NCBI GenBank assembly: GCA_903813345.2
Contig: CAIIXF020000011.1
Location: 15,359,754-15,423,753, forward strand
DNA from: Owenia fusiformis
Lineage: Eukaryota > Annelida > Polychaeta > Sabellida > Oweniidae
DNA length: 64,000 bases
Reading direction: 5' to 3'
Below are positions 1 through 64,000 of this stretch, one piece after another. Every line of letters begins with the position of its first letter. Positions within the stretch are counted from its first letter, which is position 1. Made by a program: the position numbers and the translations under genes. The notes below the pieces were generated by a model, which saw only the letters and a list, made by a program, of their open reading frames with translations, did no database searches and was not told the origin of the DNA.

Positions 1-570
1 AATATGAAATTGATCTACCAAACGGTTCACCTGAAAACGGGTAGACAAGACTTTACAGACAAGATTTTAGGACAGAAAATCCAAAATGGCTGCCTTAACA
101 TTTACGCAGAATGCAAAAAAAGTAATCAGATGTAGATTTTCATACAAAGAATCATCCCTGAAAATTTGAAATTGATCTATCAAACTGTTCTCCTAAAAAC
201 GCGTAGACAAGACTTTACAGGCAAGATTTTAAGACGGAAAATCCAAAATGGCTGCCTTGACATTTACCCAGAATGCAAAAAAACTAATCAGTTCTAGATT
301 TTCATACTAAGAATCATTCCTGAAAATTTGAAATTGATCTACGAAACGGTTCAGCTGAAAACGAGTAGACAAGACTTTACAGACAAGATTTTAGGACGGA
401 AAATCCAAAATGGCTGCCTTGACATTTACCCAGAATGCCAAAAAACTAATGAGATCTAGATTTTTATACTAAGAATCATCCCTGAAAATTTGAAATTGAT
501 CCACCAAACGGTTCACCTGAAAACGCGCAGACAAGACTTCACAGACAAGATTTTAGGACCGAAAAATCCA
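1..570. repeat. Tandem array, ~162-bp unit
   Basis: Four successive units begin with the phrase GAAATTGATCT at about 6, 168, 330 and 492. Each carries the phrases ACAAGACTTTACAGACAAG and AATCCAAAATGGCTGCC. The array starts at or before the window edge, so its full length is unknown. No coding potential is seen. Confidence 0.85.
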
Positions 571-1155
571 AAATGGCCGACAATAAAAAAGTCCTTATGA
601 GTTTTTGCTGATTTCTTTTTACAAAATTATCACATATAACTACTGTTAACAATAAAGTAGGCTTTTACAGCAAAGTACATCTGAAATTATTTATAAAGCT
701 ACTAAATAGTTAAAGTATGAAAACTCAAAAACACCATTCAATATGATACAAAGTATTATCGCGCGCTAACTTTTCTTAAGACATTCAAAATGGCTGACAT
801 GACTGAGCTAGCAGGTCCAAAACCTAATCAGATCTAGAATGAAGTGAGCTGAACAAGATGTTAAAGTTTTAAAAGCAACTGTGAAGCAGTTTTTCTTAAA
901 GTTTGCAGACAAGGATTTTAGCATTTGACTTCAAAATGGCCGACAGGAAGTAGGTATCGAGTTAATTTTTTTTCATCCACATCTGTATGCACTCATAAGT
1001 TATCCCTGAAAATTTGAAGGTGATATCTGTAGCGGTTTTGGAGAAAAGTGCCGGACGTACGGACAGACGGACAGACAGACGGACAGACGGACAGACAGAC
1101 GGACGGACGCGCCTAGGCCGACAATATGGCCCCACACTATGTGGTGGGGACATAA
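571..1155. repeat. Degenerate repeat tail ending in a GGACAGAC microsatellite
   Basis: Positions 571-1020 hold diverged pieces of the preceding family, including further CAAAATGGC(T/C)GAC phrases. Positions 1058-1110 are a short GGACAGAC/GGACGGAC tandem. It is followed by a short GC-rich inverted repeat around 1125-1155 (CCCCACACTATGTGGTGGGG). The 72-codon minus-strand reading frame here, rich in Pro-Ser-Val-Arg, is a by-product of the microsatellite. Confidence 0.6.
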
Positions 1156-1595
1156 AAAGGGATATGTTTTTTAGTAACAAATGATACTAAATTTTATTTG
1201 TTTTTATCAACGATTTCTCAAATAAAAATCATTCCATAACCACTTTTTGTAATTAAACAAGTTTCATTTATCACGTTTTTGCATCATGGAAATACTACGA
1301 CCCTCTCTTCTTGCATCATAGGTCGAATAAAGACGGATAGGTTTTTAGTTGAGATGTGTATCAGAATGACATTTTGGTAAAATAGGGTAAGACTACGATC
1401 AGTCGAAGTGATTTGAACTTAATTGAGGCCTCCAACTGTAAATATATACAACTTTTTGTAATATATTTTCGCGTTACCGTATAGGTATAAATTTAAAACT
1501 TTTACTGTATTATTTTAAAAATGAACTCATTTTTGTGTTTTGTAAGTTCGAAATGAAACAATTACACTTCTCAAACAAGGCATTAACATTACAAA

Positions 1596-2355
1596 ATGTC
1601 ACCACCTACATGTAGTTGCTCACAATATTATGAGTTCAATCTTAAATCAGATTTCAATTTCTGAGAACTCTCTAGATGATTTTGAAAACAAATTGGTCAA
1701 TTTGAAGCACGTTTTTTTTACCCTGAGAAGGTCAGTAAAGGTGAGATCTGAAATCTAAAGTCAGATTTGGACTTCTGAGAACTTGAAGATGATTTTGAAA
1801 ATAATTGGTTAATTTGAAGCAAGTTGAAAAAGACCCTTTTGATCTTGAGAAGGTCATTGAAGGTCAAATCTTTTTTGACCTTGAGAATGTCATTGAAGGT
1901 GAAATGTATAGTCATATTTGAACATTTGAGAACTTGTAGATGATTTTGAAAAAATTGGTCAATTTGAAGCAAGTTGAAAAAATATACCTTTTTTACCTTT
2001 CTTTGACCTTGAGAAGGTCATTGAAGGTCAAATCCAAAATATAAAGTCAGATTTGAACTTCTGACAACTTGTAGATGATATTGAAAAAAGCAGGTTGAAA
2101 AAATACCTTTTTGACCATTTGGACCTTGAAAAGGTCATTGAAGGTCAAATCTTTGTAAAGTCAGATTTGAACTTCTGAAAAGTTGTAGATGATTTGGAAA
2201 AATTGAAGTCCGTCTAAACAGTATTTATTAAGTTATTGGAATAGAGAAAGAATATGTTACAGACGCCATCCGCCGCCCGCCACCCGCCGATCGCCAACCA
2301 CCAACCACTGCTACAAAAAAACGGAGAATATGTCACCTCTTCTTAGTGGTGACAT
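1596..2355 (-). repeat. AAGGTCA-rich element, copy 1
   Basis: It is bounded by ATGTCACCACC at 1596 and TAGTGGTGACAT at 2344-2355, short inverted termini. The interior has degenerate tandem units containing TTGAGAAGGTCATTGAAGGTC and GTAGATGATTTTGAAAA. A GC-rich patch at 2266-2310 is made of CCGCC(A/C) units. It is the reverse orientation of the larger copy at 21,579-23,313. The 84-codon minus ORF inside has no independent support. Confidence 0.7.
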
Positions 2356-3040
2356 AATTACAAACTATCTATTTAGTGGTGCCTTCCAATTGCATTTTAG
2401 TTGTCCAGAAAGCTCCATGATCAAAAATGTTTTTGAAATTTTTCATAGGAGAATTTGACACGTATTTTGCAATTTTGGAATAAAAAATAGTCAGATAGTT
2501 CTACTACTATTTAACCGAAAGGGGCTTGTTTTGTATGTAAAATCTTGTGTTAAAGCTGATCACTAATTGACAAAAATAGCAATAACAGCTTGGCAATTAT
2601 GTCGTGTAAGATAAAATTGTAATGAGTTCTTTTCAAATTTCCTCTACTGTATCTAAAATATGCATGATCATTGGGTCATTGTACGCAAGACTGATTGTTG
2701 CCATTGTTATTCTTCAGTTGCGGGAATAGTTTCGAGAGAAGATCTCATAACATAAGTTTACAAAGAAATTGATTGCTCAAAATGTTTTTTCTTAATGTCG
2801 AACTGGTGGGATAGGCTTTCTATGATTACGTTACGCAGCCATCACTAAATATAATTTTTTGAAAAACGGCAAAAATCATTTCTTTCAATTTCTCATTCTG
2901 ATACTCGTAGCATCTTGCTAGATCTGTTTCACCTGAAAAATGATCCCAGAGCTGAGAAGAAATGAGAAGTCATGGCTTATCATGATGTAATTTCTCTAGA
3001 TTGGACAACAATATACAATTTTGCTTTGTGAGTGCGCAGC
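2356..3040. other. Intergenic, no feature seen
   Basis: AT-rich sequence with no open frame above about 60 codons and no clear repeat or RNA gene. Confidence 0.5.
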
Positions 3041-3050
3041 TCGTACCTAT

Positions 3051-3123
3051 CACGTGCTCATAATTCTCCACGTGCCAATATTCGCCAAGTTGATTGGCTG
3101 ATCGATGTATCGGCCGGTATATA
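3051..3123 (+). promoter_or_regulatory. Promoter-like cluster: two E-boxes, two CCAAT boxes, TATA box
   Basis: Two CACGTG E-boxes lie at 3051-3056 and 3069-3074, 18 bp apart. CCAAT lies at 3075-3079, and an inverted CCAAT (ATTGG) at 3093-3097. TATATA at 3118-3123 follows GC-rich CGGCCGG. The order and spacing are those of an RNA polymerase II core promoter, with an expected start near 3150. No convincing exon follows closely. It could be a distal promoter for the large gene with a long 5' intron, belong to an unseen non-coding transcript, or be chance. Confidence 0.35.
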
Positions 3124-3179
3124 GGATATGACATGCTCTATGTCAGAGAATCCCATCTCATTTGGTCGTGAATTACTTC

Positions 3180-4308
3180 TCCTAAGCCAAGTTCTTTGAC
3201 TTCCATTTACCAAAAGGAAACGCCATTCCTACATTAGGGTTGTCATTATATCATATTCAAGGACTATGACGTACTTTATTGCGTGTCTCTACCAATCGAC
3301 AATGACATCGAGCAATGACATCTGCGTGTATCTATAAAAAGTCATTTCTCTCTAATCATTTCCTGCAAGTTATTGTCCTTATTCTCATTACTTTCAAAAA
3401 GAACAACTGCTTAATCTATCACTTGTGAATCGGAACTTACAGTATTTACCTTGTCTAAAATGAATGCCTGCAGGCGAACAATCTGCGCTAAACTTCTCAA
3501 CTGGTATGCCTATTTACCAATCGTTTAAAAGGCATTGTGACATAAACGTGAGCTTATTATGTCTGAAGAGCTCTGAAGGCAAAGTTAAAATACCATTTGA
3601 TTGACAGTGGAATGAACACATGGTCTTTGTATACAATAACATGACCATAGTACCAATTCTCAAATTTCCAAAAGAATCATTTAATTACCTGTTGCAGATA
3701 CTCGAAATTTACATAGGTTACCGATACACGAATGTTTCAGGAAGGCGTTTAATTATTAGTAAGTGTGGAATATCTATTGATTTTCCCGATCTTCACGTAC
3801 TTTAAAATTCCAATTATTAAATGTTTTTACATATTTATATCACTGAGTCAGAATTTAATCGATGTTGTCTGGTTAAATATCTTAACACAATCAATAAAAG
3901 TTTTACTAAATAATAAACGTCAATTAAGGTATAGTACTGATTTTTTGTTAATTGCCAAATATTTCCATTTAGCAATATAAGTAGCAGTATTGTTTGATTA
4001 CCAGGCTAAATGTGGTTAACAGATATTCATCTCAAATAAATATGGTAACCACTAACCATAGGTGAATGTAGACCATGTCCTGCAGACATTAAAAGTTACC
4101 GTGAACTGAACGGAAGACTGAAACGTGTTTTTGGGAACACTACTTAACTGGATCAGAACAAGTCGCCCTTCATTTTTGAAAAGCTGATATAATGAGAATT
4201 GATTATGATTTAATTAAAACATATTTTATGTTAGAAATGATATTAGTTTATCATGTAAGAATTGCATGATCAATCTTAGGGAATTGAAAAAAAGGTTACA
4301 AGGAAGGG
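3180..4308. other. Intergenic, no feature seen
   Basis: AT-rich, with only short open frames of 60-71 codons and low-complexity composition. No repeat structure or RNA gene was recognised. Confidence 0.45.
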
Positions 4309-4317
4309 ATGAGCTGT

Positions 4318-4895
4318 ATTGTCCCGGCTACTAACAGGCTAATATTTGTTGCAAAGCATACGTCGTCGGTTAATAAAATAACGCATCCAAGACTACTTTG
4401 TCCTGTCCCGTCTACTAACAGCATAATATTTGTTACAAAGCATACGTCGTCGATTAATCAAATAACGTATCCAAGACAACTCTGTCCTGTCCCGGCTACT
4501 AACAGTCTGATATTTGTTACAAAGCATACGTCGTCGGTTAATGAAATAACGTTTCTAAGACTACTCTGTCCTTTCCCGGCTACTAACAGCCTAATATTTG
4601 TTACATTTAGCATACTTCATCGGTTAATCAAATAACGTATCCAAGACTACACTGTCCTGTCCGGCTACTAACAGCCTAATATTTGTTACAAAGCCTACTT
4701 CATCGGTTAATGAAATAACGTATCCAAGACTACTTTGTTCTGTCCCGGCTACTAACAGCCTAATATTTGTTACAAAGCCTACTTCATCGGTTAATGAAAT
4801 AACGTATCCAAGACTACTTTGTCCTGTCCCGGCTACTAACAGCCTAATATTTGTAACAAAGCATACTTCATCGGTTAATCAAATAACGCATCAAT
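4318..4895. repeat. Tandem array, ~84-bp unit
   Basis: About seven units share CCCGGCTACTAACAGCCTAA, TTTGTTACAAAGCATAC and TCGGTTAATCAAATAACG. Units recur every 84-85 bp, at about 4320, 4403, 4487, 4571, 4655, 4741 and 4827. Because 84 is divisible by three, the first four units stay open in one frame and give a 108-codon ORF, which I treat as an artefact. Confidence 0.85.
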
Positions 4896-5575
4896 TGAAA
4901 CAGACAACTCAAAACAATTATTGTAATTATTCTTTAACTCAGTTTTTTCTATCTAAAAAGTACGTCATCCACAAACAAGTGATTTATTATTATATTGCAG
5001 GGTAAGGTTGTTCCTTACGTAAATTCTACTATACTATCACTAAGTGGGAATGATGGGAATGGGAATAAATGGATCAAAGCAATATTCTGTGCAGAACTAC
5101 CTTAATAAACACACCCTACACTCCCCAATCCTTAATCCTAATCCTCAAATCTCAAAACCCATATTTCATAGAATATCATAACTATTCCAATGCTCATGAA
5201 CGCTTGTAATACTGAAGTTTTCTGTTTGTAATACTGAAGTTTTGAGGTCACACCCCGGGGTCACACTGTGCAGATTTGACCATATTTCTTTTCAAAGTAT
5301 ATTTTGTCAGTTTGCACATTTCTTGCAGAAATATCAAAAAGCTTCAAATGATAGTAAAACCCTTGACTTTTTCATTCATACTTTAACATTTTCTCTCTAT
5401 ATGTAGAGATATATTCAAATTGGAGAGTGCATATTTCATCAAACCAAAAAATGATCATATAGCCTAATTATCAGACATCATTTTGGCCTACACATAACTA
5501 AATAAAACATACATAACATCTGAACAAAGGGTAGACCTCGGCGACGTTCTTGGTATTTGTAATTTATCAATACGG
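4896..5575. other. Intergenic, no feature seen
   Basis: AT-rich spacer between the 84-bp array and a TIR element. Positions 5205-5240 contain a short local duplication of GTAATACTGAAGTTTT. Confidence 0.45.
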
Positions 5576-5847
5576 CCAAGGAGGATTGGCTCGTAGAATG
5601 CATTCTCGCTATTTTCCAACAATGAAAATGTCAGAATGTCGTTATTGTTATTGTTCGACATTAAAGTAAACTGGTTATACATTCATAATCATCGAATCCA
5701 AGGGATTCGAGCTAATAAGTTGATCACTTCCCGTGTGTGACCAAACCACTCGATTCAAAATTTGAAGAGAAAATCACGACATCCTTTAAGAGAGGATTCA
5801 TTGTTGGAAAATATCGAGATGCGTTCCTTGGAGCCAAACCTGCTTAC
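5576..5847. mobile_element. TIR element of the GAGGATTGGCT family, copy 1
   Basis: The left end, CCAAGGAGGATTGGCTCG with CGCTATTTTCCAACAATG, is an imperfect inverted copy of the right end, which holds TTGTTGGAAAATATCGAGATG and TTGGAGCCAAACC. It has no transposase frame, so it is a non-autonomous, MITE-like element. Related copies lie at 28,405-28,707, 59,631-59,837 and 61,411-61,670. Small ORFs on both strands within it are incidental. Confidence 0.6.
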
Positions 5848-8800
5848 ATACGGCGTCCGACATCGCGACCTGGGTGATGTCATTGAGAAAAAATCGAGTG
5901 TCCTCTTTTGTCCGAGTCCAGTTTTCCTCGGCCTCATCTATGTATTATCAAAACCAATTGCAATTTGATATATAATCGGGAAATAACAAAATTCGATCTT
6001 GAAATCTCCAAAATCCCAGAACAATAATTGAAACATCTTTTATTGCCGGATGTTAGCAAACTAATTGACACTTTGTGAAGTTAATTTGTTCCTTGGAATG
6101 TCTTACATCCCTAATGTGAGCACTAACAATTAAATTCAAAGAAAATGTAATTTTCTTTCAATGCTTCAATCTAGTTTAAAGCCAGAATCAGATATATAGG
6201 GGGTGACAAAATTACAAGCAATATGTAAAATTGATCTACCAATCTATTCCTTACAATCTCAAATACAATATCTCCCAAAAGATTCATAGACATGAAAAGG
6301 AATGACATAAGCCAGGAAGATTCTAAAATTAAAACAATTTTTTGTTTGGCTGCTCGCTAGATCTGATTCTCTCTTTAAAATACAGTATCAATCTAGAGTA
6401 GAAAGAATCAGTTTGCAAATATTCATTACTTAATGTACTAGGACACTGTTTCAATAGGAGACAATCTTTCCTTTAATGACTGTCTATCATATATTGAGGA
6501 TAAACGAAACATGCATATTTTCTCTATAAAAACATATTTGAATAATAAATTTTTGACAAACTATGCAGCTGTCAGTACTAAAAGGTTCTCATTAATATAC
6601 TAGTATAAATGATTCAATTATCATTTATTATCCGGTTTATCCCCCAATGTATGACGCTGACAGGAGATTGTATAATGGCATGGTACCTGTATCTATAGCT
6701 CCATAGCACTAGCCTATTTTATACATAAACACAATTGAGCCTCAACATAAGAAAACCGGTCTTATCACAAAAATTAATTTTGTGATAGAGAAGCCAAGAT
6801 TAAGAGGAAAATGTCCTTTTGGTCTATCTACAAGGAAAAAATTGTTAAGACATGAATCGTGGCTCTTTGTGCATTTTAAGATAACAAAAAAACATAATAT
6901 TGAAAAAAAATCTGTGATAAGACCCCTTTTCCTGTGGCCTGGCTCAATTATATATCATAATGTACTTTAAATTACAAAAATCATATTAACCGCGCGCCGT
7001 TTAGCTATCAATTGTGATCCACGAGAGCAATGGTTACTTATAAAATACTGACAATTAAGTTATTATATCTGGAGACTGAACCCAATAAAGAGATGATAAT
7101 CATACACTTTTCTTATGATTTTACCTTTACCACACTCAGGTGAGTTCAGGTCATATTAAAGATATCGTCATAATAGCAGATTACAGTAAAAACCTGTCCA
7201 AGTAGAACATCTTTGGTACCTCTAAAAGGTGTCCACTTGGGAGGTGTTCCACTTAAACTACACTCATTTAACATTATCGGTTGGCCTTGGGACTCTGATA
7301 ATTGTTCCACTAGTGTTCCACTTTACAGGTTACATTCTATATTATTACTGACAGATAAGCTGAGGATAACAAGAGTTTTGACGTGAGGTCAATTGAAGTA
7401 TATATTCGAGTATATATATTATTTATAAAGGATATGTATCGATATGGTGAACTGAATTCAATAATGTTTTTCTCTTAAAGTGCGCGCCTGACCCGGCTAC
7501 GTATAGCACAGAGTTTATACTGGCGGATTAGACTAGTTCATTTTTTATATGTGTGTGAAAGCTTTCTCTTATTTGCGTTTTTTCGTTTAGTACGGTTTTG
7601 TTATAATTGCCGAGGTCATATAACCGGGATAAAACAATGATTATCGTTGACTGCCCACACACAAAACATTGAAAACATACGTTGAGTGAACAGTGTTATT
7701 ACAAACAACAGGCTTTAGAATACAAAGCGTAGTGTGATAATAAGCTGCACACTACCACTGCTGCATGTACATATTACTAATTCACTAGGGCTCCCAAAGA
7801 GTGGATAGGGAGGTTGTGTTTGTCAATTTTAAATTTTACATTTCAAAATTGTCATTTTACATGTCATAATTTGTTGGTTTCATTCGTTTAGCCAATCAAA
7901 ACATTGTAAAACAATAAATTGTCTGTTACGTACAATCAACTTTGTTCAGTTTTGATTAGTTGTCAGAATAAAGTTACGTTCATCTGAATCCATGTATCAA
8001 AACAAAAATCCTATTCTCACTTCAAAATACTTCAGTGAGATGAAGGCTCGGAATTGTCACATGCAATAACTTATTGTCGTATTCGTTATTTTATCTTCTC
8101 GATAGTAGCATTTAGTCGCACATTTGATGCCAGGTCACCTTGTCGCGTACCTCTTGGGGAACCCCACATTTATGTGTGTACTCATGGAAGTAAATTCCCC
8201 GGTGTAGCCGAGAGCCACAAACTTTTCAACAAATTCGAAATGACCAATTTCTCTCATATATACTCTAGATATTTTATTATTTAGCACCTACAAAGTATTG
8301 CTAATAATCATATGTAATTTCAATAAGGAAACTTATCTGGCTACATATAAATTCAATATCAACACTAGCTGTTCTCTCAACACGTCCTGGCTTACCTTGT
8401 GATGAAAAACCCTGGGTTTTCGCTATTTATAGTTTATCAACACCTGGACGCATGCGCATTTTATACTTTATCGGGCACTTTAAACCAATTATTGAAAATA
8501 TTTGGTAAAAAACACGGTCCTTTATGTAATGCTGGCTGATTGGCAACAACTTAATGCAAAAAATATTTATATATATATTTTTATAACTGTTTTTGTTAAC
8601 ATTTTTTGTTTTTTAGTGCAATTGTTTTTTGTTCCTTTCTACCAAATCTTGAGAATAAAATAAAATATTTTTCCGAACCTTGTTGGAACAAAATAGCATA
8701 TACAACATTTTCTTAGACCTCTCAATTTTATAGTTATACAAAGGAAATTTTACTTGATTTAACAAAAAGTATGCAAAAACTTAAAACAAAACCCCCAAAA

Positions 8801-11800
8801 ATAGATAAAAATTAAGATAAACCTTTTGTATCATTAACAAGATACTTTTTAAAATCAACCAAACTATCCTTTGTACAATTACAATATTGAGAGACCTAAA
8901 CACGTTGTGTTTATGTCGTTTTGTTCCAATGAGGTTCGGATACCAAGAACAAAAGAAGTTTCCTATGTGTTTTCTAAAACAGTATAGAGAAGAGTATATT
9001 TATATATTTCAAATTATAATGTTACCATCCAAAAGATGACCATTAAATTGACGATGTGTAAAATTTTCAGAATGTTTTGATGACTGGTTTAAGAGAAACG
9101 CGCGTTCAAAAAGTTCACCATATCGATACCACTCCTTTATTACAATGGCTGTGTCATAACTAGCAATGTCTTTATATATATATATTAAAATGACATATGA
9201 CAATGACATATGTATATATATAAATAGATATGTGCGATTAAAAAGGGCTGTTCAATAGGCCGTTATTATACAGTATTTAATACAGGTATTATTATTGGTA
9301 TCTGTATTCTATATTATATTTTCATTTAAATGCTTCACCAAATTACGAAATTTGATAGGATGGCCCAATTCAGGGGCGTTGGTAGAGTCTAAAAGTCCAG
9401 GCAAAATTAAGTATACAAGGGAAATATGAGTTAGATGAAGTAAAATGCTATCGTTAGACTTTATTTTTTTCGTATAATTTTGGGGAGGCGATTGCCTCAG
9501 CTCATGCATGTAATTAGTGCCCTCATTATGTACAGACCTTATTAGTGCACTTATGTACATATATGCTCTGCCAATTGAGACAGCCCTTACCATTGGACTT
9601 TGCTCTTAATTAAAACATCCCGAAAACAAGAAGGACCAAGGTGATAATTTACACATTTTTTTAAAGATTACTTAAAAATAAATATTCTTGCGCTTTTATT
9701 TACTACTTTATATGTTTACGTACCTTTTGAACTCGACTTACAGTACATACGCCCTTTGTCTTTGCATCATCCAGTCGCTGCGTTCCGGTATAAAGGTGTT
9801 AGTTTATTATCGAAATATGAATACAGAATAAATGCTATTACCTTTACACATTTACAAAACGTGTTGCATTAAAATCCTTGATCCTGTTGTCTAAAACAGA
9901 TTGGATGCCAGACAAACAATTCAAGTTCAGAATCAAAGGCAACACCTGGTCGGTCCCTGGTTGGATCCTCCCTTCACTTTTACCCGGCTGATTCTATAAA
10001 TAACGCTACTCAATTCTTATTCATCAACTGAATGATACTTCGCAGATTTTCAATTAATTTGTATTTGTCAATTACAATCCTCCATAAAAGCATTTAATAA
10101 TTTATTATGCATTCCAATACGCTCAGCTCCTCACATTGGCATCCTTGAACGATCTATAGTTGGTAAAGTCCAGGGTTGTTTGCGTGCGAATTCTGCGAAA
10201 CAGTTTGTTTGCTTGTTTATTTGTTTCAATCAACAACGGTTTTTGCCAGGTACTGTTCGAATTGTGCTGTCTGGTACCAGGGTGCGTCTTCAGCGTACTC
10301 AAAGGGAAACGGCTAACTCAGTATAAATCTTATTTTCGCATTTAACATCTCTCTTATCGGACTACGCTGCTATCGCGTTTGACCAATGATTACGTAAAAT
10401 CGTTCGATCGTTTTTTCTATGTTGTTTTCTCAATGTGATCTAGTGGTCGTGTATTAATTGCTTAATACTTAAACCGAACGATCAGTGAGTTCACATTTCA
10501 GTCATCTATGATTGATTTTATTAGTGCGTGTTTGAATTACGTCGATCGTCCATATTAGACAAGTCCCCAATCTCGATACTCTTTTTCACGTTTTGATGTA
10601 GTATTAGATATCAGACTGCCAGATATGAAGTTCAAATACCTGGAATGAAAGAAAATACCTGGAAGCCAGGCTGTTGCGTCCCTAGCCTATATCCAAGCAA
10701 ATAATTCATTTGTTAATAAATTATAATACCTGTATTAAATTGCACTTGGTGGCCTGCACAGACAACATGTTTCTCTAACTTGATTTTGTATTGAATAAAA
10801 ACGGATTGCTGCTATAAATATTTATCAAACTAAAAACATTTCCATTTGCATTCGATATCAATTAATTGTTTTTGGTATTGTCAGAGATTTTTTTATATAT
10901 AAATTACCATATTTTTTTTATTAATCTCTTGGTTGGTTGCCGGTGTATTTTTTGATGTTTAATTTGAGTAATAATAGATCGATTGCACACATATTGCATT
11001 AAGCAGATAAATATTGTCGCTCCTGGGCATTACCTAGAGTATCATTCAAGGTCGGGCTTCACAGCATCTATTGAAAGACGTGAAATGACCTATTGGACCG
11101 AGAAAGAGTTAAGAGATTAAGTGCAACTTCAACCCTGCACAATGCTGCCATCTATCGCCAGGCATCTGTCTCATTGACTGTATTTATATTATTGACACAG
11201 AGGAGAATAACCATGTGTTCTCTATAAGTGAATAATCTGTCGGTATGCTGACTATTTTTACCTATTTTGAAAGTAAATGATAAACAATCTGACGTTTGGT
11301 TTGAAATTGAAATTTTGTTATGTTCGACATAATTATAGAATGATATAAGTTCGACATCGTTGGATTTTCCAAATAAATAGTTCATTTCTGATTCGTAATT
11401 AAAAATGTATAAAATTGGGTTTCGTTAATATGATAGGACAATTTTATACTTATATAAAGACAGAATCATTGCAGCAACATAGACAGTAAGTAAATAGAAG
11501 TTTTGGGTTTTTATTCATTTTCCGTACCGTACTATACTGTACTGTACCTTGACCTCGTTTTTGAAAAATAGGCTAGAAAAATAAGTCTTATTTCTAAAGT
11601 TGGCACAATTCACTATATCAAGTATCTTGTTTACCTGGTAGCACTCATCAATTACTTATAACACTAATCGATATCCATCAAATACACCCTGGGACAAACG
11701 TTTAAATATGAATATCCAAATTAAAAAAACATTTCCACCTGTCTTTGATCATTGTAGTGATTAATGAAAAACGCTATCAATTACAAAACGCTCTTTTTAC

Positions 11801-13133
11801 GCTCTATGTGGCACTGGTGGTGATTAATAACAATTTGATAATTATCATCTCTTCCGCAAGTACATAGAGATAGATAAGCTTTACACAGTGCATTGGCAAT
11901 GGCCCTGCTCTACATCTACATGTACAGTGTTAACGGATCTGCACCACCCCGAAAGATGAGTCAATGTGTGTAAAATGTTTGGCCTACAAATGAGCCTTTG
12001 TGGACCTAATTTTAAAAGAAAATGGGGCCGTCTTTAGAAATGTAGATCTATTATTATAGGAAAATATACCCGAATCACTGAAAATTGATAATAAATTTAC
12101 TAAAAAAATTCAGCAAATATATGTTGGCCACTCCCTTTGTCGATTTCCAGATCCCCCTGTTCAGAGATGAAGTTATGAATGCTGTGTTATATGGACAAGC
12201 ATACTATGACAGTGACATCTAATTATGGATGCTATCATACTCCATGCTAATGGTCGACATCGGCCACTGCTGTAAGAGGATGGAACAAAAGCAATGTAAG
12301 AAGAAAAACAAAAAAGCAAGGACGACAATTCACAAATTTTGTGATTAGAAATAAAGCCGCCCTACTGTCTCATTTAGTCTTATTTACCTTGGAATCAAAT
12401 TTAAACATTTATCTCTTTATATTACTTACTTAATTACTCGTATGCTACAAGTGGAAGTCAACATCCAAACCTCAACAAATTTCCAATAATGGCAAATACC
12501 TATTTTGTTTTGTAGATTTTGAGTTGCGGCCTCACTTGATTCAATTATATATATAATTTGATGGAACTTGATCAGATTCTTCAATATGTAAATATATATA
12601 TTTCCTATCATCTCATTTAATATAGTTGCCCTTTCAAATAAAAAGCATCTTTATTAGTTTGATTAGAATATTCCTTATATGGAATGTAACAAACATTCCT
12701 ACCGTGCATCAGATCTTTTACATATTATATTCAATGAACCCCGAATGTTAGAATACCCGTTTGCGTCCAGTGTTAATAAAATTGTTTTTTCAAACAAATA
12801 TTTTGAAAATTCCCGGGTGCGGTGAACACTACTCGTTAGGCGTGTCTTATTTGATGAGTATTACCAGTGATATTTGAAAAGTATTGTTCATGTACCTGGC
12901 GATGATGTTAAAACCCGTGCCCTGTAGGCTATGACGGAAAGGGGGATTTTAGATGTGCCCAAGCATTGACTTCCATTGAATGCCCATGGCCCAAGGTCTG
13001 AAGAATTTATGACTGACGAACAAACTTGTAAGCGAATATGGGAAAAATTGACCTCATCGAATTCTGTCCCCATTGCATAACAAGCTTCTTACTTGGATAC
13101 AACCAGACGGACGTATAATACACTCGATACACA
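5848..13133. other. Long intergenic stretch without a recognisable gene
   Basis: I see no gene here. Reading frames are at most about 94 codons and lack recognisable motifs. Positions 6180-6320 are a dispersed repeat whose inverted copy lies at about 25,430-25,560. Positions 8,330-8,520 resemble 20,950-21,100, sharing TGGCTTACCT and a GCGCATTTTA-like stretch. Runs of TATATATA occur near 8,565, 9,175 and 9,215. Confidence 0.5.
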
Positions 13134-13343
13134 TACACTCCCCTCCATAATTTTGGCAGCTGGATGTTTTTTTCGACCGCATATCAAAATCTGTAAATAT
13201 TTGAATCTTTTCGTTCCTTAATTCAAACAGTTCTGAAATTCATGACTAATTTGCTGTGTTTTCTAAATCGTCGAACATCAAAAGGCTTTGATAAGTAATC
13301 CAAAATTGGACTTCTTGTTGCCAGATTTATGGAAAGGAGTGTA
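13134..13343. mobile_element. MITE with TACACTCC termini
   Basis: The left end TACACTCCCCTCCATAATTT and right end ATGGAAAGGAGTGTA are imperfect inverted repeats about 25 bp long, with TGGCA inside both. A related left end without a visible right end occurs at about 23,759. The TA-containing termini are compatible with a Tc1/mariner-type non-autonomous element. No transposase is present. Confidence 0.5.
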
Positions 13344-14174
13344 CTTTATGAAGTGGATTTAAGGCAGACTCACCAATTGTACTGTTTACGTAACGTCTTC
13401 TCTGTATTATAGGATAACCCAAGGACGAAATGGAATATATATTAAAAGTGTATTACATATTTTGGCGAAAAAGCTTTGAATGCACCTTGAATTAATCTGA
13501 ACAATACCCGATGTAAATTATATAATACTATGCTCCCAAGGGCATATTGAGTTTTTGTACTTTTATAATGTTTCTAGGGTTAATACGATTAGACTTATGA
13601 TCAACCTTAACTGATGTTTCACACTCTTGAATAAATACGCAGGGCCATATTTGATAAGGGGAAATATTAAAGTAACACAATGGACATTCAAGTGAAAAGG
13701 AATATTCAAGAGAACAATCGGTTAAAAGTGAATAAGTCCCTAGCATCCAAAGTTCAAAATAAAATAATCAACTGAGCTGGTACGTTAGTTCCTCTACGTA
13801 TTTACGTAATCACAACCATTTCACCACGTTTACTCTTGTTTTGTTCAGTGTAATCAGAATCATAAATGAGAAAAATTAAACTTTTCTTATCCCCCTCCCA
13901 CCTCGTCCTGATTAGATTAAGTAAAAATTATGACTCTTTATCCAGTATCACATTCATTCAAAAGTCTCAATAAATTATTTTCGGTAAATTAATGTTGATC
14001 ATATTTTTATTCAATAATTAAAATGTTAGATATATAACGTACTTTTAGCAGCCTAAATAACAAATATCCAGTGGACAATATTACTGCTACATTCAATACG
14101 ATTTATTGGATATTTGGATTAGTCCTCTAACAATTGTACCAAAATAAGGATCAAGTCAAAGATTAAACTTTTTG
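13344..14174. other. Upstream flank of the large gene, no feature seen
   Basis: AT-rich, with no supported ORF. It may hold regulatory sequence for the gene beginning downstream, but no motif cluster stands out. Confidence 0.4.
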
Positions 14175-14181
14175 TATATAA
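14175..14181 (+). promoter_or_regulatory. Candidate proximal TATA box
   Basis: TATATAA in the context GTATATAACC would place transcription start near 14,205. It lies about 370 bp before a strong splice donor at 14,575/14,576 (AAATG|GTAAGT). This is a simple and compact candidate promoter, but AT-rich sequence makes chance matches common. Confidence 0.35.
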
Positions 14182-14204
14182 CCGACACAAAAGGCTTCAT
14201 CCAC

Positions 14205-14926
14205 ATGCTCATAAGAATCTTCAAAGCATACAAAGCGCCTCTACTCAAAAATTCACCCTTGAAATGATGTATTCTCATACTTAAATTAATTAAATGAAAC
14301 AATGTCCACAATGTTCTGTCATTGAATATAATGTGCTTTTGGGCTTCGGATCTGGCTGAATAATATCCCTAAATTCTCATTTATTTGTACATGTTCCTAC
14401 AAAAAGCAAACCTGGATAGTATTTTCAAAGGCAAATGCACTAGTTATTACCTTGTGTCCAAACGTTACGAAAGTCGTGGATATATCAAACAGGACTTTTT
14501 GATCGGAGACAGGATGTTCTTATTTTAAAGATACTTTAAATTGGGAAAGATCTTGCCGATTACGATACCCAAATGGTAAGTTAACAATTATAATTCGTGA
14601 GATATAGGAGATACAATTCTAGATTTTTGATTTTGTATAAATGATTTACTAAAAAAACATCCGATGGTTCTGTTATAAGTCATCTACTATAGCTCTACCA
14701 GAATACAATGAATAAAGTTGCTTTATACAAAAATAATAATCGAGGAAGTACGAAAAAAGTATTGTTAAATTAAGATAATCTTTAGAATACTTTTAATTTT
14801 ACAAACGCGTTTCCAATAAATAGGTATCGTAACATATTTTGTAATTTATTCTAAATTCTCATTTCTCTAATTTTATGTTATATTTTGTTTTATAGGGTTA
14901 ATGAAAGGATTGTCCAAATACTCTTA
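14205..14926 (+). other. Predicted 5' leader: UTR exon, 320-bp intron, second UTR segment
   Basis: The donor AAATG|GTAAGT at 14,575/14,576 and acceptor TTTTGTTTTATAG ending at 14,895 bracket a 320-bp intron. The second leader segment runs 14,896-14,926. It contains an eight-codon upstream ORF (ATG at 14,901, stop at 14,925-14,927) whose stop overlaps the first base of the main ATG. The upstream exon's 5' end is inferred from the TATA box only. Confidence 0.4.
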
Positions 14927-14993
14927 ATGGAGAAAAGAATGGATTCAAGAGGATTGCTTCTGGCGACGATCTTTGTCGCCATTATCAGAAACG
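14927..14993 (+). CDS. Exon 1: signal peptide
   Basis: This exon encodes 22 residues plus one base (phase 1 donor AACG|GTATGT). After a short basic start (MEKRMDSR) comes the hydrophobic core [12 protein letters not shown]. With exon 2 the likely signal-peptidase site follows NGLA. The ATG at 14,927 is preferred to 14,939 because it is first in frame after the acceptor, but either Met would leave a working signal peptide. It is the only signal-peptide exon found, which supports a single gene. Confidence 0.8.
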
Positions 14994-17900
14994 GTATGTA
15001 CACATAACACTAATAAGTTATTCAAAGATGAAATTAAATAAAGTATTACCAGAGGAACCAATGTAATACATTTTTCAAGGGCACACTTTTCTGCATTCCA
15101 ACAGAAATCACAATAGATTGATTTATTTTATTATGAAACGACAGTTTTGCGTGCATAATGTGTCCCTCTGACTGTTTAAGGTGTCTATCTAGGTCTAATA
15201 TAATGGGGCATAAGTAAAATCACTGTAATATTGTGTGATACACACTGTGATATATTGTTTTTACCGAGGGTTATATCCTGTATCAAAAATCGAGCATTCA
15301 ATAACTGATTTATCCTATACTTAGTAGATTATGAGAATTAAATATGCATTGAATGTTAGGTAACCCTAATGTAATAATTACAAACGATAATTACAATCAA
15401 AACATGAATATTTTATCTCAATTCAAAGTCCTCAACGATTTTTGTTTTTTTAAACTCAACAGCTTTTAACATTTAACAGTGTATGAAATTAATATTTATC
15501 AAAGAGAGCCAAAGTATATTCCCGGGAATTCAAAAAGCATGTAGAAAGAAATTCCCGGGGATTGCTGATGAGCAGGTGATATATATATATCTCCCGCTCA
15601 CCTCAGCGGGAGATACTGTATATATATATCACCCGCTCACCTCAGATATCGATTATATCCCCGCATGTTATTTACCTATAACACTACTCAGTGAAAGCAA
15701 ATAAGTGTTAAAAATAGGCATTTTTCATGTAATTGAACATAGCTGAAACAAAACGTATTTTTGCTCAACATTTTATGTATTCTAAAATAGAATGCCCTTA
15801 TCTGAAGTACGTCAGCATACTTTTTGATCGTTTCGATTGTAAGTAGCGTTGATATCTGGCTCCAAAACTGTGAATTTCGGTGAAATTGTCAATGTAACAG
15901 GACAACACGCTTTTAAAAAACATGTCATATCTCAATAATAAAGGGTTGCATCTTTTAATTTTGGTTATGCTGGCATAGAGAACATTCATTCAGAGTGTGA
16001 TGAGAGCACCGGATTTGATCTCCACCTATTACCGAACATATAGACTCAATAAAGTAAATGTAAAATTTATTCTGTGAAAATCGACATGGTCGTTAAAACA
16101 CACCCACAGGGCATTAGGGGAATCCGAGAAAAATAGGTTATATGTGGTTAGCAAGTCCTTGATTCAGTTTATCAGACCATCGTATTCCAAATCGTGATAA
16201 TAATTGTGATTGAATTATAATGAGCATTATCGGAAAAATTCTGAAAATTCACCATTTCTCTTGTGAAAAACGACCAAGATGTAATTCAAACATGGGCAGC
16301 ATTCTTGTGTAAAGATGGACACTATTCAAGAAAACATTATATCCACTCTATTTAAACGAAAAGAGTTTACGAAATAACCTGCAAGACCCTATCTATGAGC
16401 GAATATAGTGTGAAACTGTGACAATCGACATGCGTGAAAATCGACATGGTTATACCATTGGACTCAAAGCAGTAAATTAGTCATTTGTATAAATCACAGA
16501 TGAATTAATTTGATTTTATATGATTACCAATACTCTGATAACACATTTATAACAGTTTTACGGTAATTTACGCATAACGATCAATTGATAGACATTGAAA
16601 AGATAACAGCTAAATAGTTTTCTCTTTGTTCAGTGTACCTTTTCCATTTTATAAGTCTTTACAAAAATACGTTACATGCAAGCAGATGTCAAGTTATTTG
16701 GAACTTCCATAAGCATAATTAGCCGAAAAAAATTTACTACAAAAATTACTATGAAGACCATTACAGCCCAAAATGTGTCAACCTCTGTGAAAAGTGTTTC
16801 GTTCAGTGCATTCCCGGGGATAGCTGACTGCAATCATAAAGTCTATTAACGTTTGGAATCAGTTTCCCTTTCAATGAATGCATCATTCTCAATGGTGAAC
16901 AGCATAAACAGGCATCTCTTATTTGTAATATGAAAGATTTTATAGCTTTTCAACGATGTTTATTTGCTTATTATTTTTTAATTACGATCTCGGATCTACT
17001 ACTCGATACATTATTACAATCTGATGTACACTATTCAGTATCCCTTCGTGAAACGTAATTCTTTGCAAAACATACAAAGAAAAACAAAAAGTAATCAATG
17101 CTCGAGAATAAAAAAATCAAAAAATCAAGACATGCAGTGCATAAAATTATGTTCCTAAATCCTAATTGAAAAATATCGCCAATTGAACTAGCATTATAGA
17201 AACATAAAGCACGAGATACGCATGCGACGATAGAGGCAACAAAAGCAAGATGATTTTCCCCTCTTCGAAAAGTAAAACCGGGGGTAGATCACTAAAAATA
17301 TATAGACTTCAAGAGTTTCAAAGAAAAACAAAACATCAGAAGAAACAAGTTTGATAGCGAAAGTTAATTATGAGATGCGAAATCAGAAATCCGAAAAAGG
17401 ATCGAGTCTGACACGAAAGAAATTTGTTTCTCTAAAGCGGAAATTTTAGCGACTAAAACAAAAATCTCAGAAAAAACCAAAGCATAGTAATAAAAACACT
17501 TCCAGTTGCCATGAAAAAGGGTTCTTGTGATAGGAACTTGGAGAGGGAGAGGGGGGGGGTCATCGGCGAAGTGCTCCGCAGATAATGGTGTCAAGAGAAA
17601 CGTCTTTACACCAGTGCAGATGATTTTTATGATTGAACTATACGTCACCCTTAATGGACTGGACTCGACATCAATATCATGTTTCAATTTATAATGTAGA
17701 CTCGAGTAGAATAAGGACTGGCTTCTTGATTTGGAATATGTTAAAGGGACATTTCAGATCATATCTCGATAGTTGATGTTTGTACTCCAATATGCCGTAA
17801 ATGGTTGTCCTGTGATACATGCAGGAAAAACGTCCTGTGATACATGCTGGAAAAACGTCACTACGTCAACCTGCAACTGGTTTAAGCATGCATTAAAAGC

Positions 17901-20900
17901 TAAACCCAAAGGAAAAAATACTCAAATTGTAAAAACAAGTCAAAGAACCATACCTGGTATATGAGATAAAAAAAAGAAAACATATGCCAAGGGTGTCAAA
18001 ACATTAATTTGACGACATGGCATCTGTCATCCCATTGTCATTCAATCTAAAAATGTAAATCTTGGTGCGATGTTTTGGTAAAGTTGGTGTGAAAAGAATG
18101 TAGAAGAGATGTGTTCAGTGCATATAAACTTTGCGGACGTAATACGTACATGCACATATACTTAGTTATTCTCTTTGACGATATTTTAGAATACAATGTG
18201 AAATACGACAGGGTTTTGACGGAAAGTTTTACATAAACGTGGTCATATTTGGATACAAATACACACTGGTTGTTTCTCAGTTCAGCTTGTTAATATCCTA
18301 CATATCAAAAATGTCGATTCGTGAAGTTAGCGGTCCCTAAAGTAAACTTTCTAACTCATTGTCATTTGTTCCTAATTGTCTTGTGAAAATCGACATGCAG
18401 ATGAATAGTGAACTAGCCTAATGATCAATTCTTCCCAAATAAAACTGTTACCATTTTCTTATCGTCTTAAGCATCATTTTTCATGATCGCATCAATTCAT
18501 GTTTCAATAGAGTCGATTTTATCAATTTTATTCAAATGAAAAACAAAGGGGAAGTTAAAAATTGAGAAAAACGATAGGTTTTATTGGTTCATGTTGACAA
18601 AGTGATGCACATCAAAAAGAAAAAGCTTGCAGTCCAAATCCATTTGCGATTTTAAAGGACAGTTAAGTACCATGAGGAACGTTCTTGGTTTTTTGAAAAT
18701 GATGCATTCTAATTTGAATAGCTTGACACATTAATCAGGGGGTCAAGGTGTGAAAATCGACATGTTTGAGACGGACCCTAATTTCAATTTGAAAATTCGC
18801 CTATTTTTCCTTGGAGTTTACTTTAATGCCTTGGGTAACGAATGTACAAATGTTTGAAGATATATACTATATATCTATTTGAAAAAAAACATTTTAGGAT
18901 TTTTTTCACTTTTTAACAAAATTAATTTTACACTTAAGTGGTTTTGAGTGTACTAAGTATGGGATAATGTACTATACGTCCTTTAGCCTGGATCGTCTAC
19001 CCTATTAGGTAATTGCTGCCTCACCTATTAGCTGTTGTCTCACCTTTTAATTGTTACCTCACCTATTAGCTGTTGCCTCACCTTTTAATTGTTACCTCAC
19101 CTATTAGCTGTTGCCTCACCTTTTAATTGTTACCTCACCTATTAGCTGTTGCCTCACCTTTTAATTGTTGAATTGAAATCCATGGTTTATAAAAAAGATT
19201 GTATTTATCGTACATAGTATTATTTTTTCTCCAGGTTTGGCTGAACAAGCTAATGACTGTAAAGATGACGCGGGGAACGATTGCAAAGGTATGCACAATA
19301 AATTGATGTTAATAATTGTTCTCGTAAATATATTCTTAAGTGGGTTTGGTTTGCAGAAGGGGGGTGGCATCATTGTAACTCGTCGGGATTTCTGATGTTC
19401 ACCTTTTTTACTGCGCTTTCCTGATATTTTGAAAATTAGTGTCTACTTTTGTTGTGGTCTATTTCCATTATCTAGTTCTTGGAGTCGGTCACTCATTTTT
19501 CTAATTTTCCTGTATCTCATTATTCTTTTATCTCGTCTCATGGGTTTGGGTATTATTATCAATACACTTTTAGTAAAAATAAAAATGGAATATTATGTGA
19601 AAAATGCAAATATTGTTTTTATGTAATTTCCCTTTTCCTACCATTATTTAAAACAGTTCATGGTTTGAGTCCCTGTTTTATAGTGGAGTGTCCAACACCA
19701 TCAAGCTACATTCCCCATGAGACAGATTGCAGTCGTTTCTACCAGTGTTCTAACAATAAACCACATCTAATGCAATGTGGGCCAGGAACTCATTTCAACC
19801 CGAGGTTAAATGTATGTGACTGGCCGGCTAATGCAGGCTGCGTTGTTGGCAATCCATCACTAGATGATACAGTGATGGTAACTGAAGAACACAATCCTGC
19901 CAAACTTCGGCTTCGAAGAAGCGGTTCCTCGTCAAGTGGTTCTTCCTCAAAAGGTTCCTCTTCGAGTGGTTCCGATGAAAGTGAAGAATGCGAAGAATAT
20001 TACTATAACCCCAAGGAGTGTAAAGAGAAGTGTGGTAAGGGGAAAGAGAAGGATATTTGCAAGGACTTTTGTAAACAAGAAGGGAAGAGCAAAGAGAAGA
20101 ATTGCGAGAAGGACTGTGAAAGTGACTGGAAATCGAAAAGCAAAAGTTGCGAGAAGAACTGTCAGAACACCAGTGGAAAGATGTGTAAATCAACCATGAA
20201 AAGTGGCAGTAAATCAGGGAAAAATGGTTCCTCTAAGAGTGGTTCCAGTGGAAGTGGTTCCAATGGCAGTGGGTCAACCATTGGAAGCGGTGGTAAATCA
20301 GGCAAAAGTGGTTCCTCTAAGAGTGGTTCCAGTGGAAGTGGTTCCAATGGCAGTGGGTCCTCTTCAAGTGGTTCGGATGAAAGTGCAGAATGCGAGGAAT
20401 ATTATTATAACCTTAATGAGTGTAAGAACAGCTGTGGAAAGGGGAAAAGTTGCGAGAAAACCTGTCAGAACACTAGTGGAAAGATGTGTAAAACAACCAA
20501 AGAAAGTGGACCAGAGGCAGACGAAGTGGTAGCGGAAGTTGACATAGTTGACGGTGAGTATTCTAGTTCACAAATGTAAAAAGTTGCCCTGTGTTTAAAG
20601 TCCCCGATAAATCGGGCTACGTATACCGCCGTGTTTACATTAGGGAATTAGAAGAGTTTATTTTTTATTTAGGTATGCAAGCTACGTATATCAATATTAG
20701 GCCTTCATTCATGTACTCGTGTGCATGTAATCAGCATGCCCTTCAATATTATGTAAACCAGGCTATTCAAGTATAATGTACACTATTTATGTGTGTACTA
20801 CATACAATACAATTCCCTGGGAAACAAAACACAAATACGTTTTATATGTTCAAAATGAGCCATTTGATTGATGCAAACACTAAATAGCTTTATAAATAAC

Positions 20901-23900
20901 ATCTACAAAGTATATCTAATAGTAATTTTCAATTTCAATTTTGAAACTTCCCTGGTTAAGATTATATGGGAAATCATCACGAGACGAAGATCGTTCGCCT
21001 TCCTGGCTTACCTCTGAATCGTGTACCGGGCAATCTCTTTATATAGTTTAGCGAGAGCGGTGCGCCTGCGCAGTTTTAAACTTTGGCGCACACTTTAAGT
21101 GTAATCTGTCACGCGGGCGTGTCTGTAATACAGAAAGAATTATCAAAGTGTCAAAGATATCTATTTATCCCATTCTTGGACGTGTTTCAGATACATAAAG
21201 CAGGTTTTTAAATACTTACGTTTTCATTAGCGGACAGATATGGCTATATGTATGTCTGGCCTGAGCAGATACATTATGTTCGCCTTGGGATAATCCCGAT
21301 GTCCTGAACCTCATATAGGAGTATCTTGCATCAGTAAATAAACAAACGAATAAATTAAACGTCACGCATCGTTGATTCTACTCGTATATTAATCTGTGCC
21401 TTCATTAACATGTTACCTAACCAACAATAAAACAAGCATCTAGTTTTGTTCTTTGTCTTTCTCTTTGGGTCTTTATGAAATATGGATCAATGATATATCA
21501 CATGGCCTTCATACTTTTCTAGGGATATTTTCGCCGGAAAATCTGGTTCTATATCCATTTTCTAAGTGTAACATTTTTATGTCACCACCAAAAAGTGGTG
21601 ACATATTGTTATGGTCTCCGTTTTTTTGCGACGGCGGTTGGTGGTTGGCGTCCGGCGTCTGGCGTCCGGCGTCTGGCGTCCGGCGTCTGGCGTCCGGCGT
21701 CCGGCGTCTGTAACAATTTCTTACAACTTCCTATAACTTAACAAATACTGTTTAGACTGACTTCAATTTTTTTCTAAATCATCTACATCTTCTCAGAAGT
21801 TCAAATCTGACTTTAGATTTGACATTTGACCTTCAATGACCTTCTCAAGGTCAAAAAGGTCTTTTTTCAACTTGCTTCACATTGACTAAATTTTTTTTCA
21901 AAATTATCTACATGTTCTCAGAAATTCAAATCTGACTTTAGATTTGACATTTGACCTTCAAATCTGACTTTAGATTTGACATTTGACCTTCAATGACCTT
22001 CTCAAGGTCAAAAAGGTCTTTTTTTCAACTTGCTTCACATTGACTAATTTTTTTTTCAAAATCATCTACATGTTCTCAGAAATTCAAATCTGACTTTAGA
22101 TTTGACATTTGACCTTCAAATCTGACTTTAGATTTGACATTTGACCTTCAATGACCTTCTCAAGGTCAAAAAAGGTCAAAAAGGTCTGTTTTCAACTTGC
22201 TTCAAATTGACTAAATTTTTTTTTCAAAATCATCTACGTGTTCTCAGAAATTCAAATCTGACTTAAGATTTGACATTTGACCTTCAATGACCTTCTCAAT
22301 GTCAAAAAAGTTCAAAAAGGTCTGTTTTCAACTTGCTTCAAATTGACTAAAATTTTTTTTCAAAATCATCTACGTGTTCTCAGAAATTCAAATCTGACTT
22401 AAGATTTGACATTTGACCTTCAATGACCTTCTCAAGGTCAAAAAAGGTCAAAAAGGTCTGTTTTCAACTTGCTTCAAATTGACTAAAAAAAATTTTCAAA
22501 ATCATCTACGTGTTCTCAGAAATTCAAATCTGACTTTAGATTTGACTTAAGATTTGACATTTGACCTTCAATGACCTTCTCAATGTCAAAAAAGGTCAAA
22601 AAGGTATTTTTTCATCTTGCTTCAAATTGACTAATTTTTTTTTTTCAAAATCATCTACGTGTTCTCAGAAATTCAAATCTGACTTTAGATTTGACTTAAG
22701 ATTTGACATTTGACCTTCAATGACCTTCTCAAAGTCAAAAAAGGTCAAAAAGGTCTTTTTTCAACTTGCTTCGAATTGACTAAATTTTTTTTTCAAAATC
22801 ATCTACATGTTCTCAGAAATTCAAATCTGACTTTAGATTTGACATTTGACCTTCAATGACCTTCTCAATGTAAAAAAAGGTCAAAAAGGTCTTTTTCAAC
22901 TTGCTTCAAATTGACTAATTTTTTTTTTCAAAATCATCTACATGTTCTCAGAAATTCAAATCTGACTTTAGATTTGACATTTGACCTTTAATGACCTTCT
23001 CAAGGTCAAAAAGGTCAAAAAGGTCTGTTTTCAACTTGCTACAAATTGACCAATTTTTTTTTTCAAAATCATCTACATCTTTTCAGAAGTTCAAATTTGA
23101 CTTTACAAGCTCTCAGAAGTTCAAATCTGACTTTAGATTTGACCTTTGACCTTCAATGACCTTCTCAAGGCCAAAAAGGTCTTTTTTCAACTTGCTTCAA
23201 ATTGATTAATTTTTTTTTCAAAATCATCTACATGTTCTCAGAAGTTCTTCTTAAGGTCAAAAGGTATTTTCCAACTTGCTTTAAATTGACCAAATTGTTT
23301 TAGGTGGTGACATTTTGTCATGTTAATGCCTTGTCTAAGAGATTATAACAGACATCATTACGTCTCTTGCTTGCCACCTTCGTTTGTTCGAATTTCCACC
23401 GTCGAGTTTCAAAATACTACGCTTCGATGTGATGTTTTAAATTGCTATAAGCATATTCCGTACACCTTTCTTTATTTTGATATGAAATAATAAGCTTTAT
23501 GATATTGGCCAGAAATTAACATAATATTATTGGAAGCGTATTTCTAAAATTTTGAGGCTGCCATTTTTGTTTGTCGATTTTGACCAATCAGAGACGCAAG
23601 TTCATCTCAATACAGGTTTACAATTATATACAGTAAAATTTTAAATGTTTGGAACTACTTTGAATTTAAAAAATAAGCAATCAAATGACTATATTGCAAC
23701 AGTATATGAAAAATGGAAACATATGTACAAGTCCCAACTTTTGTATATTTCATATAGATACACTCCCCTCCATAAGTTTGACAACCTTAGCTCCCCCATT
23801 GAACTACTTGTTAAAGCCTCTTTGCGTTTGAATTTTTATTTACTTACCCTGCGACGAGATCACGCATTATATTGATGGAAATGTAACTTAAACCTCAATT

Positions 23901-26900
23901 ACAATAGGTCGAAAATCGATGATGAATTTCTGGAAATCGTCATTCCAATGTAAACCAATGTTTATGTTTATCAGGATATCTATTCAGTAAAAGATTCAAT
24001 ATCAATACAATTTTCTCTGTCATGATGTATCGTTTCCACGTTTGATTAATGTTTACTCCAATAAATTACAATTTTAAGCGTTCCATTTGTTAAGGTTCGC
24101 CGACGATTTCAGGAAGTAATCCCCTCATATGTTGTGCATATAGACACTTAGTTTTTTGAGAAGTTATTCCAACGATCCTCAATTATTTATTACCGAACAT
24201 TTTATCAAGAATATAAATGTTTTGTAAGAAATCGCTGTGTATGTGATGCAGTGTGCGATGTGTATCCATTCCCATTATTGCGATATAAAATATACGATAT
24301 TGGAAATATGATGTGAATATACGTTTGTGTTCCTGAGGTTCCAGATACATAACGTGCAGCAAAATATAGCGTATTTTGGGAGGGGATAGTGCATGACACC
24401 TGATTATACAAATACCAAATATGCTAGAATATGAGAAATTTATCCAAATGCATGCACTGTTCCACATCTAGTTACTTTGACGGAACGTCAATGTAACCAA
24501 ATGGATGAACTTCCTGGATACGAGTTTTTTGTTTTCTCGATTTAAACTTACCTATAAGTTATGTTTTGGATTATCATTTGGCACAAAGTTAGACGTTATA
24601 GTCTAGCTTTAAGAAATCCCCTCGGTTCGGAATTTGATTTTTAAATAAAGCTAGAATTCATGCATTTAGACCATCGCTTTTGTTACATTGACGTAAGTCG
24701 TCAAAGTAACATACATTGGTAACATAACGGACTTACAAATTGAGGAAACTTATTGAAACTAGACTATATTTTCGGTTCGGAATTTGATTTTTAAATAAAG
24801 CTAGAATTCATGCATTTAGACCATCGCTTTTGTTACATTGACGTAAGTCGTCAAAGTAACATACATTGGTAACATAACGGACTTACAAATTGAGGAAACT
24901 TATTGAAACTAGACTATATTTTCTAGCTTTGTGCCAAATTATAATCTGCAGCTTGACTTATAAGTAGGTTTAAATCGTGAAAACAGAAAACTCGTAAAGA
25001 GGAAGTTCATCCATTTTGTTACATTGACGTTCCGTCAAATTAACTAGTTGTGGAACAGTGAATACCATCTAAACCATTTTTACATTTGGCATACCAATAA
25101 CAGAGTGTTTTCTATTTTATCCTTTAAAATCATACGAAATTCAATTTGTAAGATTAGTATTATTGAGGTTAAAGAGAGAATTAGAGACAGCGAGCAGTGC
25201 AGGCTAAACAAAAAAAATTCAATTTTAGAATATTTCTGCCTCATGTCATTCCTTGTCATGTCTATTTTCTAAAAATTCTCAAAGTGAACACTTTGTTTCA
25301 GGAAAACTAGATATTTTTACAATAACATATTATTTTTCTATTAGAATGGTTACCATTCTTATTATTTGGGAGAATTTAAACATTTTTCACCCATTTTTGC
25401 ACTTTGAATCCATGATAACTTCACCAATTTTAATATATCATGAATCTTTTGGGTGATATTGTATTTCAGAATGTTAGGAATAGATTGGTAGGTCAATTGT
25501 ACATATTGCTTACAATTTTGTCAGCCCTGTAGATCTGATTCTGCCTTTAATAAACAATATTAATTAAGAAATTTCAAATGTACACGTGTTCGATTGTCGG
25601 AAGACTAGAACTGAATAATTTTAATTTTAAACTCTTCATTCTAGATGAAGTGAAGGAGTGTGAGGAATATTGGAATACCAAAGGCGACAAGTGCAGAGAG
25701 GATTGTCAACAATTAGGAAATGGAAAAGGAAATGATAAAATGAGGCATATTTGCAAGGACAACTGTGAAAAAGACAAGTATTGCGAAAAGGACTGTGAAA
25801 ATACATGGAAACCCAGAGAAAAGGAATGCAATAATCTCTGCAAAAAGAAAGGGAAAGACAAAAAAGATTGTGAGGAAGAGTGTGAATACAATTATTGCGA
25901 GGAAGATTGTGAAAAATATAATGAAGAAAAGGATAAGCTCTGTTACACAACTGATGAAGACGTAGTAAAAAACGGAAGTAAGCATACAATAATAATATAC
26001 AGTAAAACCTAAATATCTGAACACCTTATTTGAGCATCTAATCTGATAATACACTTTTTCCTGTTCTCAAATTACACAGATACATGTTAATGAAACTTTG
26101 GAATGTGAACACCTGCTAATCTGAACACTTTTGGCTGGTTCCAGAGGCGTATGGATGAGACTGATTTTACTGTACAACTTATCGTATTACGTAATTAAAA
26201 TACATTTTATTCGCCGATTAACGTATGTCAAATTTGTCAACCATTCATATGTCTGATGTACAGGGTGGGCCGAAAAAACGATCATATTTCGAACTTTTTT
26301 GATTATGCATTGACAATTATTACTGGATTCCTCAATATTTTCATGGTCACTGATAATATTGTTTTATGTTGCAGGTCATTGTGGAGCAGACATCGTTGTC
26401 ATCATAGATACATCGTGTAGTGTGAAAAATAATGACAAAATTACCTCACGTCAATTTGTTGTTGACCTTATTGGAAAGATGGACATCGGCGACGGTCCAA
26501 GCCAAACACGAATTGGTGTAATGACATACAATAAGGGAATTACACATCAGTTCCATTTAAAGGACTTCAAGAATAAAGAAGATTTAGAAAAACGGGCGAA
26601 AAAGATTAAATTATCTGCAAAAGGATGCAGGTAAAGTATATTAAATTATTATCTCTTTATAATATTACTTCCCCGAAATTAATATCAACGATGGATGTTT
26701 TTTATATTGAAAAATATCATTGTCCCTCCCAATCCCTCTAGGAAATAATATTCACTTTCAAAATTCTATCCCGAAAACTTTATTCATCTCCAAGGAGTTT
26801 TCAAACATTGCTTTATGTTTCATTAAGTTGGTTTTGAACTAATGTGATTTGGGTCATGGATACCATTAAATCTGGTCGGGATTGAATGCATTGGTAAGTA

Positions 26901-29900
26901 ATCAATGCTTACGAGGTTCTTGGTAACTACGTTAGGGGAAATAAGGAGTGTCTAGGGAGTGGGATGGATATTTTCAGTATATATCCGACTATCGGCCGAA
27001 GTCTGAAAAATACAGACTGTATCTATCCCAGTCCGCCTCCGTAATTGAAAACTGATTTTATTTAAAGCCCCATGGTTTATATTGTATGTAGTCATGCCGT
27101 TTGTTATCAAAATGTGATGCGTGAAGCTTTTTTAAATATCAAAAAGTGGTATTTTAAAGTCAGAAAAATCGTGAATTAATTTGATACTTACGGAGTGGTC
27201 ACACGCATCTTTTTATACTTCACACCAATACATAGCATTCATAATGTTTGTTTTTTTAGAAAAAAATGAGAAAATTGGTTGATAAATAGGCAAGAAATGA
27301 ACTCACCCATGTATGAACGTGGTTCATAGAAAAATGCTTTCAAATATTCCCGTTCCCATAGAAACATATCGTTAAATGTATTTTTTATTTCAACCTTGTT
27401 GACGGTTTATGAAATGCATTTAAAAATTCTCGTTCCCATAGAAACCAATCGTAAAATATATTTTTGTTTTCAACCTTGTTAATCAACCTCGACGTTTTAT
27501 TTTTGAAGTTGAGCATATTTAAAAAGATTGGCTTAGAGAAGTTTTTAAGTATACTTAAGGAATAAAGAATCATATATCATTCTATATTGGAAATATAAAT
27601 GCAAGATTATATGTACTAACCCATCTCTATAATGTACGAAGGCATTATCATGATGGGTTAAGTATGGGTGTTAGGTTACAATTGATAATCGTTTGAAAAC
27701 TATTGCCAAGGTTTTGTTTGTCAAAATAATAATGGAAATGAAAATATTAATTGTATGCAGAAAAATTGTGTAAATATATAAGCACAAATGCTAAAGGGAA
27801 GGGTGACTAAAAAGTTTAAAGAAATCCAACAAGAAAAGCAAACTGTAAGTGTAAATCTGTCATAAGAAAAGTAGACCCTATATATCCCAAAACCATAATC
27901 TAACGTGAAAAGAAACAATGTCTAACATCCCCCTCCCCCCTCCAATCGAGAACCAATATCACAATCCAGGACCAGAACACCAAGGGACATTTCATTCATA
28001 CTGAAGTCATTACAATACATGTTGAAACTTAGTTGGAAAATCATTGCATTGACTCAAATGAACACACAGATGACATGCTGTATCAAAAATTAAATGCACA
28101 GCAAACTCATTTTCATGCATATATCAATAAATCAACACACTGAAATGCTTTAGCCTGATTGGCTGAGACACACTTGGCATGTTTGAATTTGGGTTATGTT
28201 CATGTAGGACCCATACACACAAGGCCTTGGAGGAAATGCGAAAGACATACTTCACTGAGAAAAATGGAGATCGACCAGGTGTTCCGAATATCGCCGTTCT
28301 CATGACTGACGGTGGCACCTATGAACATAAATATGTTCCTGACACTCTAAGCGAGGCCAGTACATCAAGGAACTTAGGTATAAGTCAAATCGCTCACAAC
28401 TGAACAAGGAGGATTTGCTCCCAGAGTGCAACATCAATATTCTGTCCCACATATGGAAATGTCGTAATTCAAAATTTTGATTCAAACAGCCGCCATTTTG
28501 TTCACTTCAACATTTGAATCGTGAATTTTGGTCTTATTCCTAAACGGAGAATTCCCAAACTCACATGAAATGATCAAGATATTGGTTCAAATCTTTTGGA
28601 CTGTTTATTTTGAATTTATAGTCAGTAATAATTTCAGAAAATAACGACATTTCAACGTTTTAATTGTTGGAAAATATCGATTGTCGATCCTGGGAGCCAG
28701 TCCACCTCGCACCTGAAGTTCTGAACACACTCAAAATTTGTTTTTAGCGTACTTTTTAATTTTATATACGTTTTTCATTCTAAGACCTGCTGTTTCTCCA
28801 AATAAAAATAGTAAATGCATAGATTAAGGCTAAATTAAAACAAATTCGTTCAGCAAGAGCGTATTCTGATGACAACGTTCACTATTCTGATTACTGCGTA
28901 TTCTCATGTCACTGCATGTTGATGTACTAAAATGCAGCATCTCAATGCTGATGTTCAGTATAAAGGACCATGTGTGGTATGGCAAGTGATTTTAGACGGT
29001 CATATATTTCACCACGAGTACTTTCTGGCCATATCGGTGATTTAATTAAAACAAAATATTTTCATTCGAGAAAAGTCCTGAAGAAATTTTTTCTGCACTG
29101 TATTAACAATTCCTGAAAAGGGGATAGTTTTTGAAATGCGCAAAAGCTAAAAACATGTTATTTTTCGTTGGGAAAACTCATGATATCCATGATTGTTTTT
29201 AGCATAATTTTGGTCATCGAAAATTGATATCTTCAAAACTATTAGACCCCTTGTTGAATAATCTTTTCATGCCGCAAAAATTAGAAAAAGAATATCCTCT
29301 TTTGAGTAAATGGGGTCCCTATTTATAATTTTTTCGATTTATATTTACATCATCATGGGGACTTCACACAAAAGAAAACATATTGTTTTAATAAAAATCA
29401 CTGTATTTATGCCAAGGAAGTACTTATGGCGAAAAGATATTGCTATCTAAAATCACTTGCCATACATCACATGGACCTTTGTGAGTAAATAAACCAAGAA
29501 AAAAAGGCGTTTATGCAGTTTTATTTTGTTTTCAAAGGAATTGAACTGTTTGTTGTTGGTCTTCCAACAAAGAGCAAGAACAAAGTCACCAGTATGACAG
29601 AATGGATGGGGATCGCAAGTAAACCAAAGGATAGACATTTTTACCCTATGGATTCGTTTAGTGAATTGACATCCATTCTTCAAGGTTTCTCGACATCCCT
29701 GTGTGAATTTGAAGGTATGAGCTTAAAACCTATACGTTAGTAAAGAATATGAGGACTTCTTTTCAAGTATAACGTCAATATTAGTCTTTGTTATGCATAA
29801 CATTTTCAACTTGCTACAATTACGGTTGTTAAAGTTGTGATTGTTATAGTTACATGTGCTATTGCAACCATAAGAACTATAAGTATCTTAGATTCATTTT

Positions 29901-32900
29901 TAGATTCATTTTTAGCTTGGAATAGTTAATGTATATGAGGGCCATACATATCCTGGCTTATCTTTTGAATCTTTTTGAGGCTTTACATTTAAAAATTTAA
30001 ATTGTTACTCACGGGTTACATCATTGATGACACCAACATTAGTTCTTGAAAAGATTGATTTTGCAAAAGTAAAATTCACTGAACATAAACTTAAATCAAT
30101 CTCCTTGTACTGTAAGGGATTGGTATTGGTAATGTTAACTTCAAAACAAAAATCGAGTCACATAGCCATTTCTTTGAATGTGTGTATTATAGTGATTGAT
30201 GATAACAGTACAACTGGTGAAAGTGAAGTAGAGGAATTCGAATGCGATGTATTCTGGGTAGCAAAGGGCAAGAGCTGCAATGAGAATTGCCAATCACAAT
30301 CGAAAGGGACATGGAAGAAGAGCTGCAAGGAATGGTGTCAGAATGACAAGAATTGCGCAAAGGAATGTGAAAAAGATTGGGCAAAAGATAAAGACAAGCA
30401 TTGCGATAAGGACTGTGGCAAATACAGTGAAAGAAGCAAGACGTGTAAGGTATCCTTGGAAGAAGAGACGGGACAAGAGGATGATGAACCACCCCCAGAT
30501 GGTGAGTGTTTTCCACTTTAGAATGGGAAAGTTTAATTTATATCTAGTGACACATAATTTGCAAATAGCAATGTTCAATAAGACGAATGAGGATTATCAT
30601 CATTCTTATTAGTCAATGTACCTGCGATTGCATCAAATTGATCAAAAGTCAACAATCCATGTTTGAAAGTGGCATTTGCAAGCTGACGAAATCAATTGAT
30701 AGAAATGTCAATGTAATATCGTACATAGTGCTCGTGATAACATGTTTCAAAGATCTTCATTGCATCTTACTAGCTAAAGAAAACAATGCATTTTTACATA
30801 TTGCAATTACTTCCCTCTTTCAAACTATGACTTGATCATCTTTGTAAAAGTCGATTCCAAATGAAAAATCAATATGAGATGCATCATCAATAAACATCAT
30901 TATTGTTAAAATGAATGTGCTTTTGTCATTTATTAAACATTCATACGTGTATCATTCTGATTACGTACCATTATAGGCATACTTGATGTTTGATTCATTT
31001 TTGACTTTGTATATGTTTCAAATGTTATATAATGGAGTTTCCCAGTAGTGATGATGTCTCACAATTTGCTACATTACCTTTGCTATTATAGAATACATGA
31101 AGTTAATTTTTGGATCTTCTTTTAGATTTTTGTCCAGAACCGTCAAGCTACGTTCCCCATGATACAGACTGTTCGCTTTACTACCAGTGCGTTGAATCAA
31201 TTCCAAGTTTAATGGAATGTGGGCCGGGTACTCATTTCAACACCAAGTTGAATATATGTGACTTGCCCGAAAGTGCAGGTTGCATTGTCATTGAAGTAAC
31301 AGAGCCTGAAGAAAAAAGTGGGTCTTCAGACGGTGAGTATTATAGGTCACGAATGTCAGTATATGGCTTTGAAAGATCATAATGTTGAAATGGTGTATCC
31401 TATCATTTTAAATGTATACTCGAAGACATAACAGCCCATTTTTAAATATTCAATCAAACTTTTTGTTTTGCATGTCAAATTATACTAAGCTTAAACTCCA
31501 GTAGTTATCAGAATTAAAACAACATGAAAGTTATTTTCAAAACAATATTTCATGTTTTTGACTCCTCTGGAGTAATCAATATCAATCGTTAGAGAATTTG
31601 CATCACACGAGTTAGTTCGACATTGTCTTCTCGAAACAGTTACATCATTCACTGAAACATCGGGATGGTATCTCAGTCCAGTTGTGGGTCTTGTATACTT
31701 ATAGTCAAATATCTAATATCATAGAGAATTCTAGAACTCTTGATATATTGCATAACGCTTATTGAGGGAAATCTCGATCTGAATTGTGCTAAGAATTCCT
31801 GCTAACTTTACAATTAACTTTTTCAGCAAAAATAACTTCTAAAAATTGACAGGTACACTTGAATTTTGACCAATCTACATAGAATATGGACCTGTAAACT
31901 TGTCAACTTTGTATATTTGGTCTCTATCTATGTTTACATGTCGCACGAAACTGGGGACAATTAGCGCAACATTATGGCGTCAAAATACCAATGAAGCAAA
32001 ACAATTGTATGGTGCAAATAGCCTTCTAACGTTAATTAAGTGTTATATTTTTGTCAAGTCTAGTCAACTTAAAAATGCTTTATCCGTATTCAATCCAAAT
32101 AAGATTCACCGAGTAACAGGATTTCGGGGACAGCATTTCTTAAATGTTTTTATTCATGAAAAAGATCAGAAAATTTACTCGAAGCGTTTGTAAAAGTTGA
32201 TATACATAGAATTTGAGGTGAAGAATGGATGCGTTACATTTTTATAAAGTCCTGTTAATCAGCTCTTATTTCATCCCCTGGTATGAGTGTGGACAATTTT
32301 TTAAGCTCTGATGAAATGAGTGGACAAAGCCCAGCAAAATGGAGGTCTTGGAGGGAAGGCATGGTTATATTTTATATTTGAACACTTTGTAATGCCGATA
32401 TTTGGTCAAATGTTTGGATGGTGTGTCAATGAACACCTATAGCTTCAATGAAACCCTAAACATGGTCAACTTATATTGTAATTATTATGAAATTGAAAAT
32501 TAAATGCGACTTTACAAAAGATTTGAGATAATTTTCGGTATTTTTTGGAATTCTCCTTCTTCCCTAGTGTTTAAGGCAAGTAAAGAGCTCTTAGGAACGT
32601 CCCATGATGCTACCTGTAATAACCCATCGCTTATATTCCCAAATATATGTAACTGTTGGAATTTATGAGTGATTTGTCGATATTTTTCGCGTATGGACAA
32701 TGTTTGGATGTAAACATATGCTAGTGCATCCATATATAAATCATACATCTCAGCAGCAGTGATTCTACGAAAGGTCCTTACATCGAGGGCTGGTATTTTG
32801 ACACACAATTAGGATACAATATATTCATATTTAGGGATGAGGACGCACAGATAATGTTTCGCATACTTTTAAAATTCCTTTTACTTTTCTATATAATTCT

Positions 32901-35900
32901 TTAGACATGCTGTATGAAAATACAATAAACGAATTAATTTATGATATCTGTGTGGACTTCATCCTTTGAAATCTCCAAAATAACATGTACATGACTGTGT
33001 ATTATGTTAGTTTATCGAGGGAATATAACCCAAAATTATTATCTTTAAAATTAAATCACCATGGATGTCATGTCAAAAACATCTGATATTTGTCACCCAA
33101 AATACAAAGGAGGTAATCATGCACAAATGCCGACGTGACTTCAACAATGTCCTTAGAACCAATGAGTTTTCTTTCATGGAAAATAATGAGATAAGATTAT
33201 CGGTCAAAACTGCCATGGTGACATGACTTAAAAAACTACACGAAAATAACAACAATTCAGATGAACAGTTCCTCTTCGAAATACTTTTGGGTTTATGCGC
33301 AATTTTTTTGTTCTTACGAATAGTTTACTCTCATTTGGTTGTGGTTATAGCGAATTTACTTGCTTAGTGCGTTAGGAATATACAAATAATATTGTTTTAA
33401 TTAGCGAGGTATCAATACGATACCATTTTGCTGGGCTTTGTCCACACATTTCATCAGAGCTTCGAAAAATTGTCCACACTCATACCAGGGGGTGTATTTT
33501 GATACTATTTGTAGAGTACATGAACCGATTAATAATTCTAAATAGATTCATCTGCTCCGTCCTACTTAGTCAAATATTATATTTTATTTTTGTCTTAACC
33601 ATACCTCTGTTTTACTTTACTTTAATATCATACGATTTTAAAAGAGTATTGATCGATGTAAGATTAATATTATTGAGGTAAATAAACAATATTAATTAAG
33701 AAGTCGGGAGACTAGAATTGAATGATTTTTAAACTCTTCTTTACTTTACTTCTAGATGAAGTGACGGAGTGTGAGGAATATTGGAATATCAAAGGCGACA
33801 AGTGCAGAGAGGATTGTCAACAATTAGGAAGTGGGAAAGGAAATGATAAAATGAGGCATATTTGCAAAGACAACTGTGAGAAAGACAAGGATTGCGAAAA
33901 GGACTGTGAAGATACATGGAAGTCTAGAGAAAAGGAATGCAAAGATCTCTGCAAACAGAAAGGGAAAGACAAAAATGATTGTGAAGAAGAGTGTGAATAC
34001 AATTATTGCGAGGAAGATTGTGAAATATATAATGAAGAAAGGGATAAGATCTGTTACTCAACTGATGAAGACGTAGTAAGAAACGGAAGTAAGCATATTC
34101 TTATGTGATATTCATAGAATTCTAGGATACAAGAAGCAATGATATTTAGACAAAAATAAGTTAAAAAGTTATAGAAATAAAATATTATAGAAATGATAAA
34201 ATAATTCTGCAACTTCAAAAGCTGCTTTTCAAAAAATTGTATCGCCTTTCTTGCTTCAAGAAAATATAAGGAAAACTTACATTGTTTGATACATGACAAG
34301 AAATTTCAACGTTTAATCATTTCATGAAAGGACGTGTCCGGGTATATGCCCTTTTGGTCCCTCAGTCAAATGTATGTGAAATATGGTTTTTATTACTGTC
34401 CTAGTTATATTTGATAAGTATATTTACTTTTTCACGAGTTTTGATGCATAGTTAACCCCCTGCTGAGAGTCAGAATAAGTATCTTAACAAACAAAAAATA
34501 GTCATTATCATAGAAAAAAAACGCCAATGGCAACATGTATGACTTACAAAGAAGAAATAACTTAAGACCCATGAAGAATTTAAAAGAAAATCATATTTTT
34601 GAAATATATTTTAGGATTAAATTTTTTTTCAAATTTTTGAATTTCCCGCCAGTTTAATTTGAAGGGGGCAAAACAAGATGGCTCCCATTTGATGTAAGAA
34701 AAATCAAAAAAAAGTTGCTTGACTTTTAGTTTTCACAATGAGCACAGTTTTCTGGTTTAGATTTTTTGACTGATTCTGACTCTTCATCACCAGGGTCATG
34801 TATAGAGATTATAAAATTGAAACCAAAATGTTGTGCTCAGCATGAATTTGACTGAAATATGTGTAACTTCACTAACACAATTGAAGTCTCAAAACTGGGA
34901 GCTCAGTAACTTTGAGTGACTATAATCCCTTGATTACCCAGATAAACACCAATTCACTTATCCAGAAATACCATGCAATGTCTATACAAAGAAAGTAAGC
35001 AATGTTTTGGAGGATATGTTTCAAACCTTTTGTATAAATAATTCATTTAATATTTGCCATTGATTTTTTTTCAATTCTGACAAAATGATATGCACTGTCT
35101 TTGATGCCAAAATTCTTCATTAATTGAGATACAATTTGACGTTTTTGTACTCTCAGAAGATGGATAAGATATTGAAGTTTAATAATATGTGTGATTTAGT
35201 TGGTTTTTCAGACATTACAATTTTCAATATTTTCTAAGTCGATACCCAGACTCATTCCCAGACTCATCCTTTGGTTCCTATCTTCTTTTTTAATGAGAAT
35301 ACAGTGCGTATAAAAAAACGCAACAGATCGTTATCTCGGGAAAGCATTTAACGAGTGATAACAATATTGATTTCATTCAATGTACCATGAAGCAATGTGT
35401 CTCCTCTTTACAATGGTATATCATTCGTTGATATTGGGTCATGGTTGGGCCAGTAATCATTCCTTTTGCAAAGTGGGCCACAATTAGCTTGGGACCAATT
35501 TATAAACATCGCAAAAGTCAGTGTACGGGATGTAATGCAATATTGGAAGAAAACATAAAACCAATGACTGCATCCTTTTCATTCTAAATGTACTAAAAAG
35601 CCAATCTGCTTCTTTGCAATGGAGTGTCATTCATTCACGGAGTGTCATGGCATGCCGAATAAGCATTCATTTCGCAAAATTCAGCTTGGACCCAAGTTTT
35701 AAACATTGCAAAAGACGTGCATGGGGCATAAGGGCTATTGAAAGAAGGTGTTACATGTGTGGCATAGACAGTTAAGTGTTCATACTCATACTCTTGCAAG
35801 AATACATCTCCACCAAATTGTCACCACATAAAGATGCGCTCATCTTCTCACGTCACGCATGGTTCAGCCCTGACTCATATGTGGGTTGAAGCAGAGAAAA

Positions 35901-38900
35901 GCAGCCCATGGGCAATTCTTTCTCGAAGTTCTGCAATATCTGGTACTGGAATTGTGAGCGCAGATGCTCCTGAGATAGCTCCAAAAGAAAAAGTCACAAC
36001 AATTCAAGTCAGAAGAGCGTTCATTTCCACTTAGCCCTTGCACTGATTTTTGCAATATCTGAAACTTGGCCCAGGGCCTGTTTGACCCACTGTGCAAATG
36101 GAAGGAATTTTCACCCAACCATGACCAGACCACATGTGAATGAATGTCATATCATTGCAAAGAGGAGAGACGTGGCTTTATTGTACATTGAATGAAATTG
36201 ATGTAGTCATCACTAGTTTTATGATTTTACGAGATAACTACTTGTAGCATTTTTTTGATACGCCCTGTATATGAGTGTCCAATTTTTTGCCCAACCTGTA
36301 TATTGCCTGATGGGGTAATAGAGGATATAATGATATACGTATAACTTTATGTTGCAGGTCATTGTGGAGCAGACATTGTTGTCATCATAGATACATCATG
36401 TAGTGTGAAACATTCTGACAGAATTATTGCTCGTCAATTTGTTGTTGACCTTATTGGAAAGATGGACATCGGCGATAGCCCGAGTCAAACACAAATTGGT
36501 GTAATGACATACAATAAGGGAGTCACACATCAGTTCTATTTAAATGAATTCAAGACCCAAGCAGAATTAGAAAAACAGGCGAAAAAGATTAGTTTAAATG
36601 CAAAGGGATGCAGGTAAAGTATAAAACGAAAAGCGTGAACATTATTGAGCCAAAGTAAAATACCCTTTCCGTATGAATGATCACAACGGATGATTAGAAA
36701 TATGACTATTTAAAATTCCTAGAATGACATTTATATCATGCATGATTTTGTGTAGGATCTATCCAACGACATTGTGATTTAATATAATGTTGAACATTTG
36801 TTGTAAACGAACGTAATTGAAAGTATATATGCAATTGATATGCTATACTATTGGTATAATTTAACGCACATGTAGGACCCATACACACACGGCATTGCAG
36901 AAAATGCGAACGGCATACTTTACTGAGAAAAATGGAGATCGACAGGGTGTTCCTAATATCGGCATTCTAATGACTGACGGTGGCACCTATGAAAAGCAAT
37001 ACAGATCAAATACTCAAAGCGAGGCCATTGAATCCAGGCAAACAGGTATGTCATGATTCAAGTCAAATCTCTTTAATCTGAACACAATCAAAATTTTCCT
37101 ATAAGATACAATGTCATTTACGTATATTCGTTTTCCGTCTAATTAAGGGATTGCTTTACTACTAAAAGCTGCACCAATATACCATAGTAGCAAATATATG
37201 AGATGAATTCCTTTTAGGTTTGATCAAAATTGAAACGATGTTATAGATTTGTGAGCAAATCAATAAATAAAAATGACGTTTTGTTTTGTTTTGTTTTTTA
37301 AAGGCATTGAAATGTTTGTCGTTGGCCTACCAGCCAGAAGCAAGAACAAACTCAGAAGTATGACAGAGTGGATGGGGATCGCAAGTCAACCTAAAGCTAG
37401 ACATTTTTACCCTATGGATTCATTTAGTGATTTAACGTCCATTCTTCACGGCTTCTCAACATCTCTGTGTGAATTTGAAGGTTTGTGTTAAGAGGGTTTA
37501 AGGAAAACGCTAAATCTTCATTATATGAAAGTTGGCAGTTCATCAGACTACATCCAAAGATTATATATTGCATGAAACTATCAACTATTTTAACTTCCTT
37601 TTACATGATTTTAATAAATATTCAAAATAAATACAAATAAATCATTTGAGAGAAACAAAGAAAAACTAATGTAATCTAACCCGCATATTCACGTCTCTGA
37701 ATGTTTGTATCACAGTAATTGAGGATAGCAGTGCAATTGTCGAAGATGAAGCAGAGGAATTCGAATGCGATGTATTCTGGGCAGCGAAGGGCAAGAGTTG
37801 CAACGAGAACTGTAAGAAACAAGGGAAGGGCACTTGGAAGCAGACCTGTAAGAAATGGTGTCAGAATGACAAAAATTGCAATAAGGAATGTGAAAATGAT
37901 TGGGCAAAAGACAAAGACAAGTATTGCGGAAAGGACTGTGGCAAATACAGTGAAAGAAGCAAGACGTGTAAGTTATCCTTGGAAGAAGAGACAGACGAAG
38001 AGGAAGATGAACCACCCCCGGATGGTGAGTGTACATTTACCAATTTATAATTTGAAAGTTTTGTCTATCATGACTAATGACACATATAGGCTGCACAATT
38101 CGCAATATCCTCATTCAAATTGACTTTCTTGTATCAAACATGTTGATATAAATTTATACTTGTATAAAGCTTAAGAAATACTTTTTGGGCTTTGCTGAAA
38201 AATTCAAATCATTAATATCAAAGTTTCAAGTTTTACCACTTGAGATGCTGAAGGATGTAGGAATTGTTTAATACATTGGCGCTGAACTCACAATATTTTC
38301 ACTTGGCACCTTTTGAGGTGGATCCCGGCTATGGCATTAATGGTTGAGAAATAGGGATCGAAACCAGCCATAGTTTTCACCTGATGACCATTGTGAATTA
38401 TTGTGTTTTATGGATTATGACAACGGCTTTTGTGAATGGATGTTGAAACGCCTATGGACTTGGAGACTGGATTTTATCTATACCACATCATTTGAGACTG
38501 AATGCTCTATCTTGTATGAGTACTTGTATCTACAACTATTTTTGAGGTTATGAGTATTGGTTATCAATTTCTAATTTTTTCTTCAACATGTATTGTAATG
38601 ACTTCAGTATGAATGAAATGTCCCTTGGTCTTCTAGTCTTAGATTGTGATATTGGTTCTTGAATGGTGGGGGAAAGGGGGTATTAGACATTGTTTCTTTT
38701 CACGTTAGACCATAGTTTTGGGCTATATGGGGTTTGTTTTTCTTGACTGGTATGCACTTAGAGTTTGCTTTTTCTTGCTTAGTTCCATTACAACTTTTGG
38801 TCCTTTCCCTTTGGCACTTGCGCTTATATATTTGTATTATACGTGTATGATTATCGTAATGTATCACTATTTGAATACTGTGTCATATTTGTATTTCATT

Positions 38901-41900
38901 TGAGTTTCAAACTTTATAATAGGATTTCATAATGTATACCTCATTAACCTCTCCGTCCACCTTTAGTTTAACTAAATAAAACTAGGATCCCAAGCAGTAA
39001 CGGTGACTCACAATTACACTTACACTACCTTTGTTGTTTACAGAATATAAGCATTTCGGATTTTCTTTTCAGACTTTTGCCCAGAACCGTCAAGCTACAT
39101 TCCCCATGAAACAGATTGTTCTCTTTACTACCAGTGCATTGATTCTGTACCAAGTTTGATGGACTGTGGGCCGGGTACTCATTTCAACACCAAGTTGAAT
39201 ATATGTGACTGGCCTGAGAGTGCAGGTTGCATTTTCAGTGAAGTAACAGAGCCTGAAGAAAAAAGTGAGTCCTCCTCAAGTGGTTCCAATGGCAGTGGGT
39301 CCTCTTCAAGTGGTTCGGATGAAAGTGAGGAATGCAAGGAATATCATTATAACCTTAATGAGTGTAAGAAGAGCTGTGAGAAGGGAAATGCTAAATCAAA
39401 TGCCAAAAGCTGCGAGAAGACCTGTCAGAACACCAGTGGAAAGATGTGTAAATCAACCATGAAAAGTGGCAGTAAATCAGGCAAAAGTGGTTCCTCTAAG
39501 AGTGGTTCTAGTGGAAGTGGTTCCGACGGCAGTGTGTCAACCATTGGAAGCGATGGTAAATCAGGCAAAAGCGGTTCATCTAAGAGTGGTTCCAGTGGAA
39601 GTGGTTTAAACGGCAGTGGGTCCTCTTCAAGTGGTTCGGATGAAATTGAGGAATGCAAGGAATATCATTATAACCTTAATGAGTGTAAGAAGAGCTGTGG
39701 AAAGGGAAATGCGAAATCAAATGCCAAAAGTTGCGAGAAGAACTGTCAGAACACTAGTGGCAAGATGTGTAAAACTATCAAAGAAAGTGGGACCGAGGCA
39801 GTCGAAGTGGTAGAGGAAGATGCTACAATTGATGGTGGGTATTATTGCTCAAGAATATCAAAAAATTATCCTTAAAAGATCATAATTTAAAATGGTGTAT
39901 TGTTTCCATAATGATTATTTTGAAAGCAGACATCCTTTTTCAAGCCGTCATTACTTTCATTACCTAATGATTTGTATTCCTCCAAGTCTAAAGCATGATC
40001 AACAATGAAATACATTCAGTCAGAGCGGGCATGGGTTATGTGTCTACTGTAAAAGCACATGTGATATTGGATGTTTGAGACACTGTTTATAGCCTACTAG
40101 ATGGATTATACCTGATTTCTAGGAGGGGATAGATCTTTAGGGGACAATAAGGGGTCCTATTTTTCATAAAAAAAGTCCTGCTCAATTAAAAGCCTTTGCA
40201 GGCCCGGGGGCTACACAATGAGAAGTGATGGTTGCTATTGAAATAAACATTATTTTATTCCTTATGATCGGAAAAATGAATGAGGAAGCTGATTTCTGGA
40301 AGAAAAATTCAACAAAACTGCACGATTTATTTTTCTAAGAGAATGTTTACCAATAAGTCCTTAAATATATAGGTGTATGTTATATGTGATACACTTCTTA
40401 TCACATGTTAATCTGTTTATTACTCATTTTGAATATTTATCCCCCTTAAAAAAATTGACCATAGTTCATTCATGGAATTCTTGAAACTCACTTGAATTTT
40501 TAAAGAAATCCAGCTTTTTGACAGATGAGCTACAGACTTTCAGTGTTATTGTAAAATTTATCTTGAAAAAATAAATCTTGACTCTTTGAATTTTCTAGCA
40601 GAAAGTGACTTCTCCCCCTCCACCTCCTTTCTTTTTATTTTCCGATGGTAGGGGCCCTTGAGAAAAAAGCCATGGTAACCATGGTATTCCATGGTGCGCC
40701 CATGGTAATCCATGGTTTTCCATGGAAATTCATGGTTTTCCATGTTATTTTCCATGGAAATTCATGGACGCCCATGGTAATCTTCCATGGATATTTACCA
40801 TGATTTTCCGTGGTAATTGTTGGTTTGGTAATTGGTTTTTAATGGATGTGTCATGGAGATGTAAAATCAACAATTTTGGTAGGATTTGTATTTACCAAAA
40901 TCTCCAAAATGAATGTTTTGATGATATATCCCAGTTAGACTGAGACTTATCATTGAGAAAAAAGGGTGGACATTTCATTTTGAATGTATAGCAAGAACAT
41001 TCATCGAATGTTAGACTCAGCTTACAAATGAGAAAATATGTGAAACAGCAGAGCAGAGAGTAGGCCACAAGATTTCAAAAACAATTGTGCAAAGGTCTTT
41101 TGTGTAGATCAAGACTAGATAGAGATTGCTTATTTTTTAGGCCAAACACTTCTTTCCTTTGAAAAAGATTAAGTCAAACTAGCCCAAGCTCTGTTTTATT
41201 TCAATACTTTCTTTAATTTTCAGTTTTAAAAATCAATATGAAGTAATTTAAGAAATAAATAACTCATTTTCTTAAATTACATTTCGTACATTTGAGAATA
41301 CAATCAAAAACCATGGTTTCTTTCTTTGAAGTTGAGAAAAACTGCAATCAAAAGCCATGGAAGACGGTTGATTGCAATCGAAAGCCATGCTTTTCCATGG
41401 TTATTTCTTTGATGTTTTGGAAAGTGCAATCAAAAGCCATGGTTTTCCATGATTATTCTTTTGATCTTTTGAAAGTCCATGGTTTTCCATGGGCTATTTG
41501 TTTGGTCTTTTGGAAGCAGAAAAATGAATAATACATTATGTTTCTAAATGAACTTCTCCAAATTAAGTCCCATTCAACTTTTATAAGCATATTATCTGAA
41601 AAAATCCACAGAAAAGTATATACTTTTACAGAATTTTGACTTGAAATTGAGATGGGGGATTAAACACAAGCCTATGGCTGCAAACTGAAATGTTATACCT
41701 AAGTGATAAAAATTCAATTTGTCTATGTAAGAATATTATATTTAAAAAGAAGTTGCATGAAGGAAGGGGAGGGGGTTAACAACACCATTTGGCTTAAAAC
41801 ATGAAACATAGTATAAGTAATTAAAATTGATTTGTCTTTGAATAGGAATAAATAATCATTTGCATAAATATTTGGTTGCCATTATTCTATGTTAATTAGG

Positions 41901-44900
41901 TGTCTTAACTCTCAAATTAATGTCAAAAGATTAATCTCTTTACAACAGATTATAAGAGTTCATTTGCATAATTCTTAAATATTCTGATCTTAATTGTTAT
42001 TATATATGATAATCTTACTCTTTCTAATGCTCCCTCTTCAGTAATTATTATTGTCTGTGAGTGTAGACAGTGCAAGTCAAAAACTCATTGTTGATCAAAT
42101 AAAACCAAATAGGATTTACTCCAAGTAAAAATGTTTATTCAGTCTGCAATAAGGGAATCCAATGAGCTGATTTTATCACTTATTTTGTCTTTTTTTACAT
42201 AAGTGCCAAAGTTAAATGATAGCAAATCCCAGCAAACAAATTATTACTTTTAATTGTGGGGTCAAATCATCAATTAAAAAAATATTAAGTAAACAGTTCT
42301 TTGTCATATGACACTATGTACAGAATGTACTAAACATATATTCAGATTGTAAAAACATGGATGTATTTCAGGCCTGAAACCAGATTTTGTGAAGAAGGTT
42401 GACTTTCTCAAAGATTTTGGGGTGGGGGGGGTGTCATATTCTTTTATCTATGATTAATGAGACTAATTCTCAATCCAGCTTGGATTCATTTGTTAAAATA
42501 TTGATTCAATTTTGAAGATTTTGGTAAAAACAAAACCTGCCAAAATTGTTGATTTTACAACTCAAGTGTCATGGTAAAAACATGGCATGTTCATGAAAAA
42601 ACAATTACCAAACCACCAATTACCACGGAAAATCATGGTAAATATCCATGGAAGATTACCATGGGTATCCATGAATTTCCATGGAAAATACCATGAAAAA
42701 CCATGAATTTCCATGGAAAACCATGGATTACCATGGACGCACCATGGAATACCATGGTTACCATGGCTTTTTTCCTAAGGGGGGTTTCCTTAAAAAGATC
42801 CGGACGTCCAAAAGCACAATTAGAGTAACCCCTCTGGTATTTTTGTGTTATATTATGTAAAACAAGTATTTTTATCGACTCACCAATGTTGGGGCTTCAG
42901 ACAATTCGTTAACGGTATCAATTTGATGATTGTTCTCAGCTAGCCAGAAATTCATCCTGCATCAACTTTTAATGTTCGAAACAAAATTGAAATAGCCCGC
43001 TTCAATGTGCTCCGAATCTTCCGATCTGTGATTGGCTGCCTGGGCTCAATATCCCGGCAACCGATTGTATTTGCCAAGACTGACGACGGGAAGTTCGATG
43101 CCCAATAAAACATCGTTATTTATTAAATCTGATAAAAAATCTTCCGAAAATATACATTTCAACAATAACAGTCATATATATTGATCATTTTGAAATAAAA
43201 GAAGCGCACTTATATAACTTTTTCAATTATTAAAATTGCTGTAAAATTTGGAAAGTTATATGCAGTGATTGGTTGCGGAGTGGGTAGCGCGTCGGACTTC
43301 TCCCCTTAAGTTTTGTCCAAAAGGTTGGGCTTCGATTCCCGGCTTGGGCAATTTGTTTTTCCTTTTTTTCATCACAACACATTTTTATCCTTTGGGAATG
43401 TTATTTCAATCATTTTACAATATAAATTCATCTTAAAAACTGTATGTTGTTTTAGACTTATTGTGTTCTAAACATTTGGTTGTTCTTTGGTTCTCCTGTT
43501 GATTTTCTCATGATATGGTCTCAAAATATATCTAAGGCATATATGATGTTATATGAGCAGTTATATTAGGACATAACTGGTTGTCCGGGAGAAAGATCCG
43601 GACGATCTAATCCATTTAACGTTCTTTAAACAGAGACCGAGCACACAGAGTTTACAGGCCCCTACTCGATGTAGAGTGGTTAAATTCAAGGAGGCAAATG
43701 TTCCCCAAGAATGTTTAAAGTAAATTTAATTGAAGATGTGACCAGTTGGTCCCGAGCGTTAAAAAGTTAATCATTTGGTAAGTTTTAATGAAATCTTAAT
43801 GCAATAAACGTTAACATCTCGGGAACTTTACAACTGAATTTTTTCTAATTAATCATTATAGAAGAAGTGAGGAAGTGCGAGGAATATTTGAATATGGAAG
43901 GCGAGAAGTGCAGGGAGGATTGTAAACAAAATGGAAATGGAAAAGGGAATGATAAAATGAGGCATATTTGCAAGGACAACTGCGAGAAAGACAAGGATTG
44001 CGAAAAGGACTGTGAAGATACATGGAAGTCTAGAGAAAAGGAATGCAAAGATCTCTGCAAACAGAAAGGGAAAGACAAAAATGATTGTGAAGAAGAATGT
44101 GAATACAATTATTGCGAGGAAGATTGTGAAATATATAATGAAGAAAAGGATAAGATTTGTTACACAACTGATGAAGACGTAGTAGGAAACGGAAGTAAGC
44201 ATATTCTTATGTGGTAGTGATATTCATAGAATTCTAGGATACAAGAAGCAATGATAGCTAGACGAGATTAAGTTAAAAATTTAGAAATAAAAGATTATAG
44301 AAATAATGAAATTATTCTGCAACTTTAAAAGCTGCTTTTCAAAAAATTGTATCGCCTTTCTTGCTTAAGGAAAATATAAGGAGAACTTACATTGTTTGAT
44401 ACATGAACAGAAATTCCAACGTTTCAATCAGTTCATGACATTTGGTTCCTATCTTCTCTTTTAATGAGAATACAGTGCGTATAAAAAACGCAAAAGATTG
44501 TTATCTCGGGAAAGCATAAAACAAGTGATAACAATATTTTGATTTCATTCAATGTACCATGAAGCCATGTGTCTCCTCTTTACAATGGTATATCATTCGT
44601 TGATATTGGGTCATGATTGGGCGAGTAATCATTCCTTTTGCAAAGTAGGCCACAAATAGGTTGGGACCAATTTATAAACATCGCAAAAGTCAGTGTACGG
44701 GGTGCAATGCAATATTGGAAGGAAACATTAAACCAATGATGACTGCATCCTTTTCATTCAATGTACTAAAAAGCCCAAAATCTTCTTCTTTGCAATGGAA
44801 TGTCATTCATTCACGGAGAGTCGAATAAGCATTCATTTCGCAAAGTGGGGCAAAATTCAGCTTGAACCCAAGTCTCAAACATTGCAAAAGACATGCATGG

Positions 44901-47900
44901 GGCATAAAGGCTATTGAAAAAAGATGTGACAGTTGTGGCATAGACAGTTCAGTGTTCATACTCATACTCTTGCAAGAATACATCCTATCTCCTCCAAATT
45001 GTCAACACATAAAGATGCGTTCGTCTTTCCACGTCATGCATGGTTCAGCCCTGAGTCATCAGTAGGTTAAAGCAGAGAAAAGCAGCCCATTGGCAATTCT
45101 TTCTCGAAGTTTTGCAATATCTGGTGGAGGAATTGTGAGCACAGATGCTCCTGAGATAGCTCCAAAAGAAAAGGTCACAACAATTCAAGTCAGAAGAGCT
45201 TTCATTTGCACTTAGCCCTTGCACTGATTTTTGCAATATCTGAAACTTGGCCCAGGGCCTATTTGACCCACTGTGCAAATGGAAGGAATTTTCACCCAAC
45301 CATGACCAGACCACATGTGAATGAATGTCATATCATTGCAAAGAGGAGAGACGTGGCTTTAATCGTACATTGGATGAAATTGATGTAGTCATCACTAGTT
45401 TTGTGATTTTACTAGATAACTACTTGTAGCATTTTTTGATACGCCCTGTATATGAGAGTGTCCCATTTTTGCCCATCCTGTATATTGTCTGATGGGGTAA
45501 TATAGGATATAATGATATACGTATAACCTTATGTTGCAGGTTATTGTGGAGCAGACATTGTTGTCATCATAGATACATCGTGTAGTGTGAAACATTCTGA
45601 CAGAATTATTGCTCGTCAATTTGTTGTTGACCTTATTGGAAAGATGGACATCGGCGATGGCCCAAGCCAAACACAAATTGGTGTAATGACATACAATAAG
45701 GGAGTCACACATCAGTTCTATTTAAATGAATTCAAGACCCAAGCAGAATTAGAAAAACAGGCGAAAAAGATTAGTTTAAATGCAAAGGGATGCAGGTAAA
45801 GTATAAAACGAAAAGCGTGAACATTATTAAGCCAAAGTAAAATACCCTTTCTGTATGAATGATCACAACGGATAATTAGAAATATGACTATTTAAAATTC
45901 CTAAATTGACATTTATCTCATGCATGATTTTGTGTAGGATCTATCCAACGACAGACTCCATTGTGATTTAAAATGTTAATGTTGAACATTTGTTGTAAAC
46001 GAACGTAATTGAAAGTATATATGCAATTGATATGCTATACAATTGGTATAATTTTACGCACATGTAGGACCCATACACACACGGCATTGCAGAAAATGCG
46101 ATCGGCATACTTTACTGAGAAAAATGGAGATCGACAGGGTGTTCCTAATATCGGCATTCTAATGACTGACGGTGGCACCTATGAAAAGCAATACAGATCA
46201 AATACTCAAAGCGAGGCCATTGAATCCAGGCAAACAGGTATGTCATGATTCAAATCAAATTTCTTTAATCTGAACACAATCAAATAGTCCTATAAGATAC
46301 AATGCCATTTATATTCGTTTTTCGTCTAATTAAGGGATTGCTTTACCAAAAACTGCACCAATATACCATAGTAGCAAATATATGAGATGAATTCCTTTTA
46401 GGCTTGATCAAAATTGAAACGATGTTATAGATTTGTGAGCAAATCAATGAATAAAAATGACGTTTTGTTTTGTTTTTAAAGGCATTGAAATGTTTGTCGT
46501 TGGCCTACCAGCCAGGAGCAAGAACAAACTCAGAAGTATGACAGAGTGGATGGGGATCGCAAGTCAACCTAAAGCTAGACATTTTTACCCTATGGATTCA
46601 TTTAGTGATTTAACGTCCATTCTTCAGGGCTTCTCAACATCTCTGTGTGAATTTGAAGGTTGGTGAAACGCTAAATCTTCATTTTATGAAAGGTGGCAGT
46701 TTATCAGACTACATCCAAAGATTATATATTGCATGAAACTATCAACTATTTTAACTTCCTTTTACATGATTTTAATAAATATTCAAAATAAATACAAATA
46801 AATCATTTGAGGGAAACAAAGAACAACTAATGTAACCTAACCCGCATATTTACGTTTTTGAATGTTTGTTTCACAGTGGTTGAGGATAGCAGTACAATTG
46901 TAGAAGATGAATCGGAGGAATTCGAATGCGATGTATTCTGGGCAGCGAAGGGCAAGAGTTGCAACGAGAACTGTAAGAAACAAGGGAAAGGCACGTGGAA
47001 GCAGACTTGTAAGAAATGGTGTCAGAATGACAAAAATTGCAATAAGGAATGTGAAAATGATTGGGCTAAAGACAAAGACAAATATTGCGGAAAGGACTGT
47101 GGCAAATACAGTGAAAGAAGCAAGACGTGTAAGTTATCCTTGGAAGAAGAGACAGACGAAGAGGAAGATGAACCACCCCCGGATGGTGAGTGTACATTTA
47201 CCAATTTATAATTTGAAAGTTTTGTCTATTATGACTAGTGACACATATAGGCTGCACAATTCGCAATATCCTCATTCAAATTGACTTTCTTGTATATTGC
47301 GTGTATAATTATCGTAATGTTTCATAAATTTGAATACTGTTTCATATGTGTATTTCATTTGAGTTTCGAACGTAATAATAGAATTCCATACTATATACCC
47401 CATATACACTTCCGTCCATACATTTTCCTGAACCGATATAGAGTTAACACACATTGGCAGTCACAACCCACCACCACTAGCCATAAGTTAGATGCATACA
47501 TATACTATCAATATGTAAAGTTATTATTGAATCTTCATTTTTGTCACTAAAACAACTTTATAAACTTGTTTAAGTGTCAGTTGATGGATAATTTATGCAT
47601 CATAGCTTGACAAAAAAGTATCTTACTAACTAAATTAAACTAGGATCCCAAGCAGTAACGATGACTCAAGGATCACGATTACACTTACACTACCTTTGTT
47701 GTTTACAGAATATAAGCATTTCGGATCTTCTTTTCAGACTTTTGCCCAGAACCGTCAAGCTACATTCCCCATGAAACAGATTGTTCTCTTTACTACCAGT
47801 GCATTGATTCTGTACCAAGTTTGATGGATTGTGGACCGGGTACTCATTTCAACACCAAGTTGAATATATGTGACTGGCCTGAGAGTGCAGGTTGCATTTT

Positions 47901-50900
47901 CATTGAGGTAACAGAGCCTAAAGAAAAACGTCTACCTCAAAGTGGTTCCAACGGCAGTGGGTCAACCATTGGAAGCGGTGGTAAATCAGGCAAAAGCGGT
48001 TCATCTAAGAGTGGTTCCAGTGGAAGTGGCTCCAACGGCAGTGGGCCCTCTTCAAGTGGTTCGGATGAAAGTGAGGAATGCAGTGAATATCATTATAACC
48101 TTAATGAGTGTAAGAAGAGCTGTGGAAAGGGAAATGCGAAATCAAATGCCAAAAGCTGCGAAAAGACCTGTCATAACACCAGTGGAAAGATGTGTAAATC
48201 AACCATAAAAAGTGGCAGTAAATCAGGCAAAAGTGGTTCCTCTAAGAGTGGTTCCAGTGGAAGTGGTTCCGACGGCAGTGGGTCAACCATTCGAAGCAGT
48301 GTTAAATCAGGCAAAAGCGGTTCATCTAAGAGTGGTTCCAGTGGAAGTGGTTCCAACGGCAGTGGGTCAACCATTGGAAGCAGTGGTAAATCAGGAAAAA
48401 GTGGTTCCTCTAAGAGTGGTTCCAGCGATGGGGGGTCTGATGGAGGAGATACTGATGAAGAAATAGACAATGGAGCAGTGATATGTCCAACACCATCAAG
48501 TTACATCCCGCATGAGACAGACTGCAGCCGTTTCTACCAGTGTTCTAACAATAAACCACATTTAAGGCAATGTGGACCAGGTACTCATTTCAATTCAAGA
48601 TTAAATGTATGTGACTGGCCTAAGAATGCAGGCTGCGTTGTTAGCAATCCATCTCTAGATGCAACAGACACTGAAACAGTCAAAGATCAGTCTACAAAGA
48701 GTGAGAAGTCTGCAAAAAGTGGTTCCAGTGGAAGTGGTTCCAACGGCAGTGGGTCAACCATTGGAAGCGGTGGTAAATCAGGCAAAATCGGTTCATCTAA
48801 GAGTGGTTCCAGTGGAAGTGGTTCCAACGGCAGTGGGTCCTCTTCAAGTGGTTCGGATGAAAGTGAGGAATGCAGTGAATATCATTATAACCTAAATGAG
48901 TGTAAGAAGAGCTGTGGAAAGGGAAATGCGAAATCAAATGCCAAAAGCTGCGAGAAGACCTGTCAGAACACCAGTGGAAAGATGTGTAAATCAACCATGA
49001 AAAGTGGCAGTAAATCAGGCAAAAGTGGTTCCTCTAAGAGTGGTTCCAGTGGAAGTGGTTCCGACGGCAGTGGGTCAACCATTGGAAGCGGTGGTAAATC
49101 AGGCAAAAGCGGTTCATCTAAGAGTGGTTCCAGTGGAAGTGGTTCCAACGGCAGTGGGTCAATCATTGGAAGCAGTGGTAAATCAGGAAAAAGTGGTTTC
49201 TCTAAGAGTGGTTCCAGCGGTGGGGGGTCTGATGGAGGAGATACTGATGAAGAAATAGACAATGGAGCAGTGATATGTCCAACACCATCAAGTTACATCC
49301 CACATGAGACAGACTGCAGCCGTTTCTACCAGTGTTCTAACAATAAACCACATTTAATGCAATGTGGACCAGGTACTCATTTCAATTCAAGATTAAATGT
49401 ATGTGACTGGCCTGAGAATGCAGGCTGCGTTGTTATCAATCCATCTCTAGATGCAACAGACACTGAAACAGTCAAAGATCAGTCTACAAAGAGTGAGAAG
49501 TCTGCAAAAAGTGGTTCCAGTGGAAGTGGTTCAAACGGCAGTGGGTCAACCATTGGAAGCGGTGGTAAATCAGGCAAAATCGGTTCATCTAAGAGTGGTT
49601 CCAGTGGAAGTGGTTCCAACGGCAGTGGGTCCTCTTCAAGTGGTTCGGATGAAAGTGAGGAATGCAGTGAATATCATTATAACCTTAATGAGTGTAAGAA
49701 GAGCTGTGGAAAGGGAAATGCGAAATCAAATGCAAAAAGCTGTGAGAAGACCTGTCATAACACCAGTGGAAAGATGTGTAAATCAACCATGAAAAGTGGC
49801 AGTAAATCAGGCAAAAGTGGTTCCTCTAAGAGTGGTTCCAGTGGAAGTGGTTCCAACGGCAGTGGGTCAAACATTGGAAGCGGTGGTAAATCAGGCAAAA
49901 ACGGTTCATCTAAGAGTGGTTCCAGTGGAAGTGGTTCCAACGGCAGTGGGTCAACCATTGGAAGCGGTGGTAAATCAGGAAAAAGTGGTTCCTCTAAGAG
50001 TGGTTCCAGCGGTGGGGGGTCTGATGGAGGAGATACTGATGAAGAAATAGAAAACGGAGCAGTGATATGTCCAACACCATCAAGTTACATCCCGCATGAG
50101 ACAGACTGCAGCCTTTTCTACCAGTGTTCTAACAATAAACCACATTTAATGCAATGTGGACCAGGTACTCATTTCAATTCAAGATTAAATATATGTGACT
50201 GGCCTGAGAATGCAGGCTGCGTTGTTATCAATCCATCTCTCGATGGAACAGACACGGACACAGACGAAGATCAGTCTACAACGAGTAAGAAGTCTGCCAA
50301 AAGTGGTTCCAGTGGAAATGGTTCAAACGGCAGTGGGTCAACCATTGGAAGCGGTGGTAAATCAGGCAAAGGCAGTTCATATAAGAGTGGTTCCAGTGGA
50401 ATTGGTTCCAACGGCAGTGGGTCCTCTTCAAGTGGTTCGGATGAAAGTGAGGAATGCAGTGAATATCATTATAACCTTAATGAGTGTAAGAAGAGCTGTG
50501 GAAAGGGAAATGCGAAATCAAATGCCAAAAGCTGCGAGAAGACCTGTCATAACACCAGTGGAAAGATGTGTAAATCAACCATAAAAAGTGGAAGTAAATC
50601 AGGCAAAAGTGGTTCCTCTAAGAGTTTTTCCAGTGGAAGTGGTTCCGACGGCAGTGGGTCAACCATTGGAAGCGGTGGTAAATCAGGCAAAAGCGGTTCA
50701 TCTAAGAGTGGTTCCAGTGGAAGTGGTTCCGATGGCAGTGGATCAACCATTGGAAGCGGTGGTAAATCAGGCAAAAGCGTTTCATCTAAGAGTGGTTCCA
50801 GTGGAAGTGGTTCCAACGGCAGTGGGTCAACCATTGGAAGCGATGGTAAATCAGGCAAAAGTGGCTCATCTAAGAGTGGTTCCAGTGGAAGTGGTTCCGA

Positions 50901-53900
50901 CGGCAGTGGGTCAACCATTGGAAGCGGTGGTAAATCAGGCAAAAGTGGTGCATCTAAGAGTGGTTCCAGTGGAAGTGATTCAAACGGTAGTGGGTCAACC
51001 ATTGGAAGCGGTGGTAAATCAGGCAAAAGTGGTTCACCTAAGAGTGGTTCCAGTGGAAGTGGTTCCAACGGCAGTGGGTCAACCATTGGAAGTGGTGGTA
51101 AATCAGGCAAAAGCAGTTCATCTAAGAGTGGTTCCAGTGGAAGTGGTTCCGACGGCAGTGGGTCAACCATTGGAAGCGGTGGTAAATCTGGCAAAAGTGG
51201 TTCATCTAAGAGTGGTTCCATTGGAAGTGGTTCCAACGGCAGTGGGTCAACCATTGGAAGCATTGGTAAATCAGGCAAAAGCGGTTCATCAAACAGTGGT
51301 CCCAGTGGAAGTGGTTCCAACGGCAGTGGGTCAACCATTGGAAGCGGTGGTAAATCTGGCAAAAGTGGTTCATCTAAGAGTGGTCCCAGTGGAAGTGGTT
51401 CCAACAGCAGTGGATCAACCATTGGAAGCGGTGGTAAATCAGGCAAAAGTGGTTCACTTAAGAGTGGTTCCAGTGGAAGTGGTTCCAACGGCAGTGGGTC
51501 AAACATTGGAAGCGGTGGTAAATCAGGCAAAAGCGGTTCATCTAAGAGTGATTCCAGTGGAAGTGGTTCCAACGGCAGTGGGTCAACCATTGGAAGCGGT
51601 GGTAAATCAGGCAAAAGTGGTTCATCTAAGAGTGATTCTAGTGGAAGTGGTTCCAACGGCAGTGGGTCAACCATTGGAAGCGTTGGTAAATCAGTCAAAA
51701 GTGGTTCATCTAAGAGTGGTTCTAGTGGAAGTGGTTCCAACGGCAGTGGGTCAACCATTGGAAGCGGTGGTAAATCAGGAAAAAGTGGTTCCTCTAAGAG
51801 TGGTTCCAGCGGTGGGGGGTCTGATGGAGGAGATACTGATGAAGTAATAGACAATGGAGCAGTGATATGTCCAACACCATCAAGTTACATCCCGCATGAG
51901 ACAGACTGCAGCCGTTTCTACCAGTGTTCTAACAATAAACCACATTTAATGCAATGTGGACCAGGTACTCATTTCAATTCAAGATTAAATGTATGTGACT
52001 GGCCCGAGAATGCAGGCTGCGTTGTTATCAATCCATCTCTCGATGGAACAGACACGGACACAGACGAGGATCAGTCTACAACGAGTAAGAAATCTGCAAA
52101 AAGTGGTTCCAGTGGAAGTGGTTCAAACGGCAGTGGGTCAACCATTGGAAGCGGTGGTAAATCAGGCAAAGGCAGTTCATCTAAGAGTGGTTCCAGTGGA
52201 AGTGGTTCCAACGGCAGTGGGTCCTCTTCAAGTGGTTCCGATGAAAGTGAGGAATGCAAGGAATATCATTATAACCTTAATGAGTGTAAGAAGAGCTGTG
52301 GAAAGGGAAATGCGAAATCAAATGCCAAAAGCTGCGAGAAGATCTGTCATAACACAAGTGGAAAGATGTGTAAATCAACCATGAAAAGTGGCAGTAAATC
52401 AGGCAAAAGTGGTTCCTCTAAGAGTGGTTCCAGTGGAAATGGTTCCGACGGCAGTGGGTCAACCATTGTTAGCGGTGGTAAATCAGGCAAAAGCGGTTCA
52501 TCTAAGAGTGGTTCCAGTGGAATTGGTTCCGATGGCAGTGGGTCAACCATTGGAAGTGGTGGTAAATCAGGCAAAAGCGGTTCATTTAAGAGTGGTTCCA
52601 GTGGAAGTGGTTCCAACGGCAGTGGGTCAACCATTGAAAGCGTTGGTAAATCAGGCAAAAGTGGTACACTTAAGAGTGCTTCCAGTGGAAGTGGTTCCGA
52701 CGGCAGTGGGTCAACCATTGGAAGCGGTAGTAAATCAGGCAAAAGCGGTTCATCTAAGAGTGGTTCCAGTGGAAGTGGTTCCGACAGCAGTGGGTCAACC
52801 ATTGGAAGCGGTGGTAAATCAGGCAAAAGCGGTTCATCTAAGAGTGGTTCCAGTGGAAGTGGTTCCAACGGCAGTGGGTCAACCATTGGAAGCGTTAGTA
52901 AATCAGGCAAAAGCGGTTCATCTCAGAGTGGTTCCAGTGAAAATGGTTCCGACGGCACTGGGTCAACCATTGGAAGCGGTGGTAAATCAGGCAAAAGTGG
53001 TTCACCTAAGAGTGGTTCCAGTGGAAGTGGTTCCAACGGCAGTGGGTCAACCATTGGAAGCGGTGGTAAATCAGGCAAAAGCGGTTCACCTAAGAGTGGT
53101 CCCAGTGGAAGTGGTTCCAACGGCAGTGGGTCAACCATTGGAAGCGGTGGTAAATCAGGCAAAAGCGGTTCACCTAAGAGTGGTCCCAGTGGAAGTGGTT
53201 CCAATGGCAGTGGGTCAACCATTGGAAGCGGTGGTAAATCAGGCAAAAGCGGTTCATCTAAGAGTGGTTCCAGTGGAAGTGGTTCCAACGGCAGTGGGTC
53301 AACCATTGAAAGCGGTGGTAAATCAGGCAAAAGCGGTTCATCTAAGAGTGGTTCCAGTGGAAGTGGTTCCAACGGCAGTGGGTCAACCATTGGAAGCGGT
53401 GGTAAATCAGGCAAAAGTGGTTCATCTAAGAGTGGTTCCAACGGCAGTTGGTCCTCCTCAAGTGAGTCTGATACAAATGAAGAGTACGACGAAAATGATG
53501 GATTAGATAACAATGAGGGAGATGATAATGAAGGATATAATGAAGATGGGGATAGCGATGGAGGAGATAATGATGAAGGAAATAATGATGGACAGCATTA
53601 TGAAGGTGGAGATAATGATGGAGACAACAACGATGATGAGGATAATGATGGAGACGATAAAAATGGTGGAGATGATGATGGAGATGATGACGATGACGGG
53701 GATAATGAAGAAGGAGATATTGAGGGAGATGATAATGATGGAGGAGATAATGAAGGTGGAGATAATGATGGAGGAGATAATGAAGGAGACGATAATGGAG
53801 GAGGAGATAATGAAGGAAATGATAACGATGGTGGGGATAACAGTGGAGTAGATAATGATGGAGATCAAAATGGAGGAAATAACGATGGAGGAGATAATGC

Positions 53901-56900
53901 TGATGGAGATAGCGATGGATTAGATAATAATGAGGGAGATGATAATGAAGGAGATAATGAAGATGGGGATAGCGATGGAGGAGATAATGATGAAGGAAAT
54001 AATGATGGACAGCATGATGAAGGTGGAGATAATGATGGAGACAACAACGATGATGATGATAATGATGGCGACGATAATGATGGTGGAGATGATGATGGAG
54101 ATGATAACGATGACGGGGATAATGAAGAAGGAAATATTGAGGGAGATGATAATGATGGAGGAGATAATGAAGGTGGAGATAATGATGGAGGAGATAATGA
54201 AGGTGGATATAATGATGGAGGAGATAATGAAGGAGAAGATAATGAAGGAAATGATAACGATGGTGGAAATAACAGTGGAGGAGATAATGATGGAGATCAA
54301 AATGGTGGAGATAACGATGGAGGAGATAATGCTGATGGAGATAGCGATGGAGGAGATAATCATGGTGGGGGAAACGATGGAAGCGATAATGAAGGTGGTG
54401 ATAACGACAGAAATGATAATGAAGGTGGTGATAATGATGGAGATGATAATGAAGGTGGTGATAACGATGGAGATGATCATATTGGAGGAGATCTCGAAGG
54501 TGGAGATAAAAGTGAAGGTGGGGATAATAATGGCGGAGATAACGATGGAAGAGATAATAATGGTGGAGATAATGATGGAGGTGATAATGGTGATGGAGAT
54601 AACGATGGAGGAGATAATGATGGAGGAGAAAACGATGGTGTAGATATCGATGGTGGAGATAACGATGGAGGAGATAATGATGGTGGAGGAGATAATGATG
54701 GAGGAGGTAATGATGGTGGAGATATCGATGGAGGAGATAATGATGGAGGAAATAACAATGGAGGAGATAATGATGATGGAGATAACGATGGAGGAGATAA
54801 CACTGGAGGAGATAATGATGGTGGAGATAACGATGGAGGAGATAACACTGGAGGAGATAATGATGGTGGAGATAACGATGGAGGAGATAACACTGGAGGA
54901 GATAATGATGGTGGAGATAACGATGGAGGAGATAACACTGGAGGAGATAATGATGGTGGAGATAATGATGATGGAGATAACGATGGAGGAGATAATGATG
55001 GAGGAAATAATAATGGAGGAGATAATGATGATGGAGATAATGATGGAGGAGATAATGATGGTAGAGATAACGATGGAGGAGATAACACTGGAGGAGATAA
55101 TGATGGTGGAGATAACGATGGAGGAGATAACACTGGAGGAGATAATGATGGTGGAGATAACGATGGAGGAGATAACACTGGAGGAGATAATGATGGTGGA
55201 GATAATGATGATGGAGATAACGATGGAGGAGATAATGATGGAGGAAATAATAATGGAGGAGATAATGATGATGGAGATAATGATGGAGGAGATAATGATG
55301 GTGGAGGAGTTAATGATGGAGGAGGTAATGATGGTGGAGATATCGATGGAGGAGATAATGATGGAGGAAATAACAATGGAGGAGATAATGATGATGGAGA
55401 TAACGATGGAGGAGATAACACTGGAGGAGATAATGATGGTGGAGATAACGATGGAGGAGATAACACTGGAGGAGATAATGATGGTGGAGATAACGATGGA
55501 GGAGATAACACTGGAGGAGATAATGATGGTGGAGATAACGATGGAGGAGATAACACTGGAGGAGATAATGATGGTGGAGATAATGATGATGGAGATAACG
55601 ATGGAGGAGATAATGATGGAGGAAATAATAATGGAGGAGATAATGATGATGGAGATAATGATGGAGGAGATAATGATGGTAGAGATAACGATGGAGGAGA
55701 TAACACTGGAGGAGATAATGATGGTGGAGATAACGATGGAGGAGATAACACTGGAGGAGATAATGATGGTGGAGATAACGATGGAGGAGATAACACTGGA
55801 GGAGATAATGATGGTGGAGATAATGATGATGGAGATAACGATGGAGGAGATAATGATGGAGGAAATAATAATGGAGGAGATAATGATGATGGATATAATG
55901 ATGGAGGAGATAATGATGGTAGAGATAACAATGGAGGAGATAATGATGATGGAGATAACGATGGAGGAGATAACACTGGAGGAGATAATGATGGTGGAGA
56001 TAACGATGGAGGAGATAATGATGGTGGACATAACGATGGAGGAGATAACACTGGAGGAGATAATGATGGTGGAGATAACGATGGAGGAGATAACACTGGA
56101 GGAGATAATGATGGTGGAGATAATGATGATGGAGATAACGATGGAGGAGATAATGATGGAGGAAATAATAATGGAGGAGATAATGATGATGGAGATAATG
56201 ATGGAGGAGATAATGATGGTGGAGATAACGATGGAGGAGATAACACTGGAGGAGATAATGATGGTGGAGATATCGATGGTGGAGATAACGATGGAGGATA
56301 TAATGATGGAGATAACGATGGAGGAGATAACAATGGAGGGTATAATGATAGTGGAGAAAACGCTGGAGGAGATAATGATGGTGAAGGTAATGATGGAGGA
56401 GATAATGATGGTGGATATAACGACGGAGGAGATAATGACGGTGAATATAACGACGAAGGAGATAATGATGGTGGAGATAACGATGGAGCAAATAATGATG
56501 GTGGAGATAACGATGGAAGAGATAATGATGGTGCAGATAACGATGGAGGAGATAATGATGGTGGATATAACGACGGAGGAGATAATGACGGTGGATATAA
56601 CGACGGAGGAGATAATGACGGTGGATATAACGACGGAGGAAATAATGACGGTGGAGATAACGATCGAGGAAATAATGATGATGGAAATAATGATGGAGGC
56701 GATGATGATGGTGGTGATAACGATGGAGGAGATAATGATGATGGAGATAACGATGGAGGAGATAATGATGGAGGATATAACAATGGTGGAGATAATGATG
56801 GCGGAGATAACGATGGAGGAGATAATGATGGTGGAGACAATGGTGATGGGGATGACGATGGAGGAGATAATGATGGAGGAGATAACGATGGGGGAGATAA

Positions 56901-59900
56901 TGAAGGAGGAGATATTGATGGTGAAGATAACGATGGAGGAGATCACGAGGGAGGATATAACAATGGAGGAGATAATGATGGTGGAGATAATGATGGAGGA
57001 TACATTGATGGTGGAGATAACGATGGAGGAGATAACAATGGAGGAGATAATGATGGTGGAGATAATAATGGAGGAGATAATGATGGTGGAGATAACTATG
57101 GGGGAGATAATGATGGAGGAGATAACGATGGAGGAGATAATGATGGAGGAGATATTGATGGTGAAGAAAACGATGGAGGAGATAACAATGGAGGAGATAA
57201 TGATGGTGGAGATAATGATGGAGGAGATAACACTGGAGGAGATAATGATGGTGGAGATAACGATGGAGCAAATAATGATGGTGGAGATAATGATGGAGGA
57301 GATAACACTGGAGGAGATAATGATGGTGGATATAACGATGGAGCAAATAATGATGGTGGAGATAAGGATGGAGGAGATAATGGTGATGGAGATAACGATG
57401 GAGGAGATAATGATGGTGGATATAACGACGGAGGAGATAATGACGGTGGATATAATGACGGAGGAAATAATGACGGTGGAGATAACGATGGAGGAAATAA
57501 TGATGATGGAAATAATGATGGTGGAAATAATGATGGTGGAGACAATGGTGATGGGGATAACGATGAAGGAGATAACGATGGAGGAGATAATAATGAAGGA
57601 GATAATGATGGTGGAGACAATGGTGATGGGGATAACGATGGAGGAGATAATGATGGAGGAGATAACAATGGTGGAAATAATGATGGTGGAGACAATGGTG
57701 ATGGGGACAACGATGGAGGAGATAATGATGGAGGAGATAACAATGGTGGAAATAATGATGGTGGAGATAACGATGGGGGAGATAACGATGGAGGAGATAA
57801 TGATGGAGGAGACAACAATGGTGGAGATAATGATGGTGGAGACAATGGTGATGGGGATAACGATGGAGGAGATAATGATGGAGGAGATAACAATGGTGGA
57901 AATAATGATGGTGGAGAAAACGATGGGGGAGATAATGATGGAGGAGATATTGATGGTGAAGATAACGATGGAGGAGATCACGAGGGAGGAGATAACAATG
58001 GAGGAAATAATGATGGTGGAGATAATGATGGAGGATACATTGATGGTGGAGATAACGATGGAGGAGATAACAATGGAGGAGATAATGATAGTGGAGATAA
58101 TAATGGTGGGGATGACGATGGAGCTGATATTGGTGGTGGAGATAATGATGGAGGAGATGACGATGGAGAAGATAATGATGATGGAGATAATGATGGTGGA
58201 GATAACGATGGAGGAGATAACACTGGAGGAGATAATGATGGTGGAGGTAACAATGGAGGAGATAATGATGGAGGAGAAAACGATGGAGGAGATAATAATG
58301 GAGGAAATAATGATGATGGAGATAACGATGGTGGAGATAACGTTGCAGTAAACAATGGCGGTGGGGATAATGATGGAGGAGATAATGATGAAGGAAATGA
58401 TAATGGAGAAGAAAACAATGATGGAGGAGATAATGATGGAGGGGTTAACGAAGGAGGTGATTATGATGAAGTAGATAATCCAGGCGGTAACAATAATGGA
58501 GGAGATAATGATGACGATGGAGGAGATTACCACGAAGGAGATAACGATGAAATTGATAATGGTGAAGGTAATGATGATGAAAATGTTGATGGAGGGGATA
58601 ATGCAGGTGATGACAATAACGGTGGTGATGATGCTGGAGAAGATAATAAAGGTGATGAAATTAATGAAGATGGTGAAACTGGAGAAAGTGAAAATGGTGG
58701 AAATAATGGAAATACTGAATTAGGAACAACGGAGACCCCTGAACCAAGTGAGTACTCATTTTTTTAAACAGCCCACTACTTGCCTCGAGCCTTTTTTAAA
58801 TGTTCCAATCGGTTAATTGAAAATATGGGCTTTGAAGTATTTACTCAAATATTACAATACACATGATTGCTTAGGAAGGAATAGAGATTATTACAGTAAT
58901 CATTCTATATTTACTATCTACTATACCTAGCCCCTAGAAATGCATAAGATACTCTTTTTGTCTAATTGTATTGTTTAGTATATTTTTGCAAGTACCTTAT
59001 TAACATCTATCAGTCTTCCGATAAACCATTCATAAGGAATAGACAAATAAAAACAAATAACATAATCATTACTATTAAGCCAAATGTGTTGCTCATGAAC
59101 ACTAAATGATAGTAGTGTTTTATTGCAACCCATTATGTCGTGTGTATTGTAATAAATATAGCTCGTTTGCATAACTATTCCAAATCATATACGAATGAAT
59201 ACTTTTCAGTTCATGGCAAATGGACAGAGTGGTCTGAATGGAGCAAATGTTCTCGCGAATGCGGTGGTGGAAACTCTTACAGATTGAAGTATTGCACTAA
59301 TCCTGCTCCTAGATATGGAGGTGATGACTGTATAGGAGTGAGCTATGAAGTTAAAACATGCGCCGAGGCTAGGTGTGCAACAGGTATCGTGTTTTTATTA
59401 AGATTTCTTCAAGTTAAAATCTGTCCAGAGGCAAGTATTGAATTTAAAAATTAAAGCCTAGCAATAAAGTTGATTCTTACCATTGTATAAGGGTTCAAAA
59501 AACATTTAAGATTATCCTGTGAAAACTCATGCGTTGTTATTCTAGTTATTCGGAATCAAAAATGTTACAAGTGAAATAGGGAGTCCGTCTTGTCCTGGCT
59601 ATTTTGAATTGGTCATGTATTGTAAATACAGGATCGATCCAAGGAGGATTGGCTCCCAGAATGCAACACCGATATTCTGCAAAACAATCACCTAGCGATA
59701 GCTTTGTTGGAGAGTATCGGGTCATTCTCCATGCAGTCGTACAAATTATACAGACACGAATAGCAAATGACGCATGCGTGGAGATTAAAGAATATCGAGT
59801 TGGAACCCTGGCTTCCAATCCTCCTTGGGATCGATCAGAACAAAATTACAACAAAACTTTGTTTCAGTTAACGGGAACTGGGCGGATTGGAGTTCATGGA

Positions 59901-61253
59901 CTGACTGCTCTGTATCCTGTGGGAGTGGAACTATCTTCAGGTATCGCGAGTGTAATGACCCAGCTCCGAGTGGCGGTGGGTCATTATGTGAGGGAAACGC
60001 TGCAGATGTAGTCTTATGTGAACGTCAATGTAACGAAACGCTCGGTGAGTCATAGTGTCAGTGGGGTTCAGTATGATTGCATTTGAGCAATCCTTGCAGG
60101 CATATTTACAATTTGAAATAATAGATGAAAGCATATTCGCTCATGTCGCTTCATTTATACATTCGATATTGTCTTTAGAATTTGTTAAACTAATTAATTA
60201 GCTAATTAACTAAAGAAACACTCGTATACATAAATATAAAATACTCGAAAGCCGATTGGGTTTTTGAAACGATACCTGTTATCTTCACAGCCGAGATGTG
60301 CAATAGGTTATGTTGTAATTACATGGTGTTCATAAAGTCTCTTTTGATTTCAATGAAAATTTGTAGCGTAATCGTAAAGGGACTTTTTTGACATCCTTTG
60401 TGCATTGCAACACTATTATATTCTCTATACTACATCACGTTTCAGAGTGTGAAAGTGGCCAGATCCAATGTAACGGTAGCAACACGTGTATCGAAGGCCT
60501 CCGTTGTGACAATGTAGAGGATTGTCCCGGAGGAGACGACGAGGCCAATTGCACAGAGGCAGAGCTGAGGGCCTCGTTGGATTTCAAATCTTCGGGGGGA
60601 AACACAGGTGGCCTCAGAGATTCCCTTAGCATGTTCTTCCAGAGTAAGTTGTTAGCTTTATTACAAGATGGCTGTTAGAAAAAAATAAGGTTCAATATTG
60701 AATGAAACAAGGATGCTTTGGCAATCATACCTAAAATAACTGTTCCTGAGTAGTCTAAGCTATGAACACTGCAAATAGGATTTGATACAGCAGAGGAGCT
60801 GACGAACTTGTAATCTTACTAGATTCAATGGCTGCATATAAGGTAGTCTTGCCCAAGTCGGTCTCTTTTTCTTATCTTGGGTAATAATTCAAGATCAGAT
60901 AAATAAACAAATACCGACTTGGGCAAGACTACATATAAGGCCCCAAATATTTCGTCATTTCCATTTCCATTTTCTGGTTTTCTTATAATGTCCTGGCCAT
61001 TTTACCCGGGAAAGGCATATTTGTTATCCTCGATTTGCTCGAATACATTGATTATTAATTGAGGTGTTCTACTGTTCACGCCTAGGAGTTAACGGAGTTC
61101 AATTTTCATTTTTTAGATAATGCGGCGGCGAATCCCATGTTACACCCAGTACTGCTGATTTTCATACTACTAGCGACATCTTTCAATCTACTGGATAATA
61201 TATATATACCGAGGATGAACAATGAAGCCAAAAGACTTAAATTGAATGGATAA
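14927..61253 (+). CDS. Giant chitin-binding/VWA/CxxxC/acidic matrix protein, Pif/BMSP-like (25 exons, ~5,796 aa)
   Basis: I joined 25 coding exons by splice signals and phase: 14927-14993, 19235-19288, 19684-20553, 25645-25977, 26375-26630, 28208-28377, 29538-29714, 30193-30501, 31126-31332, 33756-34088, 36358-36613, 36876-37045, 37304-37480, 37716-38024, 39073-39834, 43862-44194, 45540-45795, 46068-46237, 46482-46658, 46877-47185, 47738-58747, 59210-59383, 59868-60044, 60446-60643 and 61117-61253. The sum is 17,391 nt with no internal stop. Domains are: signal peptide; three CBM14-CxxxC-VWA-CxxxC modules (residues ~40-1898); the repeat exon (~1899-5568); two TSP1; LDLa; and a hydrophobic C-terminus. 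CBM14 binds chitin and VWA binds proteins through a metal site. VWA plus CBM14 plus acidic repeats is the plan of molluscan shell-matrix proteins such as Pif and BMSP. The TSP1/LDLa/membrane end and the CxxxC domains are not part of that plan as I know it. A byssal, periostracal or mucus-like matrix role is also possible. Some exon choices could differ between transcripts. Confidence 0.85.
15570..15638. repeat. 69-bp palindrome
   Basis: The arms pair GAGCAGGTGATATATATA with TATATATATCACCCGCTC. They also pair ATCTCCCGCT with AGCGGGAGAT around the loop CACCTC. It would form a long hairpin in single-stranded DNA or RNA. No function is assigned. Confidence 0.7.
19010..19170. repeat. 38-bp tandem repeat
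   Basis: About four units alternate CTATTAGCTGTTGCCTCACC with TTTTAATTGTTACCTCAC, with unit starts at 19,025, 19,063 and so on. A diverged relative with TTGCCTCACC phrases occurs at about 62,110-62,200 beyond the gene. Confidence 0.8.
19235..19288 (+). CDS. Exon 2: short linker after the signal peptide
   Basis: Eighteen codons, bounded by TTTTTTCTCCAG and AAAG|GTATGC, phase 1 at both ends. It supplies the end of the signal peptide (GLA) and a short polar stretch with two Cys ([12 protein letters not shown]). It is small and has no recognisable domain, but the splice signals and the reading frame fit both neighbours. Confidence 0.75.
19289..19683 (+). other. Intron 2
   Basis: A 395-bp intron. 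A second in-frame acceptor (AAAACAG at 19,656-19,662) would add seven codons to exon 3. I prefer TTTTATAG at 19,683 because homologous CBM14 exons here also start two codons before the first Cys. Confidence 0.6.
19684..20553 (+). CDS. Exon 3: CBM14 domain 1, Ser/Gly linkers, two CxxxC domains
   Basis: 870 bp, phase 1-1. A peritrophin-A domain with six Cys lies at the start (ECPTPSSY ... [11 protein letters not shown] ... [10 protein letters not shown] ... NVCDWP ... GC). Next come a dibasic LRLRRS stretch and Ser/Gly runs. A Cys domain with four CxxxC pairs follows (CKEKC, CKDFC, CEKDC, CEKNC), then a Lys/Ser/Gly repeat, then a two-pair Cys domain (CKNSC, CEKTC). The donor is GACG|GTGAGT. CBM14 binds chitin. 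LRLRR could be a proprotein cleavage site, which is an inference. Overlapping frames on both strands are shadows. Confidence 0.92.
21579..23313 (+). repeat. AAGGTCA-rich tandem element, copy 2
   Basis: It starts with ATGTCACCACC and ends with GGTGGTGACAT, inverted termini shared with copy 1. After a 7-bp GGCGTC(C/T) array at about 21,645-21,710 there are about ten units of 135-160 bp. Each contains TTCTCAGAAATTCAAATCTG, TTTGACCTTCAATGACCTTC and TCAAGGTCAAAAAGGTC. Many AGGTCA half-sites fall at 3- or 4-bp spacing. It is non-coding. Confidence 0.85.
24455..25060. mobile_element. 606-bp foldback element with ~150-bp TIRs
   Basis: The left arm, 24,455-24,611, starts CACTGTTCCACATCTAG. It is an imperfect inverted copy of the right arm, about 24,903-25,060, which ends CTAGTTGTGGAACAGTG. 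Both arms carry a small inner palindrome around TTGACGGAACGTCAA. Between them a 150-bp unit is duplicated in tandem almost exactly (24,623-24,772 and 24,773-24,922). No transposase is encoded. Confidence 0.8.
25645..25977 (+). CDS. Exon 4: CxxxC domain A, module 1 (six pairs)
   Basis: 111 codons, acceptor CATTCTAG, donor GGAA|GTAAGC, phase 1-1. It has 14 Cys: one opening Cys, six CxxxC pairs (CREDC, CKDNC, CEKDC, CNNLC, CEEEC, CEEDC) and one closing Cys. The rest is very rich in Lys, Glu and Asp. The family is not one I recognise. The pattern suggests disulphide-stapled helical hairpins. Near-identical exons occur at 33,756 and 43,862. It lies between CBM14 and VWA in all three modules. Confidence 0.9.
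25978..26374 (+). other. Intron 4
   Basis: A 397-bp intron. TACAGGGTGGGCCGAAAAAA near 26,260 resembles the terminus of the foldback elements found in the equivalent introns 10 and 16, so an old copy may have been here. Confidence 0.45.
26375..26630 (+). CDS. Exon 5: VWA domain 1, part 1
   Basis: Acceptor TATGTTGCAG, donor GCAG|GTAAAG; it enters in phase 1 and leaves in phase 2. It encodes the first VWA strand and the metal-site motif: [16 protein letters not shown], where DTSCS fits DxSxS. The hydrophobic IGVMTYNKG strand follows. A Cys sits where most VWA domains have Gly in DxSGS. The domain continues in exons 6 and 7. Confidence 0.92.
26631..28207 (+). other. Intron 5
   Basis: A 1.6-kb intron. 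Positions 27,730-28,030 are a dispersed repeat found in inverted orientation at about 38,580-38,900. A short duplication of TCGTTCCCATAGAAAC-like sequence lies at about 27,345-27,450. No exon was seen. Confidence 0.5.
28208..28377 (+). CDS. Exon 6: VWA domain 1, part 2
   Basis: 170 bp, acceptor TTCATGTAG, donor CTTAG|GTATAA, phase 2 in and phase 1 out. It has the MIDAS Thr region (THTHKAL) and the MIDAS Asp (VLMTDGG), then a helix. Module 1 differs clearly from modules 2 and 3 here, with [16 protein letters not shown] in place of [16 protein letters not shown]. Confidence 0.92.
28378..29537 (+). other. Intron 6
   Basis: A 1.16-kb intron containing TIR element copy 2 at 28,405-28,707. The rest is AT-rich with nothing recognised. 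Confidence 0.5.
28405..28707. mobile_element. TIR element of the GAGGATTGGCT family, copy 2
   Basis: The left end AAGGAGGATTTGCTCCCAGA and CATCAATATTCTGTCC mirror the right end GGAAAATATCGATTGTCGAT and CCTGGGAGCCAGTCCACCT. The interior near 28,640 has the phrase AACGACATTTCAACGTT, comparable to copies 1 and 4. It is non-autonomous. Confidence 0.6.
29538..29714 (+). CDS. Exon 7: VWA domain 1, part 3
   Basis: 59 codons, acceptor TTTTCAAAG, donor GAAG|GTATGA, phase 1-1. It supplies the last VWA strand ([10 protein letters not shown]), the C-terminal helix and a final Cys (SLCEFEG). With exons 5-6 it completes a VWA domain of about 200 residues with an intact metal site, at residues ~441-642. 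Confidence 0.92.
29715..30192 (+). other. Intron 7
   Basis: A 478-bp AT-rich intron with no further feature seen. Confidence 0.5.
30193..30501 (+). CDS. Exon 8: CxxxC domain B, module 1 (four pairs)
   Basis: 103 codons, phase 1-1, acceptor GTATTATAG, donor GATG|GTGAGT. The Cys spacing is C-x10-C-x3-C-x11-C-x3-C-x5-C-x3-C-x11-C-x3-C-x9-C: four CxxxC pairs (CNENC, CKEWC, CAKEC, CDKDC) with one Cys on each side. An acidic leader and an acidic/proline tail (EDDEPPPDG) flank it. It is related to domain A and to the small domains of exons 3, 15 and 21. No known family was recognised. Confidence 0.9.
30502..31125 (+). other. Intron 8
   Basis: A 624-bp intron. AT-rich, with no supported feature. 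Confidence 0.5.
31126..31332 (+). CDS. Exon 9: CBM14 domain 2, shortened module 2 version
   Basis: 69 codons, acceptor TCTTCTTTTAG, donor GACG|GTGAGT, phase 1-1. It has one complete six-Cys peritrophin-A domain (FCPEPSSY ... [10 protein letters not shown] ... [10 protein letters not shown] ... NICDLP ... GC) and the tail [11 protein letters not shown]. The equivalent exons 3 and 15 continue with Ser/Gly repeats and CxxxC domains; here they are missing, probably by internal deletion. CDLP replaces the usual CDWP. Confidence 0.92.
31333..33755 (+). other. Intron 9
   Basis: A 2.4-kb intron with a 1.2-kb TIR element at 32,275-33,491. Open frames of 60-98 codons here have no recognisable domain. 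Confidence 0.5.
32275..33491. mobile_element. 1.2-kb element with ~69-bp TIRs
   Basis: The left arm 32,275-32,343 (CCCCTGGTATGAGTGTGGAC ... AGCCCAGCAAAATGG) is an almost exact inverted copy of the right arm 33,423-33,491. The interior has a 98-codon minus-strand frame (32,512-32,808) without recognisable transposase motifs, so it is probably non-autonomous. No clear target-site duplication was seen. Confidence 0.8.
33756..34088 (+). CDS. Exon 10: CxxxC domain A, module 2 (six pairs)
   Basis: 333 bp, same boundaries and phase as exon 4, with acceptor TACTTCTAG and donor GGAA|GTAAGC. All 14 Cys are kept: CREDC, CKDNC, CEKDC, CKDLC, CEEEC, CEEDC plus flanking Cys. Differences from exon 4 are conservative, and most are shared with exon 16. 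Confidence 0.92.
34089..36357 (+). other. Intron 10
   Basis: A 2.3-kb intron. Its first ~230 bp and last ~1.1 kb match intron 16, with an extra ~950-bp stretch (34,330-35,270) absent there. It holds foldback element copy 1 at 35,302-36,267. Confidence 0.6.
35302..36267. mobile_element. ~1-kb foldback element, copy 1
   Basis: It begins CAGTGCGTATAAAAAAACGC and ends GCATTTTTTTGATACGCCCTG, inverted relatives. The inversion continues inward for more than 200 bp: the ATTTCATTCAATGTACCATG and CTCCTCTTTACAATGGTAT phrases recur reversed near 36,120-36,200. Flanking TA dinucleotides suggest a Tc1/mariner-like target, but no transposase is present. Short ORFs on both strands are incidental. Confidence 0.7.
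36358..36613 (+). CDS. Exon 11: VWA domain 2, part 1
   Basis: 256 bp, acceptor TATGTTGCAG, donor GCAG|GTAAAG, phase 1 in and 2 out. DTSCS metal motif intact. It is almost identical to exon 17: the visible coding differences are HCGAD/YCGAD and GDSPSQ/GDGPSQ. Confidence 0.92.
36876..37045 (+). CDS. Exon 12: VWA domain 2, part 2
   Basis: 170 bp, acceptor GCACATGTAG, donor AACAG|GTATGT, phase 2-1. It has THTHTAL and ILMTDGG, the MIDAS Thr and Asp. The flanking introns 11 (262 bp) and 12 (258 bp) are also almost the same as those around exon 18. Confidence 0.92.
37304..37480 (+). CDS. Exon 13: VWA domain 2, part 3
   Basis: 59 codons, acceptor TTTTTTAAAG, phase 1-1. The donor GAAG|GTTTGT is a weak match compared with GTATGA at exon 7. 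Reading through adds only three codons before [13 protein letters not shown] and the C-terminal Cys are kept. Confidence 0.9.
37716..38024 (+). CDS. Exon 14: CxxxC domain B, module 2 (four pairs)
   Basis: 103 codons, acceptor TATCACAG, donor GATG|GTGAGT, phase 1-1. CNENC, CKKWC, CNKEC, GKDC-type pairs and flanking Cys are all kept. The acidic tail [11 protein letters not shown] matches exon 20. Preceded by the 235-bp intron 13. Confidence 0.9.
38025..39072 (+). other. Intron 14
   Basis: A 1.05-kb intron. Positions 38,580-38,900 carry the inverted copy of the intron 5 repeat (ATTGTAATGACTTCAGTATG and GATATTGGTTCTTGA phrases). Both ends match intron 20, but the middle ~770 bp does not. Confidence 0.5.
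39073..39834 (+). CDS. Exon 15: CBM14 domain 3, Ser/Gly/Lys linker, two CxxxC domains
   Basis: 254 codons, acceptor TCTTTTCAG, donor GATG|GTGGGT, phase 1-1. A six-Cys peritrophin-A domain comes first, then EPEEK and Ser/Gly runs. Two small Cys domains follow with spacing C-x9-C-x3-C-x11-C-x3-C-x7-C, separated by Lys/Ser/Gly repeats. Residues ~1229-1483. Closest in design to the first unit of exon 21. Confidence 0.92.
40652..42784. mobile_element. 2.1-kb foldback element with CCATGG-rich 183-bp TIRs
   Basis: The left arm 40,652-40,834 and right arm 42,602-42,784 are near-exact inverted copies. The outer part reads GAAAAAAGCCATGGTAACC; the inner end reads GTGGTAATTGTTGGTTTGG. CCATGG and TCCATGGAAA occur many times in each arm, so each arm is also internally palindromic. 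More CCATGG phrases lie at 41,310-41,500. No transposase frame was seen. Confidence 0.85.
43267..43346 (+). ncRNA. Degenerate tRNA-like sequence, possible SINE head
   Basis: GTGGGTAGCGCGTCGGACT resembles a tRNA D-arm/A-box, and TTGGGCTTCGATTCCCGG a T-arm/B-box with one extra base between stem and loop. The spacing fits a tRNA with an enlarged middle. The extra base and the poor acceptor pairing argue against a working tRNA. A tRNA-derived SINE or pseudogene is the best guess. Confidence 0.35.
43862..44194 (+). CDS. Exon 16: CxxxC domain A, module 3 (six pairs)
   Basis: 333 bp, acceptor AATCATTATAG, donor GGAA|GTAAGC, phase 1-1. All 14 Cys are kept. The first third differs from exon 10 ([14 protein letters not shown] for [14 protein letters not shown]); from [11 protein letters not shown] onward it is almost identical. 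This suggests a gene-conversion or duplication boundary inside the exon. Confidence 0.92.
44195..45539 (+). other. Intron 16
   Basis: A 1.3-kb intron homologous to intron 10, with foldback element copy 2 at 44,473-45,448. The ~950 bp present only in intron 10 is absent. Confidence 0.6.
44473..45448. mobile_element. ~1-kb foldback element, copy 2
   Basis: It has the same ends as copy 1 (CAGTGCGTATAAAAAACGC ... TTTTTTGATACGCCCTG), at the same place relative to the VWA acceptor. It therefore spread by duplication of the module and not by a new insertion. Small indels separate the copies. Confidence 0.7.
45540..45795 (+). CDS. Exon 17: VWA domain 3, part 1
   Basis: 256 bp, acceptor TATGTTGCAG, donor GCAG|GTAAAG, phase 1-2. 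DTSCS is present. Nearly the same as exon 11, with very few base changes. Confidence 0.92.
46068..46237 (+). CDS. Exon 18: VWA domain 3, part 2
   Basis: 170 bp, acceptor ACATGTAG, donor AACAG|GTATGT, phase 2-1. THTHTAL and ILMTDGG metal-site residues are kept. One residue differs from exon 12 (MRSAYF for MRTAYF). Confidence 0.92.
46482..46658 (+). CDS. Exon 19: VWA domain 3, part 3
   Basis: 59 codons, acceptor GTTTTTAAAG, phase 1-1. The donor GAAG|GTTGGT is weak. Reading through gives Gly-Trp then TGA, so intron retention would end the protein here. Otherwise the same as exon 13, except Gln for His in the last helix. Confidence 0.9.
46877..47185 (+). CDS. Exon 20: CxxxC domain B, module 3 (four pairs)
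   Basis: 103 codons, acceptor TTTCACAG, donor GATG|GTGAGT, phase 1-1. Ten Cys in the domain B pattern, the same apart from a few residues as exon 14. It closes the third module at residue ~1898. Confidence 0.92.
47186..47737 (+). other. Intron 20
   Basis: A 552-bp intron whose two ends match intron 14. About 770 bp of intron 14 has no counterpart here. No other feature. Confidence 0.55.
47738..58747 (+). CDS. Exon 21: 11,010-bp repeat exon (five CBM14, Ser/Gly/Lys and Asp/Asn/Gly domains)
   Basis: 3,670 codons without interruption, acceptor CTTTTCAG, donor CCAA|GTGAGT, phase 1-1. The first half (residues ~1899-3806) has five units of CBM14, a Ser/Gly linker, a small two-pair CxxxC domain and basic 28-residue repeats. 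The second half (~3806-5568) is almost only Asp, Asn and Gly with some Glu. The acidic part is likely extended and calcium-binding, judged from composition and not from a defined fold. Ser-Gly runs could carry phosphate or glycosaminoglycan chains. Such a long, repetitive exon is expected to vary in length between alleles and to be prone to assembly collapse. Several other frames are also open across the repeats and are shadows. Confidence 0.93.
47743..47895 (+). other. CBM14 domain 4 (first in exon 21)
   Basis: Peritrophin-A domain from FCPEPSSY to ESAGC with six Cys and aromatic YYQC. It resembles the exon 9 and exon 15 type (PEPSSY) more than the four later domains of this exon (PTPSSY). 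Confidence 0.92.
48079..48195 (+). other. Small CxxxC domain, exon 21 copy 1
   Basis: 39 residues with spacing C-x9-C-x3-C-x11-C-x3-C-x7-C: opening Cys, two CxxxC pairs (CKKSC, CEKTC) and closing Cys. Further copies lie at 48871-48987, 49663-49779, 50455-50571 and 52255-52371. Confidence 0.9.
48205..48420 (+). repeat. Ser/Gly/Lys 28-residue repeats, block 1
   Basis: Two to three 84-bp units ([20 protein letters not shown] core). Each has several Lys and no acidic residue except an occasional Asp, so the block is basic. One unit has RSSVKSG for GSGGKSG. Confidence 0.85.
48484..48636 (+). other. CBM14 domain 5
   Basis: Six-Cys peritrophin-A domain (CPTPSSY ... [11 protein letters not shown] ... 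[10 protein letters not shown] ... NVCDWP ... GC), inside the first 792-bp major repeat. It is preceded by the acidic linker [11 protein letters not shown]. Confidence 0.92.
48871..48987 (+). other. Small CxxxC domain, exon 21 copy 2
   Basis: Same 39-residue pattern (CKKSC, CEKTC). Exactly 792 bp after copy 1. Confidence 0.9.
49276..49428 (+). other. CBM14 domain 6
   Basis: Peritrophin-A domain exactly 792 bp after the preceding one and nearly identical to it. Followed by the [15 protein letters not shown] linker. Confidence 0.92.
49663..49779 (+). other. Small CxxxC domain, exon 21 copy 3
   Basis: Same pattern (CKKSC, CEKTC), again 792 bp after the previous copy. His replaces Gln in CHNTSGKMC. 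Confidence 0.9.
50068..50220 (+). other. CBM14 domain 7
   Basis: Peritrophin-A domain 792 bp after the preceding one. It has SLFYQC where its neighbours have SRFYQC. The linker changes to [11 protein letters not shown]. Confidence 0.92.
50455..50571 (+). other. Small CxxxC domain, exon 21 copy 4
   Basis: Same pattern (CKKSC, CEKTC), followed by the expanded Ser/Gly/Lys array. Confidence 0.9.
50583..51800 (+). repeat. Expanded Ser/Gly/Lys array, 14 units of 84 bp
   Basis: Fourteen units with the STIGSGGK core. Each unit keeps Gly-Ser spacing and Lys positions, while single residues vary (GSIGK, GSVGK, SNIGS). The next CBM14 domain is 1,800 bp from the last one instead of 792, exactly twelve extra units. 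Minus-strand frames rich in PLPLEPL are shadows of this array. Confidence 0.92.
51868..52020 (+). other. CBM14 domain 8 (last)
   Basis: Peritrophin-A domain of the PTPSSY type, preceded by [11 protein letters not shown] and followed by [11 protein letters not shown]. It is the eighth and last CBM14 of the protein. Confidence 0.92.
52255..52371 (+). other. Small CxxxC domain, exon 21 copy 5
   Basis: Same pattern (CKKSC, CEKIC) with KEYHYN for SEYHYN, as in exon 15. It is the last Cys domain before the acidic region. Confidence 0.9.
52383..53450 (+). repeat. Second Ser/Gly/Lys array, 12 units of 84 bp
   Basis: Twelve STI(G/V/E)S-type units with the same period and similar variation to the first array. 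Pro enters three neighbouring units (GSPKSG), a sign of local unit-by-unit copying. It ends [19 protein letters not shown] at the switch to acidic sequence. Confidence 0.92.
53464..58740 (+). repeat. Acidic Asp-Asn-x-Gly-Gly domain, 15-bp minisatellite
   Basis: About 1,760 residues built on a five-residue unit D-N-[DTN]-G-G, DNA unit GATAA(T/C)GATGGAGGA. Longer repeats are laid over it: a 417-bp duplication in the first part (53,500 and 53,917) and a 618-bp duplication (54,721 and 55,339). The edges are more irregular, with Glu, Gln, His and Ser, and the middle is the most uniform. It contains no Cys and almost no hydrophobic residues. Confidence 0.93.
58748..59209 (+). other. Intron 21
   Basis: A 462-bp AT-rich intron with no other feature seen. 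Confidence 0.5.
59210..59383 (+). CDS. Exon 22: thrombospondin type 1 repeat 1
   Basis: 58 codons, acceptor TACTTTTCAG, donor ACAG|GTATCG, phase 1-1. Motifs are [19 protein letters not shown], the Arg-layer stretch YRLKYC, and three further Cys, six in total, as expected for TSP1. The WxxWxxW motif (WTEWSEW) is where C-mannosylation is known in this family. TSP1 repeats bind glycosaminoglycans and matrix proteins. Confidence 0.93.
59384..59867 (+). other. Intron 22
   Basis: A 484-bp intron almost half filled by TIR element copy 3 (59,631-59,837), which ends 30 bp before the next exon. Confidence 0.6.
59631..59837. mobile_element. TIR element of the GAGGATTGGCT family, copy 3 (most intact)
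   Basis: The left end, GGATCGATCCAAGGAGGATT and GGCTCCCAGAATGCAACACC, pairs with the right end ATCCTCCTTGGGATCGATC over about 48 bp. It is a 207-bp non-autonomous element. It sits so close to exon 23 that it reaches the branch-point region of the intron. Confidence 0.75.
59868..60044 (+). CDS. Exon 23: thrombospondin type 1 repeat 2
   Basis: 59 codons, acceptor TTTGTTTCAG, donor CTCG|GTGAGT, phase 1-1. [31 protein letters not shown] and the last Cys pair give a full TSP1 repeat. A potential N-glycosylation site (NET) is at the end. Confidence 0.93.
60045..60445 (+). other. Intron 23
   Basis: A 401-bp intron; AT-rich; nothing else seen. Confidence 0.5.
60446..60643 (+). CDS. Exon 24: LDL-receptor class A module and stalk
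   Basis: 66 codons, acceptor CGTTTCAG, donor CAGA|GTAAGT, phase 1-1. Six Cys in LDLa order: [15 protein letters not shown], and [15 protein letters not shown]. The last carries the calcium-binding acidic cluster (D-x3-D ... DDE). A polar stalk of about 27 residues follows. LDLa modules fold around calcium and bind proteins or lipoproteins. Confidence 0.93.
60644..61116 (+). other. Intron 24
   Basis: A 473-bp intron containing an 88-bp TIR element with flanking direct repeats (60,844-60,931). Confidence 0.6.
60844..60931. mobile_element. 88-bp MITE with perfect 19-bp TIRs
   Basis: TAGTCTTGCCCAAGTCGGT at the left is the exact inverse of ACCGACTTGGGCAAGACTA at the right. Both sides carry the direct repeat CATATAAGG (60,835-60,843 and 60,932-60,940), a target-site duplication of 8-9 bp. 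That fits hAT or Mutator-type transposition. Confidence 0.85.
61117..61253 (+). CDS. Exon 25: C-terminal hydrophobic segment, tail and stop
   Basis: Acceptor TTTTTTAG, 45 codons then TAA. NNAAANP is followed by the hydrophobic [17 protein letters not shown] and a polar tail ending KRLKLNG. It could be a single membrane span with a short inside tail. A GPI-anchor signal is also possible, since small residues precede the hydrophobic run, but the polar tail after it is against that. Only about 17 residues are strongly hydrophobic. Confidence 0.75.
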
Positions 61254-61410
61254 AACACAAAAAATGTAAAGAATGACTGCATACAATGTACGGTCAAATC
61301 GCCAAATCAGAATGCAGTGTAATATACCAAAAGTGTGTGATTATGCATACAATTTTTATACCGATTGAATGAGTGCGTATTTATTTATCAGAACAAGAAA
61401 ATGAAAATGA

Positions 61411-61670
61411 CAAAGGAGGATTGGCTTCAAGGGTTCCATTTCGATATTCAAACAGTTGTCACTTTATCACTTCAAAATTTGAATCAGGAGTTTTGCTCTT
61501 ATTTCCGAACAAAAAATATAAAGATATTAGCTCGCTCAAATCTTTTGGATTGCTGATTATTTATTTATACTCAGTTATAATGTCAGAAAATAACGACATT
61601 TTCAATGTTGTCGTGGATCAAGGTCAAGGTCGAATATCGATTTGGAACCCCTACCCTGGGAACCAATTAA
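61411..61670. mobile_element. TIR element of the GAGGATTGGCT family, copy 4
   Basis: The left end AAAGGAGGATTGGCTTCAAG, with GGGTTCCATTTCGATATTC, mirrors the right end CGAATATCGATTTGGAACCC. The interior phrase AATAACGACATTTTCAATG matches copy 2. It lies in the predicted 3' UTR. The 63- and 101-codon frames here are not genes. Confidence 0.55.
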
Positions 61671-61850
61671 TTCTTTAAAAATGACTATTTACATTGTGTA
61701 TCAAAATACAGTATGGCCATCAACCAATCAGAGCGTGTGTATATATTTCATATTGAATATAATATTTTTCTAACACAGTATTTTTATAGTACTATTTTAT
61801 CTTAGATATTAAACAACAGACTGTGGCATTATAGTGAAACAATATTGAAA

Positions 61851-61856
61851 AATAAA
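61851..61856 (+). terminator. Candidate polyadenylation signal
   Basis: First canonical AATAAA after the stop codon, about 600 bp downstream. It implies a 3' UTR of roughly 620 bases that includes TIR element copy 4. AT-rich sequence makes chance matches likely. Confidence 0.35.
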
Positions 61857-62850
61857 TAAGCATTTATAATTGAGAGCAGCATATCTCACAAATGGAACTT
61901 CTACTGTTTTTCCTATTAATAGATGTCACCCAAGCTAGGGTGGCACGATTTACGATTGCATTTACCATCATGGGCGAATATGAAGCTAGGAATGAGGCGG
62001 GCAAGGCGGATGCCTCATCAGTATTTCACTGAAAGTAGTATTCAGAATACTTTTTACTGAAACTGTGAAATTGATGTTCAATAATAGTATTTATATCCTC
62101 GATTTTCCTCACCCATTATAATTTGCTTTACATATTAGAATTTGCCTCACCGATGAGAACTTGCCTCACCGATTAGAACTTGCCTCACCTATTATCATTT
62201 CCATATTGTAATACTGAGGATGTCAAGCGTAAATGGACCATCTCTTCAGATCGAAATCGAAACCAAACTGACATTATGTAAATTTAAGTTGAAAAACCAT
62301 GAAAAACAGTCAACGCATTACTGTAGCGTCCGTTTTCCGTCCGTAAATTGAATTGATGGTCTTAGACACGTTTATTGTTTGAGCAAACGAGAGCTTTAAA
62401 TAGGCTACGTTAATTAAAGTGAAGTAATGCAATCTTCCCCAATTTTTACTCTTACATACCCACGGGTAGTATCTAAAGCCCCGCTATGATTTAGAAGTCG
62501 CGAGCAAATACCCGCTGAAATCGCGAGCAATTAAAAGAAAAGAAGGGTTATCTTTTGTTTACTTAAATTGTATGTTGTAAAAAGCGTTTTCATTTAATTT
62601 TACTCAATTATTACATGGTATTGATACTAAAAAGCAACTTCTGCAAAAAAGGATCACGAGCTGATGTTCTGAGTTTTGTTATTCGATAATTGGAGAGAGA
62701 ATGTATCATCTTGAATCTTTATCTATATATTTCTATATTTTATAGCTGAAGAAGGTCATTGCCCTTCAGTTGAAATGGTCATAGTAATATGAAATGAAGG
62801 TATTGTGAGTTTCACTTCCTAAAGTTTCACAAAAAATTATATATTTCAAT
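61857..62850. repeat. Downstream flank with TTGCCTCACC repeats
   Basis: Positions 62,110-62,200 hold TTGCCTCACC(G/T)ATTAGAAC repeats related to the 38-bp array of intron 1. The rest is AT-rich with no gene recognised. Confidence 0.5.
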
Positions 62851-62859
62851 TTTAGCATA

Positions 62860-62970
62860 TCCCTTGAGGCCCCGCTTCTACCATGAGCAATAAACTAAAG
62901 ATCCCGCTGAAAACATGAGGAGGCCCCGCTGAAAACATGAGGAGGTCCCGCTGAAATCAGGAGCAAGTGG
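62860..62970. repeat. Short tandem of CCCGCTGAAAACATGAGGAG
   Basis: Three to four units of about 25 bp, with CCCGCTGAAATCAGGAGCAA as a variant. A related pair is near 62,478-62,532 (CCCGCTGAAATCGCGAGCAA). Confidence 0.7.
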
Positions 62971-63500
62971 CTCTCTAAAATGGAGTGAAGACCGATTTGA
63001 CTTTGCAAATCTGCCACGACTGTAGCCAACGTCATAAATATATTAATTATTGATACTCTTCAGAGCACATATATATCATATATCATTGTCATTGTTATTA
63101 TCGGTTCGAGCAACCCCCCCCCCTTACCAAAAGCTGGCTACGAGCATGATTCCAATAAAACCATTTCACTTAATGTATTTCGACCTGACTCCATCGAGAA
63201 ATTTACCAAGAGAAGATTTAAATCCATTCCACGACTTTTGACAAGTTTCAAATAACTCGTTCTTCTTTGTATGCAATATATATTTATATTTCACTGAAGT
63301 TACATTATACTGTAGTTCAGTATATTACTACCTTAGAGGATTCAGCACCAATGGCGCACACGTTTGAAAAGGCAATTTATGGATCAACTGCTAGATGTAA
63401 GTAACAAAGGAGTACATCATCCGATTATGAGTCCGAAATAATAATAATCAAATAATTTCATCATTAAAAATTAATCGTAGGTTATGTTAAACGCACGTGT
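62971..63500. other. Intergenic, no feature seen
   Basis: AT-rich, with a C-run near 63,113-63,123 and a 63-codon open frame lacking any recognisable motif. Confidence 0.45.
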
Positions 63501-63509
63501 TACGCGGAA

Positions 63510-64000
63510 AACATGATGCAAATATGTGTCATATTCTGCAATAAATATGGCATATTCACTTGCGGTGTATGACAGATTCAGCTGCAGTATATTGCATACC
63601 CACTAAGCAATGAGAACACGATACGGAAGTACGCATTTGTCAATTGCATTGATTGAACAAACGGGTAATCATTGTGTCATTTTCACCTGCGGTATATGAC
63701 ATATTCGGCAAGTGAGTATGACATATTCTGCAAGTGACTATCAGGTATTCACTGAAATCAATGTATCGCATATTCACGGCGGAATATCGCATACTCACCT
63801 GCGGAATATGCCATAAACTGCAGGTGAGTATGGCATATACTGTATACCCGTATCACAAATACCACGCAACCATAAATGTATGCCATACTCCGCGTAACAT
63901 CGTATGTGTTATGCGGAATACGATGTTACGCGGAATATGGCATATATTCATGATTGCGTGGTATTTATGATACAGGTGTATATGCCATATTCAGCTGTGG
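63510..64000. repeat. CATATTC/GAATATG repeat cluster with a large palindrome
   Basis: Many short units of GGCATATTCACCTGCGG-type sequence occur in both orientations. At 63,846-63,977 two arms of about 60 bp (TATCACAAATACCACGCAAC ... GTAACATCGTAT, and the reverse) flank an 11-bp centre. The cluster runs off the window edge. Confidence 0.8.

Follow-up and report, generated by a model that had tools for sequence, protein, structure and literature searches.

The CHCH twin CX9C domains are helical hairpins closed by nested disulphides. Another helical hairpin, that of the plant alpha-hairpinins, has the published motif C-X3-C-X4-20-C-X3-C (PMC11591084). A review names scorpion kappa-hefutoxins and cone-snail toxins as carriers of the same Cys motif, in which Cys1 is bonded to Cys4 and Cys2 to Cys3, and warns that the Cys pattern alone is inadequate for classification (PMC7191063). 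As to domain architecture, the nearest described proteins are the Pif/BMSP shell proteins, which combine VWA and CBM_14 domains; CBM_14 lies downstream of VWA in 38 of 50 members, laminin-G is usual but absent from the PifG subfamily, one subfamily carries Sushi repeats between VWA and CBM_14, and the Pif VWA pulled down other shell proteins in an assay (PMC11291548).

The window, i.e., the whole 64-kb stretch of DNA analysed, contains 15 Cys domains, each of which begins and ends with a single Cys and has two, four or six CxxxC pairs in between. This arrangement had been described in a sequence-only reading; on re-listing every Cys group it was recovered in 15/15 copies, with the same assignment of pair counts to exons and the same total of 50 CxxxC motifs (3 × 6 + 4 × 4 + 8 × 2). 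The domains also lie where that reading had put them, except that the first base is 19989 and not 19990. Individual modules hold 6, 10 or 14 Cys (130 across the 15 domains) and are composed of 26-54% D/E/K/R, 11-18% A/I/L/M/F/V/W/Y and 15-18% Cys. A spacing of 8-11 residues between successive pairs had been called frequent, which is fair, since 22 of the 35 gaps in the 15 copies fall in this range, the rest being 4, 5 or 15 residues. Three types can be told apart by Cys spacing, and the gap pattern is fixed within a type. The patterns read 9-3-(5 or 11)-3-7 in the two-pair type, 9-3-8-3-10-3-10-3-7 in the exon-3 four-pair type, 10-3-11-3-5-3-11-3-9 in the exon-8 four-pair type and 10-3-15-3-5-3-10-3-9-3-4-3-10 in the six-pair type.

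To judge chance, five of the 15 copies (3a, exon 8, exon 4, 3b and 15b) were shuffled internally 100,000 times with the end Cys fixed. A perfect ladder appeared 0 times for 3a, 0 for exon 8 and 0 for exon 4, 170 times for 3b and 200 times for 15b, and at least as many pairs were reached in 65, 55, 1, 4520 and 3344 shuffles, respectively. That is to say, a ladder by chance is very unlikely for the larger copies, whereas a lone two-pair copy is not very rare. The 15 copies are not independent, because they comprise 12 distinct sequences and three spacing types, and because positions 35270-38134 and 44441-47295 are a 2.9 kb duplication with 93.5% identity, introns included. The observation of the Cys ladder is right, and it is unusual.

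The exons of the gene (Table 1) are predictions whose splice sites were picked by eye and script. Twenty-four predicted exons, from 19235 to 61253, are open to the stop; the candidate signal-peptide exon brings the number to 25, and the frame then predicted has 5,792 residues. Three cassettes can be recognized, each made up of CBM_14, a six-pair exon, three exons that together encode a VWA domain, and a four-pair exon. Within exon 21, 84-bp repeats code for Ser/Gly/Lys linkers, and a 30-bp repeat forms a 5-kb array (53494-58513) coding for an Asp/Gly/Asn tail. The terminal hydrophobic stretch has a mean hydropathy of up to 1.84 over 19 residues and may anchor the protein. The VWA domains of the predicted protein start with D-T-S-C-S, which conforms to the metal-site motif DxSxS. 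Scans of the 64-kb window with Rfam (gathering threshold) and for tRNA found nothing.

Table 1. Positions of the Cys domains and of the predicted exons in the window.
Feature	Position	Strand	Basis
3a, four-pair Cys domain, first of exon 3	19989-20186	+	Cys listing
3b, two-pair Cys domain, second of exon 3	20391-20489	+	Cys listing, alignment to 3a
Six-pair domain, exon 4	25659-25943	+	Cys listing
Six-pair domain, exon 10	33770-34054	+	Cys listing
Six-pair domain, exon 16	43876-44160	+	Cys listing
Four-pair domain, exon 8	30243-30446	+	Cys listing
Four-pair domain, exon 14	37766-37969	+	Cys listing
Four-pair domain, exon 20	46927-47130	+	Cys listing
Two-pair domains, exon 15	39333-39449; 39654-39770	+	Cys listing
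Two-pair domains, exon 21 (five)	48079-48195; 48871-48987; 49663-49779; 50455-50571; 52255-52371	+	Cys listing
Candidate exon 1, signal-peptide-like	14939-14993	+	Prediction
Exon 2	19235-19288	+	Prediction
Exon 3: CBM_14, linker, domains 3a and 3b	19684-20553	+	Prediction, Pfam
Exon 4, predicted borders phase 1-1, six-pair domain	25645-25977	+	Prediction
Exons 5-7, VWA (PF00092, E 1.5e-34 spliced)	26375-26630, 28208-28377, 29538-29714	+	Prediction, Pfam
Exon 8, predicted borders phase 1-1, four-pair domain	30193-30501	+	Prediction
Exon 9: CBM_14 without Cys ladder	31126-31332	+	Prediction, Pfam
Exon 10, predicted borders phase 1-1, six-pair domain	33756-34088	+	Prediction
Exons 11-13, VWA (PF00092, E 3.5e-33 spliced)	36358-36613, 36876-37045, 37304-37480	+	Prediction, Pfam
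Exon 14, predicted borders phase 1-1, four-pair domain	37716-38024	+	Prediction
Exon 15: CBM_14, then two two-pair domains	39073-39834	+	Prediction, Pfam
Exon 16, predicted borders phase 1-1, six-pair domain	43862-44194	+	Prediction
Exons 17-19, VWA (PF00092, E 1.9e-33 spliced)	45540-45795, 46068-46237, 46482-46658	+	Prediction, Pfam
Exon 20, predicted borders phase 1-1, four-pair domain	46877-47185	+	Prediction
Exon 21, 11 kb: five CBM_14 and two-pair units to 52371, repeats, tail	47738-58747	+	Prediction, Pfam
Exons 22, 23: two TSP_1 domains	59210-59383, 59868-60044	+	Prediction, Pfam
Exon 24: weak LDL-A (23.5 bits, cut-off 24.1)	60446-60643	+	Prediction, Pfam
Exon 25: hydrophobic stretch, short polar tail, stop	61117-61253	+	Prediction

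Judged from the predicted sequence, the setting resembles that of the Pif/BMSP shell proteins but is without laminin-G, for which no match was obtained in the searched pieces jointly covering exons 3-25. VWA and CBM_14 occur together here as well, with PF00092 in 3/3 spliced regions, and CBM_14 follows VWA (exons 9, 15 and 21), while a further copy precedes the first VWA (exon 3). Both also have a long acidic region of low complexity, and repeated VWA, as seen here, is given for bivalve BMSP (PMC11291548). Unlike in Pif/BMSP, it is Cys ladders that stand between VWA and CBM_14, and TSP_1, LDL-A and a hydrophobic end are present; the main text of PMC11291548 contains none of the terms thrombospondin, LDL, cysteine or disulfide. 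The giant animal protein probably binds chitin. In this view, the chitin would be held by CBM_14, partner proteins would be recruited through VWA, and calcium or mineral would attach to the Asp-rich tail. By analogy with Pif, whose VWA pulled down other shell proteins, the whole would link chitin to partner proteins and to calcium, and the Cys modules would act as stiff struts.

No named domain with such a ladder had been known to the sequence-only reading, and in the profile check against Pfam none of the 15 copies gave a match at E <= 10. Its likening of the inner spacing to alpha-hairpinins was borne out: the motif is present in 15/15 copies, with gaps of 4-15 that lie within the 4-20 range of the published motif. 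The polar, charged sequence and the occurrence of several modules per precursor, the latter according to PMC7191063, are also shared with alpha-hairpinins. However, alpha-hairpinins are short peptides that have four Cys, or six set close together, whereas the modules here have enclosing Cys and four- and six-pair forms and belong to a giant animal protein of 5,792 predicted residues; sequence kinship beyond the Cys pattern was shown neither by Pfam nor by the PDB profile search, whose controls score the same. The kappa-hefutoxins and cone-snail toxins, free peptides of 22-27 residues in the same text (PMC7191063), are likened to the modules by Cys motif alone. With CHCH twin CX9C domains the modules would share a helical hairpin with nested disulphides, as proposed below, but they are without a Pfam match and have another spacing and a secreted setting.

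A PDB search with the Cys-domain profile returned three matches, all vicilin hairpinins (E 0.52-1.4), which align across the loop following pair 1. As a control, the reversed profile matched a vicilin hairpinin at E 0.27, and of two shuffled profiles one matched another hairpinin at E 0.45 and the other matched none. Since the controls (E 0.27 and 0.45) score like the true profile (0.52), the candidate homology to vicilin hairpinins was dropped, and the profile match is one of spacing and composition only. A PDB search with one six-pair copy gave a zinc-finger protein as its best match (E 0.34). Foldseek gave nothing at E <= 0.001 for either predicted structure; it listed two matches (E 7.9 and 9.3) for the exon-3 model and none for the six-pair model. 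The pattern was matched 147 times in GTDB contigs, a prokaryote collection and an unlikely place for relatives, and 25 times in viral contigs, equally unlikely to contain them, with zero confirmed in each. Among the matches listed from the open-licence literature, no title or abstract opening described such a Cys ladder.

As regards structure, the paired helices that had been expected are present as helices in both AlphaFold jobs, but the confidence is moderate only in 3a and low elsewhere. The exon-3 model (3a and 3b; five sequences, one gene) has a mean pLDDT of 53.2 and a pTM of 0.27. In 3a, helices 21-27, 33-43 and 52-74 correspond to pair 1, pair 2 and pairs 3-4. The pLDDT blocks of 3a across residues 21-70 lie at 70-84, those of 3b at 42-54. 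The six-pair model (six sequences, one gene; mean pLDDT 46.5, pTM 0.31) is mostly helix, with three long helices, one of which (30-67) bears pairs 2, 3 and 4. Taken at face value, the two models disagree over which pairs could bond.

On a slight balance of probability, we read the modules as disulphide-stapled alpha-helical hairpins that are interspersed with the CBM_14 and VWA domains of a giant matrix protein, either secreted or located at the cell surface, and that derive by loss and gain from a four-pair ancestor. Each CxxxC would lie on one helix and be bonded to a CxxxC on an antiparallel helix, and the opening and closing Cys would close the base of the hairpin. The modules would then be compact, charged, protease-resistant stiff struts between the flexible Ser/Gly/Lys linkers. 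To judge from the inner spacing and the models, such a fold is plausible, and the idea is reasonable though unproven. Should it hold, the stapled helical hairpin of venoms and of plant defence peptides would have an independent use in an animal matrix protein, where it is lengthened or shortened two pairs at a time. This would amount to a natural scale of disulphide struts, and a further module would stand beside VWA and CBM_14 in Pif/BMSP-like proteins.

Several bond schemes can be considered for these modules. It is doubtful that each is a telescoping ladder, that is, one long hairpin with nested bonds (opening with closing Cys, pair 1 with the last pair, pair 2 with pair 3), the tip of which could be cut or extended by whole units with the remaining bonds intact. 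The proposed nested-bond partners of 3a sum to 93-95 in the model numbering, which agrees with what an antiparallel hairpin requires. Neither the loss of pairs 2-3 nor the probable gain of pairs 4-5 would break the other nested bonds; on the other hand, the low-confidence six-pair model sets pairs 2, 3 and 4 on one helix, and with pairs 2 and 3 so placed a bond between them would be barred. Mirror symmetry of the gaps was rejected as proof of nested bonds, being too weak: 8 of 120 gap orders are as symmetric in exon 8, 104 of 120 in 3a and 3600 of 5040 in the six-pair type. Somewhat short of an even chance is given to tandem hairpins, bonded 1-2, 3-4 and 5-6 as independent alpha-hairpinin-like units like those of vicilin leaders. 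This scheme is a variant of the stapled-hairpin explanation, differing in bond topology. Gly occurs in the loop after pair 1 in 15/15 copies, as a hairpin turn might have, and the alignments to the three PDB hairpinins run across this loop, though the controls gave similar scores. The exon-8 gaps 11-5-11 are compatible with two turns of 11 residues joined by a short linker, pairs 2-4 share a helix in the low-confidence six-pair model, and the gap between pairs 3 and 4 of exon 4 has a Pro and an Asn. However, the same gap is without Gly, Pro and Asn in 3a and exons 8, 10 and 16 and has one Asn in exon 14, AlphaFold sets pairs 3 and 4 of 3a on a single helix, and the loss of pairs 2-3 and probable gain of pairs 4-5 are out of step with such pairing. 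That the Cys bind metal, or bond between molecules and harden the matrix instead of bonding within a module, is decidedly improbable: the domains are very polar and Cys-rich, which would suit this reading, but the even counts and enclosing Cys of every copy suit closed pairs, and both the signal-like start and the extracellular character of the neighbouring domains are in keeping with an oxidising route.

The sequence-only reading had the family grow hairpin by hairpin from two to four to six pairs. Pairs do apparently come and go two at a time, but this order was not supported, and sequence comparison favours an account in which pairs were lost and gained from a four-pair ancestor. When the middle block of 3a is compared with exons 4, 8 and 10, none of 2000 shuffles with the Cys kept fixed scores as high in any of the three cases, against 11/2000 for the block in exon 8 versus 4 and 7/2000 in exon 14 versus 10; the last blocks of 3a match poorly (201/2000 with exon 4, 133/2000 with exon 8). 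Between 3b and 3a there is one 99-base in-frame gap, and 85 of the 99 aligned bases are identical. Because the middle block is common to the four- and six-pair types and is cleanly removed from 3b by this gap, the two-pair form is best explained by loss, and the four-pair form looks like the simplest ancestor, from which the middle two pairs would have been lost in the two-pair form and two pairs gained before the last one in the six-pair form. It is unlikely that two pairs were ancestral, as that reading supposed, and that recombination with another module gave 3a its middle block. Two-pair copies are the commonest (8/15) and duplicated segments are present in the gene; but the middle loop of the 3a block has 10 residues against 5 in the other types, which leaves no recent donor visible in the window, and 3a and 3b otherwise align closely around the one clean gap.

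Under the four-pair ancestor, the added pairs are probably 4 and 5 of the six-pair form, on softer evidence. Pairs 1, 2 and 6 find their best counterparts in exon 8 pairs 1, 2 and 4 (z 2.5, 2.2 and 3.1), while pair 3 reaches z 3.1 to exon 8 pair 4, slightly above 2.6 to pair 3, pair 5 resembles exon 8 pair 3 (z 2.1) and pair 4 attains 1.0 at best; these ambiguous matches of pairs 3, 4 and 5 make the identity of the added pairs uncertain. Across the coding comparisons, purifying selection is clear. Each of the six comparisons within exons 4/10/16 and 8/14/20 preserves the full set of 14 or 10 Cys, at a dN/dS of about 0.07-0.41. In 12/12 exon comparisons dN falls below dS and no aligned Cys is lost, and dN is likewise the lower value in 21/21 comparisons among the seven two-pair copies other than 3b.

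The frame of the gene runs past the span in which the sequence-only reading had placed its Cys domains (19990-52371) and continues through two TSP_1, then LDL-A (a weak match) and then a hydrophobic end, which share the frame of the upstream exons. The 30-bp array is itself a single open frame, encoding an Asp/Gly/Asn tail.

Within the window, two segments are alike across 2.9 kb, introns included, and the pair is a recent duplication, covering the VWA and four-pair (four CxxxC) portion of a cassette.

Predicted exons 3 and 4 are separated by a minisatellite. The identical 150-base copies are either very young or an assembly effect.

Positions and repeat measures of the features
Feature	Positions	Measure
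Minisatellite	21800-23247	unit ~136 bases
150-base unit	24622-24923	2 copies, match 100%
Duplicated segments	35270-38134; 44441-47295	identity 93.5%
30-bp array	53494-58513	~167 copies
TSP_1, LDL-A, hydrophobic end	59210-61253
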